Source: Favolaschia claudopus
Taxonomy: Eukaryota > Basidiomycota > Agaricomycetes > Agaricales > Mycenaceae
Assembly: GCA_037176885.1 (NCBI GenBank)
Contig: JAWWNJ010000016.1
Coordinates: 2,418,001-2,482,000, forward strand
Direction of reading: 5' to 3'
DNA length: 64,000 bases
The stretch's first letter is position 1. Each line of letters starts with the position of its first letter. The translations under genes and the position numbers were made by a program. The notes below the pieces were generated by a model. That model did no database searches. It was not told where the DNA came from and was given only the letters and a program-made list of their open reading frames with translations. Below are positions 1 to 64,000 of the stretch, in pieces.

Positions 1-449
1 GAATCTCAGGTTCGGAGTCGTTATCGCCTTGAGCCGATCCTGACGCCGATTTGGAATGCGTGGAGTTGATGCTGGCAGTATCATCTGCAAAACATTTAGC
101 ACGGGCAATATGGAGAAGGTGAATTATGTACCTTTCTCCGAAGTATGTGGAGCATCTGTGGTACTATTGAGCATTGTTAACGAACCATAAAAAGGAGCGT
201 ACCTGTTTTATCAGCCAGGAATCCCATTTCCCGGTCGCCATCCCGTAGGGCAGCATCAGCCTTTGAGGTGCGCTGCCTTTTGCGTTGGGATCGAACAACG
301 TTGGTGACTTTTTGAACGGATTTTGAGATCGCTTTGGTCGCTTTTGATGCCGTTTTTTTGACCTTGTTGAGAGCGGCGGACGCATGGGCTGACAGATTAG
401 AGGAAGAGGAGGAAGGTGTAGAGCTTGAGACGCTCTTAGGACCCGCCAT
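1..449 (-). CDS. Hypothetical protein, first exons only (runs off the left edge)
   Basis: The ATG is at 449-447. Exon 1 (449-203) encodes a Ser-rich start followed by a strongly basic Lys/Ala stretch (about residues 20-60). It ends at a GT donor at 202. A plausible intron runs to the AG at 86-85, and the frame continues in exon 2 (84-1) with a Ser/Asp-rich stretch that leaves the window. The composition (low-complexity serine, basic and Ala-rich, then acidic) suggests a disordered, possibly nuclear N-terminus. Such starts are common in Agaricomycete transposon-associated proteins, but no domain is visible in this portion, so no function is assigned. The exon-intron-exon frame continuity is the main reason for calling it real. 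Confidence 0.45.
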
Positions 450-1469
450 GATGTGGCGCCACAGCAATAACAAGCTGATTTGAGTCCTGACTTTATACTC
501 AGTGTAAAAACCAGATGACGACTGGAAAAAATCCCACAGAGTAGCCTAATTTCTCGGGAATTGACTCAGCAGTTGCTCAGCAGTTTTTATTGAGACGGAA
601 CAATCGGATTCACAATCGAGGGGGATCCACATGGCGTCGCGCAGCCAACCTATCTTGGCATGACCAAAAGAGTGTGCCCCTACCTTTCTGAGTGACGATT
701 TGGCGAGTTGTAGAGCAAACAGATGCGAAGAAGATGAGATCTGAACATTTCAAGGGGCAGAAAAGCGGCCAAAGAGACGAGAAAGTCCCGCAATTTTGTC
801 AGACAAGGTTGGTCTCGAGTTCGGGAGGCCTCCCGAGCGGGCCATTGAGGTAATAGAATTTGAGTAATCTTAGCTGGTCGAGGAGCACATATAATGGAGT
901 ATTTAGTGGCGAGCTAAGGCAGAGCGAGTCGTACGCGGTCATGGAGGCGGAAGACGAGGATGTGACAAGTCACAACAGTGATGTGGTTCGCTACTTGCCG
1001 ATTACTAATTTACGGCGACATTCGGCACAACAGCGACTTGTTTCTGTCGAATCAGTAAATACCGGTGCATAGAATTTATCTGGCAGCTCAATAAGACGAA
1101 AAAAAAACCGCTCGAAACCCGCGGGTCTACCCGGACGGGTACACGGTATTGCGCGGGTTACATCGAACGCAACCCGTACCCGGACCCGAGCGGCCCGCGG
1201 GCCCAAACCCGGGCATGGACCCGACACCCGTGTTGAACCCTACGTTTCGGCCTTGCCGATTCTTCATCTGATACTTCGTCTTTCGGCTGGGTTCCGGCTG
1301 ACGTGGAACAAGATCGGAAGGTTTAGTTTCGTGATTCCTTTCGGGCTGTCCAGAATCTTAACCGAAACAATTCGAATAGGCTAAAATTTCGGGTGAGGCG
1401 AATTTCAACCCGAAACCTCTCTTTTCGGGTCAAAAATCGGGCGACCCGAAAGTTCATAATCACCGAAGT
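450..1469. other. Intergenic; degenerate CCCG/CGGGT-rich repeat at about 1,100-1,460
   Basis: I see no convincing gene here. From about 1,100 to 1,230 the sequence is dominated by irregular runs of CCCG and CGGGT units. From 1,330 to 1,460 there are several copies of TTTCGGGT and ACCCGAAA in both orientations. This looks like a decayed simple or hairpin-rich repeat next to the MITE-like element at 1,470. Confidence 0.4.
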
Positions 1470-2005
1470 TAAGGCTCCAACCGTTTCCGTTTGCAAACGT
1501 TTTAAACGGTTGTATCCGTTTCTTTTTTCGTTTGTTTTGCCGAGGTCGACAAACGGTAAACAAAAATAAAATAAACGATTAAACGGTTACTTACTTTCAT
1601 CAGTCAGATCAGTATGCGGAAAGATCCTGTTAGCTGCTGTTCCGTGCAAGTTGATCCCGGCGGGGATTCCTGGTTGATCCTGACACTCAGGATCATCGAG
1701 TCAGTGCCTCAAGGGCGGCAGAATCTTCGGCTTCGACGCGGCGCTTCATCTTGATGCCTGCTGAGCAAAGTGAAAGATTGTCCAGCGATGAGTGTACACA
1801 TTGTATAAGTCATTCAAACATTGTTCAACTAATTTGATACCTTTCAGTCAATTTTGAGGAGTGGATCTCGTTGATTTGAGCCATGCCGCTCCGGGCCGCC
1901 CCAAGATCCGTTTAAAACGATTAAAAAGGTTTTTCTAAACGTTTAGAACCGTTTCCGTTTGTTTTGCCCTCGGGCGCAAACGAAAACTAAAAGGTTGGAG
2001 CCTTA
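1470..2005. mobile_element. MITE-like element with TAAGGCTCCAACC inverted ends
   Basis: The ends are TAAGGCTCCAACC and its reverse complement, enclosing 536 bp. The subterminal parts are rich in GTTTAAACG-like motifs in both orientations. There is no transposase. The element at 59,459-59,974 has closely related ends and the same AAACCGTTT-rich interior, so the two belong to one family. Unlike that copy, this one lacks a direct 8-bp target duplication. Its flanks are instead inverted relatives of each other (CACCGAAG on the left, CTTCGGTG on the right). Confidence 0.6.
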
Positions 2006-2669
2006 CTTCGGTGTGATTCTCTTTAGTCAAGTCAAAGCGCTCTCCGGACAGGCAACGAATCAGGTCTTTGCACATGATCGTGAACAATAGATCGGATTCG
2101 TTCGTTCTTCGGACAAAGCGTTATCAAAGCGTATCAGTTTCTATCACGGTCTCGAAAAAGTTCGCAGGCTGACTGGCTAAGGCTCTCGAACGGTAGGGTT
2201 CAGGACTCACCTCCCGATACTCAACCAGCCTCCGTTAGAAATTTCGTTAAATCGGAAAAATAATCAAAAATTCCGACTCTACCGACTTTTTCCGGTGGCG
2301 ACCTCGTTTTCCACAAAGACAATGGGACGAAGTCACGGAGACTCTTTGTCAAAGCAACTCTTTCCACGACTCTGCTTCGCGGTCTTCGGCCACTGATTCC
2401 AGACTGTCAAATCCTTCCTGTAAAGGCAATTCCATCATGATGGGGTGAATTTGAGCGAGGGTACACCGCGAGGCAAGCACAACGTGCTATTAAGAGGGGG
2501 TAAGTGTCCCAGGGTCTCGGCTATCTGACTTGCACCTCTTTTATGGAAATTATGATGGCAGGACGGATGTCTTCAAAAGCTTCATTCACCATGGGATGCG
2601 AAGGCAGGCAATACGCTTCGATACTGGGCTTAATACTTCCCCGAGCTTCGTCTTTTGCAATTGCCTTCG
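2006..2669. other. Intergenic, upstream of the HMG-box gene
   Basis: No supported gene. This stretch would contain the promoter of the HMG-box gene at 2,670, but I see no clear TATA box or recognisable operator. Confidence 0.3.
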
Positions 2670-4113
2670 ATGCCCGTCGTTCACAGCACTCTCCCCGTCC
2701 ACCGCAGTCGTCAATCTCGTAGATTGCGACACATCGATTCGACCTGTGCGTCTCTCTTTTTCTCGAACGAAGCTCTTGACTGATGTAGGTATAGGTGACG
2801 ACGACCTGTGGGAGACGTACGATGCTGAGCTCCTCGACTCCGTTCCCTCCCTTACCGTCAAATCGGAACCCAATGACGACGACGACAATGCCGACGTCTA
2901 CGACGACGACACATCCTCCCTCCCCTCCCCCTCCCCCGTTACCGTCCGGACAATCGACCCTGCTGCCCACGTACCTCGTCCCCGCAACGCCTTCATCTGC
3001 TTCCGCTCCGAATTCGTTAGACAAGCCAAACTCAAAGGCTCGTCCAAGCCCGAGAACCAGACCTGCTTGAGTCGCGATGCGGCGGACGCGTGGCGCGGAA
3101 TGAACGCGGAGGAACGGCGCCCCCACGTTCTCATGGCGCTGCAGGAGAAGCGCGAGCATGCCCTGAGGTATCCCAACTATAAGTATGCGCCTGGGAGCGG
3201 GGGTGGCGGCGGGGCGTCGTCGCGGAAAGTGAATGGGAAGAAGGTTACGAGGATGAGTGTAGGGAGACGGGCGTCGAGTGCGAGCTCTGATTCGTCAGAG
3301 TCTGTTTTCGAAGCCGCTGTCGACACGCGTCCTTGGAACAAGTACGTGCCGAATCCTCCTGCTCCGCGCGAGAAACCACGTCGGAAGTCGACGACGGCGA
3401 AACCTCAACGACATGTCGACGGTGCTGGACAGAAGGGAAGGGCCACGGTACAATCCTTGTTGTGTGAGGGCAGTGAATCGGTGTGTGTCGCTCTTTTCTT
3501 CTATCCTCCTCTTCTTATCTTCTTTATAGGTCATCATTACTCCGACCGTTTCGTCGGAATCTAGTCCGTCGACCTCTTCGGCTCGGGCTCGCTCTTCCCC
3601 TCCTCCATCGACATCCTTGCCTCCGTCATCGAAAGCCGCTGCTGCGCAACGGTCTGTCGTTGCCGTTCCTCTCAACTCTGTCATCGCCACACCTAAAGAA
3701 AACGATGAGGTGTGTAATCTTCTCTCCCCGCTCTTCTCTCTCCTTCACTCACCCCATCTCTCCACCCACAGCCCACAATCACACCAAGCCCCATCCGCCC
3801 CTGCTCATATAACGACAAACCAAAGCAATTCGGCTTCAAGAAAAGATTATCTCCAAACGCCGTCGACTCGATTCGTCTCCCCACTCCTCCACCTACCCCG
3901 CCTCCAGTTTCTGATCGGGAGTCGTCTCAATCGGAGTCTCCCGACGTAGATCCCCAACCCCAGTGCGAGTGGGACAGCTGGATGTACGTTCCCATGGAAC
4001 TGAACGACGACGAGGACGGAGACCTCGATTTTTCTCCCCCGCCGAAGGATTTTGGGTTTTACTGTCCAGCGGGTTTGGATGGGCCTGCACCTGCGTTTGC
4101 GCTGTTCGCTTGA
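2670..4113 (+). CDS. HMG-box DNA-binding protein (about 429 aa, four exons)
   Basis: Inferred exons are 2,670-2,745, 2,789-3,480, 3,530-3,709 and 3,772-4,113. All introns are GT-AG (43, 49 and 62 nt) and the frame is kept throughout. A single HMG box lies at about residues 86-160, opening with the diagnostic PRPRNAFICFRSEF and ending in a basic stretch with an RYPNYKY-like motif. This arrangement is typical of fungal MATA/Rop1-type HMG regulators. Before the box is an acidic Asp-rich segment. After it come Gly- and Ser-rich, basic, probably disordered regions and a Pro-rich, acidic C-terminus. The protein is expected to be a nuclear sequence-specific DNA-binding regulator. The start is inferred, because reading without the 43-nt first intron gives no good ATG. 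A mating-type role is possible but unsupported by the neighbours, which are not homeodomain or pheromone genes. Confidence 0.8.
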
Positions 4114-4678
4114 ATTATGCATGGCTAGTATCTTGTACTGTATTTGTTACCTACTCAAATTCTGTCCACCGGTCGTTGTATCATGCCATGTTTTAGCATA
4201 CGAATGGGAATCCCGAGTGAATTCCTCACTGAAGATTCGTCTGTGGAATGGAATTTGTTGTATCAGCTCAACATGGAAGTGGCGGGCGACTTGAATGTCA
4301 GTGCGCGTTCTTTCTCTCAGTCATCGGTTTTGTTTAACTAAATGCAAGACAATGATTGGAGTCATTGGACGATTCAGAGCAGCGAAACCTCACATCCGTC
4401 TTCCATGACCTTACTGTGTAGCACCACGAATTTAGAGGAGAAAAACGCGTCGTGTAAATCATCCTGATACTAATACACATACAATGCCGCAGCTTTAAAC
4501 GCTACTCGCACATCGTCGAAAAAAGTAATAAAAACGCGTCATACAAGCTCATCGATATCATACTTATCATAAGCGACAATGGATTATATATAATACACTA
4601 GGCTTGGCTAGCCAGCCAGCGAAAAGTGGAGAAGACTGCGAATATTAACCAACCTTAACCCTGAACGCCCGCTGGTGT
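4114..4678. other. Convergent intergenic region
   Basis: This is the shared 3' region between the HMG-box gene (+) and the sugar transporter (-). It presumably contains both 3' UTRs. No gene or repeat is visible. Confidence 0.35.
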
Positions 4679-6985
4679 TTATGTGGAAGAAGCCGATGCT
4701 TTTTCATCCAAAATCTTTTCATCTGTCCCAAGGTCGTGCGTAACACCCGCAGCGACGGCGGCAGTGTGGACGATTTCGGACTCGGTGCCATCGAAGAGGG
4801 CGGCGGTCTCCTCGAGGGTCCGGTTCTTCGTCTCAATGACGACTGCGGGGAAAGAATCGTTAATTGAAGGTGGACAGAGAAACGGAAGCGAGGTAGACGT
4901 ACAGAAGTACAGGAATACACCCTCGAACACGAGCCATACACAGTATACGATATAGTATTTCCAGTCAATATTATCTGCGCACACGAGGAGGTTAGAAAAG
5001 AACACAAAGTGAAGCCTGCGACCTACCCATGGCGATGGGGTTGACATATTGATTGAAGATGAGCGCCAGTGAGATCGTGAAGTTGAAGATGTTGAAGCCC
5101 TTGGCACGGATATTGTAGGGTAAAATCTCCAACGTGTACGTGACGATGAGGGGCGTGAACGCGATACTGTTCACCGTATCAGTCTCCCGGAACGAATACA
5201 TCAAGCAGACAATCGACAATCGACTCACTCGTATGCAGCGTAGTACAAGAAGATGAACGCGATGACAGAGTGCGCCGCCTGCTCGTTACCATTGATCCGA
5301 TACCGCGCAGTGCAGATGGTCTGTGCGGTGAAGAACACAGTCATGCCGATGACCGAGGTGAGGAACATCAGTCTGCGACCGAGTTTCTCCACCAAGGCCG
5401 ACGCAGTCAGAGCCCAAGCCAAGTTCCAAATTTGTAGGATACCGTTGATGAGGAGCTGGAAGGAGTTTTATCATTGTAAGGAAACTTGTCTCAATCAAAC
5501 AAGACATGGCGCGAACCTGGATCGTCGGGTCGGTGATACCGATGGAGTCGAGAACCTTGTTCAGGTAGTACGAGACCAAGCCGTTGGCGGACCATTGAGA
5601 GAAGAAGGCGATGGCGACGATGATGCGGACACGCTTGCGGTTGCCGGGGGAAGAGAAGAACGACTTCCACCCGATGTTGGCAGCGACTTTGTGAGGACAC
5701 AATTATAAGCAGACGAAAAGGAGTGGTACGCAATTCACTTACCATTGCGGTCAAACTCAATAGCGGCCTTGATCTCCTGGAACTCATACTGCACAAGCGG
5801 ATCCTCCCTGAGATTAGGTATAAGCGATCGTCGGCGGACAAGAGAAATTTACGAATCACGTACTCGTTGCCGTCGGCGTGGTAGTAGGCCAAGATCTTGA
5901 CAGCTTCAGCCTCCTTGCCCTTGCTCACCAAGTAACGAGGGGATTCGGGAGCGAACAAGACGAGAGCGACTTGTAGAACGGAGGGGAGGGCCTGGAGCAA
6001 AGACGGTACACGCCATGCCCAAGTGGAGTTAATCTTGAACGTCCCGAATGTTGCCCAGGCAGCGCTAAAACACAACCGACGCGGTCAGTTCCATGCAGGC
6101 TCGACAATCAAATAGTACCGACATGATGGCGCCAGAATACCACAGGGAGTTGTACACCGAAGTCAGAGGAGCGCGGTACTTCGGATATGAGAGTTCGGTG
6201 ACCAGCATGGGGGCGGCGTTGGCTAGGAAAAGATGATGTCAAAAGGTCAGCCGTGAAGGCGAGATCGTTATACGGGCTCACCTGCGAAAGTCAATCCAAA
6301 ACCGATGAGGAAACTGTATCATCAAGTCTATTTGTGAGTACGACGAGTAAAAGGACCGAGATCCACGCTGACCGGGCTCCGATGAACATCCCGACGGACT
6401 TGGAAGCGGTTTGGACGGCCGTTGCGATACACATGACGAGGGCACCGAAGAAAACGGTGGGCCGGCGACCAATACCGTCAGACATGTAGGGTGCGAAGGG
6501 GTATCCCGCCAAAGCTCCAATGTTCTGTGTCCATTTGAATACGAGAGTCAGGGCAGGGGCAGACACGTACTTGGATGGCATTGAGCAGACCAAGCTTTCC
6601 CTTGGTGGGACTGTCGGGAAGTGAGAATTCAGACAATCTAAAGAAAACAGGTGACGCACGTATGGAAGTATAGCTTCCACTGGCTCAAAGACTGCAAACC
6701 ATTCATCATACTCCCATCGTAACCGTTGGTCGAGCTGGTGATGAGACTTGAAAATTTGCGGAACGTCAGCGACTTAGGGGCGAATGCGATGATCGGGCTC
6801 ACAGGAGGGTGATCCACGCGTTGAGGAGAATGAGCCTGAGGGACGACGTTGTAAGTCGTTTGAGTGAAGTCGAAGAAAAAAAAGTTATGGACACACCGCC
6901 TGTTGTTGTACCACTTCCGGTTGGGGTCCATGAGATGCGTGTACGCATTGACGCTGCTATCATTTGCGACTGCTCCGCCGGCCAT
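4679..6985 (-). CDS. MFS sugar transporter (hexose/lactose permease-like), multi-exon
   Basis: The gene runs from the ATG at 6,985 to the stop at 4,681-4,679, through about ten short GT-AG introns, and encodes a protein of roughly 530-540 aa. Family signatures appear in order: NGYDGSMMNGLQ in TM1, DGIGRRPTVFFGA after TM2, an Arg-rich TM4 region, PESPRYLVSKGKE before the central loop, TASALVEKLGRR in the second half, and ETKNRTLEE near the C-terminus. Twelve membrane segments are expected. The product should be a plasma-membrane sugar:proton symporter of the fungal sugar porter family (TC 2.A.1.1). Spacing and motifs look intact, with no frameshift seen. The substrate cannot be set from sequence; lactose-permease-like members are the closest in feel. 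It stands alone, with no sugar-catabolic neighbours. Confidence 0.9.
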
Positions 6986-7823
6986 TGTGGATGCAAGGAG
7001 AGCTCAAAGACGGGAGGTCTGGGGGCGGGGGGAAGACGCCTAAGGAAAAGAAGGCAATTCGCGGGTGCGGGGTTTATGTATAGTCGGCTCAGGTGACATA
7101 AAGCTTGGTTTTTCCAAAGGTACTCCGGCAAACGCACTTTCATGGTTGCCTAAACGGAGATGTCAAGTGACTGATCTCACCGTTGCCGATCTGTGTCGAC
7201 ATTTGAATGGCGATACGCGGAGGCAATTTGCTACTCCGAAGCTCAGGGAGGCTTTTATGCGATGATGAATGAACAGAAAATGAGGGAAAAAAATTGACTG
7301 CTTAGCAGGAGGTTTGCGTCGAGGAAAGTCGACTCTTGCAGAAGGTTCCCCGGCAAATTGTGGGGCAATTTTTCAAATGTTACCATCGCATCACTGTATC
7401 AATTTACCGTGTGATGAGAAGCAACTAACTTCCGAAGAAACGCCGTCCATTGAATTTCTCTTGAAGGCGGCTGGGAGCGCTGTTTCTCCGGGCAGACGAT
7501 GGCTAGCAATGGCGTTTCAGATAGAGAAGACAATTACGAAGCTCGTTGATTCAGCCCATGTAGTTTACACAGAAGGATTGGTGGTAAATGTGTAAATGAA
7601 TCACGCCAGTGGAAGAGAAGTATAGTCCAAGTTGAGTTGATGTGTGGAGGCAGCTTCTTTGACAGTAGGTAGCATGTGCAGTAGAAAGCCGAAAATATAT
7701 CGGAGATATCCTTGGATCGACAGGCGGATTCGAAAACACGGGCCTGGGGCGCAGTCTCAGCGCTCAACCACCAAGAGGTGCGAAAGGAAGAAAAGAAAGT
7801 GGAAGCAGGAGAGATGGCAGGCG
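6986..7823. other. Intergenic, upstream of the sugar transporter
   Basis: No gene is supported in this stretch. It holds the divergent upstream region of the transporter. Short open frames lack splice continuity or family motifs. Confidence 0.3.
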
Positions 7824-8573
7824 CTATTGAGACTCGAGAATGAAGAACCCATCGAGGGAAACTACAGGGGCATTGCTCGCCGACGAACTCGGCTTGTATG
7901 GGCCTGGAATAGCGTTCCTATTGTTGGAAATCTTGGGAGACGGCGGGCGCGAGGGGGAGGAGATACGACGGGCTAGAACCCGGCGAATTTGGCCCGTAGA
8001 ATGGCAATCCACAAAAAACTTGGCTTGATTGACAGAATTGAGAAGAAGGCCGGCTGGTACGGCGGTGGTGTCGTTACAGCGAATTTCGAGATATAGAAAT
8101 TTAAGCAAGTCGGCGAAGGTCTTCGGGCAGGTTCCTGGCGGCAGCGATCCAGAAGCCTCAAATACAAGCTCGATGCTTCCGTTCTTCAGCTTCGAAAGGC
8201 TTAAAAGGAGTCGGTGCCAATTCGTCTATTTTTTCAATTGTGCCCGCTCAAGGTAGAATTGAGTCCAATACAACAGAGATCAACATCCCCAAGAAAACCT
8301 ACCCGGATCCCCGAAGTCTGATCAGCCTGACAATCAGCAATCCTTAATTAAGACCACTCACGATACGATAAGCCAAAATGGCGAGAGCTTCCTTCGGTAG
8401 TACGACACCTTTCCCCGTTATCGAGGCAATCCGCGAAGACTCCCAGGCACGAATTCTCCGTGAACAGGAAGACAGGCTGCAAAGAGGATCACTAGAAACT
8501 CGAAGAGGACTAGTGGGCGGGAGTAGGGCGTAACTTCGGAGGGTAGCAGTCAACAGCCGGAAAGACACTCCGC
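7824..8573 (-). CDS. Candidate two-exon gene of unknown function
   Basis: On the minus strand an open frame from an AG acceptor (8,575-8,574) runs to an excellent GTGAGT donor near 8,360. After a putative phase-0 intron ending in AATAG (near 8,222) the frame continues to a stop at 7,824. The second exon reads like protein: hydrophobic Leu-rich repeats, then a basic Ser/Pro-rich tail. No ATG is present in the upstream exon, so a further 5' exon or a broken gene must be assumed. I recognise no family. The intron would be about 135 nt, longer than its neighbours. It could be a chance open frame in GC-rich DNA. Confidence 0.28.
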
Positions 8574-8989
8574 CTATAGTTTTGACACCGAGTTCCCGTC
8601 GCCAAGACCAGTGTCTCTTCGTACCCTGTGGAAGCCCCCCCTGTAGTGTTTCTGGCTCGACCGGACCGCATCCGTGCGATTCTGAGAAGCAAGAGGGGCG
8701 GGTCCGCTGTGCGCCTCCTCGACGCGTATCTCACGGCAGAGGTAGTATTGATCGTGGCCCGACCTGTGAGCGGAGAGAGCGCATTTTACGGAGATCGTTA
8801 TACGACGCCTGTCAGTGCGCCATCAAAGCGTCTATCGCTAGAGACGAACGACTCGGAGTGTGGTGCATGACTGCGCCGGGTGGTACAGACCGGAAGGAAA
8901 GTTACACATAGAGTAAGAGCTATCTCTTCTTTTCGACTTTCCCAGTCCTCAGTAAGAAGATATCGACACTCCCACCACCATAGGCGGGG

Positions 8990-11740
8990 ATCATTGACCG
9001 ACTCTAAAGCGGACACAGAGCCTACAAGTATCCGCTCTGCATACTCCCCATTCAACAGCAGTACAGTCAGGGACTCATCGAACCCCGCCGGATAACGCGG
9101 ATCTTCCGCCTCCATTCCGTCTGTCCTTCCTACCCCGCTAAGAAGAAACGCGATGGAAGCGGTCTCCCATGACCCCCACCGTGCTGAACGTATCTGCACC
9201 GACATAGAACGGGGAACTGGCAATAGATAGAACCACCAATAGAATGACGGCTCGACCTCCTCGAAGACGGTGACGCTCCTGGCGCTCGCCCGCCGTCGCA
9301 AGCACCTCGAACGTTAGTCGGCCTCAGATGCAGCAAGTATGCATCAAAATCTCCTCCCTTGGCCTCTGACTCTCCCGTTCGTCCCGAAAGAGAACGACAC
9401 CCTTCCTTCCTCTCCTCCTCCCGCCCACCTCCGTCACACAGCATCAGCACCTCCGTCATCAGACGCTGGGACTCTACACTATACCCCGCCGCCCGTCCAG
9501 CGCTAAAAACCTCATCCCCTTTTCGAGACCTATGCACCCCGTCTATGAGCACCACCGGCGGGAGCACCACCAGATCCTCCCTGGGCCCTACGGAGATCCG
9601 CACCGCACCTCCAAAGAGCGATACCGCCTCCATCACACCACAACTCCTTCGCCCTGCGATTCGCGTTCCTCGTGCACGGCGACAAACTCGTCGACTTCCT
9701 CCTCCACTTTCCCCGAGCAGCAGCGCACGGCTCGATCCATCGTCCTCGCGCGCTCACGCCATCCTCGGAGAGCACCGACTGCCCACATCGTACGCCTTGC
9801 CTCGCATACGTGAAGCCTTGACTCAAGCCCCGCCGTCGCCTCGACTAGCACAACACCGTCTACACCAACACGACCCCATCTCGACAATAGCCAGCGTCCC
9901 GCACGCGCACCCCGCCCCGCCCCATCTTACACTCGTGAATGCGTGATTTCTGAACAGCACAGCTCGACATGCCCCACATGCTCCTCCACCGCTTCCCTCG
10001 AGACAAGGAGGCGGGCGTGGGGCCGAGACTGCACGATATCTTCTCCCCACCTCACGCGCCACACAGCTCGAGCGTCACACCCCACCCCCCTCTCCTCTCA
10101 GCTCCTCTCCGCTCCGCTCCCCTCATCCTCCCTCACCACCGGCTTCTCCTCCCTCCACACATCCACCGACGAAGCTGTCGAAGCTCACGCCCCATTCTCT
10201 AGGGAGTAAGAAGCTCCACCGCTCCTGAAGGGCTACCATTCGTCCCGAGGGTGAAGGAGCCATCTCTGCAGCTCTCTTACCCTCTACGACCTTCAAGCAA
10301 AAAGGAGTTAGTATCGGCGCGCGCGAAGAGGGAGACGAGGAAGGGCTTACCTTGCATATAGCAAGGGGCTGAGACGCGGACGCCGTTGAGGATGACGACG
10401 TCGTCGGTCTAACGTCGAGTCATATGCATCTTCCGCCCACTAGGACGAGGTGAAGGTAGTCGAAGATCGTTCCGCCTGGACGAGGAGGAGTGAGGGATTG
10501 GCGGTCGATGAGGCGGGACGTTGTGGTCGTGGCGCGCAGAGAACCAGCCGGGCAACAAATGGTCGAGGTGTACCCGCCAGCAAAAACCGCGGGAAGCGTA
10601 GACACGTGGCAAGCAAGGCTTGGGGAAAGAATATATCGCATGACCCTGGCTATCCTATAGCAGTCTGTTAGCGCTTGTCGATTAGAGATTTGAGGCGAAG
10701 ACGATTACATACCACCAGCCCCTCGATAGTCAGGCGTGAAAGTATATAGATGGAAGGATATAGCCAGTGAGTGATCTTGCCTGCGGTGAGAGTGTTATGC
10801 GCCTATATCCTGCGTGGAAGTTCGTCCGGAGGCGGAGAAACGGGGATCCACTAACGAGGTGGATGCGCAAAAGGGCGACGCGCATGAGCAGCACCGCTGG
10901 CAGTGACGGTCAGCCAGGGCGAGAAGGAACGATAGGGATGACCCACGCATGGACGGACGGGCGGCCGTAGTGAAGGGGCCGTTTGCGGTGACAAGCGCGG
11001 TGCAGCCTTCAGGAGAATCCCGTCGGATTAGAAGATGAATCAGTAGACCGTACCAGTCATGACGTGTCGGCGACTGAACGACACCAGGGCTTTGGGAGCT
11101 CGGTGATTGTCAAGTTCGTAGAATAGAGCTAACAAGCTCCGATGAGCACCATGCGACTGAGGAAGGAGAAATGACGAGACGAGGAGATACCCAGACGTAC
11201 CAAGCTGTGAATACGGGTGCACGCCCCCGCTCCTGTTCCTCCACACCACATCTCGGCTCACACAGATTGCTAGAATTTTCTGGACATGAGTTCCCCTTGA
11301 TTCTGCACTCCAGCCTTCACAATGGTGGATCACCTGCATCCACTGCGCTGCGATTTGTCGCAGTCAAGCTTCAAGACCCGCGAAGCGCCGGGAAGCATTA
11401 GACGCATGCCGGGCACTTTAAAGCAGCCGCACAAGATCTTCCACAGCGAGCGATAAGAAGGACTTGATGACTTGATGCTAGAAAATTGAGCCGACGATTT
11501 CGTCGTTATCGTTTGGTCAATCCCCAAGCCCTATTCGAAGCTGAAACTCCCGAGTTTCGGAAGGTGGATAATAGGCAGAGGTAGGCTCTGTCAAAGGCAT
11601 TCCCTACTCAGCAAATCCAGAGAGCTCCGTGTTCATTGAGACGAGGAGTTGGCGTGAGGAAAGAGGTGGTGGCATGTTGATGTAACAGCACGTGAATTTC
11701 ATCACGCCGTTACCGTCACGCTCGTCGCCGGCTTGCGTTC
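8990..11740. repeat. R1: first copy of a direct repeat of about 2.7 kb (unoccupied copy)
   Basis: R1 is collinear with R2, which is broken into 15,745-17,561, 21,848-22,811 and 60,056-60,182. Shared blocks include a 26-bp identity at 9,094-9,119 and 15,854-15,879, the CCGCCAGCAAAAA block at about 10,570 and 21,912, the GACGGTCAGCC block at about 10,905 and 22,240, and the ATCACGCCGTTACCGTCACG block at about 11,700 and 60,152. The copies are diverged, so the duplication is old. No reading frame is conserved between them on either strand, which argues that they are non-coding. R1 gives the uninterrupted state of the sites that carry insertions in R2. Confidence 0.7.
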
Positions 11741-12669
11741 TTCCACCTCAACCGATTCCACCCAACCGAGCGCAGAGTCGGAGATGAAAATGTCTTGCCT
11801 TGCTGAGACGAAACTGGGTAGAACCTTTGAATAAATCACAAATCTCTTCTCTTCTTATCAGTGGAATCTCTGCCCCATTCTGACTTTCACCTTTGTCGCC
11901 GGTCGGCGTTCCCTCAAACCCTCCGAGTTCGCCATCCCTTCTCGACAACTGATCGGACTCTGAGCTTGAGCTATGCAGCCCTCATTGTAACCACCGTAAC
12001 CGTAACTGACGCTTCTCAGCCGTTTTCCGACAATTGGCGACATTGTAGATGCGGCGCGCGAGCGAATATATGCCTTCTTCCCGGTCGATGCGCCCGCTTC
12101 CCTCCTCCTCGTTTGATTCCCATAATTTCACCCAACTCACCGACGCTTTCTTCTCTGAGCGAAGTGGATGTATCGGGAACGAAGAGGGCGAGAAACTGCG
12201 AGGGGCTCGCTAGCGTGCGACTTGGCGTCAGTTCTTCTTTCCATGATCAAGCTATGTGGCAATTGGTTTCCGGTTTCGGAGCCCAGACGTTGACTTGATT
12301 CTTTTCTTCCTCCAGGTTAACTTTGGTCCTGGAGAAAATGACGCTGGTAAAAAGTGATGTGGGACGACAGCCTCACAATTAATCTTCCGAGATCATCCCA
12401 AGTACGCCGCTTTTCATTGAACGAGAACAGGTTGGTCAAACAAACTCCAGCTTCGTTTGGATACCGCCGTTACTCTAGCGTACGTACGTCGCATTTGGTT
12501 CGCAGTAACCTTCTTTATATTCCAGCCAGCTAAAAAAAAAATTACAAGCGCCCATTTACAGCTCTTCCTCAAATGCAGCTGTGCTCGCTATTTTAATCCA
12601 GGGTCTTAAATACCCGGCGTCGGCGAGCGTCTCTTACTTCTCTGCCTCCCTCCACCTCTGCTTACCACC
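11741..12669. other. Intergenic region after R1
   Basis: No supported gene. A TTAAATA box-like sequence at 12,606-12,612 lies about 60 nt before the ATG of the gene at 12,670 and could be its core promoter element. The rest shows only short chance open frames. Confidence 0.3.
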
Positions 12670-15583
12670 ATGTATTTTGACGATGGCCAATCCGAAGCTC
12701 CGGGTGGCATTCTCTCGAGCAGCCATGTCACAACGGTCAACGGTACATGTGTTCCTCGCACAATCTTCTACTTCTTTAACATCTATATAGTCTCAGGAGG
12801 AGTCGGAGGACCTGGCGGACGAGGCGGCCAGGGCGGCGGCGGTGCGGGTGGTAATGGCGAGGGGCCTCGATTATTTTTCTCAGGCGCCGTCATCAATGTT
12901 CGTGCAGGTCAGTGTCAGTTAGACGCCCACTATCTAAGGCTGTTACTGACGTGATACCAGACCACTTGAATGATTCCAGGAATCAGGGTTCCCTGGTTGA
13001 TTCTAGTGAGTTGTTTTGTCAATCAGATCGTGACCCACAACTTAGTCGTGCAGATTTTCGACGCATTCCATGGGGAGATGTATATCTACAGCGTCAATTA
13101 TATGTGGACGGTCCAAGATCCAATCAAACTCTTGTTTCTTGTTCTGCATCCGTTGACTGGCAACGATGCAGTGTTCGAATTGTTCATTCTGCCAAAATCG
13201 ACGGCCGCGCGTTCACCGTCGCAACCTACCCAGACGACAATGCGGAAAGGGCAAGTTCAATCCATTGTGTTAAGATTGTTTCGTCACCGATGTTTTCAGG
13301 AATGGAAACAAGATGTCGAAAGATATATGGATATTCGGTATCTCAATGGAACCAGTCCGAGTCATCGTCACCGCTAAAGTCTGAATCTTGGATACTAGGC
13401 ATGAAAACATCCTCCAACTCTATGGGACCGTGCGGTGCAGAGATATATATGCTGTCGTCTTCCATGGTGGTGTGTACAGAATCAATTCAGCTAACTCCTG
13501 GAAAGTCTCAATCATTGGCACAGATTCAATTGATTTCGAGGAATATCTGGGCCTCTATCAAGATTCTCCAATATTAACATGTTATATTCATGCCTATGCA
13601 GTACGTGCTCACTTTCCATATAGCACAAATTCTGACTTCCCGCAGGATCATGTTAACATTGTTAGTGCCCATTTGCATGGTTTAGTGATGCATGGACACT
13701 GATCCAGTCAGTCGCCGATTACCTTTACTCCACTTTTGATCACCACCAAGACTCTAATATTGATTACAACGAAGAATTGCCAAGTGAGTCGTGTAACTGA
13801 ATTCTTCAACCAACATTTGATACAGTTGGTCCCGACAGATTCCGATATGCTCGTAAACCGTTCCACCGGCCGCATCTCCATTGACCTTGGAGGCGATAGT
13901 GCCTTGATCCTGAACAGGATAGTGGATTTATCCAACCTGGCTCGCGAGCCACTACTAGTATCTCCCATGGAAATCCTTTCTTCAACAAATTACACCTGCG
14001 TTTTGAAGACTATGACGTTGGAACAGTGCCACACCAACACCTGGGATTACCTGGGCAAAAATAGTTGGTATCGTGTGGCTTCTTCCACCGCTAGCATGCA
14101 CTTGGGTGGTGTTTATTGCGCTGCTGGTGATGGTCGCTCACTTCAAGCGGTGGCTCTGCGGCACCCTTGCTCTTACAATGGGAGCGAGCGTTCGTTAAAA
14201 CCTCAAACGACTATTAGTCATGATCATGATTGTGGTTGGAGGCGGTAAGAATATCTGCTCCTATATTGGCCGCATCCTTATAACCCCACATATCTGTCAG
14301 AATTTCATATGCTGAATTAAATGAGCACCCGCAACTTGTTTTAAAATATCATTTCAGTGCGAATCACTCCATGGAGGATTGGTTGAGTCAAGCAAATCAC
14401 ATATTTGGTCGTCTGGGTGTCAATTCTCATTTCCACAGATATGGTACAACACCTCTGAAACACTGGCTAATTGTGATGCTCACTGTGTTTGCTCGTCAGT
14501 TTTCGTGAAGCATATTTCTGTTATAGCCAAGCTACGGCGGTCCAGAAAACGCTGCAACACCTCACCACAAGGGTACTTATTCGTGTGCCCGTCAAAAGAT
14601 TTTTTGACAGGACCAGCCTCTTTCAAACTCCCTGAGTGCCCTTGGTATTGGTCTCTCGACCCTTTTGGTGGAGAACAACTGAGCGAAGAGAAAGCTACTG
14701 AACTCGGATTCCCGACCTTTTATCCTCGCACCCGGATTTCCGCACGATCGTGGGACGAGTTTGCGTATGCCGGTCTGCGTGAGTTTCATGAAGGCAAAGG
14801 ATTTGATCCAGAAAGTCAGGATGTGGCAATTTGGCTGGAAGAGCCTCTATTTGAATTATTTTCGGATCAGGAGCCCCTTCCTGTGGAAGGTGAGTTCACC
14901 CAACTTGTGATTATTGCTAAGCTTGAACATAACAATATGTGTTTTGAAGAATTGACATTCTGGGAGTACGCTCGGGATAGTGACGAGGGCTATGTTTCTG
15001 AAGAATCGGAATATGGCTCCGAGTGCAGTTCCACTGGCGAAGAGGGCCATGAAATGGGGGATTTGATGACCGCCAATGACTCGGAGTCTCAAGGTAGGCT
15101 CAAGTATCCATTCAAATTTCGGAACTGAATCTTTGTTCTGTACATATTCGCTTGAAAGATATCACTCTTGCCGAGTTCACGTCGTTCAATGAAAACGGCG
15201 AATTTACTGGCCGAGTGTCAACATCCGCGTCATTCATTCCTCTAGTCAACTCATCGATCTGGTCCACTTCTTATTACCCGGCTGACCCTGGTCTGGATGG
15301 GGTATTGATGATGTTGCCATCGCAGAGCGTTTCTGGATGGGATAGGTCGCCGTCAGCCACCATATGGGACAACCAAAATCCGAGCTCCGGTTTATTTGAA
15401 CCCCCAGTGCCGCACGATTCGACAGGGCACAGCAACGCGCCCTCCCAAACATTGCCACTCAATTTCAGAGATGGCCCTGGGTATGACGGTCCTTCCAATT
15501 CGCGCAAGCGGTGTGTGGAAGACGACGATTCCGAGTACGAGCCTGCCAGCGGAGGGAACAGGACACAGCCAATTAAATACTGA
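12670..15583 (+). CDS. Member of a lineage-expanded Agaricomycete family of unknown function, about ten exons
   Basis: It starts MYFDDGQ at 12,670, followed by a Gly-rich segment (12,800-12,860). Downstream exons splice in order. Recognisable peptides include GDVYLQRQLYVDGP (about 13,075), ERYMDIR then HENILQLYGTV across an intron ending at 13,399, ILTCYIHAYA (about 13,570), DMLVNRSTGRISIDLGG (about 13,845), DWLSQANHIFGRLG (about 14,390), PQGYLFVCPSKDF (about 14,565) and WYWSLDPFGGEQLS (about 14,645). I recognise this order from a large Agaricomycete family in which a kinase-like middle (family motif of the HPNI.QLYG type) precedes a conserved C-terminal module. Catalytic function is not established. 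One intron near 13,250 appears to use a GC donor. The last exon (15,159-15,583) is acidic and disordered. The gene lies between repeats R1 and R2. Confidence 0.7.
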
Positions 15584-15744
15584 ACAATGTGTTTGTTGCA
15601 TATGTAACCGATTTCCGGGCACAGCTGGGAGCCTCGGCCCTACCCAATCTCTCGCCAACCACATCTGAACCGCCACTTCCGGCGGCTCATTCGAACAAGC
15701 TACAGCTCAGATCATTGCAGAAAGATGGCCCATCTTTCAATGAC

Positions 15745-17561
15745 TGACTGTTGTCAGCTCGGCGACACTCTGCAGCGGAAATAGAACCCAAGTACAAGCT
15801 ATGTATGCTCCTCCCCATTCAGGGCCAATAACGCGCATTGAGCCCTACCGAACAACGCGGATCTTCCGCCTCCATTCCGGTAGGACCATGTTCTCCCCAG
15901 CTCACGAACCTCACCGTGCTGGACGACACCCCGCTGAGATACATACGGAACGATAGGCAGCAATTACCAGCTGCACCGAGTCTCAGTCGGCCTAAGAAGC
16001 AGCGATGGTACCTCTATTCACCGCACGCCCTGTACTCTCGCCGAACAGACCACGCGTCTGCCTCTCCGGGTCCCCTCTCCTCCTCATCCCCACCTCCATC
16101 ACGCGCCATTAGCGCCTCGGCGCTGCGACTATACCCCGGTCACGCCCGCCCGTCTAGCGCTGAAAACTGCCTTCCACCTCGACACCTATGCAGGTCGTCC
16201 GTGCGTGCAGCCAAAGCATAAGCCTCCCACGCCTCACGCCACGCACACCTGCAGGAAGAGTGCCGCCGCCCCTACGACGGGATAGCGCCTTGGCCCCCTC
16301 GATTGGGTCCTCGTTTCTCGTGCACGCCGACAAACACCGTCGACGTCCTCCTCCACCCGCAGCAGCTCTTTCCCCACTTCCGCCACCCAAGGCGCATGGG
16401 GATAGATTCACCATCTTCGTCCGCTCGCACTATCCAGAGCAGCAGCGTCCGCTTCTACACTTTTTCTCTCCTATGCGAAACCGCACTCCACTCGAGCCCC
16501 ACCGTCCCCTCACCTCCAACAACGCTAACCCGCGTCTCGAGGAGACGATAGGCAGCCCTGCAGACGAAGAGCGGCAGGGTCCCGCACACCATCAGCAGCG
16601 ACCCTGCCCCACCGCATCCCGCGCGCGGGAATGAGTAGTATCATCGATACTCATCCGGTCGTGCTCTGCACATGCTCCTCCCCCGCTTCGTGCAATCAAC
16701 ACCCATCCCCGGATGCATACACGGGAGCCCCTCGACTGATAGGTGCGAGTCAGTACTGAGAGCATCGTCAAAAAGAAGGCTGGCACGGCGGATCTTGCAC
16801 GACACCTTCTCCCCCCCTCCATACGTGTCAAGCAGCTCGCCTCTTAAACTGACCCCTCCTCGTTTATCCTCTGCTCTCCTCCCCCCTCCTCCCCTCCACA
16901 TCCGACCGACGAGGCGGTCGGAGCTCAGACAGACACCCCTCACCGAGCTCGACCCCTCTACGAAAAGTGATGACCAGAAGACCACCCGCATCTTCCGTAT
17001 TCCCTGTCGTATGTGTCCATACACGAGAGGTCGTCGACGAGGGACCTTGACCGAGAGAAGCGAGTCAGTATTGAAGACCTCGGCGCGAAGAAGGGGGAAT
17101 CCCTCACCTCTGCTCACCACTGCACGATGCCTTCTCTCCACCTCATACGCGCCACGCACCCCCGCATGCGCATCTTCTCCGCGCTCCTCCTCTCCTCCTC
17201 CTTCCCGATCTCCTCCTCCATCTACGGAGCTCACGCGCCCCGCGCTGGGGAGTGACAAGTTCCCCCGCTCAGCGCTCGGCCTCGAGCACGAGAGCCTCCT
17301 CTACGACCTTCCAGACAGAGAAAGAACAAGGTCAGTATCGAGGCGGACGGAGACGAGGATTAAGGCTTTACCTTTTGCCTTGCACATGATATGGGGTTGA
17401 GACGCCGAGGGCGTGGAGGACGACGAAGCCTACGGTACCAACGCCGAGCTGGGTCGATGAGGACGAGGGAACCGCAGACCAAGGAGCGACGACCTCACGT
17501 TCCGCAGGGACGAGGAGGTGTGACGGTGCGCGGTCGATGAGCCGGGTCGTGGTCACCTTAG
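15745..17561. repeat. R2, first segment (interrupted copy)
   Basis: This segment aligns with R1 from about 8,990 to 10,530. It stops at the TAGGGTG end of the 4.3-kb element at 17,562 and resumes at 21,848. The matching block in R1 is continuous, which shows that R2 is the interrupted copy. Confidence 0.65.
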
Positions 17562-17849
17562 TAGGGTGCACTGATATATCACAAGCCTCTGGTCAGCGGA
17601 GGGCGGTAATATATCAAAACCTCTAAGTTAGAGGGCATTTTGATATATCACTTTCGACGCATTTTGAATACCTTTGCTTTATTTTGTACACGCGTCGCTG
17701 CTGCGCCGCGCGACGATCAAAATTATCAACTTTTGATGGATGTCGATCAAGCACGCTGGACGTCGCGATCAATCTCGTCGCCGTCGCCATCAACAGCGAC
17801 GGCGAATATTACGGAAAAAACTCTGAAAATTCAGACAAAATTAGGGGCA

Positions 17850-19280
17850 GACGGGGGCACACATTCATAGTACTTTGAAAGGTCTCAGGACATGATTGCG
17901 TCCAGATCTGATGCAAAATAAAGAAAACAACATTAATAGGATTTATTTGGAATGGCCGAGAAATACGATGTATTCGGGCGTATAGGTTACGGATAGGGAG
18001 TAAGCAGTGTAGCTGATGATTAATGCAAGAGCGGAGTCTGCACACAAGGGTATGTACATGCGATTTACAACAAGCGGCGCTAAACGGCGCACGAATCCCC
18101 GCAGCGCCTGCCTGCAGCAATGCCGCCTCCAAATGCGGCCCGCGTGGCGAGCGCAGTGAGCACGAGCACAGCAGGTAAAGCATGCGCGAGCGCACCATAG
18201 CGCGCGCCGAGGTGAGAGCGGGTGGCGCCGTATGCGCTGCCCGCAGCTCGTTTGCCGCAAACCACCTTGGCTGATACACGCGTGGGAGGACGCTTGAACG
18301 TGTACAGGCAACGCGCACGGCGGCGGGTGGTAAGCTCTCCAAGCCAGAGCAGGGCAGCGGCGACGCTGCGTATTCGTAGGGGTCATCGAGGAGCATGGGA
18401 ACCTGCGACGAGAGCGTCACGAGCAGCACTCGGCGGTTGGAAGCGAGGGCCACTAGAAAGAGTTAAACCACTTCGATGAAACTGCTTCTGAAACTAGGTT
18501 CCAACGCAGCGCGGGTCTAGCGCCGGCCAAAGCCATCCAACGGATTGATGGGGGTGTAAATGCCGGTTGGGAAGCGTCGGTGCCCAGGTCTTGATAGTGA
18601 TACACAGAATATCCTTGCAGGCATAAAATCTCTCAACAGATATGTGGTCTGCGAAGAGGCAAACGAAAACGTGAGCTATGATCCCGGTGCAGAGGAACGA
18701 GAAACGAGAAAATAATGGGCGCCACCGCGACGTATGGCGGCCCGACGAAACATCCATGAGGCAGGGAATGAGGTGGTGGATGCTTTCGCGACCAAGCGGG
18801 TACAGACCATGGTCCAATGTTCGTCGAGAAAGGGGGAATAGAAAACGCACTTTCACTAAGCTACGCGCCGAGTCTCCGCGCTGGCATGCCTACTTGCTTG
18901 CTTCAGGCGGAAGGTTTGGAGCCTCATGCTTCCCAACTACCCTAGTACCCCGAGTTTTGCGGTGGTCACAGCCAAGGCCATCTCAAACGTCGATTGAGTA
19001 TTCCAGGTCTGCAGTTCGGGAGCGTCGGGGGAGACATCTGTGATGGCGGATGCGATACCAGAGGTGTATGTCGGGTGGCGTCGAGGGTGTCGTCGTCGGC
19101 GCACAAGACCAGGAGCAGCTGGGTATGAGGAGGAGACAAGGGAAGAGGGTGGTGACACGATGCGCTGGCAGATTCCCACGTCACCGGGACGCATCCGAGT
19201 GGCTCGGGAGTATCGGTGCGATCACCGATACTCAACGCTCGCGTCCCGATATGGCAATTATTCACGAAAACACTGTTCTC
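17850..19280 (-). other. Possible decayed coding remnants inside the 4.3-kb element
   Basis: Several minus-strand open stretches (17,809-18,453, 18,494-18,856, 18,937-19,283) include hydrophobic, membrane-like runs. The one at about 18,100-18,200 has Leu/Ala-rich segments. They do not join into one convincing spliced product and show no family motif. They are recorded as possible remnants only. Confidence 0.2.
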
Positions 19281-19987
19281 CAACTCAAGGAATGCTTTGA
19301 ATCAGTGTTAGCACATTGAGACGTACATTAACATTAGCAACAACAGTTCTGAGCACAAATTCAAGATACCTGATATATCTTTGGAGCTGCTTGGTTTGTG
19401 CGTTCACTCATAAATGTTGAGTTTACGAGGCAGCAAAGGGATCGGAGACGTGTTTTTAGGGTCACAAATCTGCATAAAACCGCTCAATTTTGAAAATTAA
19501 TGCCTTGGGAGCATAAAATTCAGATTGACAGCGTTACAGCGTTGTTGGCCCGAATATTATGGTCAGTGTTGCGCCGTTCTAGGTCAAGGTTTCGGCCACA
19601 AAATCTTCGCAACGAACTTGTAGCTTACCATAGTATATGTCATGGTAAAATTAGCGCTCAAAACCTGACTTTGAAATTCGACACTTTTCAGCAGTTTGCT
19701 GGTTTGTGATGGCTACATACAGTACGGGAGGACACTTTGGCTCCAAAACATGTCAGATGTACTCAATAGACAATATATTTCCTAACTGTGCGATATAATC
19801 GATGTTTCCGATCCATGGTTCACAAAATGTCCAGTTTGTTGCCTAAGTGGTGGTGCAGTACTCAGTTCAGATGAGAGTTCAAACGAGCGACGCGCGAGAA
19901 ATCGATATGGGGGGCGTCCTAGGGGTGTAAATCTGTTATAATATCAAAGTATTGTTAGTTTATACTGCCCCTGATTATTTGGAGAAT

Positions 19988-20518
19988 TTACCTGACTTTC
20001 AATGCGCAGAACGAAGGAAAGAAAAAATTAGGCGCCGAGTTTTCAACATTAAGCGCTGATTCGGTCCGGTCAACCCAGCCAATGAGAGTAGTTTCCGACA
20101 ACTCCGAATTTCGGCCGAGATCCAATTTGCCTGTATTTCGGTCGCAAACGCTGACCTCGTCTCCAGTGGGATTAAAAACCCCAACCATTGAATAGTTTGA
20201 GTTTGGCTACAACAGAAGCACATTCTCTTACCTAGGCAGGTATTATTTTACATCGTTTTCGTGGATGCCGACAGCATTTTCCATGTTAGTGCCTCTTGAT
20301 GGCAGAGTTCTACACCATGCTTCCAACGTTGTGAAGGGAATGAGATGGAGGTTTTGAGTGAAGTTTACTCTTGGCATTTTATTGTCTTTGGTAGAAGTCG
20401 ATCCGGAGCTCCTAGAAACAGCATAGGAATGGAACCTAGAAATGGCGAAGGGAGGTAAATCAGTTAAGCGCCAGTGAAGCGCCCGTTCGGCCAGAGCGGT
20501 ATTTGATCCTGCCATCAC
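19988..20518 (-). CDS. Candidate two-exon hypothetical protein
   Basis: An ATG at 20,518 opens a 91-codon frame ending ...GIHEND at a GT donor (about 20,244). After a 45-nt GT-AG intron the frame continues PNSNYSMVGVFNPTG and reaches a stop at 19,988, giving about 160 aa. The intron length matches this genome and the second exon has balanced, protein-like composition. No family is recognised. Its position inside the 4.3-kb element makes it possible cargo or a captured host fragment. Confidence 0.35.
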
Positions 20519-21847
20519 GGCCCATCAGCATCTGTTCCATCGGAGCGGAAGCCGGAGAGCTGCGCTGACTGGGGAAGGGAAAGCGCACACATATGTAGCT
20601 AGTATGTACATAGGCTGCAAGTAGAACAGACCTACCTGAGATACAGAGAAAATGCTTTCCTTTGGGAGCTTGTAAAAGGAATGAGAAAAGAAAAATTGAA
20701 TTTTCATTGATCCTGTGTTACAGATAGTGCCGCAATTGCGCGGGCAAAGGGTAAACGAGAAGAGGGAAGGGGGAGTGAGGATACACATAAGGTGGAGAGC
20801 GGAAGAAGCGATGGGTGAAGCCAGTGGGGCAAAGCCGGAAGGTGGGAATTTTGAAGAGGTGTCAAAATGGCTTGTGTAGGCCCGGGACGGGGTAGCGAAT
20901 AGCTTGGGGAGGCAGAGTTGGGTTGGTCCAGGGTGGGAAAGACGCAGAAATGTGTCCCCGAGCGTGCGCCAACGGCGAGAAGGCGAAACGGCGAGGCGGG
21001 GGTGGTAGATGGGCCACTCGCCCTTCCATATGAGAGACAAAGACCCGGAGGTGAGGGATAGGATCACAAAGGAGGGGGGAGGGCACCGAGAACGCACACG
21101 ACGCGGAGAAGCGGCGGTAATCTGAAAAAAAATTCGGGCGATTTGGGGCGCGCTACAAACCGCGTGCGGGACGGCAAGAGCTGCTTTCTGAAAGTAGGAA
21201 GGTATTAGTCACAATCTAAATAGAGTCTGCTACCACGCACCAATCCAAATGATGCGGTATGGGCGCAAAAACGGTGGAACGGCGGAACCCGATACTGATA
21301 GTGACACGGCATTAGGAGGAGGCGGAGAGCCTATTCTTGACGCAGGGAGTTCCTTGAAGTGTCTAGTAATATGCTGCGAAAATCCCAAGGTGGTGGCGGC
21401 AGTGGAAGCGGGGTTTCGAGCCGAGCAAGCTGGATGGCGGGTTTGGTGGAGGGCCCGGTACGGACGTTGTACGGCGTGATACACCCCAGAAAGCGAGGAG
21501 GCAGGGGATACAACAGAGATAAATACGTATTCATCGTTACAGGGCGCCAGAGTGCGTGGAAGGCGAGGGGCAGCCCGGGCAATAAGGGAGAGGTGGGGTG
21601 ATGGGAAGAGTGATGGGAGACGGTGGTTCGTAACACGCGCAAACAAACTGCCCGTTTCGGATGAGCGACGTGCGCCGAGTGCACGGACCCTCAACGGCGG
21701 GCAGCGCAGGCGCGTGGTGAGCGCGGACGCGGGAGGTACCCGCGGGAAACAGGTGAGATGATGTATCAGATTCTCCGCTAACTTAGAGGCTTTGATATAT
21801 CAGAGCCCTCCGCTAACAAGAGGACTCTGATATATCAAAACACCCTA

Positions 21848-22811
21848 TACGGCTGTCGTGGTGGTGGTTGTGGAGTATAAGAAGACAGCGCGACGCCTGG
21901 TCGACCTGTCACCGCCAGCAAAAAGCGCGGCGCAAGGCTTGGGGGAGACGAGCCCAGCGTGTCGTACTTGCGATTCTGGCGATTCTGTGACAATCTCTCA
22001 GCGCAATTGATGGGGGATTTGACGTGAAAACACTGACATTCCACCACCCCTCGGTATTGGGGATTCGATAGTCGATAGATAGAGTTACCCGTCGAGTAGT
22101 CGTGCCTGCTGAAAGTGCTATACGCTTATCTGTTCAGCGAAGCCGAATGCAGAAGCGGGAAAACGAGCCTCTACTCACGAGGTGGATGTGGAATAGTACC
22201 CGACGGGACGACGTGCAGAGGTAACATCGCTGGGAATGACGGTCAGCCCTGGACGATGAGAAAAGATGGGGATGACGCACGCATGGGTGGCCGGGAGGCT
22301 GTAGTTTGAGCTGCTGTTTGAGGTGAGAAGCGTAGTATCTTCAGGTCGATCTCGTCAGATTAGAAAGATGAGTAAAAAGACGTAGTGGCTCACCGACCAC
22401 GGCGTGTCGTCGACCGAACGACACCAAACGTTTGCGAGCTCGCCGATGGACATACTCGTGAGAGGCTGCAGAGTTCTAATGAGCATGCAGGAAGGAGAAG
22501 GGACGATGACGAGGTGATATTAGGAGCCTGCCTTCGACCTCACGAGGGTGAATCGACCTCCATTGTGCTGGGATTCCTTTTGTGAAAGGTAGAGCCAGAG
22601 CGGTCGCTTCAAAGCAGCTGCTTAGGATCTACAGCGGTGAGCGATGAACTTCCAAGGGACTTGAAGAAGATAGTCGGCGAATGTCGTCGGACTCGTTTGC
22701 GAATTTCAGAGGCCAAAATTCAAGCTGAACGTCCCACATTTCGGGTGGTAGATGAGATAGAGAGCGAAATTCCGGCACGGGAGCATTCTACAGCGAATCT
22801 AGAGGGCAGAT
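21848..22811. repeat. R2, second segment, ending in the target duplication of the giant insertion
   Basis: This segment aligns with R1 from about 10,530 to 11,630. It ends with GGGCAGAT (22,804-22,811), which is repeated immediately after the large element at 60,056-60,063. R1 at about 11,620-11,640 reads continuously across this point (AATCCAGAGAGCTCCGTGTT). Confidence 0.7.
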
Positions 22812-22844
22812 AGGACCCCCGGCAACCAACTATGATGCCTGCCC
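22812..22844 (+). repeat. Left 33-bp terminal inverted repeat of the outer element
   Basis: It is a perfect reverse complement of 60,023-60,055. It is preceded directly by the 8-bp duplication GGGCAGAT. Confidence 0.92.
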
Positions 22845-23009
22845 ACCAAATCCCAGATTTTGGTGTTTCTTATCCGGACCCCTAATCGGGCAATTCTTAT
22901 CCGAATTCGGCCAGGCCTCAGCCAGGTCGACGTTTTATCCGAACTTTTGACCAGGCCTACCAGAAAATCGTCGAAAAATAGCGAAAAACCCCCAAAAATC
23001 GTATTTTAA

Positions 23010-26000
23010 CTACCACGCTGTAATGTGCTCTGGGAAACAGTCCGATTCTTGGCCATCAGTGTCTTCTTTCTCCCCTTCGGCCGTTTTCTTCTCTTTGCCT
23101 CGTCCACCCTTCTTCCTGGCCCCGAGTGCTTTAACTGCGTCAACGATGTTCTGCAAATTACCATTGACTCTCGTGTACAGTTCGCTGTCAGCTGCTGAGA
23201 GCTTGATCATGACACCCTCGTTTATCAGCTCAGGTGAGCGGCTGAGCAGACACAAGAAGGAACTGGATGAGACCAGTGCAAACTGTGGTACATGGAGCTG
23301 GCGCAATGCTTGCGGAACAGCTCGGAATTGGCGACCGCCACTCATGTGCTCGTAAACTTGCGTAGGAATGTTTGATGCAGCTGCAATATTGGAACAGTCA
23401 GAAACCCACGCATGCTTGCCATTTTTCCCTCCCGTCTTTGAATAGACACTCAGAACTGTCAAAAGTTAGTTGTGATTGAACGCCTCAATATTAGTTCTTA
23501 CCCTTGGCAACCATAATCTTTCCATCGTGAAGCACAAGACCATATCCCGCGCCTGGACTGGCGGAATAATCGGCAGCAGAGAGGGGCCGCAAAGCAGTAA
23601 CTCTTGCTGATTCAAGTTCCTGGGGTAAGCCATGTTCACGGAATATATCCCGGCGCTTTTTTATCAGCTACACGCCGAACATCAATGCATATACAAGTTT
23701 GAGATAACAAGAGCCTTGACTCACGCTATTCGCATTCCCCGTTGCAACTTTGCTAGCATTTGCCGAACTTCCAGCAGCTGGCGCTGGGGCAAGTTTTCCG
23801 TCAATGACACCGTCTCGAGCTCCCGGAGCAGCCTTCCGCCAACGAGTGGTGCGCTCTAGACCTGTTCCCGTGCCTCGATCTTCTTGTGCTTTGATGATCT
23901 CATTGATACGCCTTGAAAACTCCTGCCGCTGCGATGCATTTGAAGACACTGGTATCCCGGGGTTGACACGTACTCCCGTGGCTGCCTGTTTTGTTTGATG
24001 GCGTAAACGAATATTCACGAGGTCTTGAAGATCGCAAGTTAGAGCCGTACGAGAGGTCTCAATGAGCAGACCCGAGTCCTGGGCATGACTCGGAACCGCA
24101 ACACTAGCGAGCACACTTTTGATTTGTGCTGCATCCTCTTGATCGAGAACCTTGATCTCGTCCGGCGTTGGCTCTGGGAGCGAGGCTCTATTGGTTTGGG
24201 CGGTTGTGGGATGTACGAAATTTCATGAATTGAGCCACGTACATTCGCATTTCATCATCGATTGTCAACGCAATGACTCCGTAAGTAAGGTCCATGTTTG
24301 TGTTATCCTCTCGTTGCGTAGGCATTGAAATGCCGTCAAGTTGTTCAATGGCATCCTGCAAGTTATGCTCGGCTCCTCTGCGACCGCAGTCTCCATCCGA
24401 GTCCGTGCCCGACTCGGAGTCAGCAGGCTCGGACTTCCCGGAAGTTTCAGGTTCATTTTCGCTGGCGACTGGAACCGCAAACCAGTTCAGGGATTTGTGA
24501 GTCTTGTCACACACATCCGAAGCGACAACACCGACTAAAGCAAACAAATTCTCAGCCTCTTCATACGCGCGAACAGCTGCGGCGTTGATTTCTGAGTCAC
24601 TGGGGAAAGTAGACAGAACTTTCATGTTGACATCGCGATTGTCAGTGTACGTGTGACTGTATCCTTCAGCTCTAGCTTTGCCCGTGATAATTGAAGCGTC
24701 TAGTGCAAACTCGCGCAGCTGGATGTGTAGCTTTGGGTTCATCTGTAGGAACTGGAGCATCGTGAAATCCTTGTTGATGTCTCGCGAGACTCCGAAGACA
24801 TGTTCGACGGGCTCCGTTGTCATCATCCAGAGAAGAAGGGGCTTTGGAACACCAGGGACATGGTCGCGGTATATGTAGACAAGTTGGAGAAGCCCGTCAA
24901 CGAGAATGCGTATGACGTCGCGAAATTCGTGTGAGAGAAGGTATTTGTGTTTGGCATAACCGGCTGTCTCGAGGAAACTCTCCCAAATTTCCATAAAGAA
25001 ACGTGTTCGGAGAACAATCTGAACACGCTCTTCGATGGACATGGTGCGGCTTTGGTAGGCGTCAATGAGTTCGCCGAACACGAAGAGGTAAATCATGTTG
25101 CCAAGCTTCTTGGGCTTATTCTTCCTAAACCATTCCAACGAAGCTGCTGACAAGAAGCGTGTCGCTGCGGGATCATCTTGACGGTCCATTTTCTCATTGG
25201 TGTCCCTTCTATAGAGCGGGCCGTCTTCCGCCATGGACATTTCCCTGAAATCGGCGTACAGCACAACCTGATCCCCGAGGACAATTTCCTTCGCTCCTGA
25301 AAAGACGGCATTCCGCGCGTCTTTTCTCCCGTGGTTGGCATCCTGAAGTATTGCGATGGGATGGTCCGAGTTCTTCCCATAAAAAGGTACCACAATTTCA
25401 ATCTTTTCGTTCGATCCAGGATGCGTGATTTTATAGGAAACCTTTTTCTCCGCCTTTTGGAACAGAAGCCGCTGCAACGACCGTTCAACCGATGTTCCGT
25501 CGCTGGCATATGAAACAACTTGAATGTTTCGTTCGAGAAGGCCGCTCACGATCTTCCATAAGGGTACGAGCAACTCGTCGGCGGAATTACTTTCCGAGAT
25601 AGAGAGAGCAGCAACAATAATAGATGCAATTTTCGGAATCGGGACTTGTAAAACCCAGAGACGTAACTGCCAAACGTGCTGTTAGTTAGACTCGTGACCA
25701 GTCTACTACGCGAGGCCGACAATTGTGGCAAGCACGTCGGGCGTAGTAGACTGGTACTTCTCGGGACAGGCCAAAGGGCTGTCGCGGAGTTTGAAATATT
25801 TGGGTGGTGCCGGCCATTCGCCGATTGATGCGAACATGTCAGAACTATGTGACAGTATGTGACCCAGCCATTTCTCGACTGTCATTTCCTCTACCCATAG
25901 CGTCGAAAATACTGAACTAAATACCTGGATATACAGTAGTGCTGTATAGGAGCATGGTGTAGGACTTTTTAAAGTTTAAATATTGGTTTAGAGGGGGAAA

Positions 26001-27220
26001 AGGACCTGATTGATGGTGCCCACCCAAAAATTTCAAACTCCGCGACAGCCCTTTGGGCTGTCCCGAGAAGTACCAGTCTGCTACGCCTGACGTGCTTGCC
26101 ACAATTGTCGGCCTCGCGTAGCAGACTGGTTACGAGTCTAGCTGTTAGTGAGAATCACATTTCCGGTTCATCGTCCTTGACGTACCTTAGTTGCCTTCTG
26201 TTGTGAACAGTCATTCAGAACTGCTTGATACTGCTCAGGATCGAGCAACTGTAGCGGCTCCCCGGTACCACCAACAATAAACCAGGCATCTTCGTGACGA
26301 TCATAGTAAGGCCGGAAAGCAGCCATGAGTTTTGTGTCATCGCAACTCAAGGCGACAGGACCCGTATAATTGAGAACATTGAGACGGTCTTGAACCAGAG
26401 TAAAAGTTCGCGGTTGAATAGTTAAAGGGAGTGTTGGAAGAGCTGCACGATGACGCCTGAAAATCCTTCAAATTAGCGATACATTTGAGTTTATGGAACA
26501 AGTTACGCACTGGAGAGTTCGTTCATTCGGAGCCGGGAGATATTTGCCCACAAATTTGAAGGCTCGAGGACTGTGCATATGTAGAATCTGCCAGAAGTCC
26601 ATGACTTGCGGCGAATATCGCATCCCTTGCAATCCGACTCCCCGATCTGCTTTGTCCGACCTCGTCATCAAACCCTGCAGAAGACCCGCAAATATATCAT
26701 CCCCACGAAATTTGCCATTGAGCACGCCGATTGCATATCTGAGCGCTGGAGTATTACGGTCCTGGATGAATGCTTGTTAGTGCTATAGATGTAGAATGTA
26801 ATTAAATCGCACCTCTGCTTCGAAAATCTCTTCCAGTCCACGACACTTCGAAAACAGGATGCCCATATTCTTCTGGGTGTATACTTCATTGGTGAATTTG
26901 AAATTCTGCGTGGCGGGACATTCAACCTTGACGGCTTTCCGAAATCTGCGATTCGCCAATAACCCCATGCACTCGGTGCAGGCCTTATCGGCACTCAGCG
27001 ATTGCACCACTTTCTTGCACTCAACAGAGAATACTCTTGACTTCGAGCGGTCATTGATCCACTGCCATTCGTGAGTCTGCTGGGAATCGACAAGCTCTTT
27101 TCTGTTGCCTGACAATTTCCGGTACGAGATAGCTTTCGGGAACATTTCCTCTGTAATCTTTGTGACTGATCTTCCGCCTCCACCGTCAGCGCCTGGCCGC
27201 GAAAGATACTGAGCAATCAA
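23010..27220 (-). pseudogene. Outer-element transposase, C-terminal part (separated by the 27.9-kb insertion)
   Basis: This is the 3' portion of a large multi-exon transposase whose 5' part lies at 55,163-55,951. Joined across the insertion the frame is continuous. Ordered motifs are: GADGGGGRSVTKI just after the break; HEWQWINDRSKSRVFS with a CTEC pair; SCDDTK at about 26,340; LRLWVLQVPIPK and VVSYASDGTS at about 25,660-25,510; DANHGRKDARN at about 25,340; and EHVFGVSRDINKDFT at about 24,790. In my reading these match the P-element/THAP9 RNase-H-like catalytic core (Asp, Asp, a D..H..K..RN block, late Glu). The C-terminus is Ser/Asp-rich then basic and ends at 23,010. Introns are about 45-60 nt. 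One of them holds a 455-bp MITE, which should be spliced out. No internal stop was seen apart from the insertion. Confidence 0.72.
25686..26140. mobile_element. 455-bp MITE in a transposase intron
   Basis: Inverted ends of about 118 bp, nearly identical, start TTAGACTCGTGACCAGTC on the left and TAGACTCGTAACCAGTC on the right. Perfect 8-bp direct duplications GCTGTTAG flank it (25,678-25,685 and 26,141-26,148). There is no coding capacity. Removing it leaves a normal 56-nt GT-AG intron between ...QQKATK and LRLWVLQVP of the transposase. The 8-bp duplication fits a hAT- or P-mobilised MITE; the mobilising transposase is unknown. Confidence 0.85.
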
Positions 27221-27780
27221 CACACCGGAAAAAACAAAATTTTAATATAGTCAAAAACGCCCCTCAAATGGGCTCAATTTAGTATAACATTTGTAATATC
27301 AGTAAAGGAAAACATTTGTTTTGTACCAAAAGACACCCGAAATTGTAAGGATTTGGCATACATAAAAGAGCAAAGGCAATGGAGGCCATTTAAGCGACGC
27401 CAAAAGCTGCGTGAAAAGGGGAGGATTTGGAGGCACTTTTAGACAGCCTCAAAGGAGCCCATTGAGCCATTGCCAAAAGGCGTCCCAAATTGGCGAAAAT
27501 TGGGGTCGCTTTTAGGCAAAGCACAAAGGAGGCCTTTTAGCGCGTCTGAAAGCAACCCCAAATGCTTAGCATTTGGAACGCCTTTCAGACGATCTAAAAG
27601 GCCAGCATTTAGGAAACGCCAAAAGGCGTTCCAAATGGGCACCATTTGGTTCCCGTTTTGGGTAAGCCCAAAAGTGGCACATTTTATTTTTCTAAATGCT
27701 CGTCCAAATGGAGCCCTTTTAGGCATACCCCAGGGTACACCCTGAGGTGCACCTCCGGGTAGTACCCGCGGGTGCACCTC
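27221..27780 (+). repeat. Left 560-bp terminal inverted repeat of the giant element
   Basis: It is nearly identical in inverse to 54,603-55,162. The interior is a dense array of short motifs (CCAAATGG, GGCGTCCCAAAT, AAAAGG, GCGTCTGAAAG) in both orientations, as expected for transposase-binding subterminal repeats. It ends in a 37-bp near-perfect palindrome (27,744-27,780). Confidence 0.9.
27744..27780. repeat. 37-bp palindrome at the inner edge of the left terminal repeat
   Basis: Arms GAGGTGCACC and GGTGCACCTC flank a second inverted pair (CGGGTA and TACCCG). The identical structure occurs at 54,603-54,639. It could fold as a hairpin or bind a dimeric protein. Confidence 0.75.
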
Positions 27781-28784
27781 CCTTGCTCACAGCTCAATGT
27801 CGAGGGGAAAGACAGCCATTTTTTATATTCTACTCCGCGATAATCCACATGATGAAACACTGCTAACACGATACTGGAAGCCAGCCCCCGACAAAAGGGA
27901 AGCGAAGGTGAAGAGAGCGCGATATCAACGCGGGAAACGAGTATATTCGGCTGAAACAGCAGTCATTCAAGGGAAGGAAGGAGAAGAAATGAGTGATGAA
28001 GGAGGCGCACCTCATTGGGTCAATCAATCGCTCGTCAAAATCGCGATATCCCCGCACGCAACCGCAACATATGCCGCAGACGAAGGAAGGCGTCGCTTCC
28101 ACCTCTACTTTGCCATTAGTCGTGGACACAACAAAACACCGCTATCCCTCCTTACTCGCCTTTTTCTATTCTGTTGGGGGTAGAGAAACCTCGAACGAAG
28201 GTCCCAGCCTTCGCGCCGCACTCAACTGCAACGGTATACCTCATCTCTACAACATCTCACCCCGCTATACCACCTCCCCACTCACCAACGAACCCATACA
28301 GTCCCCCACTTGCGCGGTCTTGAGGACGAGAGGGCTGCGAAAACCATCATCGTGAGCGCTCACAGAAGCAAGTAATAATAGGGGGGAAAGAAAACACGCT
28401 CACCGTCACCCAGGATACGCCCTCCCATTCTCCCTTGCCCGCCTCGCAAAAGGTGTATCATCTTCGTCCTTCCACGTTTCATGGAGGGTAGAGAACGAGC
28501 TTGTAAGTGACGCTCGCTGGAGTCGAAACTTGGGGAGAAGCCGAAGCCGAAGCAGACGCCGATCTCGGCGATTTAGTGAAAACAGAGTATGACTGTACGA
28601 AGAGGGATCGAATTAGTGAGGTGTAAGCAGGCGCGAGAAAAGAAAGGCACGCACGTCAACACTCGCCTGCCTCGCGCTCATTGGCTCCGGCGCAGCCGCA
28701 CTACACTTCCTCGTCGATGCCGGCGCCGGCGCAGGAATATCCACCTTCGCCTCCACCTTAATCTGCGCCGCCGCTGGCGCCAGC
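27781..28784. other. Unassigned stretch between terminal repeat and coronin fragment
   Basis: No gene is recognised. Weak similarity to the region inside the right terminal repeat continues for about 30 bp (CTCACAGCTCAATGTC against CTCACGGCTCGTTGTC), so the ancestral inverted repeats may have been slightly longer than 560 bp. The part next to the coronin remnant may hold decayed coronin 3' sequence. Confidence 0.35.
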
Positions 28785-30205
28785 GGGTGTCGGGGTCGAG
28801 CTAGCAAACGACTGGGCAGGTGCGCTCTTCCCCGGAAAGCTCACTCCATCTTGCAGATTCACTAAACGCAGAGGTGCGAATTTCCCAGAGAAGAACTTGG
28901 TGGCGCTGAGACTTGGTTCGGATGAGGGGGCAGGGGGGAAGATGTCGGATTGGAAGGAGTCGGCCTATGAAGCGTGTTTGTTAGCATTGGTTGAGAGAAG
29001 AGATGGAAAGAAGGGCGAAGGGGAAGCGCACACACCTTCCTCGGCACGATGAACGCGATCGGCTCGATACTCGACCCGGCGACCTTGGACGCACGGGTCG
29101 CAATCGCTGACGTTGAGTGCGCGACGGGGAAGGAAGCACATTCCACGCTGGGGGTCGGATGATTTGTGTTCCGAGAGCGCGTAGGGCGCGTCCGACTCGT
29201 ACTCGTAGTAACGAATATTACCATCTCTACATTCCATTCGTTAGTCAAAAGATCACGAAGAGAATAAATGGTAACAGGTACCCTTACCCGCCATAAACAA
29301 GATATTGTTATCCGACCAAAACCGCCCTCTGGTCGAGCACGATAGTCTTGATATTCCCTAACGCGCCCGTCTCCCACACGCCCATCTGCCGATCGCTCAT
29401 CTTGCTGAATCCGGTCGTGGCGATGCGATCGCGCTCGCCCATCCAGACGACGCGGGAGCCCTTGATGCCGCCGTGACCAGTCTACGGTGCGGACCGCGTC
29501 GGAGCCGGCGCGGGGTCGAAGAGGCGGAGCTTGCGGTCGCGGCAGGTGGTGGCGAGGAGGGTGCCGGTGGGGTTGAAGGCGGAAGATTGGAAGGCGTCGC
29601 CGTGCCCAGTGAGGGTTACGCGGGGATCTTCGGGGGTGGCGAGGTCTCTAATCTGTTTGGTTGTGGTTAGTACGCAGTAGGCCGTTCCGCCGACCCGACA
29701 AAGTGAAGGTGTATCGTTCTCCAGTTTTGGGTACGACAGACACTTGCAATTACAGAGCGAATTCGAGCCAGCGGCTTCGAATACACTCTTTGAGCGTCCA
29801 AGAACGATGATCTCAATAAAAGATCACAACGTAGACACTGAGCTTTACGGCGCCACCTGAGCTCGAGATTGTGAAGTGCCCATCGTTCTCCAAGTAACTA
29901 TTGAGCAATAAACGAAAAATATACCTTAATGACGTGCTCTCCAGACGCACTAGCCAGTTAGCCAGAACATTCGAAGCGGTTGGATGGAACATGACTTGAC
30001 CAACTTTACGAGCGGAAGCATCGAGGCGCGCGACAGGGTCGAAGTCGGTGGGCGCCCAACCTAGAAATCTCACTCAGTCACTCATACACAGTCAGTCCTT
30101 TCAGTTCACGCACCCTCAAGCCCCCATCCGTCAAACGTATTCGGATCGACCTTCCAGGTCATCACTTTACCGTCGTCTTTTGAAGCGTCCTACACCAACG
30201 AGTCA
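28785..30205 (-). pseudogene. Coronin (actin-binding WD40 protein) fragment, frameshifted
   Basis: Coronin peptides occur in order on the minus strand: DDGKVMTWKVDPNTFDGWG (about 30,170-30,110), GWAPTDFDPVARLDASARKV (about 30,060), GQVMFHPTASNVLA, GDAFQSSAFNPTGTLLATTC (about 29,580), GERDRIATTGFSKMSDRQ (about 29,440), GNIRYYEYESDAPYALSEHK (about 29,220), RGMCFLPRRALNVSDC (about 29,130), VAGSSIEPIAFIVPRK (about 29,060) and ADSFQSDIFPPAPSSEPSLS (about 28,960). In a functional gene these blades bind F-actin and the Arp2/3 complex. Here the N-terminal blades are missing, and compensating single-base changes disrupt the segment near 29,490. The middle blade (about 29,700-29,950) is degraded. The coiled coil is not recognisable. 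This is a captured host-gene fragment inside the transposon. Confidence 0.82.
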
Positions 30206-30684
30206 TCCCTGCGACGCCTAAAGACCAGCGTCCGAGCCGCCCGAATCGATATGCCGAGCGAAAGAGGAGGGGAGAAAGTTGGAATATGTGATCAATGTGG
30301 TGGTGAGAAGCAAGCCCGATGTAAGCGCTTATTTGCGCACATCACCGCACACCGGTGCTACGGGCGAAGCTACAGTCCACCAACATCCCGACCGTAAAGA
30401 GCCTTTGCTCGTCGAATTTCTTGCCTCGCGTCGTGCGAACAATCTCGGAGTCAGGGTGCGAAACCGCAAACACCTCGTCAAACCGCCATTTCGAAATCTT
30501 CGTCGTCCTCTTTCAAATCAAACTTATCAGACCCGGTAGGGGCAAGGGTGTGCGGATCGTCCACTGTGCCATCATGGCGCGTAGCTCGAAGATGGTCCTG
30601 AAGCGTGCGCCGGCGCAGGAACGTGCCTTTCGGCGAATGTAAATTTTTCTTCCCCGTACTTTGACCCCAGATTTACGTTTGCAG

Positions 30685-31199
30685 TCGTCAGCTACCCTTT
30701 TTGAAGCAAAAAAGAGCCCTGATAGAACATAGAGACGACCTTCCGTATTTACGAGAAGGTGAGGGGCACTTGTATTTGACCGCTCAACTCGTGGACGAAG
30801 TCGTACACCGACAACGACCGAGAGAAATGGAGGCCGAGCTTATCGTGAAGTGGGGAGAGAGTTCTCGGCTTGCGGATAGGCAAGAAGAATATCGTCGCTG
30901 CGAGGCTGGCCGGACCCAGATGTGGATTGAAGCCGTACACGTCGAGAGGCGTTTGCTGATTGGCAAGTCCGAGCACCATGAAATGAAATGTATATTTTCT
31001 GATATTTTCTTCATCAGAGCGAGTTGTTCATCTCGAACTAGCGGCCAGAGGGTACAGGCGCGTAAGATTCGTTGACCCGTGTGGGTGCGGGCATCGACAT
31101 CGGGAATACGTATACTTGGGGACAGGTTCTCTCGCCGATATAGAGAGTATCATGCGCGAGTGCCTGAAGGAGGTAGGCGAACCGGATGCGCAAATGTGA
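30685..31199 (+). CDS. GIY-YIG/T5orf172-like protein, left copy (start not fixed)
   Basis: From an AG acceptor near 30,684 the frame reads ...GEGHLYLTAQL...VKWGESSRLADRQEEYRRC, which matches the GxIYxL...VKxGxSxxxxxRxxEY pattern of the T5orf172/GIY-YIG superfamily. The next exon, after what looks like a GC-AG intron (about 30,960-31,018), gives ERVVHLELAARGYRR and DPCGCGHRHREYVYLG, the family's Glu-containing helix and Cys/His block. Stop at 31,197-31,199; a GTGAGT donor overlaps it, so a further exon is possible. The 5' exon may lie at 30,250-30,370, where a Cys-rich frame (CDQCGGEK) begins MPSERGGEK. Role: putative nuclease or DNA-binding domain. A similar gene faces it at 52,003-52,498. 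Confidence 0.6.
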
Positions 31200-32630
31200 G
31201 TGACATCGAAAAAAATTGGGTGCCACGGCGAGTTCAAGCGTATCTATAGCAGATCGTTACGCCCCCGCCGACGAGGGGCCGCATATGCTCGAAAATGATG
31301 CCGTTGTCGGATAGCTAGAAGTTTTGTCATGACTTGATTTCAGGTCGGATGTATATAAGTGAATCGAATGTTGTGTAAGGCCCTCAGGCGTTGTTCAAAT
31401 CACGACTGAAGTGTCGATATTGATTCTAATCCCACGAAACATGAGTCCTAAGCATGGATTCCCCTACGTATACCTGCATCTCAATGAGCGAGGGGTTCTA
31501 TTTGATAATATGCAAACTCACCTATTCCCTCAATTCCCGCCAACGGCGAAGCAAAGGAGTGACTGTTGGAACGATGAAGCTCGCCGCTGCCGATATCAGA
31601 GTGTCAATACAAGGGAGATTTGCTTGGGGAGGGTACGAAGGTCACCTGAGCTCGCAAGGTACCCGCACCACCAAAAGTGGATGGGAATTCAAGGCAGCGC
31701 AGGAGGGTGCTCACACGGCACTTATTCAACTCCTCCTGGAGTGGCTAGGGATCAACTTTAAAGGAGATTGAGAACGAGCTCAAGTGTGTGTCGGAGGTGG
31801 CTGTGTTTACCTTGTTGGCGAGGAGGGTCAGAGAAAATGTCAAGAAGGAAAACCCTAAGTTTCGAATGTTGTACGGGCGAGGTATATAGATTCTGCGAAC
31901 ACATGAGAGTTGGTACTTGGCTCGGAGAGGCGAAAACAAACCATGCTGCGAGCGAATCTAAATCTTCTCAGTGATTGGCCGCGTTTCGAGGGGGTTGACC
32001 ACCACACTGACAAGAAACAAGCAGCTGGAGAATCTAGATTTGCATTCGTGAGCATGAGAATCAAAAGAGGAGGAGAGACAGGAACAAACCTCAAAAATCA
32101 AGGCAAGGAGGTCATTGATATGAGGGCGACTTCTGTAGCTGAGTCGGACCCGTCTAGTAGTTCCGAAGTTCACGTAGGCACTGTATTGTACGGATTGAAT
32201 GCAGGAGCGAGGCTAGGAAGACTGAAACGAACCTTCAGAGAATGCGGCGGCACCCGAGTTTTGGTGGAACGACATATTGCTTCATTATGAGTGAAGCGCA
32301 TTGGCGAGTGGTAGTCCGGCGAATCGAGACACTATTGAGATTTGAATGAGGCCTCACGGAGACAGATATGGCAAGAAATGCCAGGAAACCAGGCGATTTA
32401 CACCAGGCGGGTCAATGAGCGGGTACCCTTCTGTGACGGGGCACAAAGGGCGGAGAAGCCGCCAGAGGCATCGAGCGATCTACACTCGACTATGTATGTT
32501 CGTCTGGTGGGCGTAGAGGATATCCACCGGCACACTGGCGATCTACACCAGGTGGCGGAGGTCAAGGAACACCCTGACCCTGTCACTCTATGTCACATGT
32601 GACTGACCCGCCGTTTTGGGTCACGCAAAA
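31000..32630. repeat. Left subterminal inverted repeat
   Basis: It is inverse to parts of 48,808-51,960. The strongest match is 32,342-32,630 against 48,808-49,085, nearly identical in inverse, both carrying TGACTGACCCGCCGTTTT and the palindrome GTCACATGTGAC. Outwards, matches at 31,600-31,770 (CTCCTGGAGTGGCTAGGGATCAA) and 31,240-31,330 (CCGACGAGGGGCCGC) are weaker. A small frame at 31,910-32,290 (ending RAGARLGRLKRTF-like) is shared with the right side (49,921-50,193) and may be exonic. Confidence 0.75.
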
Positions 32631-32716
32631 AAGATTCAGACATTAAAATTTGCATGTTCATCGAGAGAGAATACAAGGAATACGACTACGCTGATGATAC
32701 ACAGAATATTGCGAGA

Positions 32717-35700
32717 TCAATAACGTCCACGAAGATTTCCAAACCCCACCGCACTAGCTCTCCCCTCAAATGATTCGTCTGCCGCAATCCTACTCACTGC
32801 CTCAAAACTTCGGGTTGTCAGTGCGAGATACATTAGAAAGAATATCAACATACCCTAGATAAATCCAATACAACTGCACGCTCGCCTGAGAAGTTGAAGC
32901 GCGCGTAGTGCCCTATCACTTTATCAGGGTCAACCTCGACAGTCGACTCAGACATCCTCGAGGAGTACGTGCGAGCTGGGAAATGAGGAAACGGTAAAAA
33001 AGGATCAGGAGAGTTTGGGGGCAACGGTTCCTGAGTTTCAATGATAAATTGCACCTGGTCTGCCGCCGGATCCAACACCTGTATCTTCACGATGCTCCCG
33101 AAGACAGTGTTGTTCCCCTCGTCTGAGAAAGAAACGAGACTGTTCCCAAGGTGTGTGCTCGCCCGGGAAAAGTGCATCCCTGCGTGATTGTGGTGTGCCT
33201 TCTCCTTTCTGTCTGAGGGCTCCGACCCCAAATCTTTGCGAGATTCACCCCTCTTGACAACGAACATGGTATACAGGCGGAAAAACTGTCGGACGAGCTC
33301 AGGGCAATCCTTGCGAGCAAACCACCGCCTCAGATTTGCGTTGCGCATCCATGTCTTGGCGACAGTTATTTCATGTTCACCTGTTCGATGGAAACAAGCC
33401 AAGGTCGGTCAGAGGGTGTATACGTTTCGAACAAAAAGGTTGCGACTCACCTCCAACATGGCTGTTGCTGTTGATTTTTTGCAGAATGCCAATGAGCTGT
33501 TCGGTCGGGAAGCACCACCATCCCGGAACGGGGCCCCAAAGGTGAAGAAAATCATACATGTGGAAGGCCATATGTATGGCCGTCTTCTTATGGTGATAGG
33601 AGGTATGAGGATGACATGCGTGTAGCTTTTCGACCCATGTCTTGATGAAATTCCTAAGCGTCTCAGAGCGTTCGTCGGACGAGCCGAAGCGACTGATGAT
33701 AGTTGCGGCCTGAACAAGTGCCATGCCATGCTCGAGAAGTTCGGGTTTCTGAGATTTGACGGCCCATAGAATCACAAGAGCAATACCAAGGTATATTGTG
33801 GCGAGTAGCCGCCATTCATCCGCCTTGAGAGAACCCGCCCCCTTTTCTCCATAATTTTTGGGAACATGATTGACCCAAGCGGGTGTCGTGGTGTCGCGAA
33901 TAACTTCTTGAATAAAGCGAAAGCTGGCCAAGTCAATGGCTCTTTCCGGCACGATCTTGTCTGGGTCACAAAGAGGCTTCGTGAGGCGCTAGACATTGAG
34001 ATGAGACCAGGAAAATTATTTCGTTCATTGGAAACTTACCCACTCCACGAGGAGTTCAGCTAAATGAATTCTCTGAACCAGGTCGAGATAATCTGCCCTT
34101 GTACATGTTTCTGGGTCATACTCAAAATCTTTATTGATCTTCGTGGGCATACGCTGGAGCGTCGCAGGATTCCCCTTCTTCCCCTTGGACTGTACTGGTC
34201 GTTCAGGCAGCTCCAAAGGTAGAGTTTTTGGCAACTCCAGTGTCCAACAGACGAAGCGCAGGGCGGGTTTAGACTTTCCCGCGAGCATATTCGTCAGTTT
34301 TTCTTCGGTCAAGGAGTCGTCTGTAGCAGTTTTGCCGCCCGCTTTGCGATTAGAGGTACCTTGATCCTCATCAACCCCGTCGACATCCATGGCGAAGTCC
34401 TCGCCGGCGTCCACATTTTCAGACGTGGTGTCACGAAATTGACGAACAAGAAGCTTATAAATGTCGAGAATATCTTTTTCGTTCGTTGGGTTCAATGGTT
34501 TTTCGTTCGCGTTCACTCGAGATTTAGGGACTTCAGTGTCAAGGGTGGCAAAGTCATATTCATAGGCTGGCGCGGTTTTTGTTATGTTGGCCGCATCGGC
34601 AAGATTGATCTCAAGGACTTCACGACAATAATACTGCACCCAACGTTCATAAATGGTATGCATAGGATCCGCGATAAGTGACCGACTCGGATCCCAGTAG
34701 GGCAGCCTCCACATTTCTGACCAGCGAAGTCCATGTTCTGTGAAAAGCTTTAGCTGCTCCCCTGCTGTATCGGCATCACGCCAGGCTTCAGCATGGCTCC
34801 GGAGCTTGTCCTTATCTCGTTTCGTCCAGTCTTCGAAATTAGTGTTGTATACAGTACTCCGGCCTTGACAGTTACAGCAAGTACAGTAAATGTTGGCATT
34901 GTGATTTGCAGCTCCAGCAAGCTGGCGTGCAGCTGGTAAATCATTGACGGCAAGGACGATGGCAAGGTCTGCGACACGACCAGTGGTAGGTTCGCTGGCA
35001 GTTGAGGAGAAGTGTATACCCCGCTCCCATCCCTGCAGGGCCGGTTCAATTATGGTCCGTATAAATGGATTCATTCCAATGAGGTGGGGTGACGCGGGCC
35101 CTGGAATTATGCAAATATACACATTCTCGGGGGCGTGGCGAACGGAAATGAGAGGAAGATTCAGACAGTATAGGTAGAGAAGTCCAATTGAATTCGAATT
35201 CGAACGCTTTCTGCTGCCAAACGGAGGGAAGAAATCCAAGCTTATGGCAAAAGCCAGGCGCATACGCTTCCCTGGGCGTTTGATGAAGAGTTCAATTCCA
35301 TCGCGATCCTTGAACTCGCGAAGGAACTCAGCCTGAAATACATCACCAACGAAGTCATAGTCTTTCATCTCTTCATTGAGCGCTTTATCACAGGCGTCAT
35401 CAAGCATTTTCTCAGTTTCTGGATTAGAAAGAAGACGAGCGATGTAGTCGAGGAAGCAAGGCGAAAGGAATGGCTTGATGGGGTGCAGCGCGGTTTTGCC
35501 CTCCTTCAGCAATGGTGTGCCACAAACCGACCGACCCTGTTTCCCAACGATCATATTGTTGCACTGGGCAGGCCAAGTAGGATCCGAAGATGTAGAAAGG
35601 GGGGTAGGAGCATAGAGTTCATGGCATGAGGGACACGTTGCGTACAATGTAGTTTTACAGTCCAGATTCATGGTAGACATAGCATCAAAAAGGCTGGTTG

Positions 35701-36548
35701 GTAGTTGCTTCAGAACATGCTCCTGCAGAGCATCAAACTGAAGCGAGCCCTTTGGATTCTTTACGGGGTTCAGCGCCATGGTGGACCTGACAAGAAGTTC
35801 AGAGGAGCCGATGATGAGATTTACATGATCCGCCGGCATGTTGAGGATGCTATGACAGACTAGTGCAAGTAGGATTACAATTTGCGCTTGCTCTGAGAGG
35901 TCGCCAATGGGATTGCGAGCAAGATAGCCTGAGAAGCGTCAACACAAGCGGGAATAGCAAAAGATTGCGCATACCTGAATCGTAGAAGAGCGGCCCCATG
36001 TCCGGTGGAAGCGTGGCGCGTAGCCCCTTCACCAGATCGTCCAACTTCCTCAAAGTCGCGACGACCAAAGATTTCTCGTCAGAGTCGCTGAACGGTTTTA
36101 ATGATTCGGCTGCAGTTGAGGCAGCGGCCGACGCCTCGTTGCAAATCTGCAATTGAAGTTCCACTGGTCCCCCTGTCATCGCGGCCAGAACGGAGGACAT
36201 GGCTGCCTCGATATCTCGCAGGATGAACTTCAGCAAGGAATCTTTTTGACCCTGCCGCCAAGGCTGTTTGACGTCGGCGCGTCGGGAAATGAGATCTGAC
36301 AGAACCCGCATGGTCTCCGTCATGACTTCACCTGCGTCTACAGGAGTTTCGGTGTTGGAGGCCGCGGAAGCATCGCCAACGATGACAGCGCTGGTAGTCT
36401 CTCGAACGAGGAGATTCTCAAGCTCCCGTTCGCGTTCGAGCTTGCGTCTCAGATCCTCTCTATGCACGTCTCTGAGATCGCTCCTGATTCGATGGGTTGT
36501 TTCCTCGAACGCGCAATTGCAATCGAAGTACTTTGCTTGAGGCGCCAT
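32717..36548 (-). CDS. Tnp2-type (CACTA/EnSpm) transposase, about 1,050 aa, several introns
   Basis: The ATG is at 36,548-36,546 and the inferred stop at 32,719-32,717. The N-terminus (36,548 to about 35,976) is charged and helical. The core after the first intron contains a four-Cys pair (CPSC...C), then SLDFFPPFG, YLYCLNLP, VYICIIPGP, FIRTIIEPALQGWERGI, CTCCNCQGRS and the family hallmark WRLPYWDPSRSLIADPMHTI (about 34,700), typical of fungal Tnp2 proteins (PF02992-like). Downstream exons give WVNHVPKNYGEKGAGSLKAD and HLWGPVPGWWCFPTEQLIG, the usual C-terminal Tnp2 blocks, then a shorter acidic tail. No frameshift was found. It should cut and join the element's CAC termini. The C-terminal portion is partly duplicated in inverse at 48,191-48,745. 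Confidence 0.85.
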
Positions 36549-37236
36549 TGCCGTCACGCGCTCTACGATCTACACAAAGCGGCGTTGACGAGCCAGGGCA
36601 CTCTAGGATTTACCTAAAGCGGTCCCAGCGAGCATCAACACAACTTGTAAATAAAATACTCTGCGATTTACACAAAGCGGGGAGGTAGGGTCTTGGAGAG
36701 GGTGATAAGATGACCCGGTCTGGGATACCCTACAAATCACACAATTGCAGGCCCCACCGAAACCAGCGAATTAGCGGAAGCGACACGCTCTGCAAACACT
36801 CTGCGATCTACACAAAGTGGGAGAGGGTACTGAGAGGGTGGAGAGGGTGATAAGATAGCTGACCTCGGTGACACAGCCGCCATCATTCACATGTGACAGC
36901 GTGACACCTCCTTCTCTCCTCCTCAAGTCCTCATCCCGTCTGGTGTAGATCGCCAGACGCATATGAGGACTCATTCATCTGGGCGAGTCCCTGCATGGGC
37001 TCAACGTCCTCACTCCTCTGCCCTCAAGACGCGGCCAGACCGCATACTGTCTCCGTATTCCCTCTGCTGTATATCGTCGGAGGCGTACCTCGGAACCACT
37101 GAAAATTTTCGTCACCTCTCTAATGCAAGTCGTTGGAGAATTATCCAAGAGTAGCTTAATGGGATGTATGTTGTTCAAGCAAAAAGCATTCGGTGTAAGT
37201 TCAGATTCTACCACATCACTTCGTCTATTGACGGTA
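36549..37236. promoter_or_regulatory. Spacer with four GCGATYTACAC-type motifs
   Basis: Upstream of the Tnp2 ATG the sequence repeats (T)GCGATCTACACAAAGCGG-like units near 36,569, 36,612, 36,663 and 36,803, and one inverse unit (GGTGTAGATCGCC) near 36,941. A GTCACATGTGAC-like site (TTCACATGTGACAGCGTGAC) lies near 36,888. This is a likely transposase-binding and promoter region. No gene is seen. Confidence 0.55.
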
Positions 37237-38590
37237 TTATTTTCCATAGATCGCCCTCGGCAATTTAAACACGATTCTCTGTATCATCCCCGCCGATACC
37301 AGATTCTGGTAAATGAATGCAACGCACCCCAAGACTACGAGGGTCTTCAGGAAGATCTCCACTTGATACCATCCTATAAGCGATGATTGAGCTCTCTTCC
37401 ATACGAATATATCCTGGTATCCTTCGTCCCTATACGTGTGCGCCGCGAAAATTGTAGGAACCCCCCCAATTTCCGCCGTCTGTGGCATTTCTTGGTTAGC
37501 TCGGGGCGACCGTCAATAAGCCATACATACCGTGACGGCTTTCACCCACTTCGACTTCTTAGTGTCCAGCTTCTGAATGGTTTCTCCGGAACGAGCATCG
37601 AAAACATACAAAATCCCGTGGTCGCTCCCAGCGACGATCAACCGACCCTTCTCACCAAAGCACGCATCGGTCGTGTAGGGCTCACCCTCGGTCTCCGTAG
37701 GCACCTCAAATGAACGGGCCTTGGCTTCGTCTGCCAAACGGAAGAGTCCCGGACCAAAGTAGGGGTCGTTCAGGCAGAGAACCCCCTCTTTCCAGTCAAC
37801 GTCGGCAGAGCTACTGCGAACTCAGTGTCAGCAGAGTTTCGCTAGTATGGACAGTGCACCTTACATATATCCACCCGCCATCCAATCCCCCTTCCATTTA
37901 CCTGTGCTCCCCGACAAAGTCGCGCTTTACCGAAATTCAGAGCAGATTCAGCATGCGACGAAGTTGTGACTCACACTGGTCCGTTGTGGCCCGAACCAAA
38001 GGCCACAATATCGCGGTCACCGCTGCTATCGAACCCGGCGAACGTGATTGCTCGGGGAGCAAGGCCAGCTATTTCGTTGCTGAAAATATTAGATGCGCTC
38101 CATTTGCCGTTAACGCTATTCTTCAAAATCTTCCACGCTTGGACGATATCCGACCGACTGCAAATACAGAGTATGTTCTTGCTGGGGTCGAAAGACAAGC
38201 CCGTAATCTCGCCTGAGGTCGTGATTTGTTTGGAGAAGGTTTCCTCAAAGCCGTCGTCTCCTCGGCGCCAACAAGCCCATGTTCCGCTCTGAGTTCCAAA
38301 GTACAACACGTCGTGCGGCTCATCAGTTTGACGTGCCCAGTGCAGGGAGCTGGTATGGCCGCGAGTGCCAGCGCCGGTAGGACGCTTGAGCTCCTTCATG
38401 GTTTTGGTGTCAAAGAGCCGGGTACCCTGCGAGCCTGTGACGGGTCAGGGTACCTTTGACCTCTTACTTCGAAGCGCTTACCTCCCGTCGCAAGGGTTTT
38501 GCCGTCTTCCGTCACAGCGAGCACGAGGATCAAGCCTGAGTGAAGTTGCACACCGCGGTGCTTAGTGTAGGCGAAACGGGAGAAGGACAT
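37237..38590 (-). CDS. WD40-repeat protein of an Agaricomycete dispersed family
   Basis: It starts MSFSRFAYTKHRG at 38,590 and runs through several short introns to a stop at 37,237. The frame includes GGSQGTRLFDTKT-type blade ends, SSLHWARQ...DVLYFGTQSGTWACWRR, GEITGLSFDPSKN, ILCICSRSDIVQAWKI, RAITFAGFD...DRDIVAFGSG, DWKEGVLCLNDPYFGPGLFRL, GRLIVAGSDHGILYVFDARSG and GVPTIFAA. These are degenerate WD40 blades. The order matches a family repeatedly found near transposons in Agaricomycetes. A hydrophobic C-terminal segment (about residues VEIFLKTLVVLGCVAFIYQN) follows the last blade. Cellular function is unknown; it is probably a transposon passenger, not a host housekeeping gene. Confidence 0.72.
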
Positions 38591-38833
38591 TGTGAGTGGG
38601 GGTGAAGTCAGTCGTTCAGAGATCTGGAGCAGCTAGCGCAAGGCACAAGTCTTTTGTACAGCTTTGGAACAAAGCTCGCTTTGATTCAGACAAAGAAGCT
38701 CGACAAAGCCGACCTTCCTAATTCGGACTTCCGAATTAGGGCACTCAATGTTTTTTTTCCAGCGGCTCAAAACTTCAAAAACCTCAGCGACTTTATCTTC
38801 ACCTCCTTCCTCCCATATACACCACCAGCTTTC

Positions 38834-39699
38834 ATGGCGTCCCACTTCACCACTGTTCCGACCGCACGCCCCGTCCGCCTGGCGCAGCGTCACCCTTCAA
38901 TTGTGGTTCTCTCGCTTCTCCAGACCCCATTCCCACGTCCGCGCTACCCTCCGCCACTCGCTTTCACTCGCTTTCCTCTTCGTTCTGCCAAAAAAGCTCG
39001 TTTTGCTCGGCGCGCCGAAGCCGGGCCTTCCAGCCCTCCCTCGACACCATCCCGTACCAAGACTCCTCCTCGGGCTCCCACTCCGCCAGCGCCGCCAGCG
39101 TCGCCGCGTGCGCCGAGCCCTCGCAACCGCAGCCCACCCCGTGTTCCTCCACGCCAGTCCACTCCTGTCCCAGACAGCCCGTTAACGGAGCCGGAGGAGG
39201 AGGAGATGGACTATTCGATCAAGAGACCCTCGAACGCCACGATTGCGGATGTTAAGGCCGTTTTCCGCTCTACGTATCCCGAGCTCGATGCCCAGGCACA
39301 GGAGACAGAGTATGACGGTTTCAGGGTACGGCTTTGCTATCCGTTCAGCAACGACTGGTCCGGACTGATTAGATTAACAGGCAAAACTTGCTCAACTCAT
39401 TCCAACGCACTTGAATCCCTCCCTGGCCCTCGCATTTCAGGAAACCGATGCACTTCAGGCTCTTGAGAAAGCCGTAAGTGACATTCAAGCGCGAATTCTT
39501 TTCATCTGACCGTTTTCAGATGCTCAAGGACTACCCTTGGCTTGATCGCTGTGTCAAGCTGTGGCCCGTGAGCGTGTGTTTGCAGAGCAAGCTGCACAAT
39601 TCAGCCGCGCGCACTGTCGTAAAGTCCCAAAGGAAGGTAATTGCGATGGTCCAAGGGAATGCACCACCCAAGACCAGGGTCGCAAAAACCAATACTTGA
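38834..39699 (+). CDS. Transposon-associated hypothetical protein (three exons)
   Basis: The start is MASHFTTVPTARP at 38,834. Exon 1 is Pro/Arg/Ser-rich and disordered with an acidic patch (LTEPEEEEMD), ending EYDGFR at a GT donor (39,327). Exon 2 follows after the AG at 39,380 (AKLAQLIPTHLNPSLALAF), and exon 3 after the AG at 39,520 (MLKDYPWLDRCVKLWPVSVC...SAARTV), stop 39,697-39,699. The last two exons resemble the C-terminus of small basidiomycete proteins with an FP.L..Y...WP pattern, commonly found beside Tnp2 or other repeats. It is divergent from the WD40 gene, about 240 bp away. No enzymatic motif. Confidence 0.6.
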
Positions 39700-39899
39700 T
39701 GAATTCGCGAGTCTGGTGCTCCGTATATGTACTCCATGTAGTAGTCTCTGTACCTTACACTACAGTTCAGTAATTCACTTCCATTTCTCCTGCCTTGCTT
39801 ATCGAATTGAGTCAAACGAAAGTACTTTAGAAATCCTCAATTTTTTGCTGATTTGATATGACGCATCATTTTTTAGTGATGCGCCATCATGCATGTCTC

Positions 39900-40503
39900 T
39901 TCCCCGTCCACCATCTTCTCCGACCAAGTCCCCTTGTGTAGATCGCAGGGAAGACGTCGCATGGGTCGCTCAACGCTTTCTTTCCACAGGCGACGATGTT
40001 CTCCATAAATGATCACACGGATCTCTCTAACTCGTCTCTCTTCCGTCCACCACCTTCTCCGACGATGTCCCCCTTGCGTAGATCGCAGGGTAGATGTCTC
40101 GTCGCGAGCTCGTCGCTTGCGTTTTTCTCTACCTAGAACGCTTCAACACATTATACCTCTGCCAGCAGCGCCGCTGAATTTATTGCCTGTTGTTGCCACG
40201 ACCGGCGAGCGGACGAACCCCGACCCGCGACCCCGACCCGCGACCCCGACCCACGACCCCACCGGCGACCAGCCATTTGGGGGTACTGCATCGTGGCTTT
40301 AATCACCCTTTGACCTTTGCCTTTGGTTCAACGGGGTTCAAAGGGGATCCGCAAATGGGTTTCCTTTGTCCTCACATATATAATCATTCAGCTTTTTTGG
40401 TTCTTTCAGATTCGTCTTGACCGCCGCGCCTCCCATCTCTGCCTCCACCTTCGACCTTCACCTCTGCGCTACCCCTTTTCCCTTCAACCTCCCGCCGTTC
40501 TTC
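39900..40503. promoter_or_regulatory. Spacer with two GTGTAGATCGC motifs and a short tandem repeat
   Basis: The motif occurs near 39,936 and in altered form near 40,076. Around 40,210-40,265 there is a GACCCGCGACCCC tandem repeat. It lies upstream of the small gene at 40,504. No gene is seen. Confidence 0.45.
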
Positions 40504-41091
40504 ATGCCTTCGACACGCGTACAAGTAGACCCTGTAAGAGTTCCTTTCACTGTCGCTTTTCGTCTGTCTGACATAACGTGCAGGCCCCTACCCACCCAGT
40601 CCTTCACTGTCGTGTCTACTCGACCACGCGCGATCCGCATTATACGACCACCCCGGTGAACTGCAAGCCAGACGACGATCACCATAATCCACTCGGATTG
40701 CGATTTCCTCTAGTAGAGTCGCTGTATTTGGATGGACGGTCGCAGTCCTATATCCACGACGCGCATGTAGAGGTTACACACAACGGCAGGACGTACGCGT
40801 TCCAGGTTTTCTTCAAGCGCGGTGTTGCGCTTGTCCCAAATCACTGCGCTCCTGACCTCGTGTCCGCCGTCGTCATTATGAAGCTGTCCCAGGTCGACAA
40901 TTCGACCGTCGTCAATGCCCGTAGGTCGGCTGAAGAGCGCGACATGATGGACTTCGTGTTCGAGAAGTACGTCGGTCTACTCATTGACAATATATTCATA
41001 TCTCATTGCCTACGGCAGACTCAGCCCGACGATCGAGCATTTCCAGAGGACCAAGTATTTCACGACGCGGGCGCTGATATTTGACTACTAG
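40504..41091 (+). CDS. Small transposon-associated hypothetical protein (three exons)
   Basis: Exons are 40,504-40,533, 40,584-40,966 and 41,019-41,091, with GT-AG introns of 50 and 52 nt and phases that agree. The product is about 161 aa. It starts MPSTRVQVDP and ends ALIFDY. The middle has a beta-rich look (LYLDGRSQSYIHDAHVEVTH, YAFQVFFKRG). I recognise this type only as a recurrent companion of large basidiomycete DNA transposons; no domain is named. The spliced reading gives a clean stop, which the unspliced frame does not. Confidence 0.6.
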
Positions 41092-41558
41092 AAACCGTTC
41101 TCGTTCCGTTTTGTTTCCTTGTAATATGTACTGGTTTTCATGTTTCGTTTTCACTACAAAATGTACCTATGACTTCTAATTAATCTGTTGGGTCTCGATT
41201 TTTTATGTGTGATGGTCCAAGCGTTTGTTACCGCCAACTAATCTTGAGAAACAACATGGGCGCTCGCAAATCGGTCAAAAATGGGAAGTGAAAGAGCTCT
41301 TTATTACACGTACACGTTTAAAGTGTCAAAGGATTCGTTTACAATGTACACAAACGAACAAAGGAACAAAGAAAATAAACGTATATAAGAACGCCGACCC
41401 TCGACCTCACCCCCTACCCTCCTACCCTCAACCACCTACCCTCCTACCCTCTACCACCTACCCTCCCCTCATTCTATCTGTCTCAGGGTGTAGATCGCCT
41501 TGCACAGAAGCACCACTACCAAACCCTTCTCCGTCTGTTTACTGGTCGAAACGTTGAG

Positions 41559-43938
41559 ATGTCTGGGTACGAGACCTTGTCAGACGACGACGACAACGAC
41601 GAGGCTATGAGCTCAATGGAAGATATCGCTGACGAGCTGACGAACTTCCAATCTGAGGCAGAGATCCCAATGGTTCTGGAACCGCCGAACCAGGATGATA
41701 CACAGCCCGCTGAGCCTCTGCCGTCGCCAGCTGTTGCGGGCCCCTCCCAGGCCTCTGGTCGACCCCGAACGACAGACCCTGAATATCAACCTCCGTCGAA
41801 GAGGCAGATGAGAGTAGCACCCTCTAAGGAGGGACCCTCTCAGCAAGCACCACCCTCTCAGCGTATGATTGATATAGTGTGTTGTTTTTTCCTCTTTGTG
41901 ATCCCGGGCCTTTCAATTCGATTCACAGGCCCAGCAAGGGAAGAAAAATGCCGAGGGGAAATCGAAGCAACTTGTGCGCGAGAAGAGACAGATGCGAGAC
42001 CAGCTCAACACGGTTCTCTCCCAAATGGAAGAGCTCAGGACCCATAAAGTGAGAAGCAATTGTTTGTTGAGGAGACGCGTTGACTGAAAGCCTTCCAGCA
42101 ACAGATGGATGTGGAGTGGGCGCAGGTGAGACAGGAGCGGGAGCGGGAGCGGGAGCAGCAGGAACAGGAGAGGCAGCGGATCGAGCAGGAGAAGCGGCAG
42201 ATCGAGGCGAGCAAGGTGAATGTTGTCGAGGTGGTATTCGCGTAGGGACTGACACACAATTCATAGGCTGCTATGGAAGCTGAATTGCAGAGACGGCTGG
42301 CGGCAGCAGATCAGGAAAGAGCCAAGGAGAAGGTGAATCTCCATACCTTGTCGCACGAAACAAGCCGCTCATCTCATTCCTGACCCATCCCAGGCCGCAT
42401 ACGAGAACAGAATGGCCGCGTTCCTGGCGCCTAAACCGCCAATCGGACTGAAGCCTTCGGAGCCTCAAGTTAACTTTCCGAACGAGCCACCGCTGACGCA
42501 AAACGTGCTCTACTCGAAGGCAGAGAGAAATCAGCGGATTATAAGACACACGTTGGAGAACCTGAAGGAATCGCGTCCCATCTTGTCTTTTGCGCCTACG
42601 GAGACGACATCCGCCCCAGCCCAAGCCTCGACTTCCAATGAACCGCCTCCTGTTAACCCCTTCCTCGTGACACTGGATATGAACGACCCTAACTTCGTCA
42701 AAGCATTGGCGAAGGGTCTCGAAGACAGTGGCATCAAGCGACTCCTGTTAAGGGGAAATAATAAGAAGCTCGACATCTACGAGGAAGCTGACGAGCTTCT
42801 CAAGGAGACACACACCGAAACCGAGCGCAAGAATTGGATGGTGGGTTATATGTCGTTTAGTGACTATCCAAAAGTCTGACGTGTCCGTTCGCCAGAGGCT
42901 GACACTTAAAATGTTTCGGGTGTACACAAATATTCATACTGCCAAGGAGTTTAAAAACTATCTTCCGGTAGAGCTGACACAGGCAGAAATCAAGGAGATT
43001 GATTCTGGCAGATTGAAGCCCAAGGATGGAGACCGATTTTACTTTGGACCGAGATATCTCTCGAGTAATTGGAATCACCACATAATCCTGCATCTCGTTG
43101 CCCGCACGCAAACAGCGCGATTGAATGACCCCAAGCGTTGGAGTGCCCCCGAAGTCCCAACAACCTGGCTCATTGGTCGTTATCGCGACCTCCTCAGCCC
43201 GCGCCAGGAGCAGTGGAAGCTCTACCAACCGCGCGGTCTCGAGACAAAAGCAGACGCTGAACTCCGAGCTATGGGACTACTGACCCAAAGACAAGCTCAA
43301 GGCGTGCAAAATTCCCGCAAAAACACTGTAAGCTGTTGCTCGTCTAGCTGGGCATTTCGACTAACATCGTGGCACAGAAACTCGGGTGGAGGGTGCGAAC
43401 ATGCACGCGAAAAGCTGAGCTTGAGCTTCGGCTGGGGCACGATGACGCTGCGAAAGTTTGGAGGTTTTTCTTGAAGGTCCTGGGATACTTGGATATTCAA
43501 GGAATGTCTTCCGAGGATGATGCATCCAGGCCGGTCAAGATTGGCGGTAAGACTGTGTCGGTCACCGTGCGCATCATCCGGCGGTGCATGTGGCGAGCGG
43601 ACCCCGTTCTCGAGTACATGCAGTATATCGACGAGGAAATGCTAGCGGATCCGGAGGAGAAGAAGTATCATCGTACCCCTCGCATTCGGTTGGAAGACCA
43701 GCCTGAAAGCAGGAAACCGGCGCATGGTCTTCCGTTGTCTCTATATGACGAGCAATGGCTGGAGGACGAAAGGGCCTTCGATCCAAACGTCGAGCAAAGG
43801 CTGGAGATGAGCACAGACACCTTGGAGCTGCTCAAGATTCTGTCGTCGCAATTGAACCGTGGATACAATGGAAAGGGCAAGCAAAAGGCAGCTTCTTCGG
43901 GTGATGATGATGAGAGCGATATGGACACGCGGGGCTAG
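41559..43938 (+). CDS. Coiled-coil transposon-associated protein, about 620 aa
   Basis: It starts MSGYETLSDDDDND with an acidic N-terminus, then a Pro/Ser-rich linker. After a first intron (about 41,877-41,930) comes a long charged coiled coil (Arg/Gln/Glu-rich, 41,930-42,410, interrupted by short introns). The C-terminal half has recognisable blocks: NEPPLTQNVLYSKAERNQRI, VTLDMNDPNFVKALAKGLED, FYFGPRYLSSNWNHHI and WRADPVLEYMQYIDEE. It ends with a basic/acidic tail at 43,938. I know this architecture from proteins accompanying large Agaricomycete transposons, without an assigned activity. The coiled coil suggests self-association or DNA-complex assembly. A CTACCCTC tandem repeat (41,400-41,475) and a GTGTAGATCGC motif (41,488) lie upstream. 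Confidence 0.65.
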
Positions 43939-44059
43939 TAGTTTCGCGTCCAAGTCGTGTAAATGTACAAGTAGTATGGAATCCCTTGTTTTTGTGTTGA
44001 TTCTTTCTATCGGAAGCGTTGAGAAACAACCTCGGAATGGTTCCCAAAACCGCGCCTTC

Positions 44060-44535
44060 AACCCAGCGACTGGCACCAGGCAACAGCGGCATGAACAGAG
44101 CAACCACCCGGCGACAAGCACCAGGCCTCACATGGATTGAGAGACATCCTGGTCGGCAGAAGTGAAGAGAAGGAGCTCTGAGGCGGACGCCACAGCTAGT
44201 ATGCCCATACGCAGACGGACCCGGCGATAAACACCAGGCGACAAGAGCGTTGAGTACAGAGGGAGAGGGTGACCTACCGGCCCGGATGACCTCGATTTGA
44301 AAAGGGTCACGGTCACTCTCCGTGACCCTGTCACTCAATCGGAAATCATCAAAGTCCTTCTTCGCTTGTGCGCTCACTGTCTGAGGTCAATCCTTGGACA
44401 CAACGCGTCTTGATTCACGCACACTGTTGCTAGCAACTGCCTGAGGTCAATCCTCGGATACGCGCTTGTCCTTTGTCCTTCGTTTAGTTCGCAGTTACTT
44501 TCCGAGGTCAATCCTTCGAAACGCGCTGCTCATTC
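44060..44535. promoter_or_regulatory. Repeat-rich upstream region with three GAGGTCAATCC units
   Basis: TGAGGTCAATCCTTGGA-like units occur near 44,381, 44,443 and 44,501, about 60 bp apart. Just upstream, GGCGACAAGCACCAGGC-like units recur between 44,060 and 44,250. The three units lie 100-220 bp before the ATG of the next gene and may be binding sites for a regulator or for the transposase. Confidence 0.45.
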
Positions 44536-44603
44536 TACGCATTCGCTACACGTCTCGCTCGCTACCAGCTATTATCTTCTACTGCTATATTATTGGCTGA
44601 GCT

Positions 44604-47600
44604 ATGTCCGCATCTACCCACAAGGTATAGTTTTTTCTGCATCTCTAGAGTTAGTAGTTAATACTCAGATAGACTTCTGCTTCCAATGCTTGGTATTCTA
44701 TGCCACAGGACATGTATGATACAGCTACGGTATGTGCTTTACCATTAGGTTGTATAGCTTCAGCGCTAACTCCTGCCCTCAGAAAGAATTTACTCCTCAA
44801 ACCGGACATTATCGCGTCGGAAAGAATTTTTATACTACGTTCATGGGCACACGCGAAATGATTTTAGACACCCCGTCCGCCAAAGCTGCTCCTTGTCCGA
44901 CTCCGTGGGATCGAAACCCCGATTTCCTCACCCCCACACGCATCTCCGCCCGATATCCTTTTCATGCTTTCATACCAAAGCACGATCCATGGCAGGGGCC
45001 GTTCTTGGGATGTCTCAATTACACTTTCCGCAATCTGCCAATTGTCCAAGGAGAAGACGGAACTTGGTCCCTACACCAAGACGCTGTACACGCTTGGCAG
45101 GATCTCGAGCTTTGCTTGCGCGCAGTGGGTCGTGAGATGCTCTTTCTTTCCACAAATCCATTTCCGAAAGAGGGATTTGAGTGGCTCGTTCCACACCAAT
45201 TCAATTATAGTGCACACTATAAAACCGAGAAGGGTGCGCGTCTGGCTGCTTGGCGTTCCAAGCAAAAATTTCTGCCGCTTCTGGGTCTTGTTTCCATGGG
45301 ATTTTGGTACATGATGCACGATGAGACGGAAGACGAGAACGAAAAGTACGAGGGCGAAGAGAGGAGCGGAGCGGGCAGCAAGCGGAAAGCATCAGATATC
45401 CCTGCGTCCAGGCCCACTAAGAGGGTCAAGACCGGCAAGGGGAATGCTCCACCGCAGCTCAATGTTCCTTGGCGGCAGGCCCTAGCAGAAAAGCTCAAAC
45501 TTCAGCCTTCCTGGCTGGATTGGCTTGAGGATTCAATCGCGGCTGATTTTAGAGTTCCTCGAGTTGGTGCGCTCGTAGACCTGCAGCCAGAGGACTTAGA
45601 TGACGCGGATCGTCCTCTTACCTTTTCGAAATCGGACACCGGTCTGGAGTGGCTTATCTTGAGCATTTTACGCAAGACCTCTCCGATCCCCCTCTATTTC
45701 TCGTGGGGTCCTCTTCACCGCTCTGTCAACTTTGCCGTTCCCGAATACCTGAGCCGCCTTGGGCTGGTCCCAGACCCAGACCAGATCCAATATCTGAAAC
45801 AAGCGCAAATCGCCTTCAGCCCGTTCGAGTACAACGTACCCAGCGGAGCATTCGTCCCTGAGCGCAAATCATCTGCTTCACGATCAGGGGTCCTTCCCCA
45901 ATCTGACCTTCCTTCCACCTCCGTTTCGCGCAAAGACACTGGTGCGAGACAACTCGCTGCGCCCCCGCCCAAATCCTTGCCGACTCGCACCAGCGCTGGC
46001 CCCAATACGCCCTCAACGTCCAGTCACGCTGGCCCCAACATGCCCTCCACGAATAGTGCAGATGCTGCTCCTCCATCGTCTCTCGACAATTTTCCTCCTG
46101 TTCATCGCAATAGCGGGCAGAGACACCAAGAACGCATAGAAGATTTCTTTCAGCGGCGGGAACGAGAGAATTCTCGTAAATCGGCGACTGAGAATCCAGC
46201 TGACAAGACTGCTCGCATGCAGCGCGAACAGAATGCTCAGCGGGGACAAGCACCCGGGAAAAAGGGTGCATGCGTGTTCGTTTGGGAAAAGGAGGATAAC
46301 AGTGTTTTCTATATTCGGCGTCCTGGAGGCCGCAAGAGTTACGAAGATTTATTCGAAACATATGGCCCTTCGCAGCGCCGATACGATAGTTTTCGTGATG
46401 AATGGGATCTTTGCTCTGCTTTCGGAGACGACCGTGGCGCCGACGACGACGCTGGTGGTGACCAGTATGGAGACGACGATGACGACGCAATGGACGAGTA
46501 TGAACGCGGTTTCCAAACCGCTGTCGGCGCTCCTCTGAGCCAGAAAGCAGAACCTTTGCCTTTGGCAGATGTTGGGCCAGCGTCTGAGCGAAACCTCCAG
46601 CGGATTTATCTCCATTTTGGACCATCAAAGGCGGACGAAGAGGGTCAAGTTGACCCTCCAAGGTATCGAGCTATCGCAGAGGATTTGACTACCTCGCTAC
46701 TCAAGCGATTTGGGTTCATGATGGGCGAGAGCCTCTCGAATCCTGCTCGTACACCGGAGGCTTCAATTGTGGCGAACTTGGTCGGGATGGAGGATATCGA
46801 TGCCCAGTTCGCAGGTGTTATGGCGACATTCTTTGGACAGTTCCTGGAGGCCAAGAGTATAGCCGGCATTGATTCGACTATCTTCGACTTTCATCAACGT
46901 AGGGGCCCTCTTTTCCAGGATAGAGCTGTCGTGGTACGTCGCGAGACACTCACCAATGTCGCTGAAGAGACTTCCGCCGTGTACTACACTCTCTCCGATC
47001 ACGGCAGCGGATATGGGAGCCAAGTCTTACTCCTGCAGAAAGCCGCAGATGTTTTAGAAGTCCTTCGACAGGGTTGGGGTCCCCGAGTGAAGGATGTCGC
47101 TGGAGAACTTCTGTCGCGCGGGATGCCTTTCCAGCTCGCAGTGAAAGACTCAGCCAATCTCGTGCGCCAGCGTGCCAAGGTGATCTCTGGATATTGTCGG
47201 GTCAATGTAGATTCAGGGCTAGGTTTTCGCCCCCAGCACTATGAACCCAATATCCACGATTATCATGCGTATCTTTCTCGTCTCAACTCCGAGTTACTCC
47301 ATACTCGGCGGGGCCATGTAGCTCCGCTCTATGGCGGGGTCATTGGGCGAATAGCACGAGAGGAGGTCTGCGACGAACATGTCCTCCAAGGTCCAAGCGA
47401 CGACGTCTACGACGACGGGGTATGCGTGTGGGACGGCCAATCAGACCATGCGTACTGGTACGAAACCTTGAGCGAGCATGAGATAGATGTCATTTGTGGT
47501 GTTTACTACGTGGCGACGGGTATGTGGCCTGTGCTCCTTTCTCTCTTTCGCATCCTCACCAAGTCAATCTAGGCAAAAAGTTAGAGGCTGGCGAAGAACA

Positions 47601-47859
47601 GACAAAGCTTCTTTCGTGGTGGCCAAAACCCAACGCATGGCAGAAAGGTAACCTGGATCCTGGCTGGTGGTCGCCCGCATGCGAGGGCTGGTATCAAAAG
47701 AGGCGCCTTCGTCTGGGAGACGCCAACAGATACGGTGAGAAAGGCATGCTAGCGCGCCCCAACGAGTGGAAACACAACCTTCGCTTTGTCAAGACCCTCA
47801 AGGATATCGTGCAGGCTCACGAACGAATCTCATCTCTGGTCCTCGACGAACTATTGTAA
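44604..47859 (+). CDS. Large transposon-associated protein of unknown function, about 1,030 aa
   Basis: It starts MSASTHK, followed by two short 5' introns (ends near 44,672 and 44,783). A long exon then reads to 47,519, a 53-nt intron follows, and the last exon ends at 47,859. Blocks: CPTPWDRNPDFLTPTRISAR, PFHAFIPKHDPWQG, WRSKQKFLPLLGLVSMGFWY, LKLQPSWLDWLEDSI, PLYFSWGPLHRS, a Ser/Thr/Pro linker, an acidic Asp run (46,430-46,500), SRLNSELLHTRRG, and after the last intron LLSWWPKPNAWQKGNLDPGW. The pattern is that of a dispersed Agaricomycete family with a WD..P....R.P...P start and a C-terminal WWP...W block. Activity is unknown. Recurrence with Tnp2 genes suggests a role in the element or a passenger. 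Confidence 0.68.
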
Positions 47860-48190
47860 TATCCAAAGAATCACGTTCTCTGCAATATTGTCCTATAGCG
47901 TATTAAACAATGTATCCTTCGATGTAAACACTGTACATAGGGCTGTATTACTTCGCTTCTGTAGCACTTTAATGATATTTTTCTCCTCGACATTTTGCGT
48001 GACATAGCTGGCGGGTCAGTCACTTGTGACAACCCCACTTGCCCTTCTCCACCCTGTGTAGATCGCTCGGTGTCTTGAATCTTGTGAATACTCAGCTCAT
48101 CCTCCAAATTCCTCGTCTCTATTACTCCCCACCAATTGAGCAAAATCGCACGAGGATCGAGAGTAAAAGATCTCTCACCACGAAATTGCA

Positions 48191-48745
48191 ATGCACAAAG
48201 AGAAAGCACACTATAATTATGCAGGAATGCGGCTCTCGCGAGCATCGACGCACCTCGGTAACAGCCTTGTCTCATTCCTAGACGCGAGCGGAAATGCTGC
48301 GTTTGGCAGCATTGAGAGGATAGAGGTTGTCGACTCGGAAATAGACAAAGTTCAGCTCATCATCCGACCTCAAGAGCCGCTACCCTCTGGCGTTGATGAT
48401 GCTTTCCAACTCTTCCCGCAGCTTGCCGTTTCCGTTTATTCCTCGAAGATGGCAGACTTCACCCTCGCCGTTGACCCAAGTCAAATAATTGGATACTACA
48501 GCCGTTTTATTCTCTCAGACGACCGTGCGGCTGTAATGGAACTATCTAGGGTATGCTGTTATGACTCTTTTGTGATTCTCCTTATACTCATTTTTACAGG
48601 ATTGAGTCGATGTCCCGAGGTGGGAGCAGGCGGGTCTTGGGCGGGTCATCAAGGAGATGATTTCGCTCTGTCACAGCATCAACAATTTCGTGTCTGTAAT
48701 ATTCCCTATATAGCGACTCTTGTGTGTATGCCTAGAACTTTGTAA
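48191..48745 (+). pseudogene. Truncated, inverted duplicate of the Tnp2 C-terminus
   Basis: The translation aligns with the intact Tnp2 gene at about 33,200-32,850: both have SRASTHLGNSLVSF, FGSI.KI/RIE, QEPLP, a YSS.M motif and Q/KVIG.Y.RF. Identity looks like 55-60 percent, so the duplication is old. The upstream catalytic parts are absent, and the reading after the putative intron near 48,550 is short. It forms the inner end of the right subterminal inverted repeat. It is therefore a relic, not a second transposase. Confidence 0.75.
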
Positions 48746-48807
48746 ATCTTTCCAATTCTATCCCCTCCACATTGCTGTATAATTTTTTGTGTGATTTCTT
48801 TCTCTGT

Positions 48808-51800
48808 GTGACCAAAAACGGCGGGTCAGTCACATGTGACATAGAGTGACAGGGTCATGTTCCTTGACCTCCGCCACCTGGTGTAGATCGCCAGTGTGCC
48901 GGTGGATATCCTCTACGCCCACCAGACGAACATATATAGTCGAGTGTAGATCGCTCGATGCCTCTGACGGCTTCTCCGCCCTTTGTGCGCCGTCACAGAA
49001 GGGTACCCGCTCATTGACCCGCCTGGTGTAAATCGCCTGGTTTCCTGGCATTTCTTGCCATATCCGCCTCCGTGACATTCAAATCCAAATAGTGTCGGAA
49101 TCCGCTGGACTACCACTCGCCAATACGCTTCACTCATAATGAAGCAATATCCCACCGAAACTCTGTCGCTGGGTCATTCTTTGAAGGTTTGTTTCAGCCT
49201 GCCCGGTCTTGCGCATACTCTCATTTCGTACAATGTAGTGTCTACGTGAACCTCCGGACTTTCAGAGGGGTTTGACTCAGCTACCAAAGTGTCACCCATA
49301 CCCTTGACTGTGTTGCTCTCGTTTTCGAGGTTTGTTCCTGCCTCACCTCCTTCTTGATTCTCATATTCGCGAATGTGTTATATAGGCTCTACAGCTTGCT
49401 CTCCTCTATCTGCGGCGGTCTGCTCCTCCGGGATCGACCACTCGCTGAATAATCTCTGAATTCGCTCGCAGCGAGGTTTGTTTTCGCTTTTCAAAGCCAA
49501 GTATCTATCTCAATCCGCTCATAGAGTCTATATATTATATCTCTACAACAGCCAGAACCAGCAACTCCCCCCTTGCTGACGATTCTTTCGACCCTGCTCC
49601 CAGAAGGTCAGCACAGCCACCACCGACGTACTAGCTCGTTCTCAACTTCCGTTGAAGTTGACCCTTAGCCGCTTCAGGAGAAGTTGTCTAAGTGTTTTGG
49701 GAATCTATACCCGCGTTGGTTTGAATCTAGTCCCATTCTTGGGGGTGCGGGTACCTCGGGAGCTCAATCGACTCGACCCTCGTACCCTCCCCGAGCAAGT
49801 CTCTCTCGGATCAGAGGCCTTATTGTAAATCCCAATAGTCCCCCAATCTGCTGCAGCGTTACTTGCCAACGCGCTTGACTGGTCATCAAGCAATATGTCG
49901 TTTCACCAAAACTCTGGTGCTTACATCTCTCTAAAGGTTCGTTTCAGTCTTCCTAGCCTTGCACCTGCCCTCAATTCGTACCATACAGTGTCTATGTGCA
50001 CTCTCGGACCTACAGAGGGGTTCGACGCAACTACTGAAGTGTTACCCATATCTTTGACCGTATTGCCAGCATTCGAGGTTTGTTCCTGCCTCTCCTCTTT
50101 TTTGATTATCATGTTCACGAATGCGTTACATAGGTTCTCATGCTGCTTGTTTTCTCTCACTGCGGCAGCCTGCTGCCTTGGGAATGCGGCCACTCGCTCA
50201 ATAATCTCTGGATTCGCTTGCAGCGAGGTTTGTTTTCACTTTCTAAGCCAAGTACTTATCTCAATCTGCTCATAGAGTTTAAATATATCTTCCGTACAAC
50301 ATTCCGTACAACAGCCAGAACCAGCAGCTCCCCCCTTGCTGACGATTCCTTCGACCCTCCTCGAAGAAGGTCAGCACAGCCACAGCCGACATACTCGAGC
50401 TCGTTCTCAAACCCCTTTAGAGTTGATCCCTAGCCACTCCAGGAGGAGTTGAATGAGTGCTGTGAGAACCCACTCCTGCACTATCTTGAACTCCAATCCA
50501 TTTTTGGTGGTGCGGGTACCTCGCGAGCTCAGGCAACCCTCGTACCCTCTCTAAGCAAAATGCCCCTGGATTGACAGCCTGATATCGGCAGCGTCGCTTT
50601 ATGGCGCCCAAAAAGCTGTTGTTTTGATCCGTCGTTGGCGGGAATTGAGAGAAGAGGTGAGTTCGAGTACCTTCAAATAGAACACTCCCGCTCATTGAGA
50701 TCAAGGTCATGTGTAGGGGATCCATCTCTAGAAACTATATACCGTGTCACCAGAAATGCAATATCAACACTTCAATTCGCGATTTAAATGGCGCTCGAGG
50801 GCTTTTGTTCAGAATTCAAGTCACCTTCGGTATATACATTCGACCTCAAACTAAGCCATGCCCAAATCTCAATCTATTCGATATCGGAATTATCTTTGAG
50901 CATACGTGACCCCTCGTTGACGGGGGCGTAAAGCTCTGCTATTCAAAACACGAGTTCATGTGGGGGCGAAATTACTCCGCATTTAATTCACATCGGTGCA
51001 TCGGGTTCACCCGCCTCCCTCAAGCAGCCATGCATGATCCCTCCCATGTCGGCGAGAGACTACGCTCCCACGTATACCTATTGTTGGTCCCGGTGCCCGT
51101 CAGAAAGTGACTCCCCGCTGAGAAGTTTCTGGACAGGCTCACAGCGAGGTTTGTCTTTCTTTTTGATCTACCTGCCCACCCTCACCCTAATTCTTTTACA
51201 GAGTCTATATACATAGCTCGAACGACTGCCAGAAGTCGTGCCCTCCCTCTTCTTGACGATCTCTCTTACCCACTCCCAAGAAGGTCAGCACAGCCACCGC
51301 GCCGACATGTTCGAGCTCGTTTTCAATACTCTTTAGATTTGATCCCTAGCTACTCCAGGAGGAGTTCAATATGAGCTTTGGGAGCCCCCTCCCGCGCTGC
51401 CTTGAATTCTCGCTCATTTTTGGTGGCGCGGGTACCTTACGAGCTCAGTCGACCTTCGTACCCTCCTTAAGCAAATCTCTCCTGGATGGACTGTACGATA
51501 TCATCATTATCGGCGGCTTGTTACGCCGCAGAACTCGCTGTTTTGTCTCATCATCTACGGGAATTCAGAGAATGGTGAGTTTGCGTATCTTCAAAGAGAA
51601 CACCCTCGCTCATTGAGGTACAGGTATACGTAGGGGAATCCATGTTTAGGATCCATGTCTTGTGGTGTCAGAATTAATATTAACAATCTATTCGCGATTT
51701 GAACAACGCCTGAGGGCCTTACACAACATTTGATTTACTTATATACATTCGACTTGAAATCAAGTCATGCCTACATTTTTAGCTATCCGACAGCAGCATC

Positions 51801-51960
51801 ACCTTTGAACATAAGCGGCCCCTCGTCGGCGCGCGGGGAGAGATCTACTATTGTCCATGAAAGGCTCAAACTCGCCGGTTCAGCATTTTTCTTCATCCGA
51901 GTACTCACAACAGCAGTATCAAAAAAACAATTGGGGGGAATTTGCTCTATAGAGGCACAC
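48808..51960. repeat. Right subterminal inverted repeat with tandem units of about 0.8-0.9 kb
   Basis: It is inverse to 31,000-32,630. It has at least three degenerate tandem units, marked by GGTCAGCACAGCCAC near 49,605, 50,371 and 51,286, each followed by a GAGCTCGTT-like block and a CTCCAGGAGGAGTT-like block. The left side has fewer units. Pieces related to the 3' end of the GIY-YIG-like gene are embedded (around 51,000-51,100). Confidence 0.7.
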
Positions 51961-52002
51961 TACACACAGGTAAGTCAAAGACATGTTGTACGGAAGCAAA
52001 AC

Positions 52003-52498
52003 TTACCGAATGATTGGCTGCGCAGTGTCCGTCAATACATCTTCCACCACCCGCCTTATATCTTCTAGTCCCCCGATTCCCACACCGGCAAAAAATTCTC
52101 TGTGTCTCCGACCGCATTTGCACAAAAACGGCTTGACTTGCAGTCCAAGGTGTCGCAATCGACCGTGAATGATGGCTTCTGTCAACTCCCATGAGTGGTG
52201 CACCCGCAGGTAAGGAATTCGTCTTACCCGTGACGCGAATACAATCCGATTTCCAAAAGTAGAGCCACCGAATACGAGGGCAGTGCCTATACTCCCGCTG
52301 CCGCCTCGGTAAATTTTTCGTCAATCCATATTTGACCCTCGTTCCGAGCAGAACACCGGTGACTCGATCAATCACATCCTCCTCGAGCGCGTAGATTCCG
52401 CCTCGAGACTCGGAATACGGGTTGTATTGAAGCAAAAATCGGAGTTTTAGGAACAGCGGTATACGACCTCTGTTTGGTAATTGAGCTGCCTGCGTGCA
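52003..52498 (-). CDS. GIY-YIG/T5orf172-like protein, right copy (5' end not fixed)
   Basis: The minus-strand frame after an AG acceptor near 52,499 includes SRGGIYALEEDV, then TRVKYGLTKNLPRRQREYRHC, the GxIYxLE and VKxGxTxxxxxRxxEY blocks of the T5orf172/GIY-YIG superfamily. After an intron of about 50 nt (GTAAGA...GACAG) comes EAIIHGRLRHLGLQVKPFLC and CGRRHREFF, parallel to the left copy. Stop TAA at 52,005-52,003, overlapping a GTAAGT donor, so another exon is possible. The upstream exon (about 52,510-52,580) is uncertain. Unlike the left copy, the GIY-like and VK.G motifs are close to consensus. It may be a nuclease; activity is inferred only from the motifs. Confidence 0.6.
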
Positions 52499-54602
52499 AT
52501 AAAAAAGTGAGTCGCACAAGAATTGCAGAAGATAGGTTCTTGGCCATTGATCCATCACCATCACCAACAGCACCGGCCGCGCGTGGACGATAATACTCGT
52601 GTTTCTAAGAAAAGAGTCAGCACAATGGGCTGCATTTGCTGTATGCCGGACCTGGACACGGTGTTAACGAAGAAACTGGCAAAGAGCTCGGTCAGTTTTC
52701 GTTGTACAGGGTCAGACCAGAATCCACCGAATGTTTTCTGCAGATGCCATGGATTCAGATGGAAGAGGAGAACGATTCAGAAACAACGAGCAGGCCGATG
52801 CAGGTCGGTCGCGTTGTGACTGACGTGACGCATCTTGTTCTCGTTCTCTATCTACTCCCACACTTCGCTTTCACCAACTCAGCAGCGACTCCGGTCTCGA
52901 CTTTTCCCCCGTTGCCTAACGTGTCGAAGGCGTGTCTTTAACTCGGTGGACGAAATCACCAATCGGCGCCAGCAATCGACTTGCACACTTGCGCAGGCAT
53001 CGTAAGGCCGACAGCATCATATCCCTCGAAGACTAGCCTCCGGTCGTCTGAGCAGGTTTCTGTCGACGCGCCGGCGCGCCGCTCTATCTCGGCGGATTGG
53101 TTGACGATGAAGAGTGATCGGCGATATATTCCAAGACATTCAGTAGAGGTCTCCGCTCGTTACGACTAAGGCATGTCTCGCGTTCTACTTCCCCCGCTCG
53201 TTCGCAGCGCAGGCGACACTTCCTGATGTCTTGGTGTTTGCGTACCTAGTCCTTGGGCCTCGTTTAGGCTGTCTGGCTACGTGCGCGCAGATTTTGAAGG
53301 GGTCGTTGCGTGGATGGAGCACAGGCACCCCGTTTGACCCCGACCCCTGACCTTCTTTGTTCTCTACCACAAGCTCGTCAACAAGCAAGCCGCCTGATTC
53401 ATCATCCACCCCTTCGCAACCCCGCTGTCGCGCTTCCATGCGCTAAGCCGGTATGTAACCACAATTCTTTCCTCTTTCGTCTTCTCACTGTAACGCAAAC
53501 GCAGATCCATGGCCGCCCAATGCCTCGCCTTCCGAAACACACGACCCGCCTTTCCCCTCTCCTGCTGACCCGTCTCCCAGTGTCACCGTTAAGAAGTGAC
53601 AAATTTTTCGGCGTACACGACTCGACAACCACACTGCTTCGAAGTCCCTCCCACACCGTCTTCACGGCCTCGTACGACAAAGACAGCGACGTCAAGTGCG
53701 GTATGACGAGCAAAGGTGCGTGGTGATCTCGTTTCTCTTCTTCATTATATTCACCTACCCTACCTCTAGCCCCTGCTCCTCAACGCACGCCATAGAGCCG
53801 GGCTGACGCTCTTCCTCCCCTTTCGCTCCCTACCTACCGCGATCTACTACGGTACACGTTTCCGGCGCCTCTCCTCGTTTCTGCCCACTTACCTGAATGC
53901 AACGTTCTAGCTTCGACACTCCCGACTTCAGTCTACCAACGCGTCAATATCAATACTTACTAACGACTGTGCGCACGCCCTAGCTGAGGATGATTATCGT
54001 TGGGAGCGTAACCAGCAGAATTATCCCGAGCGGGGGCGTCATTCCAGCGCCAGGGGGAGGCGTCAATCTCGGGGAATGGGAACATGCACGGCAGTATCGC
54101 TTCTGTGAGGTTCGCTCCCCATCCCTCCCTCTTCTCTATCACATCTCAACGGAACGCAGGAAACTTTCACCCGGGAAAACATCACCAACACCATCCTCCC
54201 TTACCCCGAGCCCATCTATCACTTCTACGTCAATCTCGCCGTCTCGTATCATCCCACCGCGGTGCGGGGCTCGGATACTGCCGATGATTGGCCGCTGCGC
54301 TCCTCCCGGACGCGGAATTGGCGGGTCGGTTGAGGAGGGCGGCGCCGAGTGAACACAATTCCTAGATTTTGGGGCCGTACCGCTCGCTATTGCGTATCAG
54401 CCAATTTCGGTGTAGCAGCTCGGGTTGAGGGAAGAGATGTCACGAAGGTGCACAATGGTGGACCCGGTAAGTTCATCCCACTCGGTTACTCGTTCTCTTC
54501 ATGAACTAAATGGTAATGGTCGTAGTAGCCGTATCTTTATAGCAACGTAGCGTCTGTAGGAATATTATTACCTTCCCCCTTGACAACGAGCCGTGAGTTG
54601 GC
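52499..54602. other. Cargo region with unassigned exon-like fragments
   Basis: Protein-like pieces on the plus strand include GPGHGVNEETGKELGQFSLY with RPESTECFLQMPWIQMEEE (about 52,645-52,790), SDKFFGVHDSTTTLLRSPSH (about 53,600) and ETFTRENITNTILPYPEPIY (about 54,170). Splice-like sites flank some of them. None is identified. By analogy with the coronin fragment at the other end, they may be captured host exons. No intact gene is supported. Confidence 0.35.
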
Positions 54603-55162
54603 GAGGTGCACCCGCGGGTACTACCCGGAGGTGCACCTCAGGGTGTACCCTGGGGTATGCCTAAAAGGGCTCCATTTCGACAAACATTTAGAAAAATAAA
54701 ATGTGCCACTTTTGGGCTTACCTAAAACGGTCGCCAAATGGTGCCCATTTGGGACGCCTTTTGGCGTTTCCTAAATGCTGGCCTTTTGGAGCGTCTGAAA
54801 GGCGTTCCAAATGCCAAGCATTTGGGGTTGCTTTCAGACGCGCTAAAAGGGCTCCTTTGTGCTTTGCCTAAAAGCGACCCCAATTTTCGCCAATTTGGGA
54901 CGCCTTTTGGCAATGGCTCAATGGGCTCCTTTGAGGCTGTCTAAAACTGCCTCCAAATCCTTCCCTTTTCACGCAGCTTTTGGCGTCACTTAAATGGCCT
55001 CCATTGCCTTTGCTCTATTATGTATACCAAATCCTTACAATTTCGGGTGTCTTTTGGTACAATATAAATGTTTTCCTTTACTCTCGTTACAAATGTTATA
55101 CTAAATTGAGCCCATTTGAGGGGCGTTTTTGACTATATTAAAATTTTGTTTTTTCCGGTGTG
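54603..55162 (-). repeat. Right 560-bp terminal inverted repeat of the giant element
   Basis: It is inverse to 27,221-27,780 and of identical length, with the same palindrome (54,603-54,639) and the same subterminal motif arrays. It ends CCGGTGTG, directly followed by CAA (55,163-55,165). The few base differences between the two termini are consistent with a fairly recent insertion. Confidence 0.9.
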
Positions 55163-55951
55163 CAAGGGTTCTTCGGCAGACGACAATCCCATGCATGGAC
55201 GACTTTTGGAGCTGGAAGCGATAGCAAGCTGACGGTTTGTCGACGGCGCTGGTTTGCTGGTTTGACTCGCAACAGAGTCCTCTTTCGCTAGCTTCTTAAA
55301 CATCCCGGCCAAAGTGGGATGCCCACCGGCGCCAGCTACTTTCCCAGTTCTTGTAGGCCCCTTGCACCGTTGCTGGACGTGAGTTTTGAAATTTCCCGTA
55401 TTATACCCGGTTTTCATGATGAGCACTTTGCCGCAGGCTGAATGGCGAACATTCATTGAATCAACCACCTCCATAAATTCGTCGTAGACCAAGAGCGAGT
55501 TTTTGAATCTGGCCATGCTGGTAGCTTCATCCTCGAGGTTGCCGGCCTCGTAACGAGCGTTGTTTTTGTGCTCCCATTTCGCTGTTTTCGAGGTTCCGAC
55601 AGGATGCAGGATAACACCTTTAGGTTTGGATTTCGACTTTTCTTTGCCTTTCGCTTTCGCTTTCGACTTGTCTTTTCCTTTCGCCTTAGCCTTCGATTTG
55701 GGAGGCTGCTCAGTGCAAGCCTCGATGCGGGCAATTTTCGGCGGTCGCGACGTGATCTCAGGCTCATCCGTGTCAGACAGTTTGCGTTTGGAACTAGACA
55801 CCGTAGATGGCGCAGCGAAGATGCTGAAAACCCGCGGCCGGTCTTTGGCCGGTGGCGCGTGTTCGTCGGATTCGGAAGGGTGTGTGTCAACGTCGACATC
55901 CATCATCGCCGGTTCCGAGATTTCCACATCGTGCGACTCGTACCATGCCAT
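55163..55951 (-). pseudogene. Outer-element transposase, N-terminal part (separated from its 3' part)
   Basis: The likely ATG at 55,951 opens MAWYESHDVEISEP, then an acidic segment and a basic Lys/Ser/Ala-rich stretch (about 55,620-55,700) that looks like a nuclear localisation signal. A Cys/His cluster follows (SACGKV...HVQQRC, about 55,440-55,365), perhaps a zinc-binding DNA-recognition domain. The conserved C(M/P)GL block lies just before the break. Codons run ...EEPL into the giant element's CAC end, giving an artificial tail and a stop inside the terminal repeat. The frame resumes with IAQYLSRPG at 27,217. An extra 5' exon upstream of 55,951 cannot be excluded. Confidence 0.7.
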
Positions 55952-56209
55952 CCTTTCATCCTCTATGTAGTCGCCGACAACTTCCAATGGCTTCGTCAGG
56001 AAAAAAAGCCAATGCTACGTCAAGAGATGTAGCCGAAGTAGCCATGGTAGCGTGGTAGACAAGTCCCCGATTTTATCGCGCGTCATAGCTGCCGCTTAGA
56101 TCTGATAGCTCTGATAGCTGCCGCATCCGATCTGGTAGCACTTGGTAGAATTCCGGTAGCAGCCGTTGCATTGTGCTATCAGAGCTATTCTTGCTATTCC
56201 AGCTCTCAT

Positions 56210-57090
56210 ACACTTGATATCTTCACACCAGGCAAATAAAGGAATGTTTTAAAACAGATTGTATTCAATACTAACAACACAGCACGACGTACTAGTACTA
56301 CATGTGGGAGATAAACAGCAACAATGCCACGTACCTGCACATTGAGCCGAGGAGCGAGACTGTTGGGAAGAAGGATAGAACAGAGGAATAAGACAACAAG
56401 TGTTCGTGAGTCTGAAAGAGGCACGTTAGTTAGTTAAATGTAATGATTAGAGAGAAAGGACACACACCGACGGGGGGTGATGCGCAGGCACGGTGCGAGA
56501 CATGACGTTGAGAGCGCTGGAAGACAAGTCAGAAGGTAGGGGAAGAACACAGCTCATAGCCAACATACCTTAGACTGGCTCCGTCCGGAATGGGCTCGGT
56601 TTGAGGCGGACACAGAAAAGGGAAGGTCATTGAAGAGCAGCTTCAATATGTTGTTACCGGGAAGGAGTAACAACGGCCTGATAGAGAGTAAGTAAACATC
56701 TAGAAGAACCAGAAAAAATACGCACCAGGGCCCACGCTTCCATTTTCTGAAGTTCTCGTCAGGGTGTGAAAACTGTGTCAAAAGGCGGAGTGAGTCGGGT
56801 TGCCATCGTTGATGTATACGGCCGAACAGGGAAGGAAGTTGGGAGTCGTGCGCTAGGCACCGCAGGTCGAGAGCAGCGGGACCGGCTTTGTAGTCCAGTG
56901 TCGTCGCAGACACGCGATGTCTAAATGAAACGAGCTCGTTTGAAGGCAGGGAGAGCAGGAGACGGTAGAAGGGACTCACCATAGTGTAGTCGTCGACTAG
57001 AACGAGGCAAATGAGGGAGGAGGGGAAGACATACAGGGAGAGAAGGGGGGAGAAGGTGAGGGAAGAGGAAGAGAAGCACAAAGTCACACG
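56210..57090 (-). CDS. Candidate small multi-exon gene between transposase and protease
   Basis: On the minus strand, open stretches are joined by good splice signals, for example GTATGT...TTCCAG (about 56,570-56,525) and GTGTGT...TTTCAG (about 56,470-56,415). Pieces include DYKAGPAALDLRCLAHDSQL, GRIHQRWQPDSLRLLTQ and a hydrophobic end TLVVLFLCSILLP. The exact exon phases could not be made fully consistent, so boundaries are approximate. No family is recognised. It belongs to the outer element by position and strand. Confidence 0.35.
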
Positions 57091-57461
57091 TCACAACAAA
57101 ACGAACATCATATGACCATCAACAATCACGCCATTCAGCCACGTGCTGACGGTGCTGTGTGGACTTAGCAATTTTCACCAAGTTCCTCCCTCAAAAGAAC
57201 TCGGAGTTTGGACTCAATACTACTTGAGCCTCACAAGGTAGGTCAAACATCTTAGACTTATGGATGCTCGGAGCGTTGTTTGAAGCAGTTTCTTATGAGG
57301 TGATATCGGGGTGATTATCATCGGCTCTGGCGGCTACTGATCCGCATGCCATGGATATCGGGCCTATCAGATCCGGTGCCAAGGATATCAAGCCTATCAA
57401 GTGCTATAAAGCTCCGCGGGCTGCTACCACCTCTCCAGCGGCTCTCAGATCTAAGCGGCAG

Positions 57462-59143
57462 CTATGGATCAGATCCGTTTTTCCTGACGTTGGGCGACAG
57501 CTCCCTCTTTGCATCATCCAACGGCGTGATATCCATTGCATCAACATTAAGCAAACACCTCAAGCTCATTGGCAGTGAGCCAACAGTGGATGTGGAGACA
57601 GGCAAAGGAAATGCAGGAATAGAGGATGTTGGATTGAGTAGATCATTGAGAGATCTGACCGCGCCGCCCGGGGCTGGAGATCGTTCCCCGTGCCGGCCAC
57701 TGGCTATGGGGATGGCGGCTGGAGGTACGGAGGGTCGGGAAGGTGAGTTAAGAATTCGCTTTAGCGACTGCGGCAATATATTGGACGTCTGGACAACAAC
57801 CGACGGAGCTGCAATCGTTCTTGCTACTCTGAAACCCTTATCTTCAGCCTTCTGCACAGCACATGAGCGGATGTATGTGCTTTTCATTGGAATCACTTAC
57901 ATTCATCTCATGATCTGCGCAGACAAGATTGAACCAGTTCAAGCGGTCGTGGACTTTACCCGAGGTCGTCCAAATGTCATCTCCCAGCGTGTTGTGGGCC
58001 ACTGTGTTTATGGCGATAAAACCGCATGAAGTACCGTCGGTTTGTTTGCCGCAGGTGAGTATATTGCCTTTACATCTGAAGGATTTGTTGAATTGGCTTT
58101 GCAGCCACCACAGCGTCTTTTGCACGATGTCTTGCGGTCTTCCAGGCATGTTTAACGGATCCCCTGAACTATAAATCAACAGAAATTGCGATCATTCAGC
58201 AATGAAACGTACCGTAGCTGAGAGTCAAGTCTTTGAAGTCGCATTTGAACGCTAACCAGTGGGCCTGTTCTTCCCATAGTGCTGTGAACCAAAGCTCCGA
58301 CATCGTGCCCTTCTTTCCCTTCGCCTCCAGCGCGGCCAAATATGGCCTTTTCGCAGTCTTGTAGTCCTGCGCGCCCTTTGCCTTCAAGATCTCAATCATA
58401 AATCCTCGCTGGACCAGCACAATTCGGGACGCAAGGTGAGCTTGGGCTGTGATGCGCTTTTGGAGCATGGACATCATGACATCCATCATGCCATCTACAG
58501 CCATTCTGTCCGAAATTGCGCGTGCAAACGCTAGCGTCTGCTCTCCTGCTGCAAGGGGGATGTCCCATCCCAGCGTGGAAAGGTATCCCGCGGCTGCATC
58601 TGCCGCAGGGAGGGCAGGCCGTTTCTTGTTAACCCACTCTTCTGCTGCTTTCCAATGCTCTTGGGCTTCAGTCATCTCAACGAGCCATCGCCACGCCGCA
58701 ATAATCCAGAGTGAGAACCGTATATTGGGAGAGCGAGAGTCCTGGACTGATACTTTCCCGTCTAGTATCGCTTGTCGGGCTTCTTTGTTCAGCTGCTCTA
58801 TGTATTTCTTCGGGGGTAGCTGCCGCGTATTCAAATGCTCAATTGTTTGAACAATATCCATATTCGGCATCGAGGGGGAGAAGCAAGCGCTCGCGACAGG
58901 AAATACCAATGCGTGTGATTTAGCAGGTAACCCGATGCGCAAGAAGGCCGTGACATTGAGGGTAGTCTTTGGAAATGCGCTCTTGATTTCCCTTGGAATG
59001 CGCAGCTGACGCGTGCAATACGCGTCAAGTTCGGGTGGCGCATAAGTGGGATATGTTTTGTTGTTCCCGATCCACTCGCGGGCATCGAAAGGCGGCAGCT
59101 GGTCTTCGTCATCTGAGTCGAGAACCTCAACGAGGCCTGCCAT
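57462..59143 (-). CDS. Ulp1-like C48 cysteine protease domain protein
   Basis: It starts MAGLVEVLDSDDEDQ at 59,143 (an in-frame ATG at 59,221 is an alternative). A long N-terminal region (about 300 aa) without a named domain is followed by the catalytic part. The candidate catalytic His is in EEQAHWLAFKCDF (about 58,250), the Asp-containing segment LSYG/SGDPLN is joined across a 44-nt intron, the oxyanion Gln is in GKQTDGTSCG and the nucleophile Cys in TSCGFIAIN (about 58,020). A further intron near 57,900 leads to a Pro/Ser-rich tail ending at 57,462. Family knowledge: Ulp1/SENP proteases cleave SUMO or similar tags. Such domains occur in several DNA transposons, including the Zisupton type. 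It is co-oriented with the outer-element transposase and lies within the element. All catalytic residues seem present. Confidence 0.75.
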
Positions 59144-59339
59144 GATGCGCGAGCTTCGAGAAAATCGTCGTAGAAGTGATGCGGAGCGTGACTTGGAAAA
59201 ACGCAAACAAAAGACTTGCATTATTCAACCTGTCCTTCAAGCTTTTAGACGCCAGCCAAACGCCGGCAGAGTCGATGCAATACATGTCCATATTTATACC
59301 AAAGCTCGTACAATCCGTCCACGGCAGCTGCGGCCAACT

Positions 59340-59458
59340 CTAAATTTTATCCGAACCTGAACCAGACCTAGCTGCCGACCCCGCCGTTTTATCCGAATTT
59401 TCGGCCAGCCCTAGCTGTCCTGGAGCCGATTTTTTATCCGAATCCGGGGAGGCTGACG
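59340..59458. repeat. Right subterminal TTATCCGAA repeats
   Basis: Three TTATCCGAA units occur near 59,348, 59,390 and 59,434, and a fourth near 60,001 after the MITE. The left end has three related units (about 22,877-22,940) in the same orientation. Likely transposase-binding sites of the outer element. Confidence 0.6.
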
Positions 59459-59974
59459 TAAGGCTCCAATGATTTTGTTTAAAAACAGTTTTAAACCATT
59501 AAAACGCTTTATATTTTCGTTTAGTTTGCGAGGGGTCGTAAACCCTTGATAAACAGTTTATAAACCTATTTAAATCATTAATATTCCCAACAGATATTTC
59601 CTCCCTGCCAGAGCGAAAGGTGTGGGGAAACAGGGCCAGGCTTCCTGGTAAGCTTCCGGTGATGAAAGTCTGAAGAGGGTGAGGTGTGATTGGTCGTCGG
59701 ATAGCATGCCGATGATACGGTGATGTCTACTAATGCTGCCGAGTTTCTTGTTCCGAGGTCGTAAACGGCGTTGAAACTATCGGGCACAACTTCATGGGCC
59801 CTTTGTGGTGCAAACCTATCACGACAGCTTCCTAGCGGCCTTAATCGCTGCAGTGGATTATTTTGGCGATTTATTAATGTTTATAAACCGTTTAAACAGT
59901 TTTTAAACCGTTTTCTAGGGTTTATGTTTAGTTTACGGCCAGCCGTAAACATAAACTAAACAATTGGAGCCTTA
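59459..59974. mobile_element. 516-bp MITE with TAAGGCTCCAAT inverted ends
   Basis: Termini TAAGGCTCCAAT and its complement, with perfect 8-bp direct duplications GGCTGACG at 59,451-59,458 and 59,975-59,982. The interior is AT-rich with many GTTTAAAC-like motifs in both orientations and no coding capacity. It is related to 1,470-2,005. The 8-bp duplication fits a hAT- or P-mobilised MITE. Confidence 0.85.
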
Positions 59975-60022
59975 GGCTGACGGCCAATTTTGCGCTTGTT
60001 TTATCCGAATTTTTTTTTTCGC

Positions 60023-60055
60023 GGGCAGGCATCATAGTTGGTTGCCGGGGGTCCT
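60023..60055 (-). repeat. Right 33-bp terminal inverted repeat of the outer element
   Basis: It is a perfect reverse complement of 22,812-22,844. It is followed directly by GGGCAGAT (60,056-60,063). Confidence 0.92.
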
Positions 60056-60182
60056 GGGCAGATCCGTGTTCAATGAGACCAGCGGGCAAGACGAAGGAAG
60101 CAGGAGAAGTGGTGACGAGTGTTGGCGTCACAGCACGTGCATTTAATCACGCCGTTACCGTCACGTTCGCCGCTTGCATTCT
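60056..60182. repeat. R2, third segment (right of the giant insertion)
   Basis: It resumes R1 similarity at TCCGTGTTCAATGAGAC (R1: TCCGTGTTCATTGAGAC at about 11,626) and runs through ATCACGCCGTTACCGTCACG (60,152-60,171). Beyond about 60,182 similarity fades. Confidence 0.7.
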
Positions 60183-60512
60183 CCCTCTTGGGTCTCCCGC
60201 CTCGAGAATCGACCGGAATTCGAATATCTGGGTCTGAATCTGCTGAAAGAACAGCAAGCAGCCAAAGAAACTCTGACCCTCCCGCTGAAGCACTTCGGCC
60301 CTGTCTTCAATCGGAATCTTCAAAAAGCTGCTTAGACTTCGAGGCTTGCTTCGAGGCTTCGACAAGTTTGCTTCCACACTTGAAGTTGCACTCTGTTCTG
60401 ATTTTGACTCTGAATTTCTGGCCGAGTGACACATCGTCTTTGGGTCCGTCCATGGAAGCAATGCAGAAAATCTCTCATCGTGTTCTTTGGTCGAAATTCT
60501 CAGCCAGTTCAT
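60147..60512 (-). CDS. Candidate hypothetical protein, 121 aa
   Basis: A single open frame from the ATG at 60,512. Its composition is protein-like (MNWLRISTKEHDERF start; Ser/Lys-rich middle; GQSFFGCLLFFQQIQTQIFE). The 3' end overlaps the R2 tail. No homologous frame exists in R1 and no family is recognised, so it may be chance. Confidence 0.25.
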   Translation of the reverse strand: MNWLRISTKEHDERFSALLPWTDPKTMCHSARNSESKSEQSATSSVEANLSKPRSKPRSLSSFLKIPIEDRAEVLQREGQSFFGCLLFFQQIQTQIFEFRSILEAGDPRGRMQAANVTVTA

Positions 60513-60709
60513 TGTCAGTCGACTATGGCGGCCGCGACTCCTCTCCCACTCAATTCATCATGTCCGCGTCGAAGTACTTATGTGTACGTACGGCTTCTTT
60601 CTCATTCCTGACGCTCATCACTTCAATTGCCGCATGCACTTTATCAGCCCAACATACATCTTGTCGATTCAAAACCTCATGACTCGAAGCTTCATTGAAT
60701 CTGCCTCGC

Positions 60710-60716
60710 TATAAAA
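60710..60716 (+). promoter_or_regulatory. TATA box (TATAAAA)
   Basis: TATAAAA lies about 44 nt before the ATG at 60,760, a short-leader arrangement typical of strongly expressed small fungal genes. Confidence 0.55.
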
Positions 60717-60759
60717 TACGAGCGTTTCGAATCCTTCGTGGTTGTCGCGTCTCCTCACG

Positions 60760-61392
60760 ATGTCCCTCAACTCCTTCATAGTCCTCACCCTCATCCTCGC
60801 CGTACGTATCCTCCCTCCTCTATCTCATCCCATTCGTACTCTGGTTCCCGCAAGCCCTCTGAGTCCCTCACTTCTTCTTCTCTAGGCTCCTGTCACACCA
60901 AACCCCCGCCTCCCCGCTCACCCCCCGCATCACCCTCGAATGCTGCAACCGAGTCACATCCGCACAAGACCCGAACCCTACAAACCCTCTTAGGTCTCCT
61001 AGGCGTCGTTGTCGACCCATCATCGCAAGTCGGGCTTACTTGTTCGCCGGTGATTACCGGGGGTGGTTGGTGGGTGACCCCTTCGTTGTTCACGGAGATA
61101 TTGATAATGCTTTTACAGTTCTGGTGTTGCTGTCAACTGCGATCAAGTCTTGGCTGGAGGATTACTCGCGACCAATTTTGTGTCCCTGCTTAATCTGGCT
61201 CGCTCACTCGAACCGAATCGGTTGTGTTATATCGTTAATTTCTCTCCCGACGTTCAATCACCCGATGTGAATCTATTCGACTTCATTGAGCATCTTTCGC
61301 CGTATTCGTCGTTTTCCTCACGCGCCACACAATCTTCTCATCGTCGAGTTGAACAAAGTCTCCGCGACCTCGACACTACCCTTGATACATAG
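60760..61392 (+). pseudogene. Hydrophobin-like remnant, probably frameshifted
   Basis: An ATG at 60,760 starts MSLNSFIVLTLILA, a good secretion signal, followed by an intron (GTACGT...TCTCTAG). Downstream, hydrophobin-like blocks appear in order but in shifting frames: TPRITLECCNRVTSAQDPN (about 60,915), then TLLGLLGVVVDPSSQVGLTC with SPVITGGGW (about 60,980-61,068), and after a GT-AG intron SGVAVNCDQVLAGG. The CC...GLLGVV...VGLTCSP order is the class I hydrophobin signature, proteins that self-assemble at air-water interfaces. Two one-base shifts are needed to join the blocks and the last Cys pair is not recognisable. It is either a decayed gene or affected by sequence errors in C-rich tracts. 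Confidence 0.5.
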
Positions 61393-62054
61393 CTGACATG
61401 AGTTCGTTCAGCCTTGAAAGCTTTTCCGTCGCATATATATTGAGGATGGAGGGAATCAAACCATTTATCGCAAACGAGGCCTCTTACTACTGTTCAAACG
61501 CATATGTATACGTATTAATTATTGGCTTACATAGTAGTATGCCGTGCGTGCCACCTTGATTCTTCGAATTCAAGCTATGAAACAGATCACAGATTTTCCC
61601 TCGATTTCGTATAAGTAGTTGTCAACGAATTTGAAGGAAACGCTTGAATCCATACTTCTGATTTCACGTATGTACATCGATTATCCATTTGGTAGATTTA
61701 TGAAGATTAGAAATAATTGAAGTCTCCCATTTCCTCTCCCTACGACACGCGACAAACGAAAATGCGCGGCGAACGCGTCAGTCACGTGGGCGCGTCTGTT
61801 CTTCAGTAACAGAATCAGATGCACGGAAACTCAGTGCGAAATGATTATATTCATACAAGCAGCGGGGAAGGAAAACTTCTCGGATGATGGTACCCCTCGT
61901 GGGCCCTTGCCTTATGATTATTATTATCATTACTTCGTACTGTCGGGAATCTTGTCGGAGCGCCAGTGAAGCAACGCATCGGGACGGAAATTTCCAAGAA
62001 CGGTAATTGATATGTTCAATATTACATACTGAGCATTTGGAGTACATGTAAAAT
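61393..62054. other. Convergent intergenic region
   Basis: No gene is supported. It would contain the 3' UTR of the permease. An ATTATTATTATCATTA-like AT-rich tract occurs near 61,920. Confidence 0.3.
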
Positions 62055-64000
62055 TCAGAACAGCCACGCCCAAATCCTGCCCCCAATATCTTTTGCCTTG
62101 GGCTCGTCAACATCAATTGTGTCCGGCGGCGGCACATTCGAGTGAAAGTCCATCTGCGAAGGGTGCACCATCTTTGACTTGCGAGCGAGTTTGTAGATGA
62201 AATACAACCCAGCGAAGAGGGGAAGATTGATGTATGCGATGATAAAATCCGAAACATCCCAATCGCCTGTTCAAATCAGTCCGCCATTCGAGACGATGTG
62301 CACAGATGGTTACATACCCTTAATGAAAACGGACCATCCGTTGAATATAATGATGATTATACTCCCTGCATACCGAGAGTGAGGATCCGTGGAAGGAATG
62401 AAACGGAAACGAGACACACAGATTAGTGCCCAATAAGCGGGATACGGCTGGAATCGATTCCAATACACGAATTTCGTACGATCAATACCTTGAGCTTTCA
62501 TGCCATGGTAAAAGCGGATATACGTCCAGCTAATTACCCCTGCATAATATGCTCCGCAATCGTTTCTTATCGCAAGAGACAAACTGATACTTACCCCAAG
62601 TACAGAACCCCAAGATCGAAGTCAAATTACTGAGCCAATTGAGAACGGTGGAGGCGCCGCTGGATAAGGCCATGTACGAAAGCAGGATCCACATGCTCGA
62701 GAAAGCGAGCGCCGCTATTGGTAAACCACCCTGGAATGTAGTTATTGATATTGATTGGGATAAATGTAGGTCGAACAAATTCGGTGAAACTATTTCACCT
62801 TCGTTGTTTTGGCAAAGATCCTCGGTGCTTGACCGCGAAGTGCGAGCCCGTATATCTGTCGGGAGGCAGAGTATAGGCCACTGTTGCCCGCCGAAAATGC
62901 GGACGAAAGCACGCCGGCATTGATAACGGCTATTAGACAAGACAGTCAATGAACGTCCTCGTAGCTTTGCAGCGCAGACGTACACGGAAGAGTTTTGACT
63001 CCTGCACGAGTCATCGCTAAAACAAAGGGGGACGATGCGGCTGTTCCAGTGTCTTGAAGGAGTTTGTCGTCGTTTGAGGGAACAAGCATGCCTGGATTAA
63101 CGGAATTATCAAAATACTGAAAGACGAGGACTGGATGAGCTCTGACCAACAACAAGAATGCCTAAGACGTAGAACATGAGGATGCGATAGAAAACTCGGC
63201 GGACGGCTTTCGCTAATGAGTGCCTGGGATTTTGCACCTCCGCTGCGGTCATCGCTAAGGACTCCATGCCAACGTAGGAGAACGCCTGTGCGCAGATTTA
63301 ATTTACATTAGTGAATGTGGTTTCTGCGGGCGATGATTGAGCAACACACGGCTTGCAGGAGCGTTTGAAACCATCCTAAGAATTTTCCTGTGTTTCCGGC
63401 GACGAGGTAGGGTGCAAAAGCTCCGGGATTCTGTTTCGATTGAGGATCAGGCAGAAATTTTCCGAGAGCGACAGAGACCTACTTGCCAATACCGGAACCC
63501 AATTCGATCGTGATTTGGACCTCCACCGAGATCAATAACTGCGCGATGTATTGTTGGAATCATGGAGATAGAATTGGGAGTTAACTCGGGCACGAACCCA
63601 AACCGCCGATGATACAACCGAGAACCAAAGCGATTTTGATGCATGCCTGGCGAAAGAGTTTGGAAAAGGTGAGGAATATGAAACCAACTCCACGCACGAA
63701 TATGAACTCGGATTCTCCGAACCATCGAACGCCGAGAAAGTTGACTGCCGCGCATAGGAAGAGGAGAAGCTGTTGCGAGAAATACGTGAGCCGAAGAAGG
63801 AAGGGAAATTCTCTACGCACTGTTAGATATCCTGCGAGGTGTGAGTTCGGCATCCCACTTCCATCGGGGCCAGTATCCCAAACTGATGTTATGATCAGCG
63901 AGACGTTTTGATTTATTTCGAAAAGAATGAACGAGTGAAAATTCAACGCACAGCCAATTATGATTGTTGCGCTGATGATTTCGGTAGGAAGCGATATAAT
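62055..64000 (-). CDS. Amino-acid permease (APC/AAT family), 5' end outside the window
   Basis: Minus strand, stop at 62,057-62,055; the N-terminus lies beyond 64,000. Exons with short introns give, from the right edge: SLPTEIISATIIIG, SVWDTG, AAVNFLGVRWFGESEFIFV, VIDLGGGPNHDRIGFRYW, then (about 63,290-63,190) the FSYVGMESLAMT-like region, LVPSNDDKLLQDTGTAASSP, ALSSGASTVLNWLSNLTSIL, YHGMKAQGIDRTKFVYWNRF, QPYPAYWAL, and a C-terminus with ...FIIAYINLPLFAGLYFIYKLAR and a soluble tail. These are the hallmarks of fungal general amino-acid permeases (YAT/AAT; about 12 membrane segments). It is a plasma-membrane amino acid:proton symporter. No frameshift was noticed in the part present. Confidence 0.88.

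Follow-up and report, generated by a model that had tools for sequence, protein, structure and literature searches.

Positions 27,221 to 55,162 of the window, the 64,000-nucleotide stretch of Favolaschia claudopus DNA analysed here, very probably represent one copy of a family of giant cut-and-paste transposons of the EnSpm/CACTA (CMCT) type. The sequence-only reading of this stretch had proposed one large gene-carrying DNA transposon other than a Starship, and this proposal is now supported by paired ends, target-site duplications (TSDs) particular to each copy, matches to empty sites and a Tnp2 transposase. The family can be followed directly in the genome through these paired ends, TSDs and empty-site matches, through an open transposase gene, a conserved core and variable arms, and through short elements with like ends. 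The features of the window copy are collected in Table 1.

Table 1. Features of the window copy and its insertion site.
Positions	Strand	Feature	Evidence or remark
26783..27220	-	Multi-copy ORF split by the insertion, one part (other part 55166-56014, minus strand)	Joined flanks
27218..27220		Left TSD, CAA
27221..27780	+	Left terminal inverted repeat (TIR), begins CACACCGG	537/560 to right end; 12 near-full-length genomic ends
27473..27722	+	Subterminal motif array within left TIR	8 CYAAAWGG/CCWTTTRG sites
27744..27780		Imperfect 37-bp palindrome at inner edge of left TIR; mirror 54603-54639	32/37
27781..30545		Left variable arm	Of the six copies, long sharing only with C12 (99.3%)
28583..30177	-	Captured host-gene fragments, read as coronin	81-87% to places on C34, C63, C68
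31246..32650	+	Left inner inverted repeat	75-80% to parts of 48781-51831
32854..36548	-	Tnp2-type DDE transposase, about 1176 aa, 4 exons	Model
36797..40113		Module 87% identical to C47 element	86-99% per 250 bp across 37.3-40.0 kb
37430..38590	-	WD40 beta-propeller gene, 314 aa, 5 exons	Model
40504..41084	+	176-aa model, low confidence	Stops in 3/5 copies
41559..43938	+	686-aa gene, 7 exons, coiled-coil-like	Open in 5/5 full-length copies; introns all GT-AG
44700..47859	+	1017-aa gene, 3 exons	Relatives in Mycena; open in 5/5 full-length copies
48191..48721	+	Inverted, decayed duplicate of Tnp2 C-terminal exon	65% DNA match; overlying 190-aa model open in 1/5
48781..51831	-	Right inner inverted repeat	Holds internal direct repeats
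51832..54602		Right variable arm	Mostly unique to window copy
54603..55162	-	Right TIR	TIR alignment and genome search
55163..55165		Right TSD, CAA

Termini, copies and insertion sites

Inverted termini with an equal length of 560 bp and a flanking CAA duplication had been described from the sequence, and both are borne out. The left TIR and the reverse complement of the right one are identical at 537 of 560 positions without a gap, and their homology continues past this length out to 591 bp. In all six copies of the family the element starts with CACACCGG and finishes with CCGGTGTG, and thus has the CAC..GTG termini of EnSpm/CACTA elements, the first five letters being CACAC as against CACTA. 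Subterminal repeats, a further trait of this group, are present as eight CYAAAWGG sites in the 560-bp end, compared with a mean of 0.25 and a maximum of 2 in 500 dinucleotide shuffles, for a motif that was picked post hoc, once k-mers had been inspected. In its make-up the 560-bp 'TIR' resembles a fusion of two parts, a terminal repeat and an array of subterminal motifs. The palindrome reported at the inner edges recurs at 12 of 12 ends, but it is imperfect, with 26–32 of its 37 positions self-complementary.

A search of the 264.6-Mb F. claudopus genome with the 560-bp end yielded 26 matches, of which 12 span 559–560 bp at 94–100% identity, the remainder being one partial end at 77% and short matches. 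The 12 near-full-length ends form exactly six inverted pairs, delimiting units of 19.1, 26.7, 27.5, 27.9, 28.7 and 37.7 kb on six contigs and in both orientations. Each pair is flanked by a different, perfect 3-bp TSD (CAA, GCT, CGT, ACT, ACA and TCA), and the bases adjoining the TSDs differ among the copies; a TSD of this length, as in EnSpm/CACTA, is also found at the diverged C47 element described below. Exact pairing with distinct perfect TSDs shows that the paired termini are not a product of chance. Further copies and empty sites, by which the sequence-only reading could be checked, both exist, and the solo repeats that would have spoken against it were not what the search returned: 12 of 12 ends pair, and for all six copies the joined flanks match junction-spanning empty sites in the same genome.

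The empty site of the window copy (C16) is base-perfect over at least 24 bp on each side, carries a single CAA and is 97% identical overall. Those of C24 are 75–77% alike with small gaps near the insertion site, the one of C170 carries a 3-bp indel at the insertion site, and the match for C89 begins 31–145 bp left of the junction. Note that these are paralogous or allelic places in the same assembly, for which 86.8% duplicated BUSCO genes are reported (PMC10905254), and not strain polymorphisms. The joined flanks of the window copy form one open stretch of 428 residues; uninterrupted relatives of the split ORF occur on C50, C21, C56 and C176, those on C50 and C21 having been aligned.

The Tnp2 transposase

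As evidenced by a PF02992 (Tnp2) match at 34,025–35,938 on the minus strand (37.2 bits on the exon and 35.9 bits on the full model, with a cut-off of 28.6 bits), the transposase postulated inside the element is indeed present. The corresponding Mycena venus transposase scores 27.9 bits, slightly below the cut-off. The 637-aa Tnp2 exon is open in 6/6 copies and 98–100% identical; in the C10 copy a Tnp2 splice donor reads GG, and the terminal micro-exon of the gene model is probably wrong. Residues D411 and D508 (P0007 numbering) are invariant in 17 of 17 alignment rows and the glutamate is present in all six of these rows that extend to its position, while in a 31-row alignment the second aspartate is invariant and the first is conserved in at least 90%. 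C2C and HxxxH motifs occur in the protein of the window copy, and a putative D, D, E triad, in which the second D and the E enclose C(2)C and H(3–4)H and whose residues were assigned by reading the alignment, agrees with the DDE/C(2)C/H motif rule given for the superfamily in excerpts of PMC12730594. A Foldseek search of the PDB with the predicted transposase model (AlphaFold, 72.3) retrieved no significant match, the best being 6b40 BbRAGL at E 0.36, nor did VIA-align of the model, whose rows lay mostly over the N-terminal helical bundle.

Tnp2, CAC...GTG ends and 3-bp TSDs together fit EnSpm/CACTA. The TIRs of plant CACTA elements are generally short. With its CACAC start and 560-bp TIR, the element is therefore filed under the EnSpm/CMCT superfamily and not under plant-type CACTA sensu stricto, which is marked by the CACTA pentamer and a short TIR, so that the class assigned earlier holds for the superfamily but not in the strict plant sense. 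The Tnp2 DDE transposase would cut at the CACACCGG ends and may be assisted in this by proteins that bind the subterminal array.

Core genes and the pairing of WD40 with Tnp2

Five full-length copies have a collinear core consisting of Tnp2 and three further genes, for a WD40 protein and for proteins of 686 and 1017 aa. All four are open in 5/5 full-length copies, with dN/dS ratios of 0.37, 0.27, 0.94 and 0.22, the value of 0.94, near 1, being that of the 686-aa gene. Where at least six non-transposase genes had been counted, these three stand, whereas the models of 351, 176 and 190 aa are open in only 3, 2 and 1 of the five copies. Similarly, the term cargo suits the host sequence captured in the variable arms, but part of what it covered seems to consist of genes native to the transposon, with WD40 beside Tnp2 and relatives in M. 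venus. In M. venus, both the 1017-aa protein and Tnp2 have relatives, on contigs that are equal in size. For the 686-aa protein, no homologue was found at E ≤ 0.001 among the best 7994 word-sharing candidates, a selection that low-complexity words may have swamped. The AlphaFold model of P0001, a relative of the 1017-aa protein, has a pLDDT of 31.9, and a PDB sequence search with P0001 and the 686-aa protein gave no matches.

The pairing of WD40 with Tnp2 was counted genome-wide on the best 69 of 229 Tnp2 and the best 126 of 145 WD40 candidates, matches on the same contig and strand being merged into loci across gaps of up to 3 kb (72 Tnp2 rows to 67, 138 WD40 rows to 61). Among the matches listed, 45 of 67 Tnp2 loci have a WD40 match within 12 kb upstream on the same strand and none has one downstream on that strand; after eight position shifts the adjacency count was 0–3. 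The upstream partner is present at 41 of the 50 listed Tnp2 loci of at least 200 bits and at 38 of 60 when the seven giants are left out, and 4 of the 17 listed loci below 200 bits have a WD40 neighbour; at 16 of the 61 listed WD40 loci, the 12 kb downstream contain no Tnp2 match. Given this one-sided arrangement, the WD40 gene probably belongs to the transposon itself and not to any host cargo. It would then encode an accessory protein of the element, and the 686- and 1017-aa genes probably do likewise. We found no report of a Tnp2–WD40 pairing in the literature, and the term 'WD40' is absent from the main text of PMC12730594 on fungal EnSpm. We give roughly even chances to a wider reading, in which the partnership of WD40 with a fungal Tnp2 clade is ancient and obligate and constitutes a new two-gene transposition system, and the giants are a recombining network with fixed core and ends and interchangeable arms and core modules, traded even across lineages with transposases near synonymous saturation. 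If WD40 is a transposition partner, CACTA-type transposition in organisms other than plants gains a factor that can be put to the test.

Variable arms and recombination

The arms between core and TIR are mostly unalignable or diverged between copies and contain host-gene fragments, as had been suspected; these are coronin-like and AMP-binding. Spliced models of the coronin-like pieces match WD40_4 (PF16300, E 1.1e-8) and WD40 (E 2.6e-6). In the right arm, the stretch 51,999–52,733 is in part 66–69% like eight other genomic places. The closest pair of copies switches along the core: C16 and C12 differ by 0–0.8% over 30.7–36.7 kb and by 0 to 11.4% thereafter, and the copies, as read from these alignments, recombine along the core. 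A decayed second Tnp2 C-terminus in the inner inverted repeats implies that an ancestral duplication took place. The arms would acquire sequence from the host and from transposons and shed it again, and inter-copy recombination may shuffle arms and core segments, even across lineages with transposases near synonymous saturation.

Alternative explanations

Two independent short-repeat insertions might happen to flank unrelated DNA, and short like-ended elements do exist, with 11 short pairs and 16 single ends among 50 terminus matches. All 12 near-full-length ends are paired, however, with a collinear core in five copies, and the two short elements that were read share merely the outermost bases with the giants; as six distinct TSDs span whole units, one matching TSD per pair, this explanation is refuted and retains practically no probability. 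A segmental duplication or a decayed, immobile composite of two head-to-head elements would agree with the second Tnp2 C-terminus, but the separate 3-bp duplication and differing adjacent bases at each of six copies, on six contigs and in both orientations, make it very unlikely. Size, gene content and long, Polinton-like TIRs are also what a Starship or a Polinton/Maverick-type element would offer. Starships have a tyrosine-recombinase captain and are not known to carry Tnp2, and Polintons/Mavericks, with PolB and a retroviral-like integrase, produce a 6-bp TSD. With a 3-bp TSD, Tnp2 present, and no tyrosine recombinase, PolB or capsid family among the scanned window ORFs (the larger and some small ones) and spliced models, such an origin is extremely improbable. 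A search of IMG/VR contigs gave 22 pattern matches, with no relative confirmed. Plavaka was rejected on its differing termini and on the absence of a PF18759 match at E ≤ 0.1, and KDZ on the 3-bp TSD, with Tnp2 in place of a KDZ transposase; KDZ elements have a TSD of 7–8 bp (excerpts of PMC12730594).

That the three core genes beside Tnp2 are captured host cargo and not transposon genes is unlikely, in spite of several points in its favor: many host genes contain WD40 repeats, some listed WD40 loci stand without Tnp2 (16/61), merely 4 of 17 listed low-scoring Tnp2 loci have a WD40 neighbour, and the 686-aa gene evolves at a dN/dS near 1. The strictly upstream, same-strand pairing at 45 of 67 listed Tnp2 loci, far above the shifted counts, and the equal-sized M. 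venus contigs argue against it, evidence that covers the WD40 and 1017-aa genes and not the 686-aa gene.

Relation to known elements

Judged by its sequence, the element is a giant form of the known EnSpm/CACTA-superfamily (CMCT) type and not a Starship. The following comparisons refer to excerpts of the cited papers. Fungal EnSpm (CMCT) elements have CAC..GTG termini, a 3-bp TSD, a C(2)C and H(3)H transposase and a TET/JBP gene (Kojima 2025, PMC12730594); the Favolaschia element shares ends, TSD, both motifs and the presence of an accessory gene, but carries WD40 and other genes. The giant EnSpm of the red alga Chondrus crispus (16–20 kb, 4–5 ORFs; PMC6431247) and those of Ectocarpus (maximum 15.2 kb, giants with nested TEs; PMC12477816) are likewise enlarged with several ORFs, whereas the Favolaschia elements measure 19–38 kb, plus one of 67.7 kb, and have 560-bp ends and variable arms. 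Soybean Tgmt*, a 20.5-kb CACTA element with asymmetric subterminal repeats (PMC2613891), also combines Tnp2, a 3-bp TSD and subterminal repeats, yet its TIRs measure 13 bp as against 560 bp and it has one large gene where the Favolaschia element has multiple genes. Host-gene fragments are captured as in Pack-CACTA and Tgm-Express, unlike which the Favolaschia fragment carriers retain an open transposase gene. Plavaka elements share the CMCT transposase, and one relative, P0038, combines PF18759 and PF02992, but their termini are TGT..ACA or CATCA..TGATG (PMC12730594) and not CAC..GTG. Starships, reported in a basidiomycete (PMC13066641), are likewise giant gene-carrying fungal elements, and a mushroom TE library contains elements of up to about 42 kb, type unstated (PMC9674265).

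Giant gene-carrying elements of fungi have mostly been discussed as tyrosine-recombinase Starships; the Favolaschia family is of the DDE type, in a mushroom, and unites full-length copies, TSDs, empty-site matches and open genes. In length the family exceeds the EnSpm elements of the literature excerpts (15–20.5 kb). With host-gene-bearing arms swapped while ends and core stay fixed, cargo gain and loss by a DNA transposon becomes testable within one genome.

A diverged relative and short elements

A seventh, diverged element of 67.7 kb with the TSD TGA is located at C47:1057628-1125282. Its ends are 64.5–66% identical to those of the six-copy family and show a weak motif array, with just 2 CYAAAWGG sites, equal to the shuffle maximum. 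No empty site for it was found in the F. claudopus genome, and its extra stretches may therefore never have moved. Between C16 and C47, dN and dS are 0.22 and 1.55 for Tnp2 (ratio 0.14), and dS is 0.08 for the WD40 gene; identity amounts to 69% on the Tnp2 side versus 87% in the adjacent module.

A terminus pattern search of the genome gave the 50 matches mentioned above, their pairing done by hand, and none with the reversed control. Ten pairs of like termini are spaced 386–388 bp and look like MITEs, two of the ten having been read; in these two, likeness to the giant ends is confined to the outer 50–73 bp. In a relative family on C228 and C76, homology spans all 3.8 kb compared and thus extends over at least 3.8 kb.

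Copies, duplications and empty sites

The sequence-only reading had proposed a giant CACTA-like, gene-carrying transposon; the observation is confirmed, and its interpretation, as a member of a giant transposon family of the EnSpm/CACTA superfamily, is supported with corrections. The claimed inverted termini of equal length, 560 bp each, share 537 identical positions without gaps. A search of the whole genome (264.6 Mb, 460 contigs) of the mushroom Favolaschia claudopus (Mycenaceae) with this end gave 12 matches, 559-560 bp long and 94-100% identical, all in six inverted pairs, each flanked by its own perfect 3-bp duplication, and no two alike. Other matches were short, save for one partial end on contig C15 (77%). 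This is a lone right end that carries a piece of arm, as the variable stretches between terminus and shared core are called here, and has no partner in the same search; it represents either a third lineage or a remnant.

Besides further full-length copies, empty sites had been named as a check. With 300+300 flanking bases joined into a single query and the best 40 of 142 candidates scored, junction-spanning relatives were found for all six insertion sites, with gaps or an indel at or near the site for C24 and C170 and a short left side for C89; 14 places were aligned. The C16 insertion splits the reading frame of a multi-copy gene, and the joined flanks form one open stretch of 428 residues. 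The anatomy strongly supports that the giant element is mobile as one unit; its transposition mechanism and the roles of its accessory proteins are inferred. An inverted repeat pair just left of the C16 copy is perhaps another small element. Note that the published assembly is given as 265 Mbp with 86.8% duplicated BUSCO genes (PMC10905254), so that both haplotypes or duplicated regions are probably contained in it.

Giant copies, their relatives and further features (window positions unless a contig is named)
Feature	Position	Size (bp)	Empty-site identity	Remarks
C16 copy	27221-55162	27942	97%	no mismatch within at least 24 bp on each side of junction, single CAA
C12 copy		27453	89-93%	
C10 copy		28674	94%	
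C24 copy		26708	75-77%	small gaps close to site
C170 copy		19108	87-88%	3-bp indel at site
C89 copy		37689	85-94%	match begins only 31-145 bp left of junction
Diverged C47 element	C47:1057628-1125282	67655		duplication TGA/TGA
Nested repeat, C47 right end	C47:1124418-1125019	~600		
Lone right end	C15:1033962-1034589			
Longest short pair	C58:682573-683533	961		differs from 386-bp elements
Inverted repeat pair	25684-25807 / 26020-26143	121-124		94-95% identical
Collinear core	30735-49811			
Core part absent from C170	~38.5-49.0 kb			
Module shared with C47	~36.8-40.1 kb			
High-dS core stretch	40504-41084			0.5 kb
686-aa gene	41559-43938			

Relatives and terminal motifs

The ends of the diverged C47 element are 64.5-66% identical to those of the giants over ~560-630 aligned positions. 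The order of core segments is kept, with ~21 and ~28 kb where the C16 copy has ~3 and ~5 kb; a search of the F. claudopus genome found no empty site for it. The repeat nested in its right end has more than 20 further near-full-length copies across the genome.

A 25-base terminus pattern with 3 mismatches allowed matched 50 places in the genome versus none for the reversed pattern. Hand pairing assigns 12 matches to the six giants and 22 to 11 short pairs, leaving 16 single. Ten short pairs span 386-388 bp and one 961 bp; the two short elements (MITE-like) that were read are each 386 bp long, flanked by AGT/AGT. The motif CYAAAWGG/CCWTTTRG, picked post hoc once counts were known, occurs at 8 sites between positions 253 and 502 of the terminal inverted repeat (TIR; shuffle mean 0.25, maximum 2), at ~3 elsewhere in the C16 copy beyond both ends, at 5 in the MITE (shuffle mean 0.19, maximum 2) and at only 2 in the C47 end, equal to its shuffle maximum. 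Plant CACTA ends are described as TIRs plus subterminal repeats (PMC8978399, PMC2613891). The TIR of the giants is a candidate regulatory end.

Transposase and its WD40 neighbour

Against the PF02992 (Tnp2) cut-off of 28.6 bits, the Tnp2 exon scores 37.2 and the full model 35.9, and a relative from Mycena venus 27.9. A Pfam scan of the full transposase found no match to PF18759, which we take to be Plavaka; a JGI relative, P0038, has both profiles and links the two labels. Two aspartates are invariant among 17 aligned sequences, and the glutamate of an FPxExxxG-like stretch is present in all six rows reaching that region; on our reading these would be the D, D and E positions. In an alignment of 31 rows, all have the second D and at least 90% the first. 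The AlphaFold model of the M. venus relative (72.3) retrieved nothing significant from the PDB, and its top row, the RAG-like BbRAGL (E 0.36), may be taken as a hint only.

Searches with the WD40 protein and the Tnp2 exon gave rows merging to 61 and 67 loci. Among these listed loci of one genome, which are not independent because copies of one family, perhaps from both haplotypes, are included, a WD40 match (many are weak, E up to ~6e-4) lies at most 12 kb upstream on the same strand at 45 of the 67 Tnp2 loci (median 2.4 kb), downstream on the same strand at none and upstream on the opposite strand at two; conversely, Tnp2 lies downstream of 45/61 WD40 loci. When the WD40 positions were displaced in either direction by 20-200 kb, the numbers of neighbours fell to 3, 2, 0, 0, 0, 0, 0 and 0. 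Listed Tnp2 loci of at least 200 bits have the neighbour in 41/50 cases, weaker ones in 4/17, and 38/60 retain it when the seven giants are left out.

Core genes and exchange

Five copies share the collinear core at 2.9-5.5% divergence. On home-made models, frame-tested in these five full-length copies, Tnp2 (1176 aa), WD40 (314 aa) and the 686- and 1017-aa proteins are open in all, with dN/dS of 0.37, 0.27, 0.94 and 0.22, rough pairwise values because the copies recombine. At least six non-transposase genes had been claimed: three hold in this way, and the 351-, 176- and 190-aa models are open in 3/5, 2/5 and 1/5 copies. The last lies across an inverted duplicate of the Tnp2 C-terminal exon. 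The 686-aa gene has in-frame indels and an intact reading frame in all five, but dN/dS is ~0.94; the C10 copy has a GG donor at one Tnp2 intron. The high-dS stretch (~0.2, 3-10x the neighbouring models) looks as if alleles of a diverged lineage were mixed in. M. venus relatives of the 1017-aa protein and Tnp2 both lie on contigs of 2,074,661 bases, probably one and the same.

By segment, the closest pair switches along the core: C16-C12 differ by 0-0.8% over 30.7-36.7 kb and later by between 0 and 11.4%, C12-C10 by 0.2-1.0% over 41.2-44.7 kb and then 6.4%, and C24-C89 by 0-1.8% over 37.2-47.2 kb. Between C16 and C47, dS is 1.55 for Tnp2 and 0.08 for the WD40 gene, and the shared module is 87% identical, the Tnp2 side 69%; this module would have been either exchanged between the two lineages or acquired twice from a single source.

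Known giants and variable arms

Published EnSpm sizes are 16-20 kb for giant elements of Chondrus (PMC6431247) and up to 15.2 kb in Ectocarpus; a KDZ of Chlamydomonas has 31.7 kb (both PMC12477816), a soybean element 20.5 kb (PMC2613891), and a Marasmius oreades library includes elements up to ~42 kb, of unstated type (PMC9674265). Among the hits listed from the open literature, outside subscription journals and Repbase, no description turned up of the F. claudopus family, nor of any fungal EnSpm element carrying a WD40 gene.

The arms are mostly unalignable between copies, except beside the TIR (~100-300 bases) and in diverged inner stretches. The left arm of C16 matches that of C12 at 99.3%, and a 0.9-kb piece is common to C10 and C170 (96%). 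In a Pfam scan of ten proteins, nine from arms, five were without a match at E<=0.01. The C89 long arm (oriented ~24.6-35.8 kb) contains Ty3-like retrotransposon frames, recognised by eye, and a 967-aa frame without assigned family. The C170 copy carries a DDE_3 transposase (Pfam scan), the C10 left arm an AMP-binding enzyme in two pieces (E 1.8e-45 and 1.8e-21), which we read as acetyl-CoA synthetase, and the C16 left arm fragments 81-87% identical to three genomic places, which we read as coronin-like.
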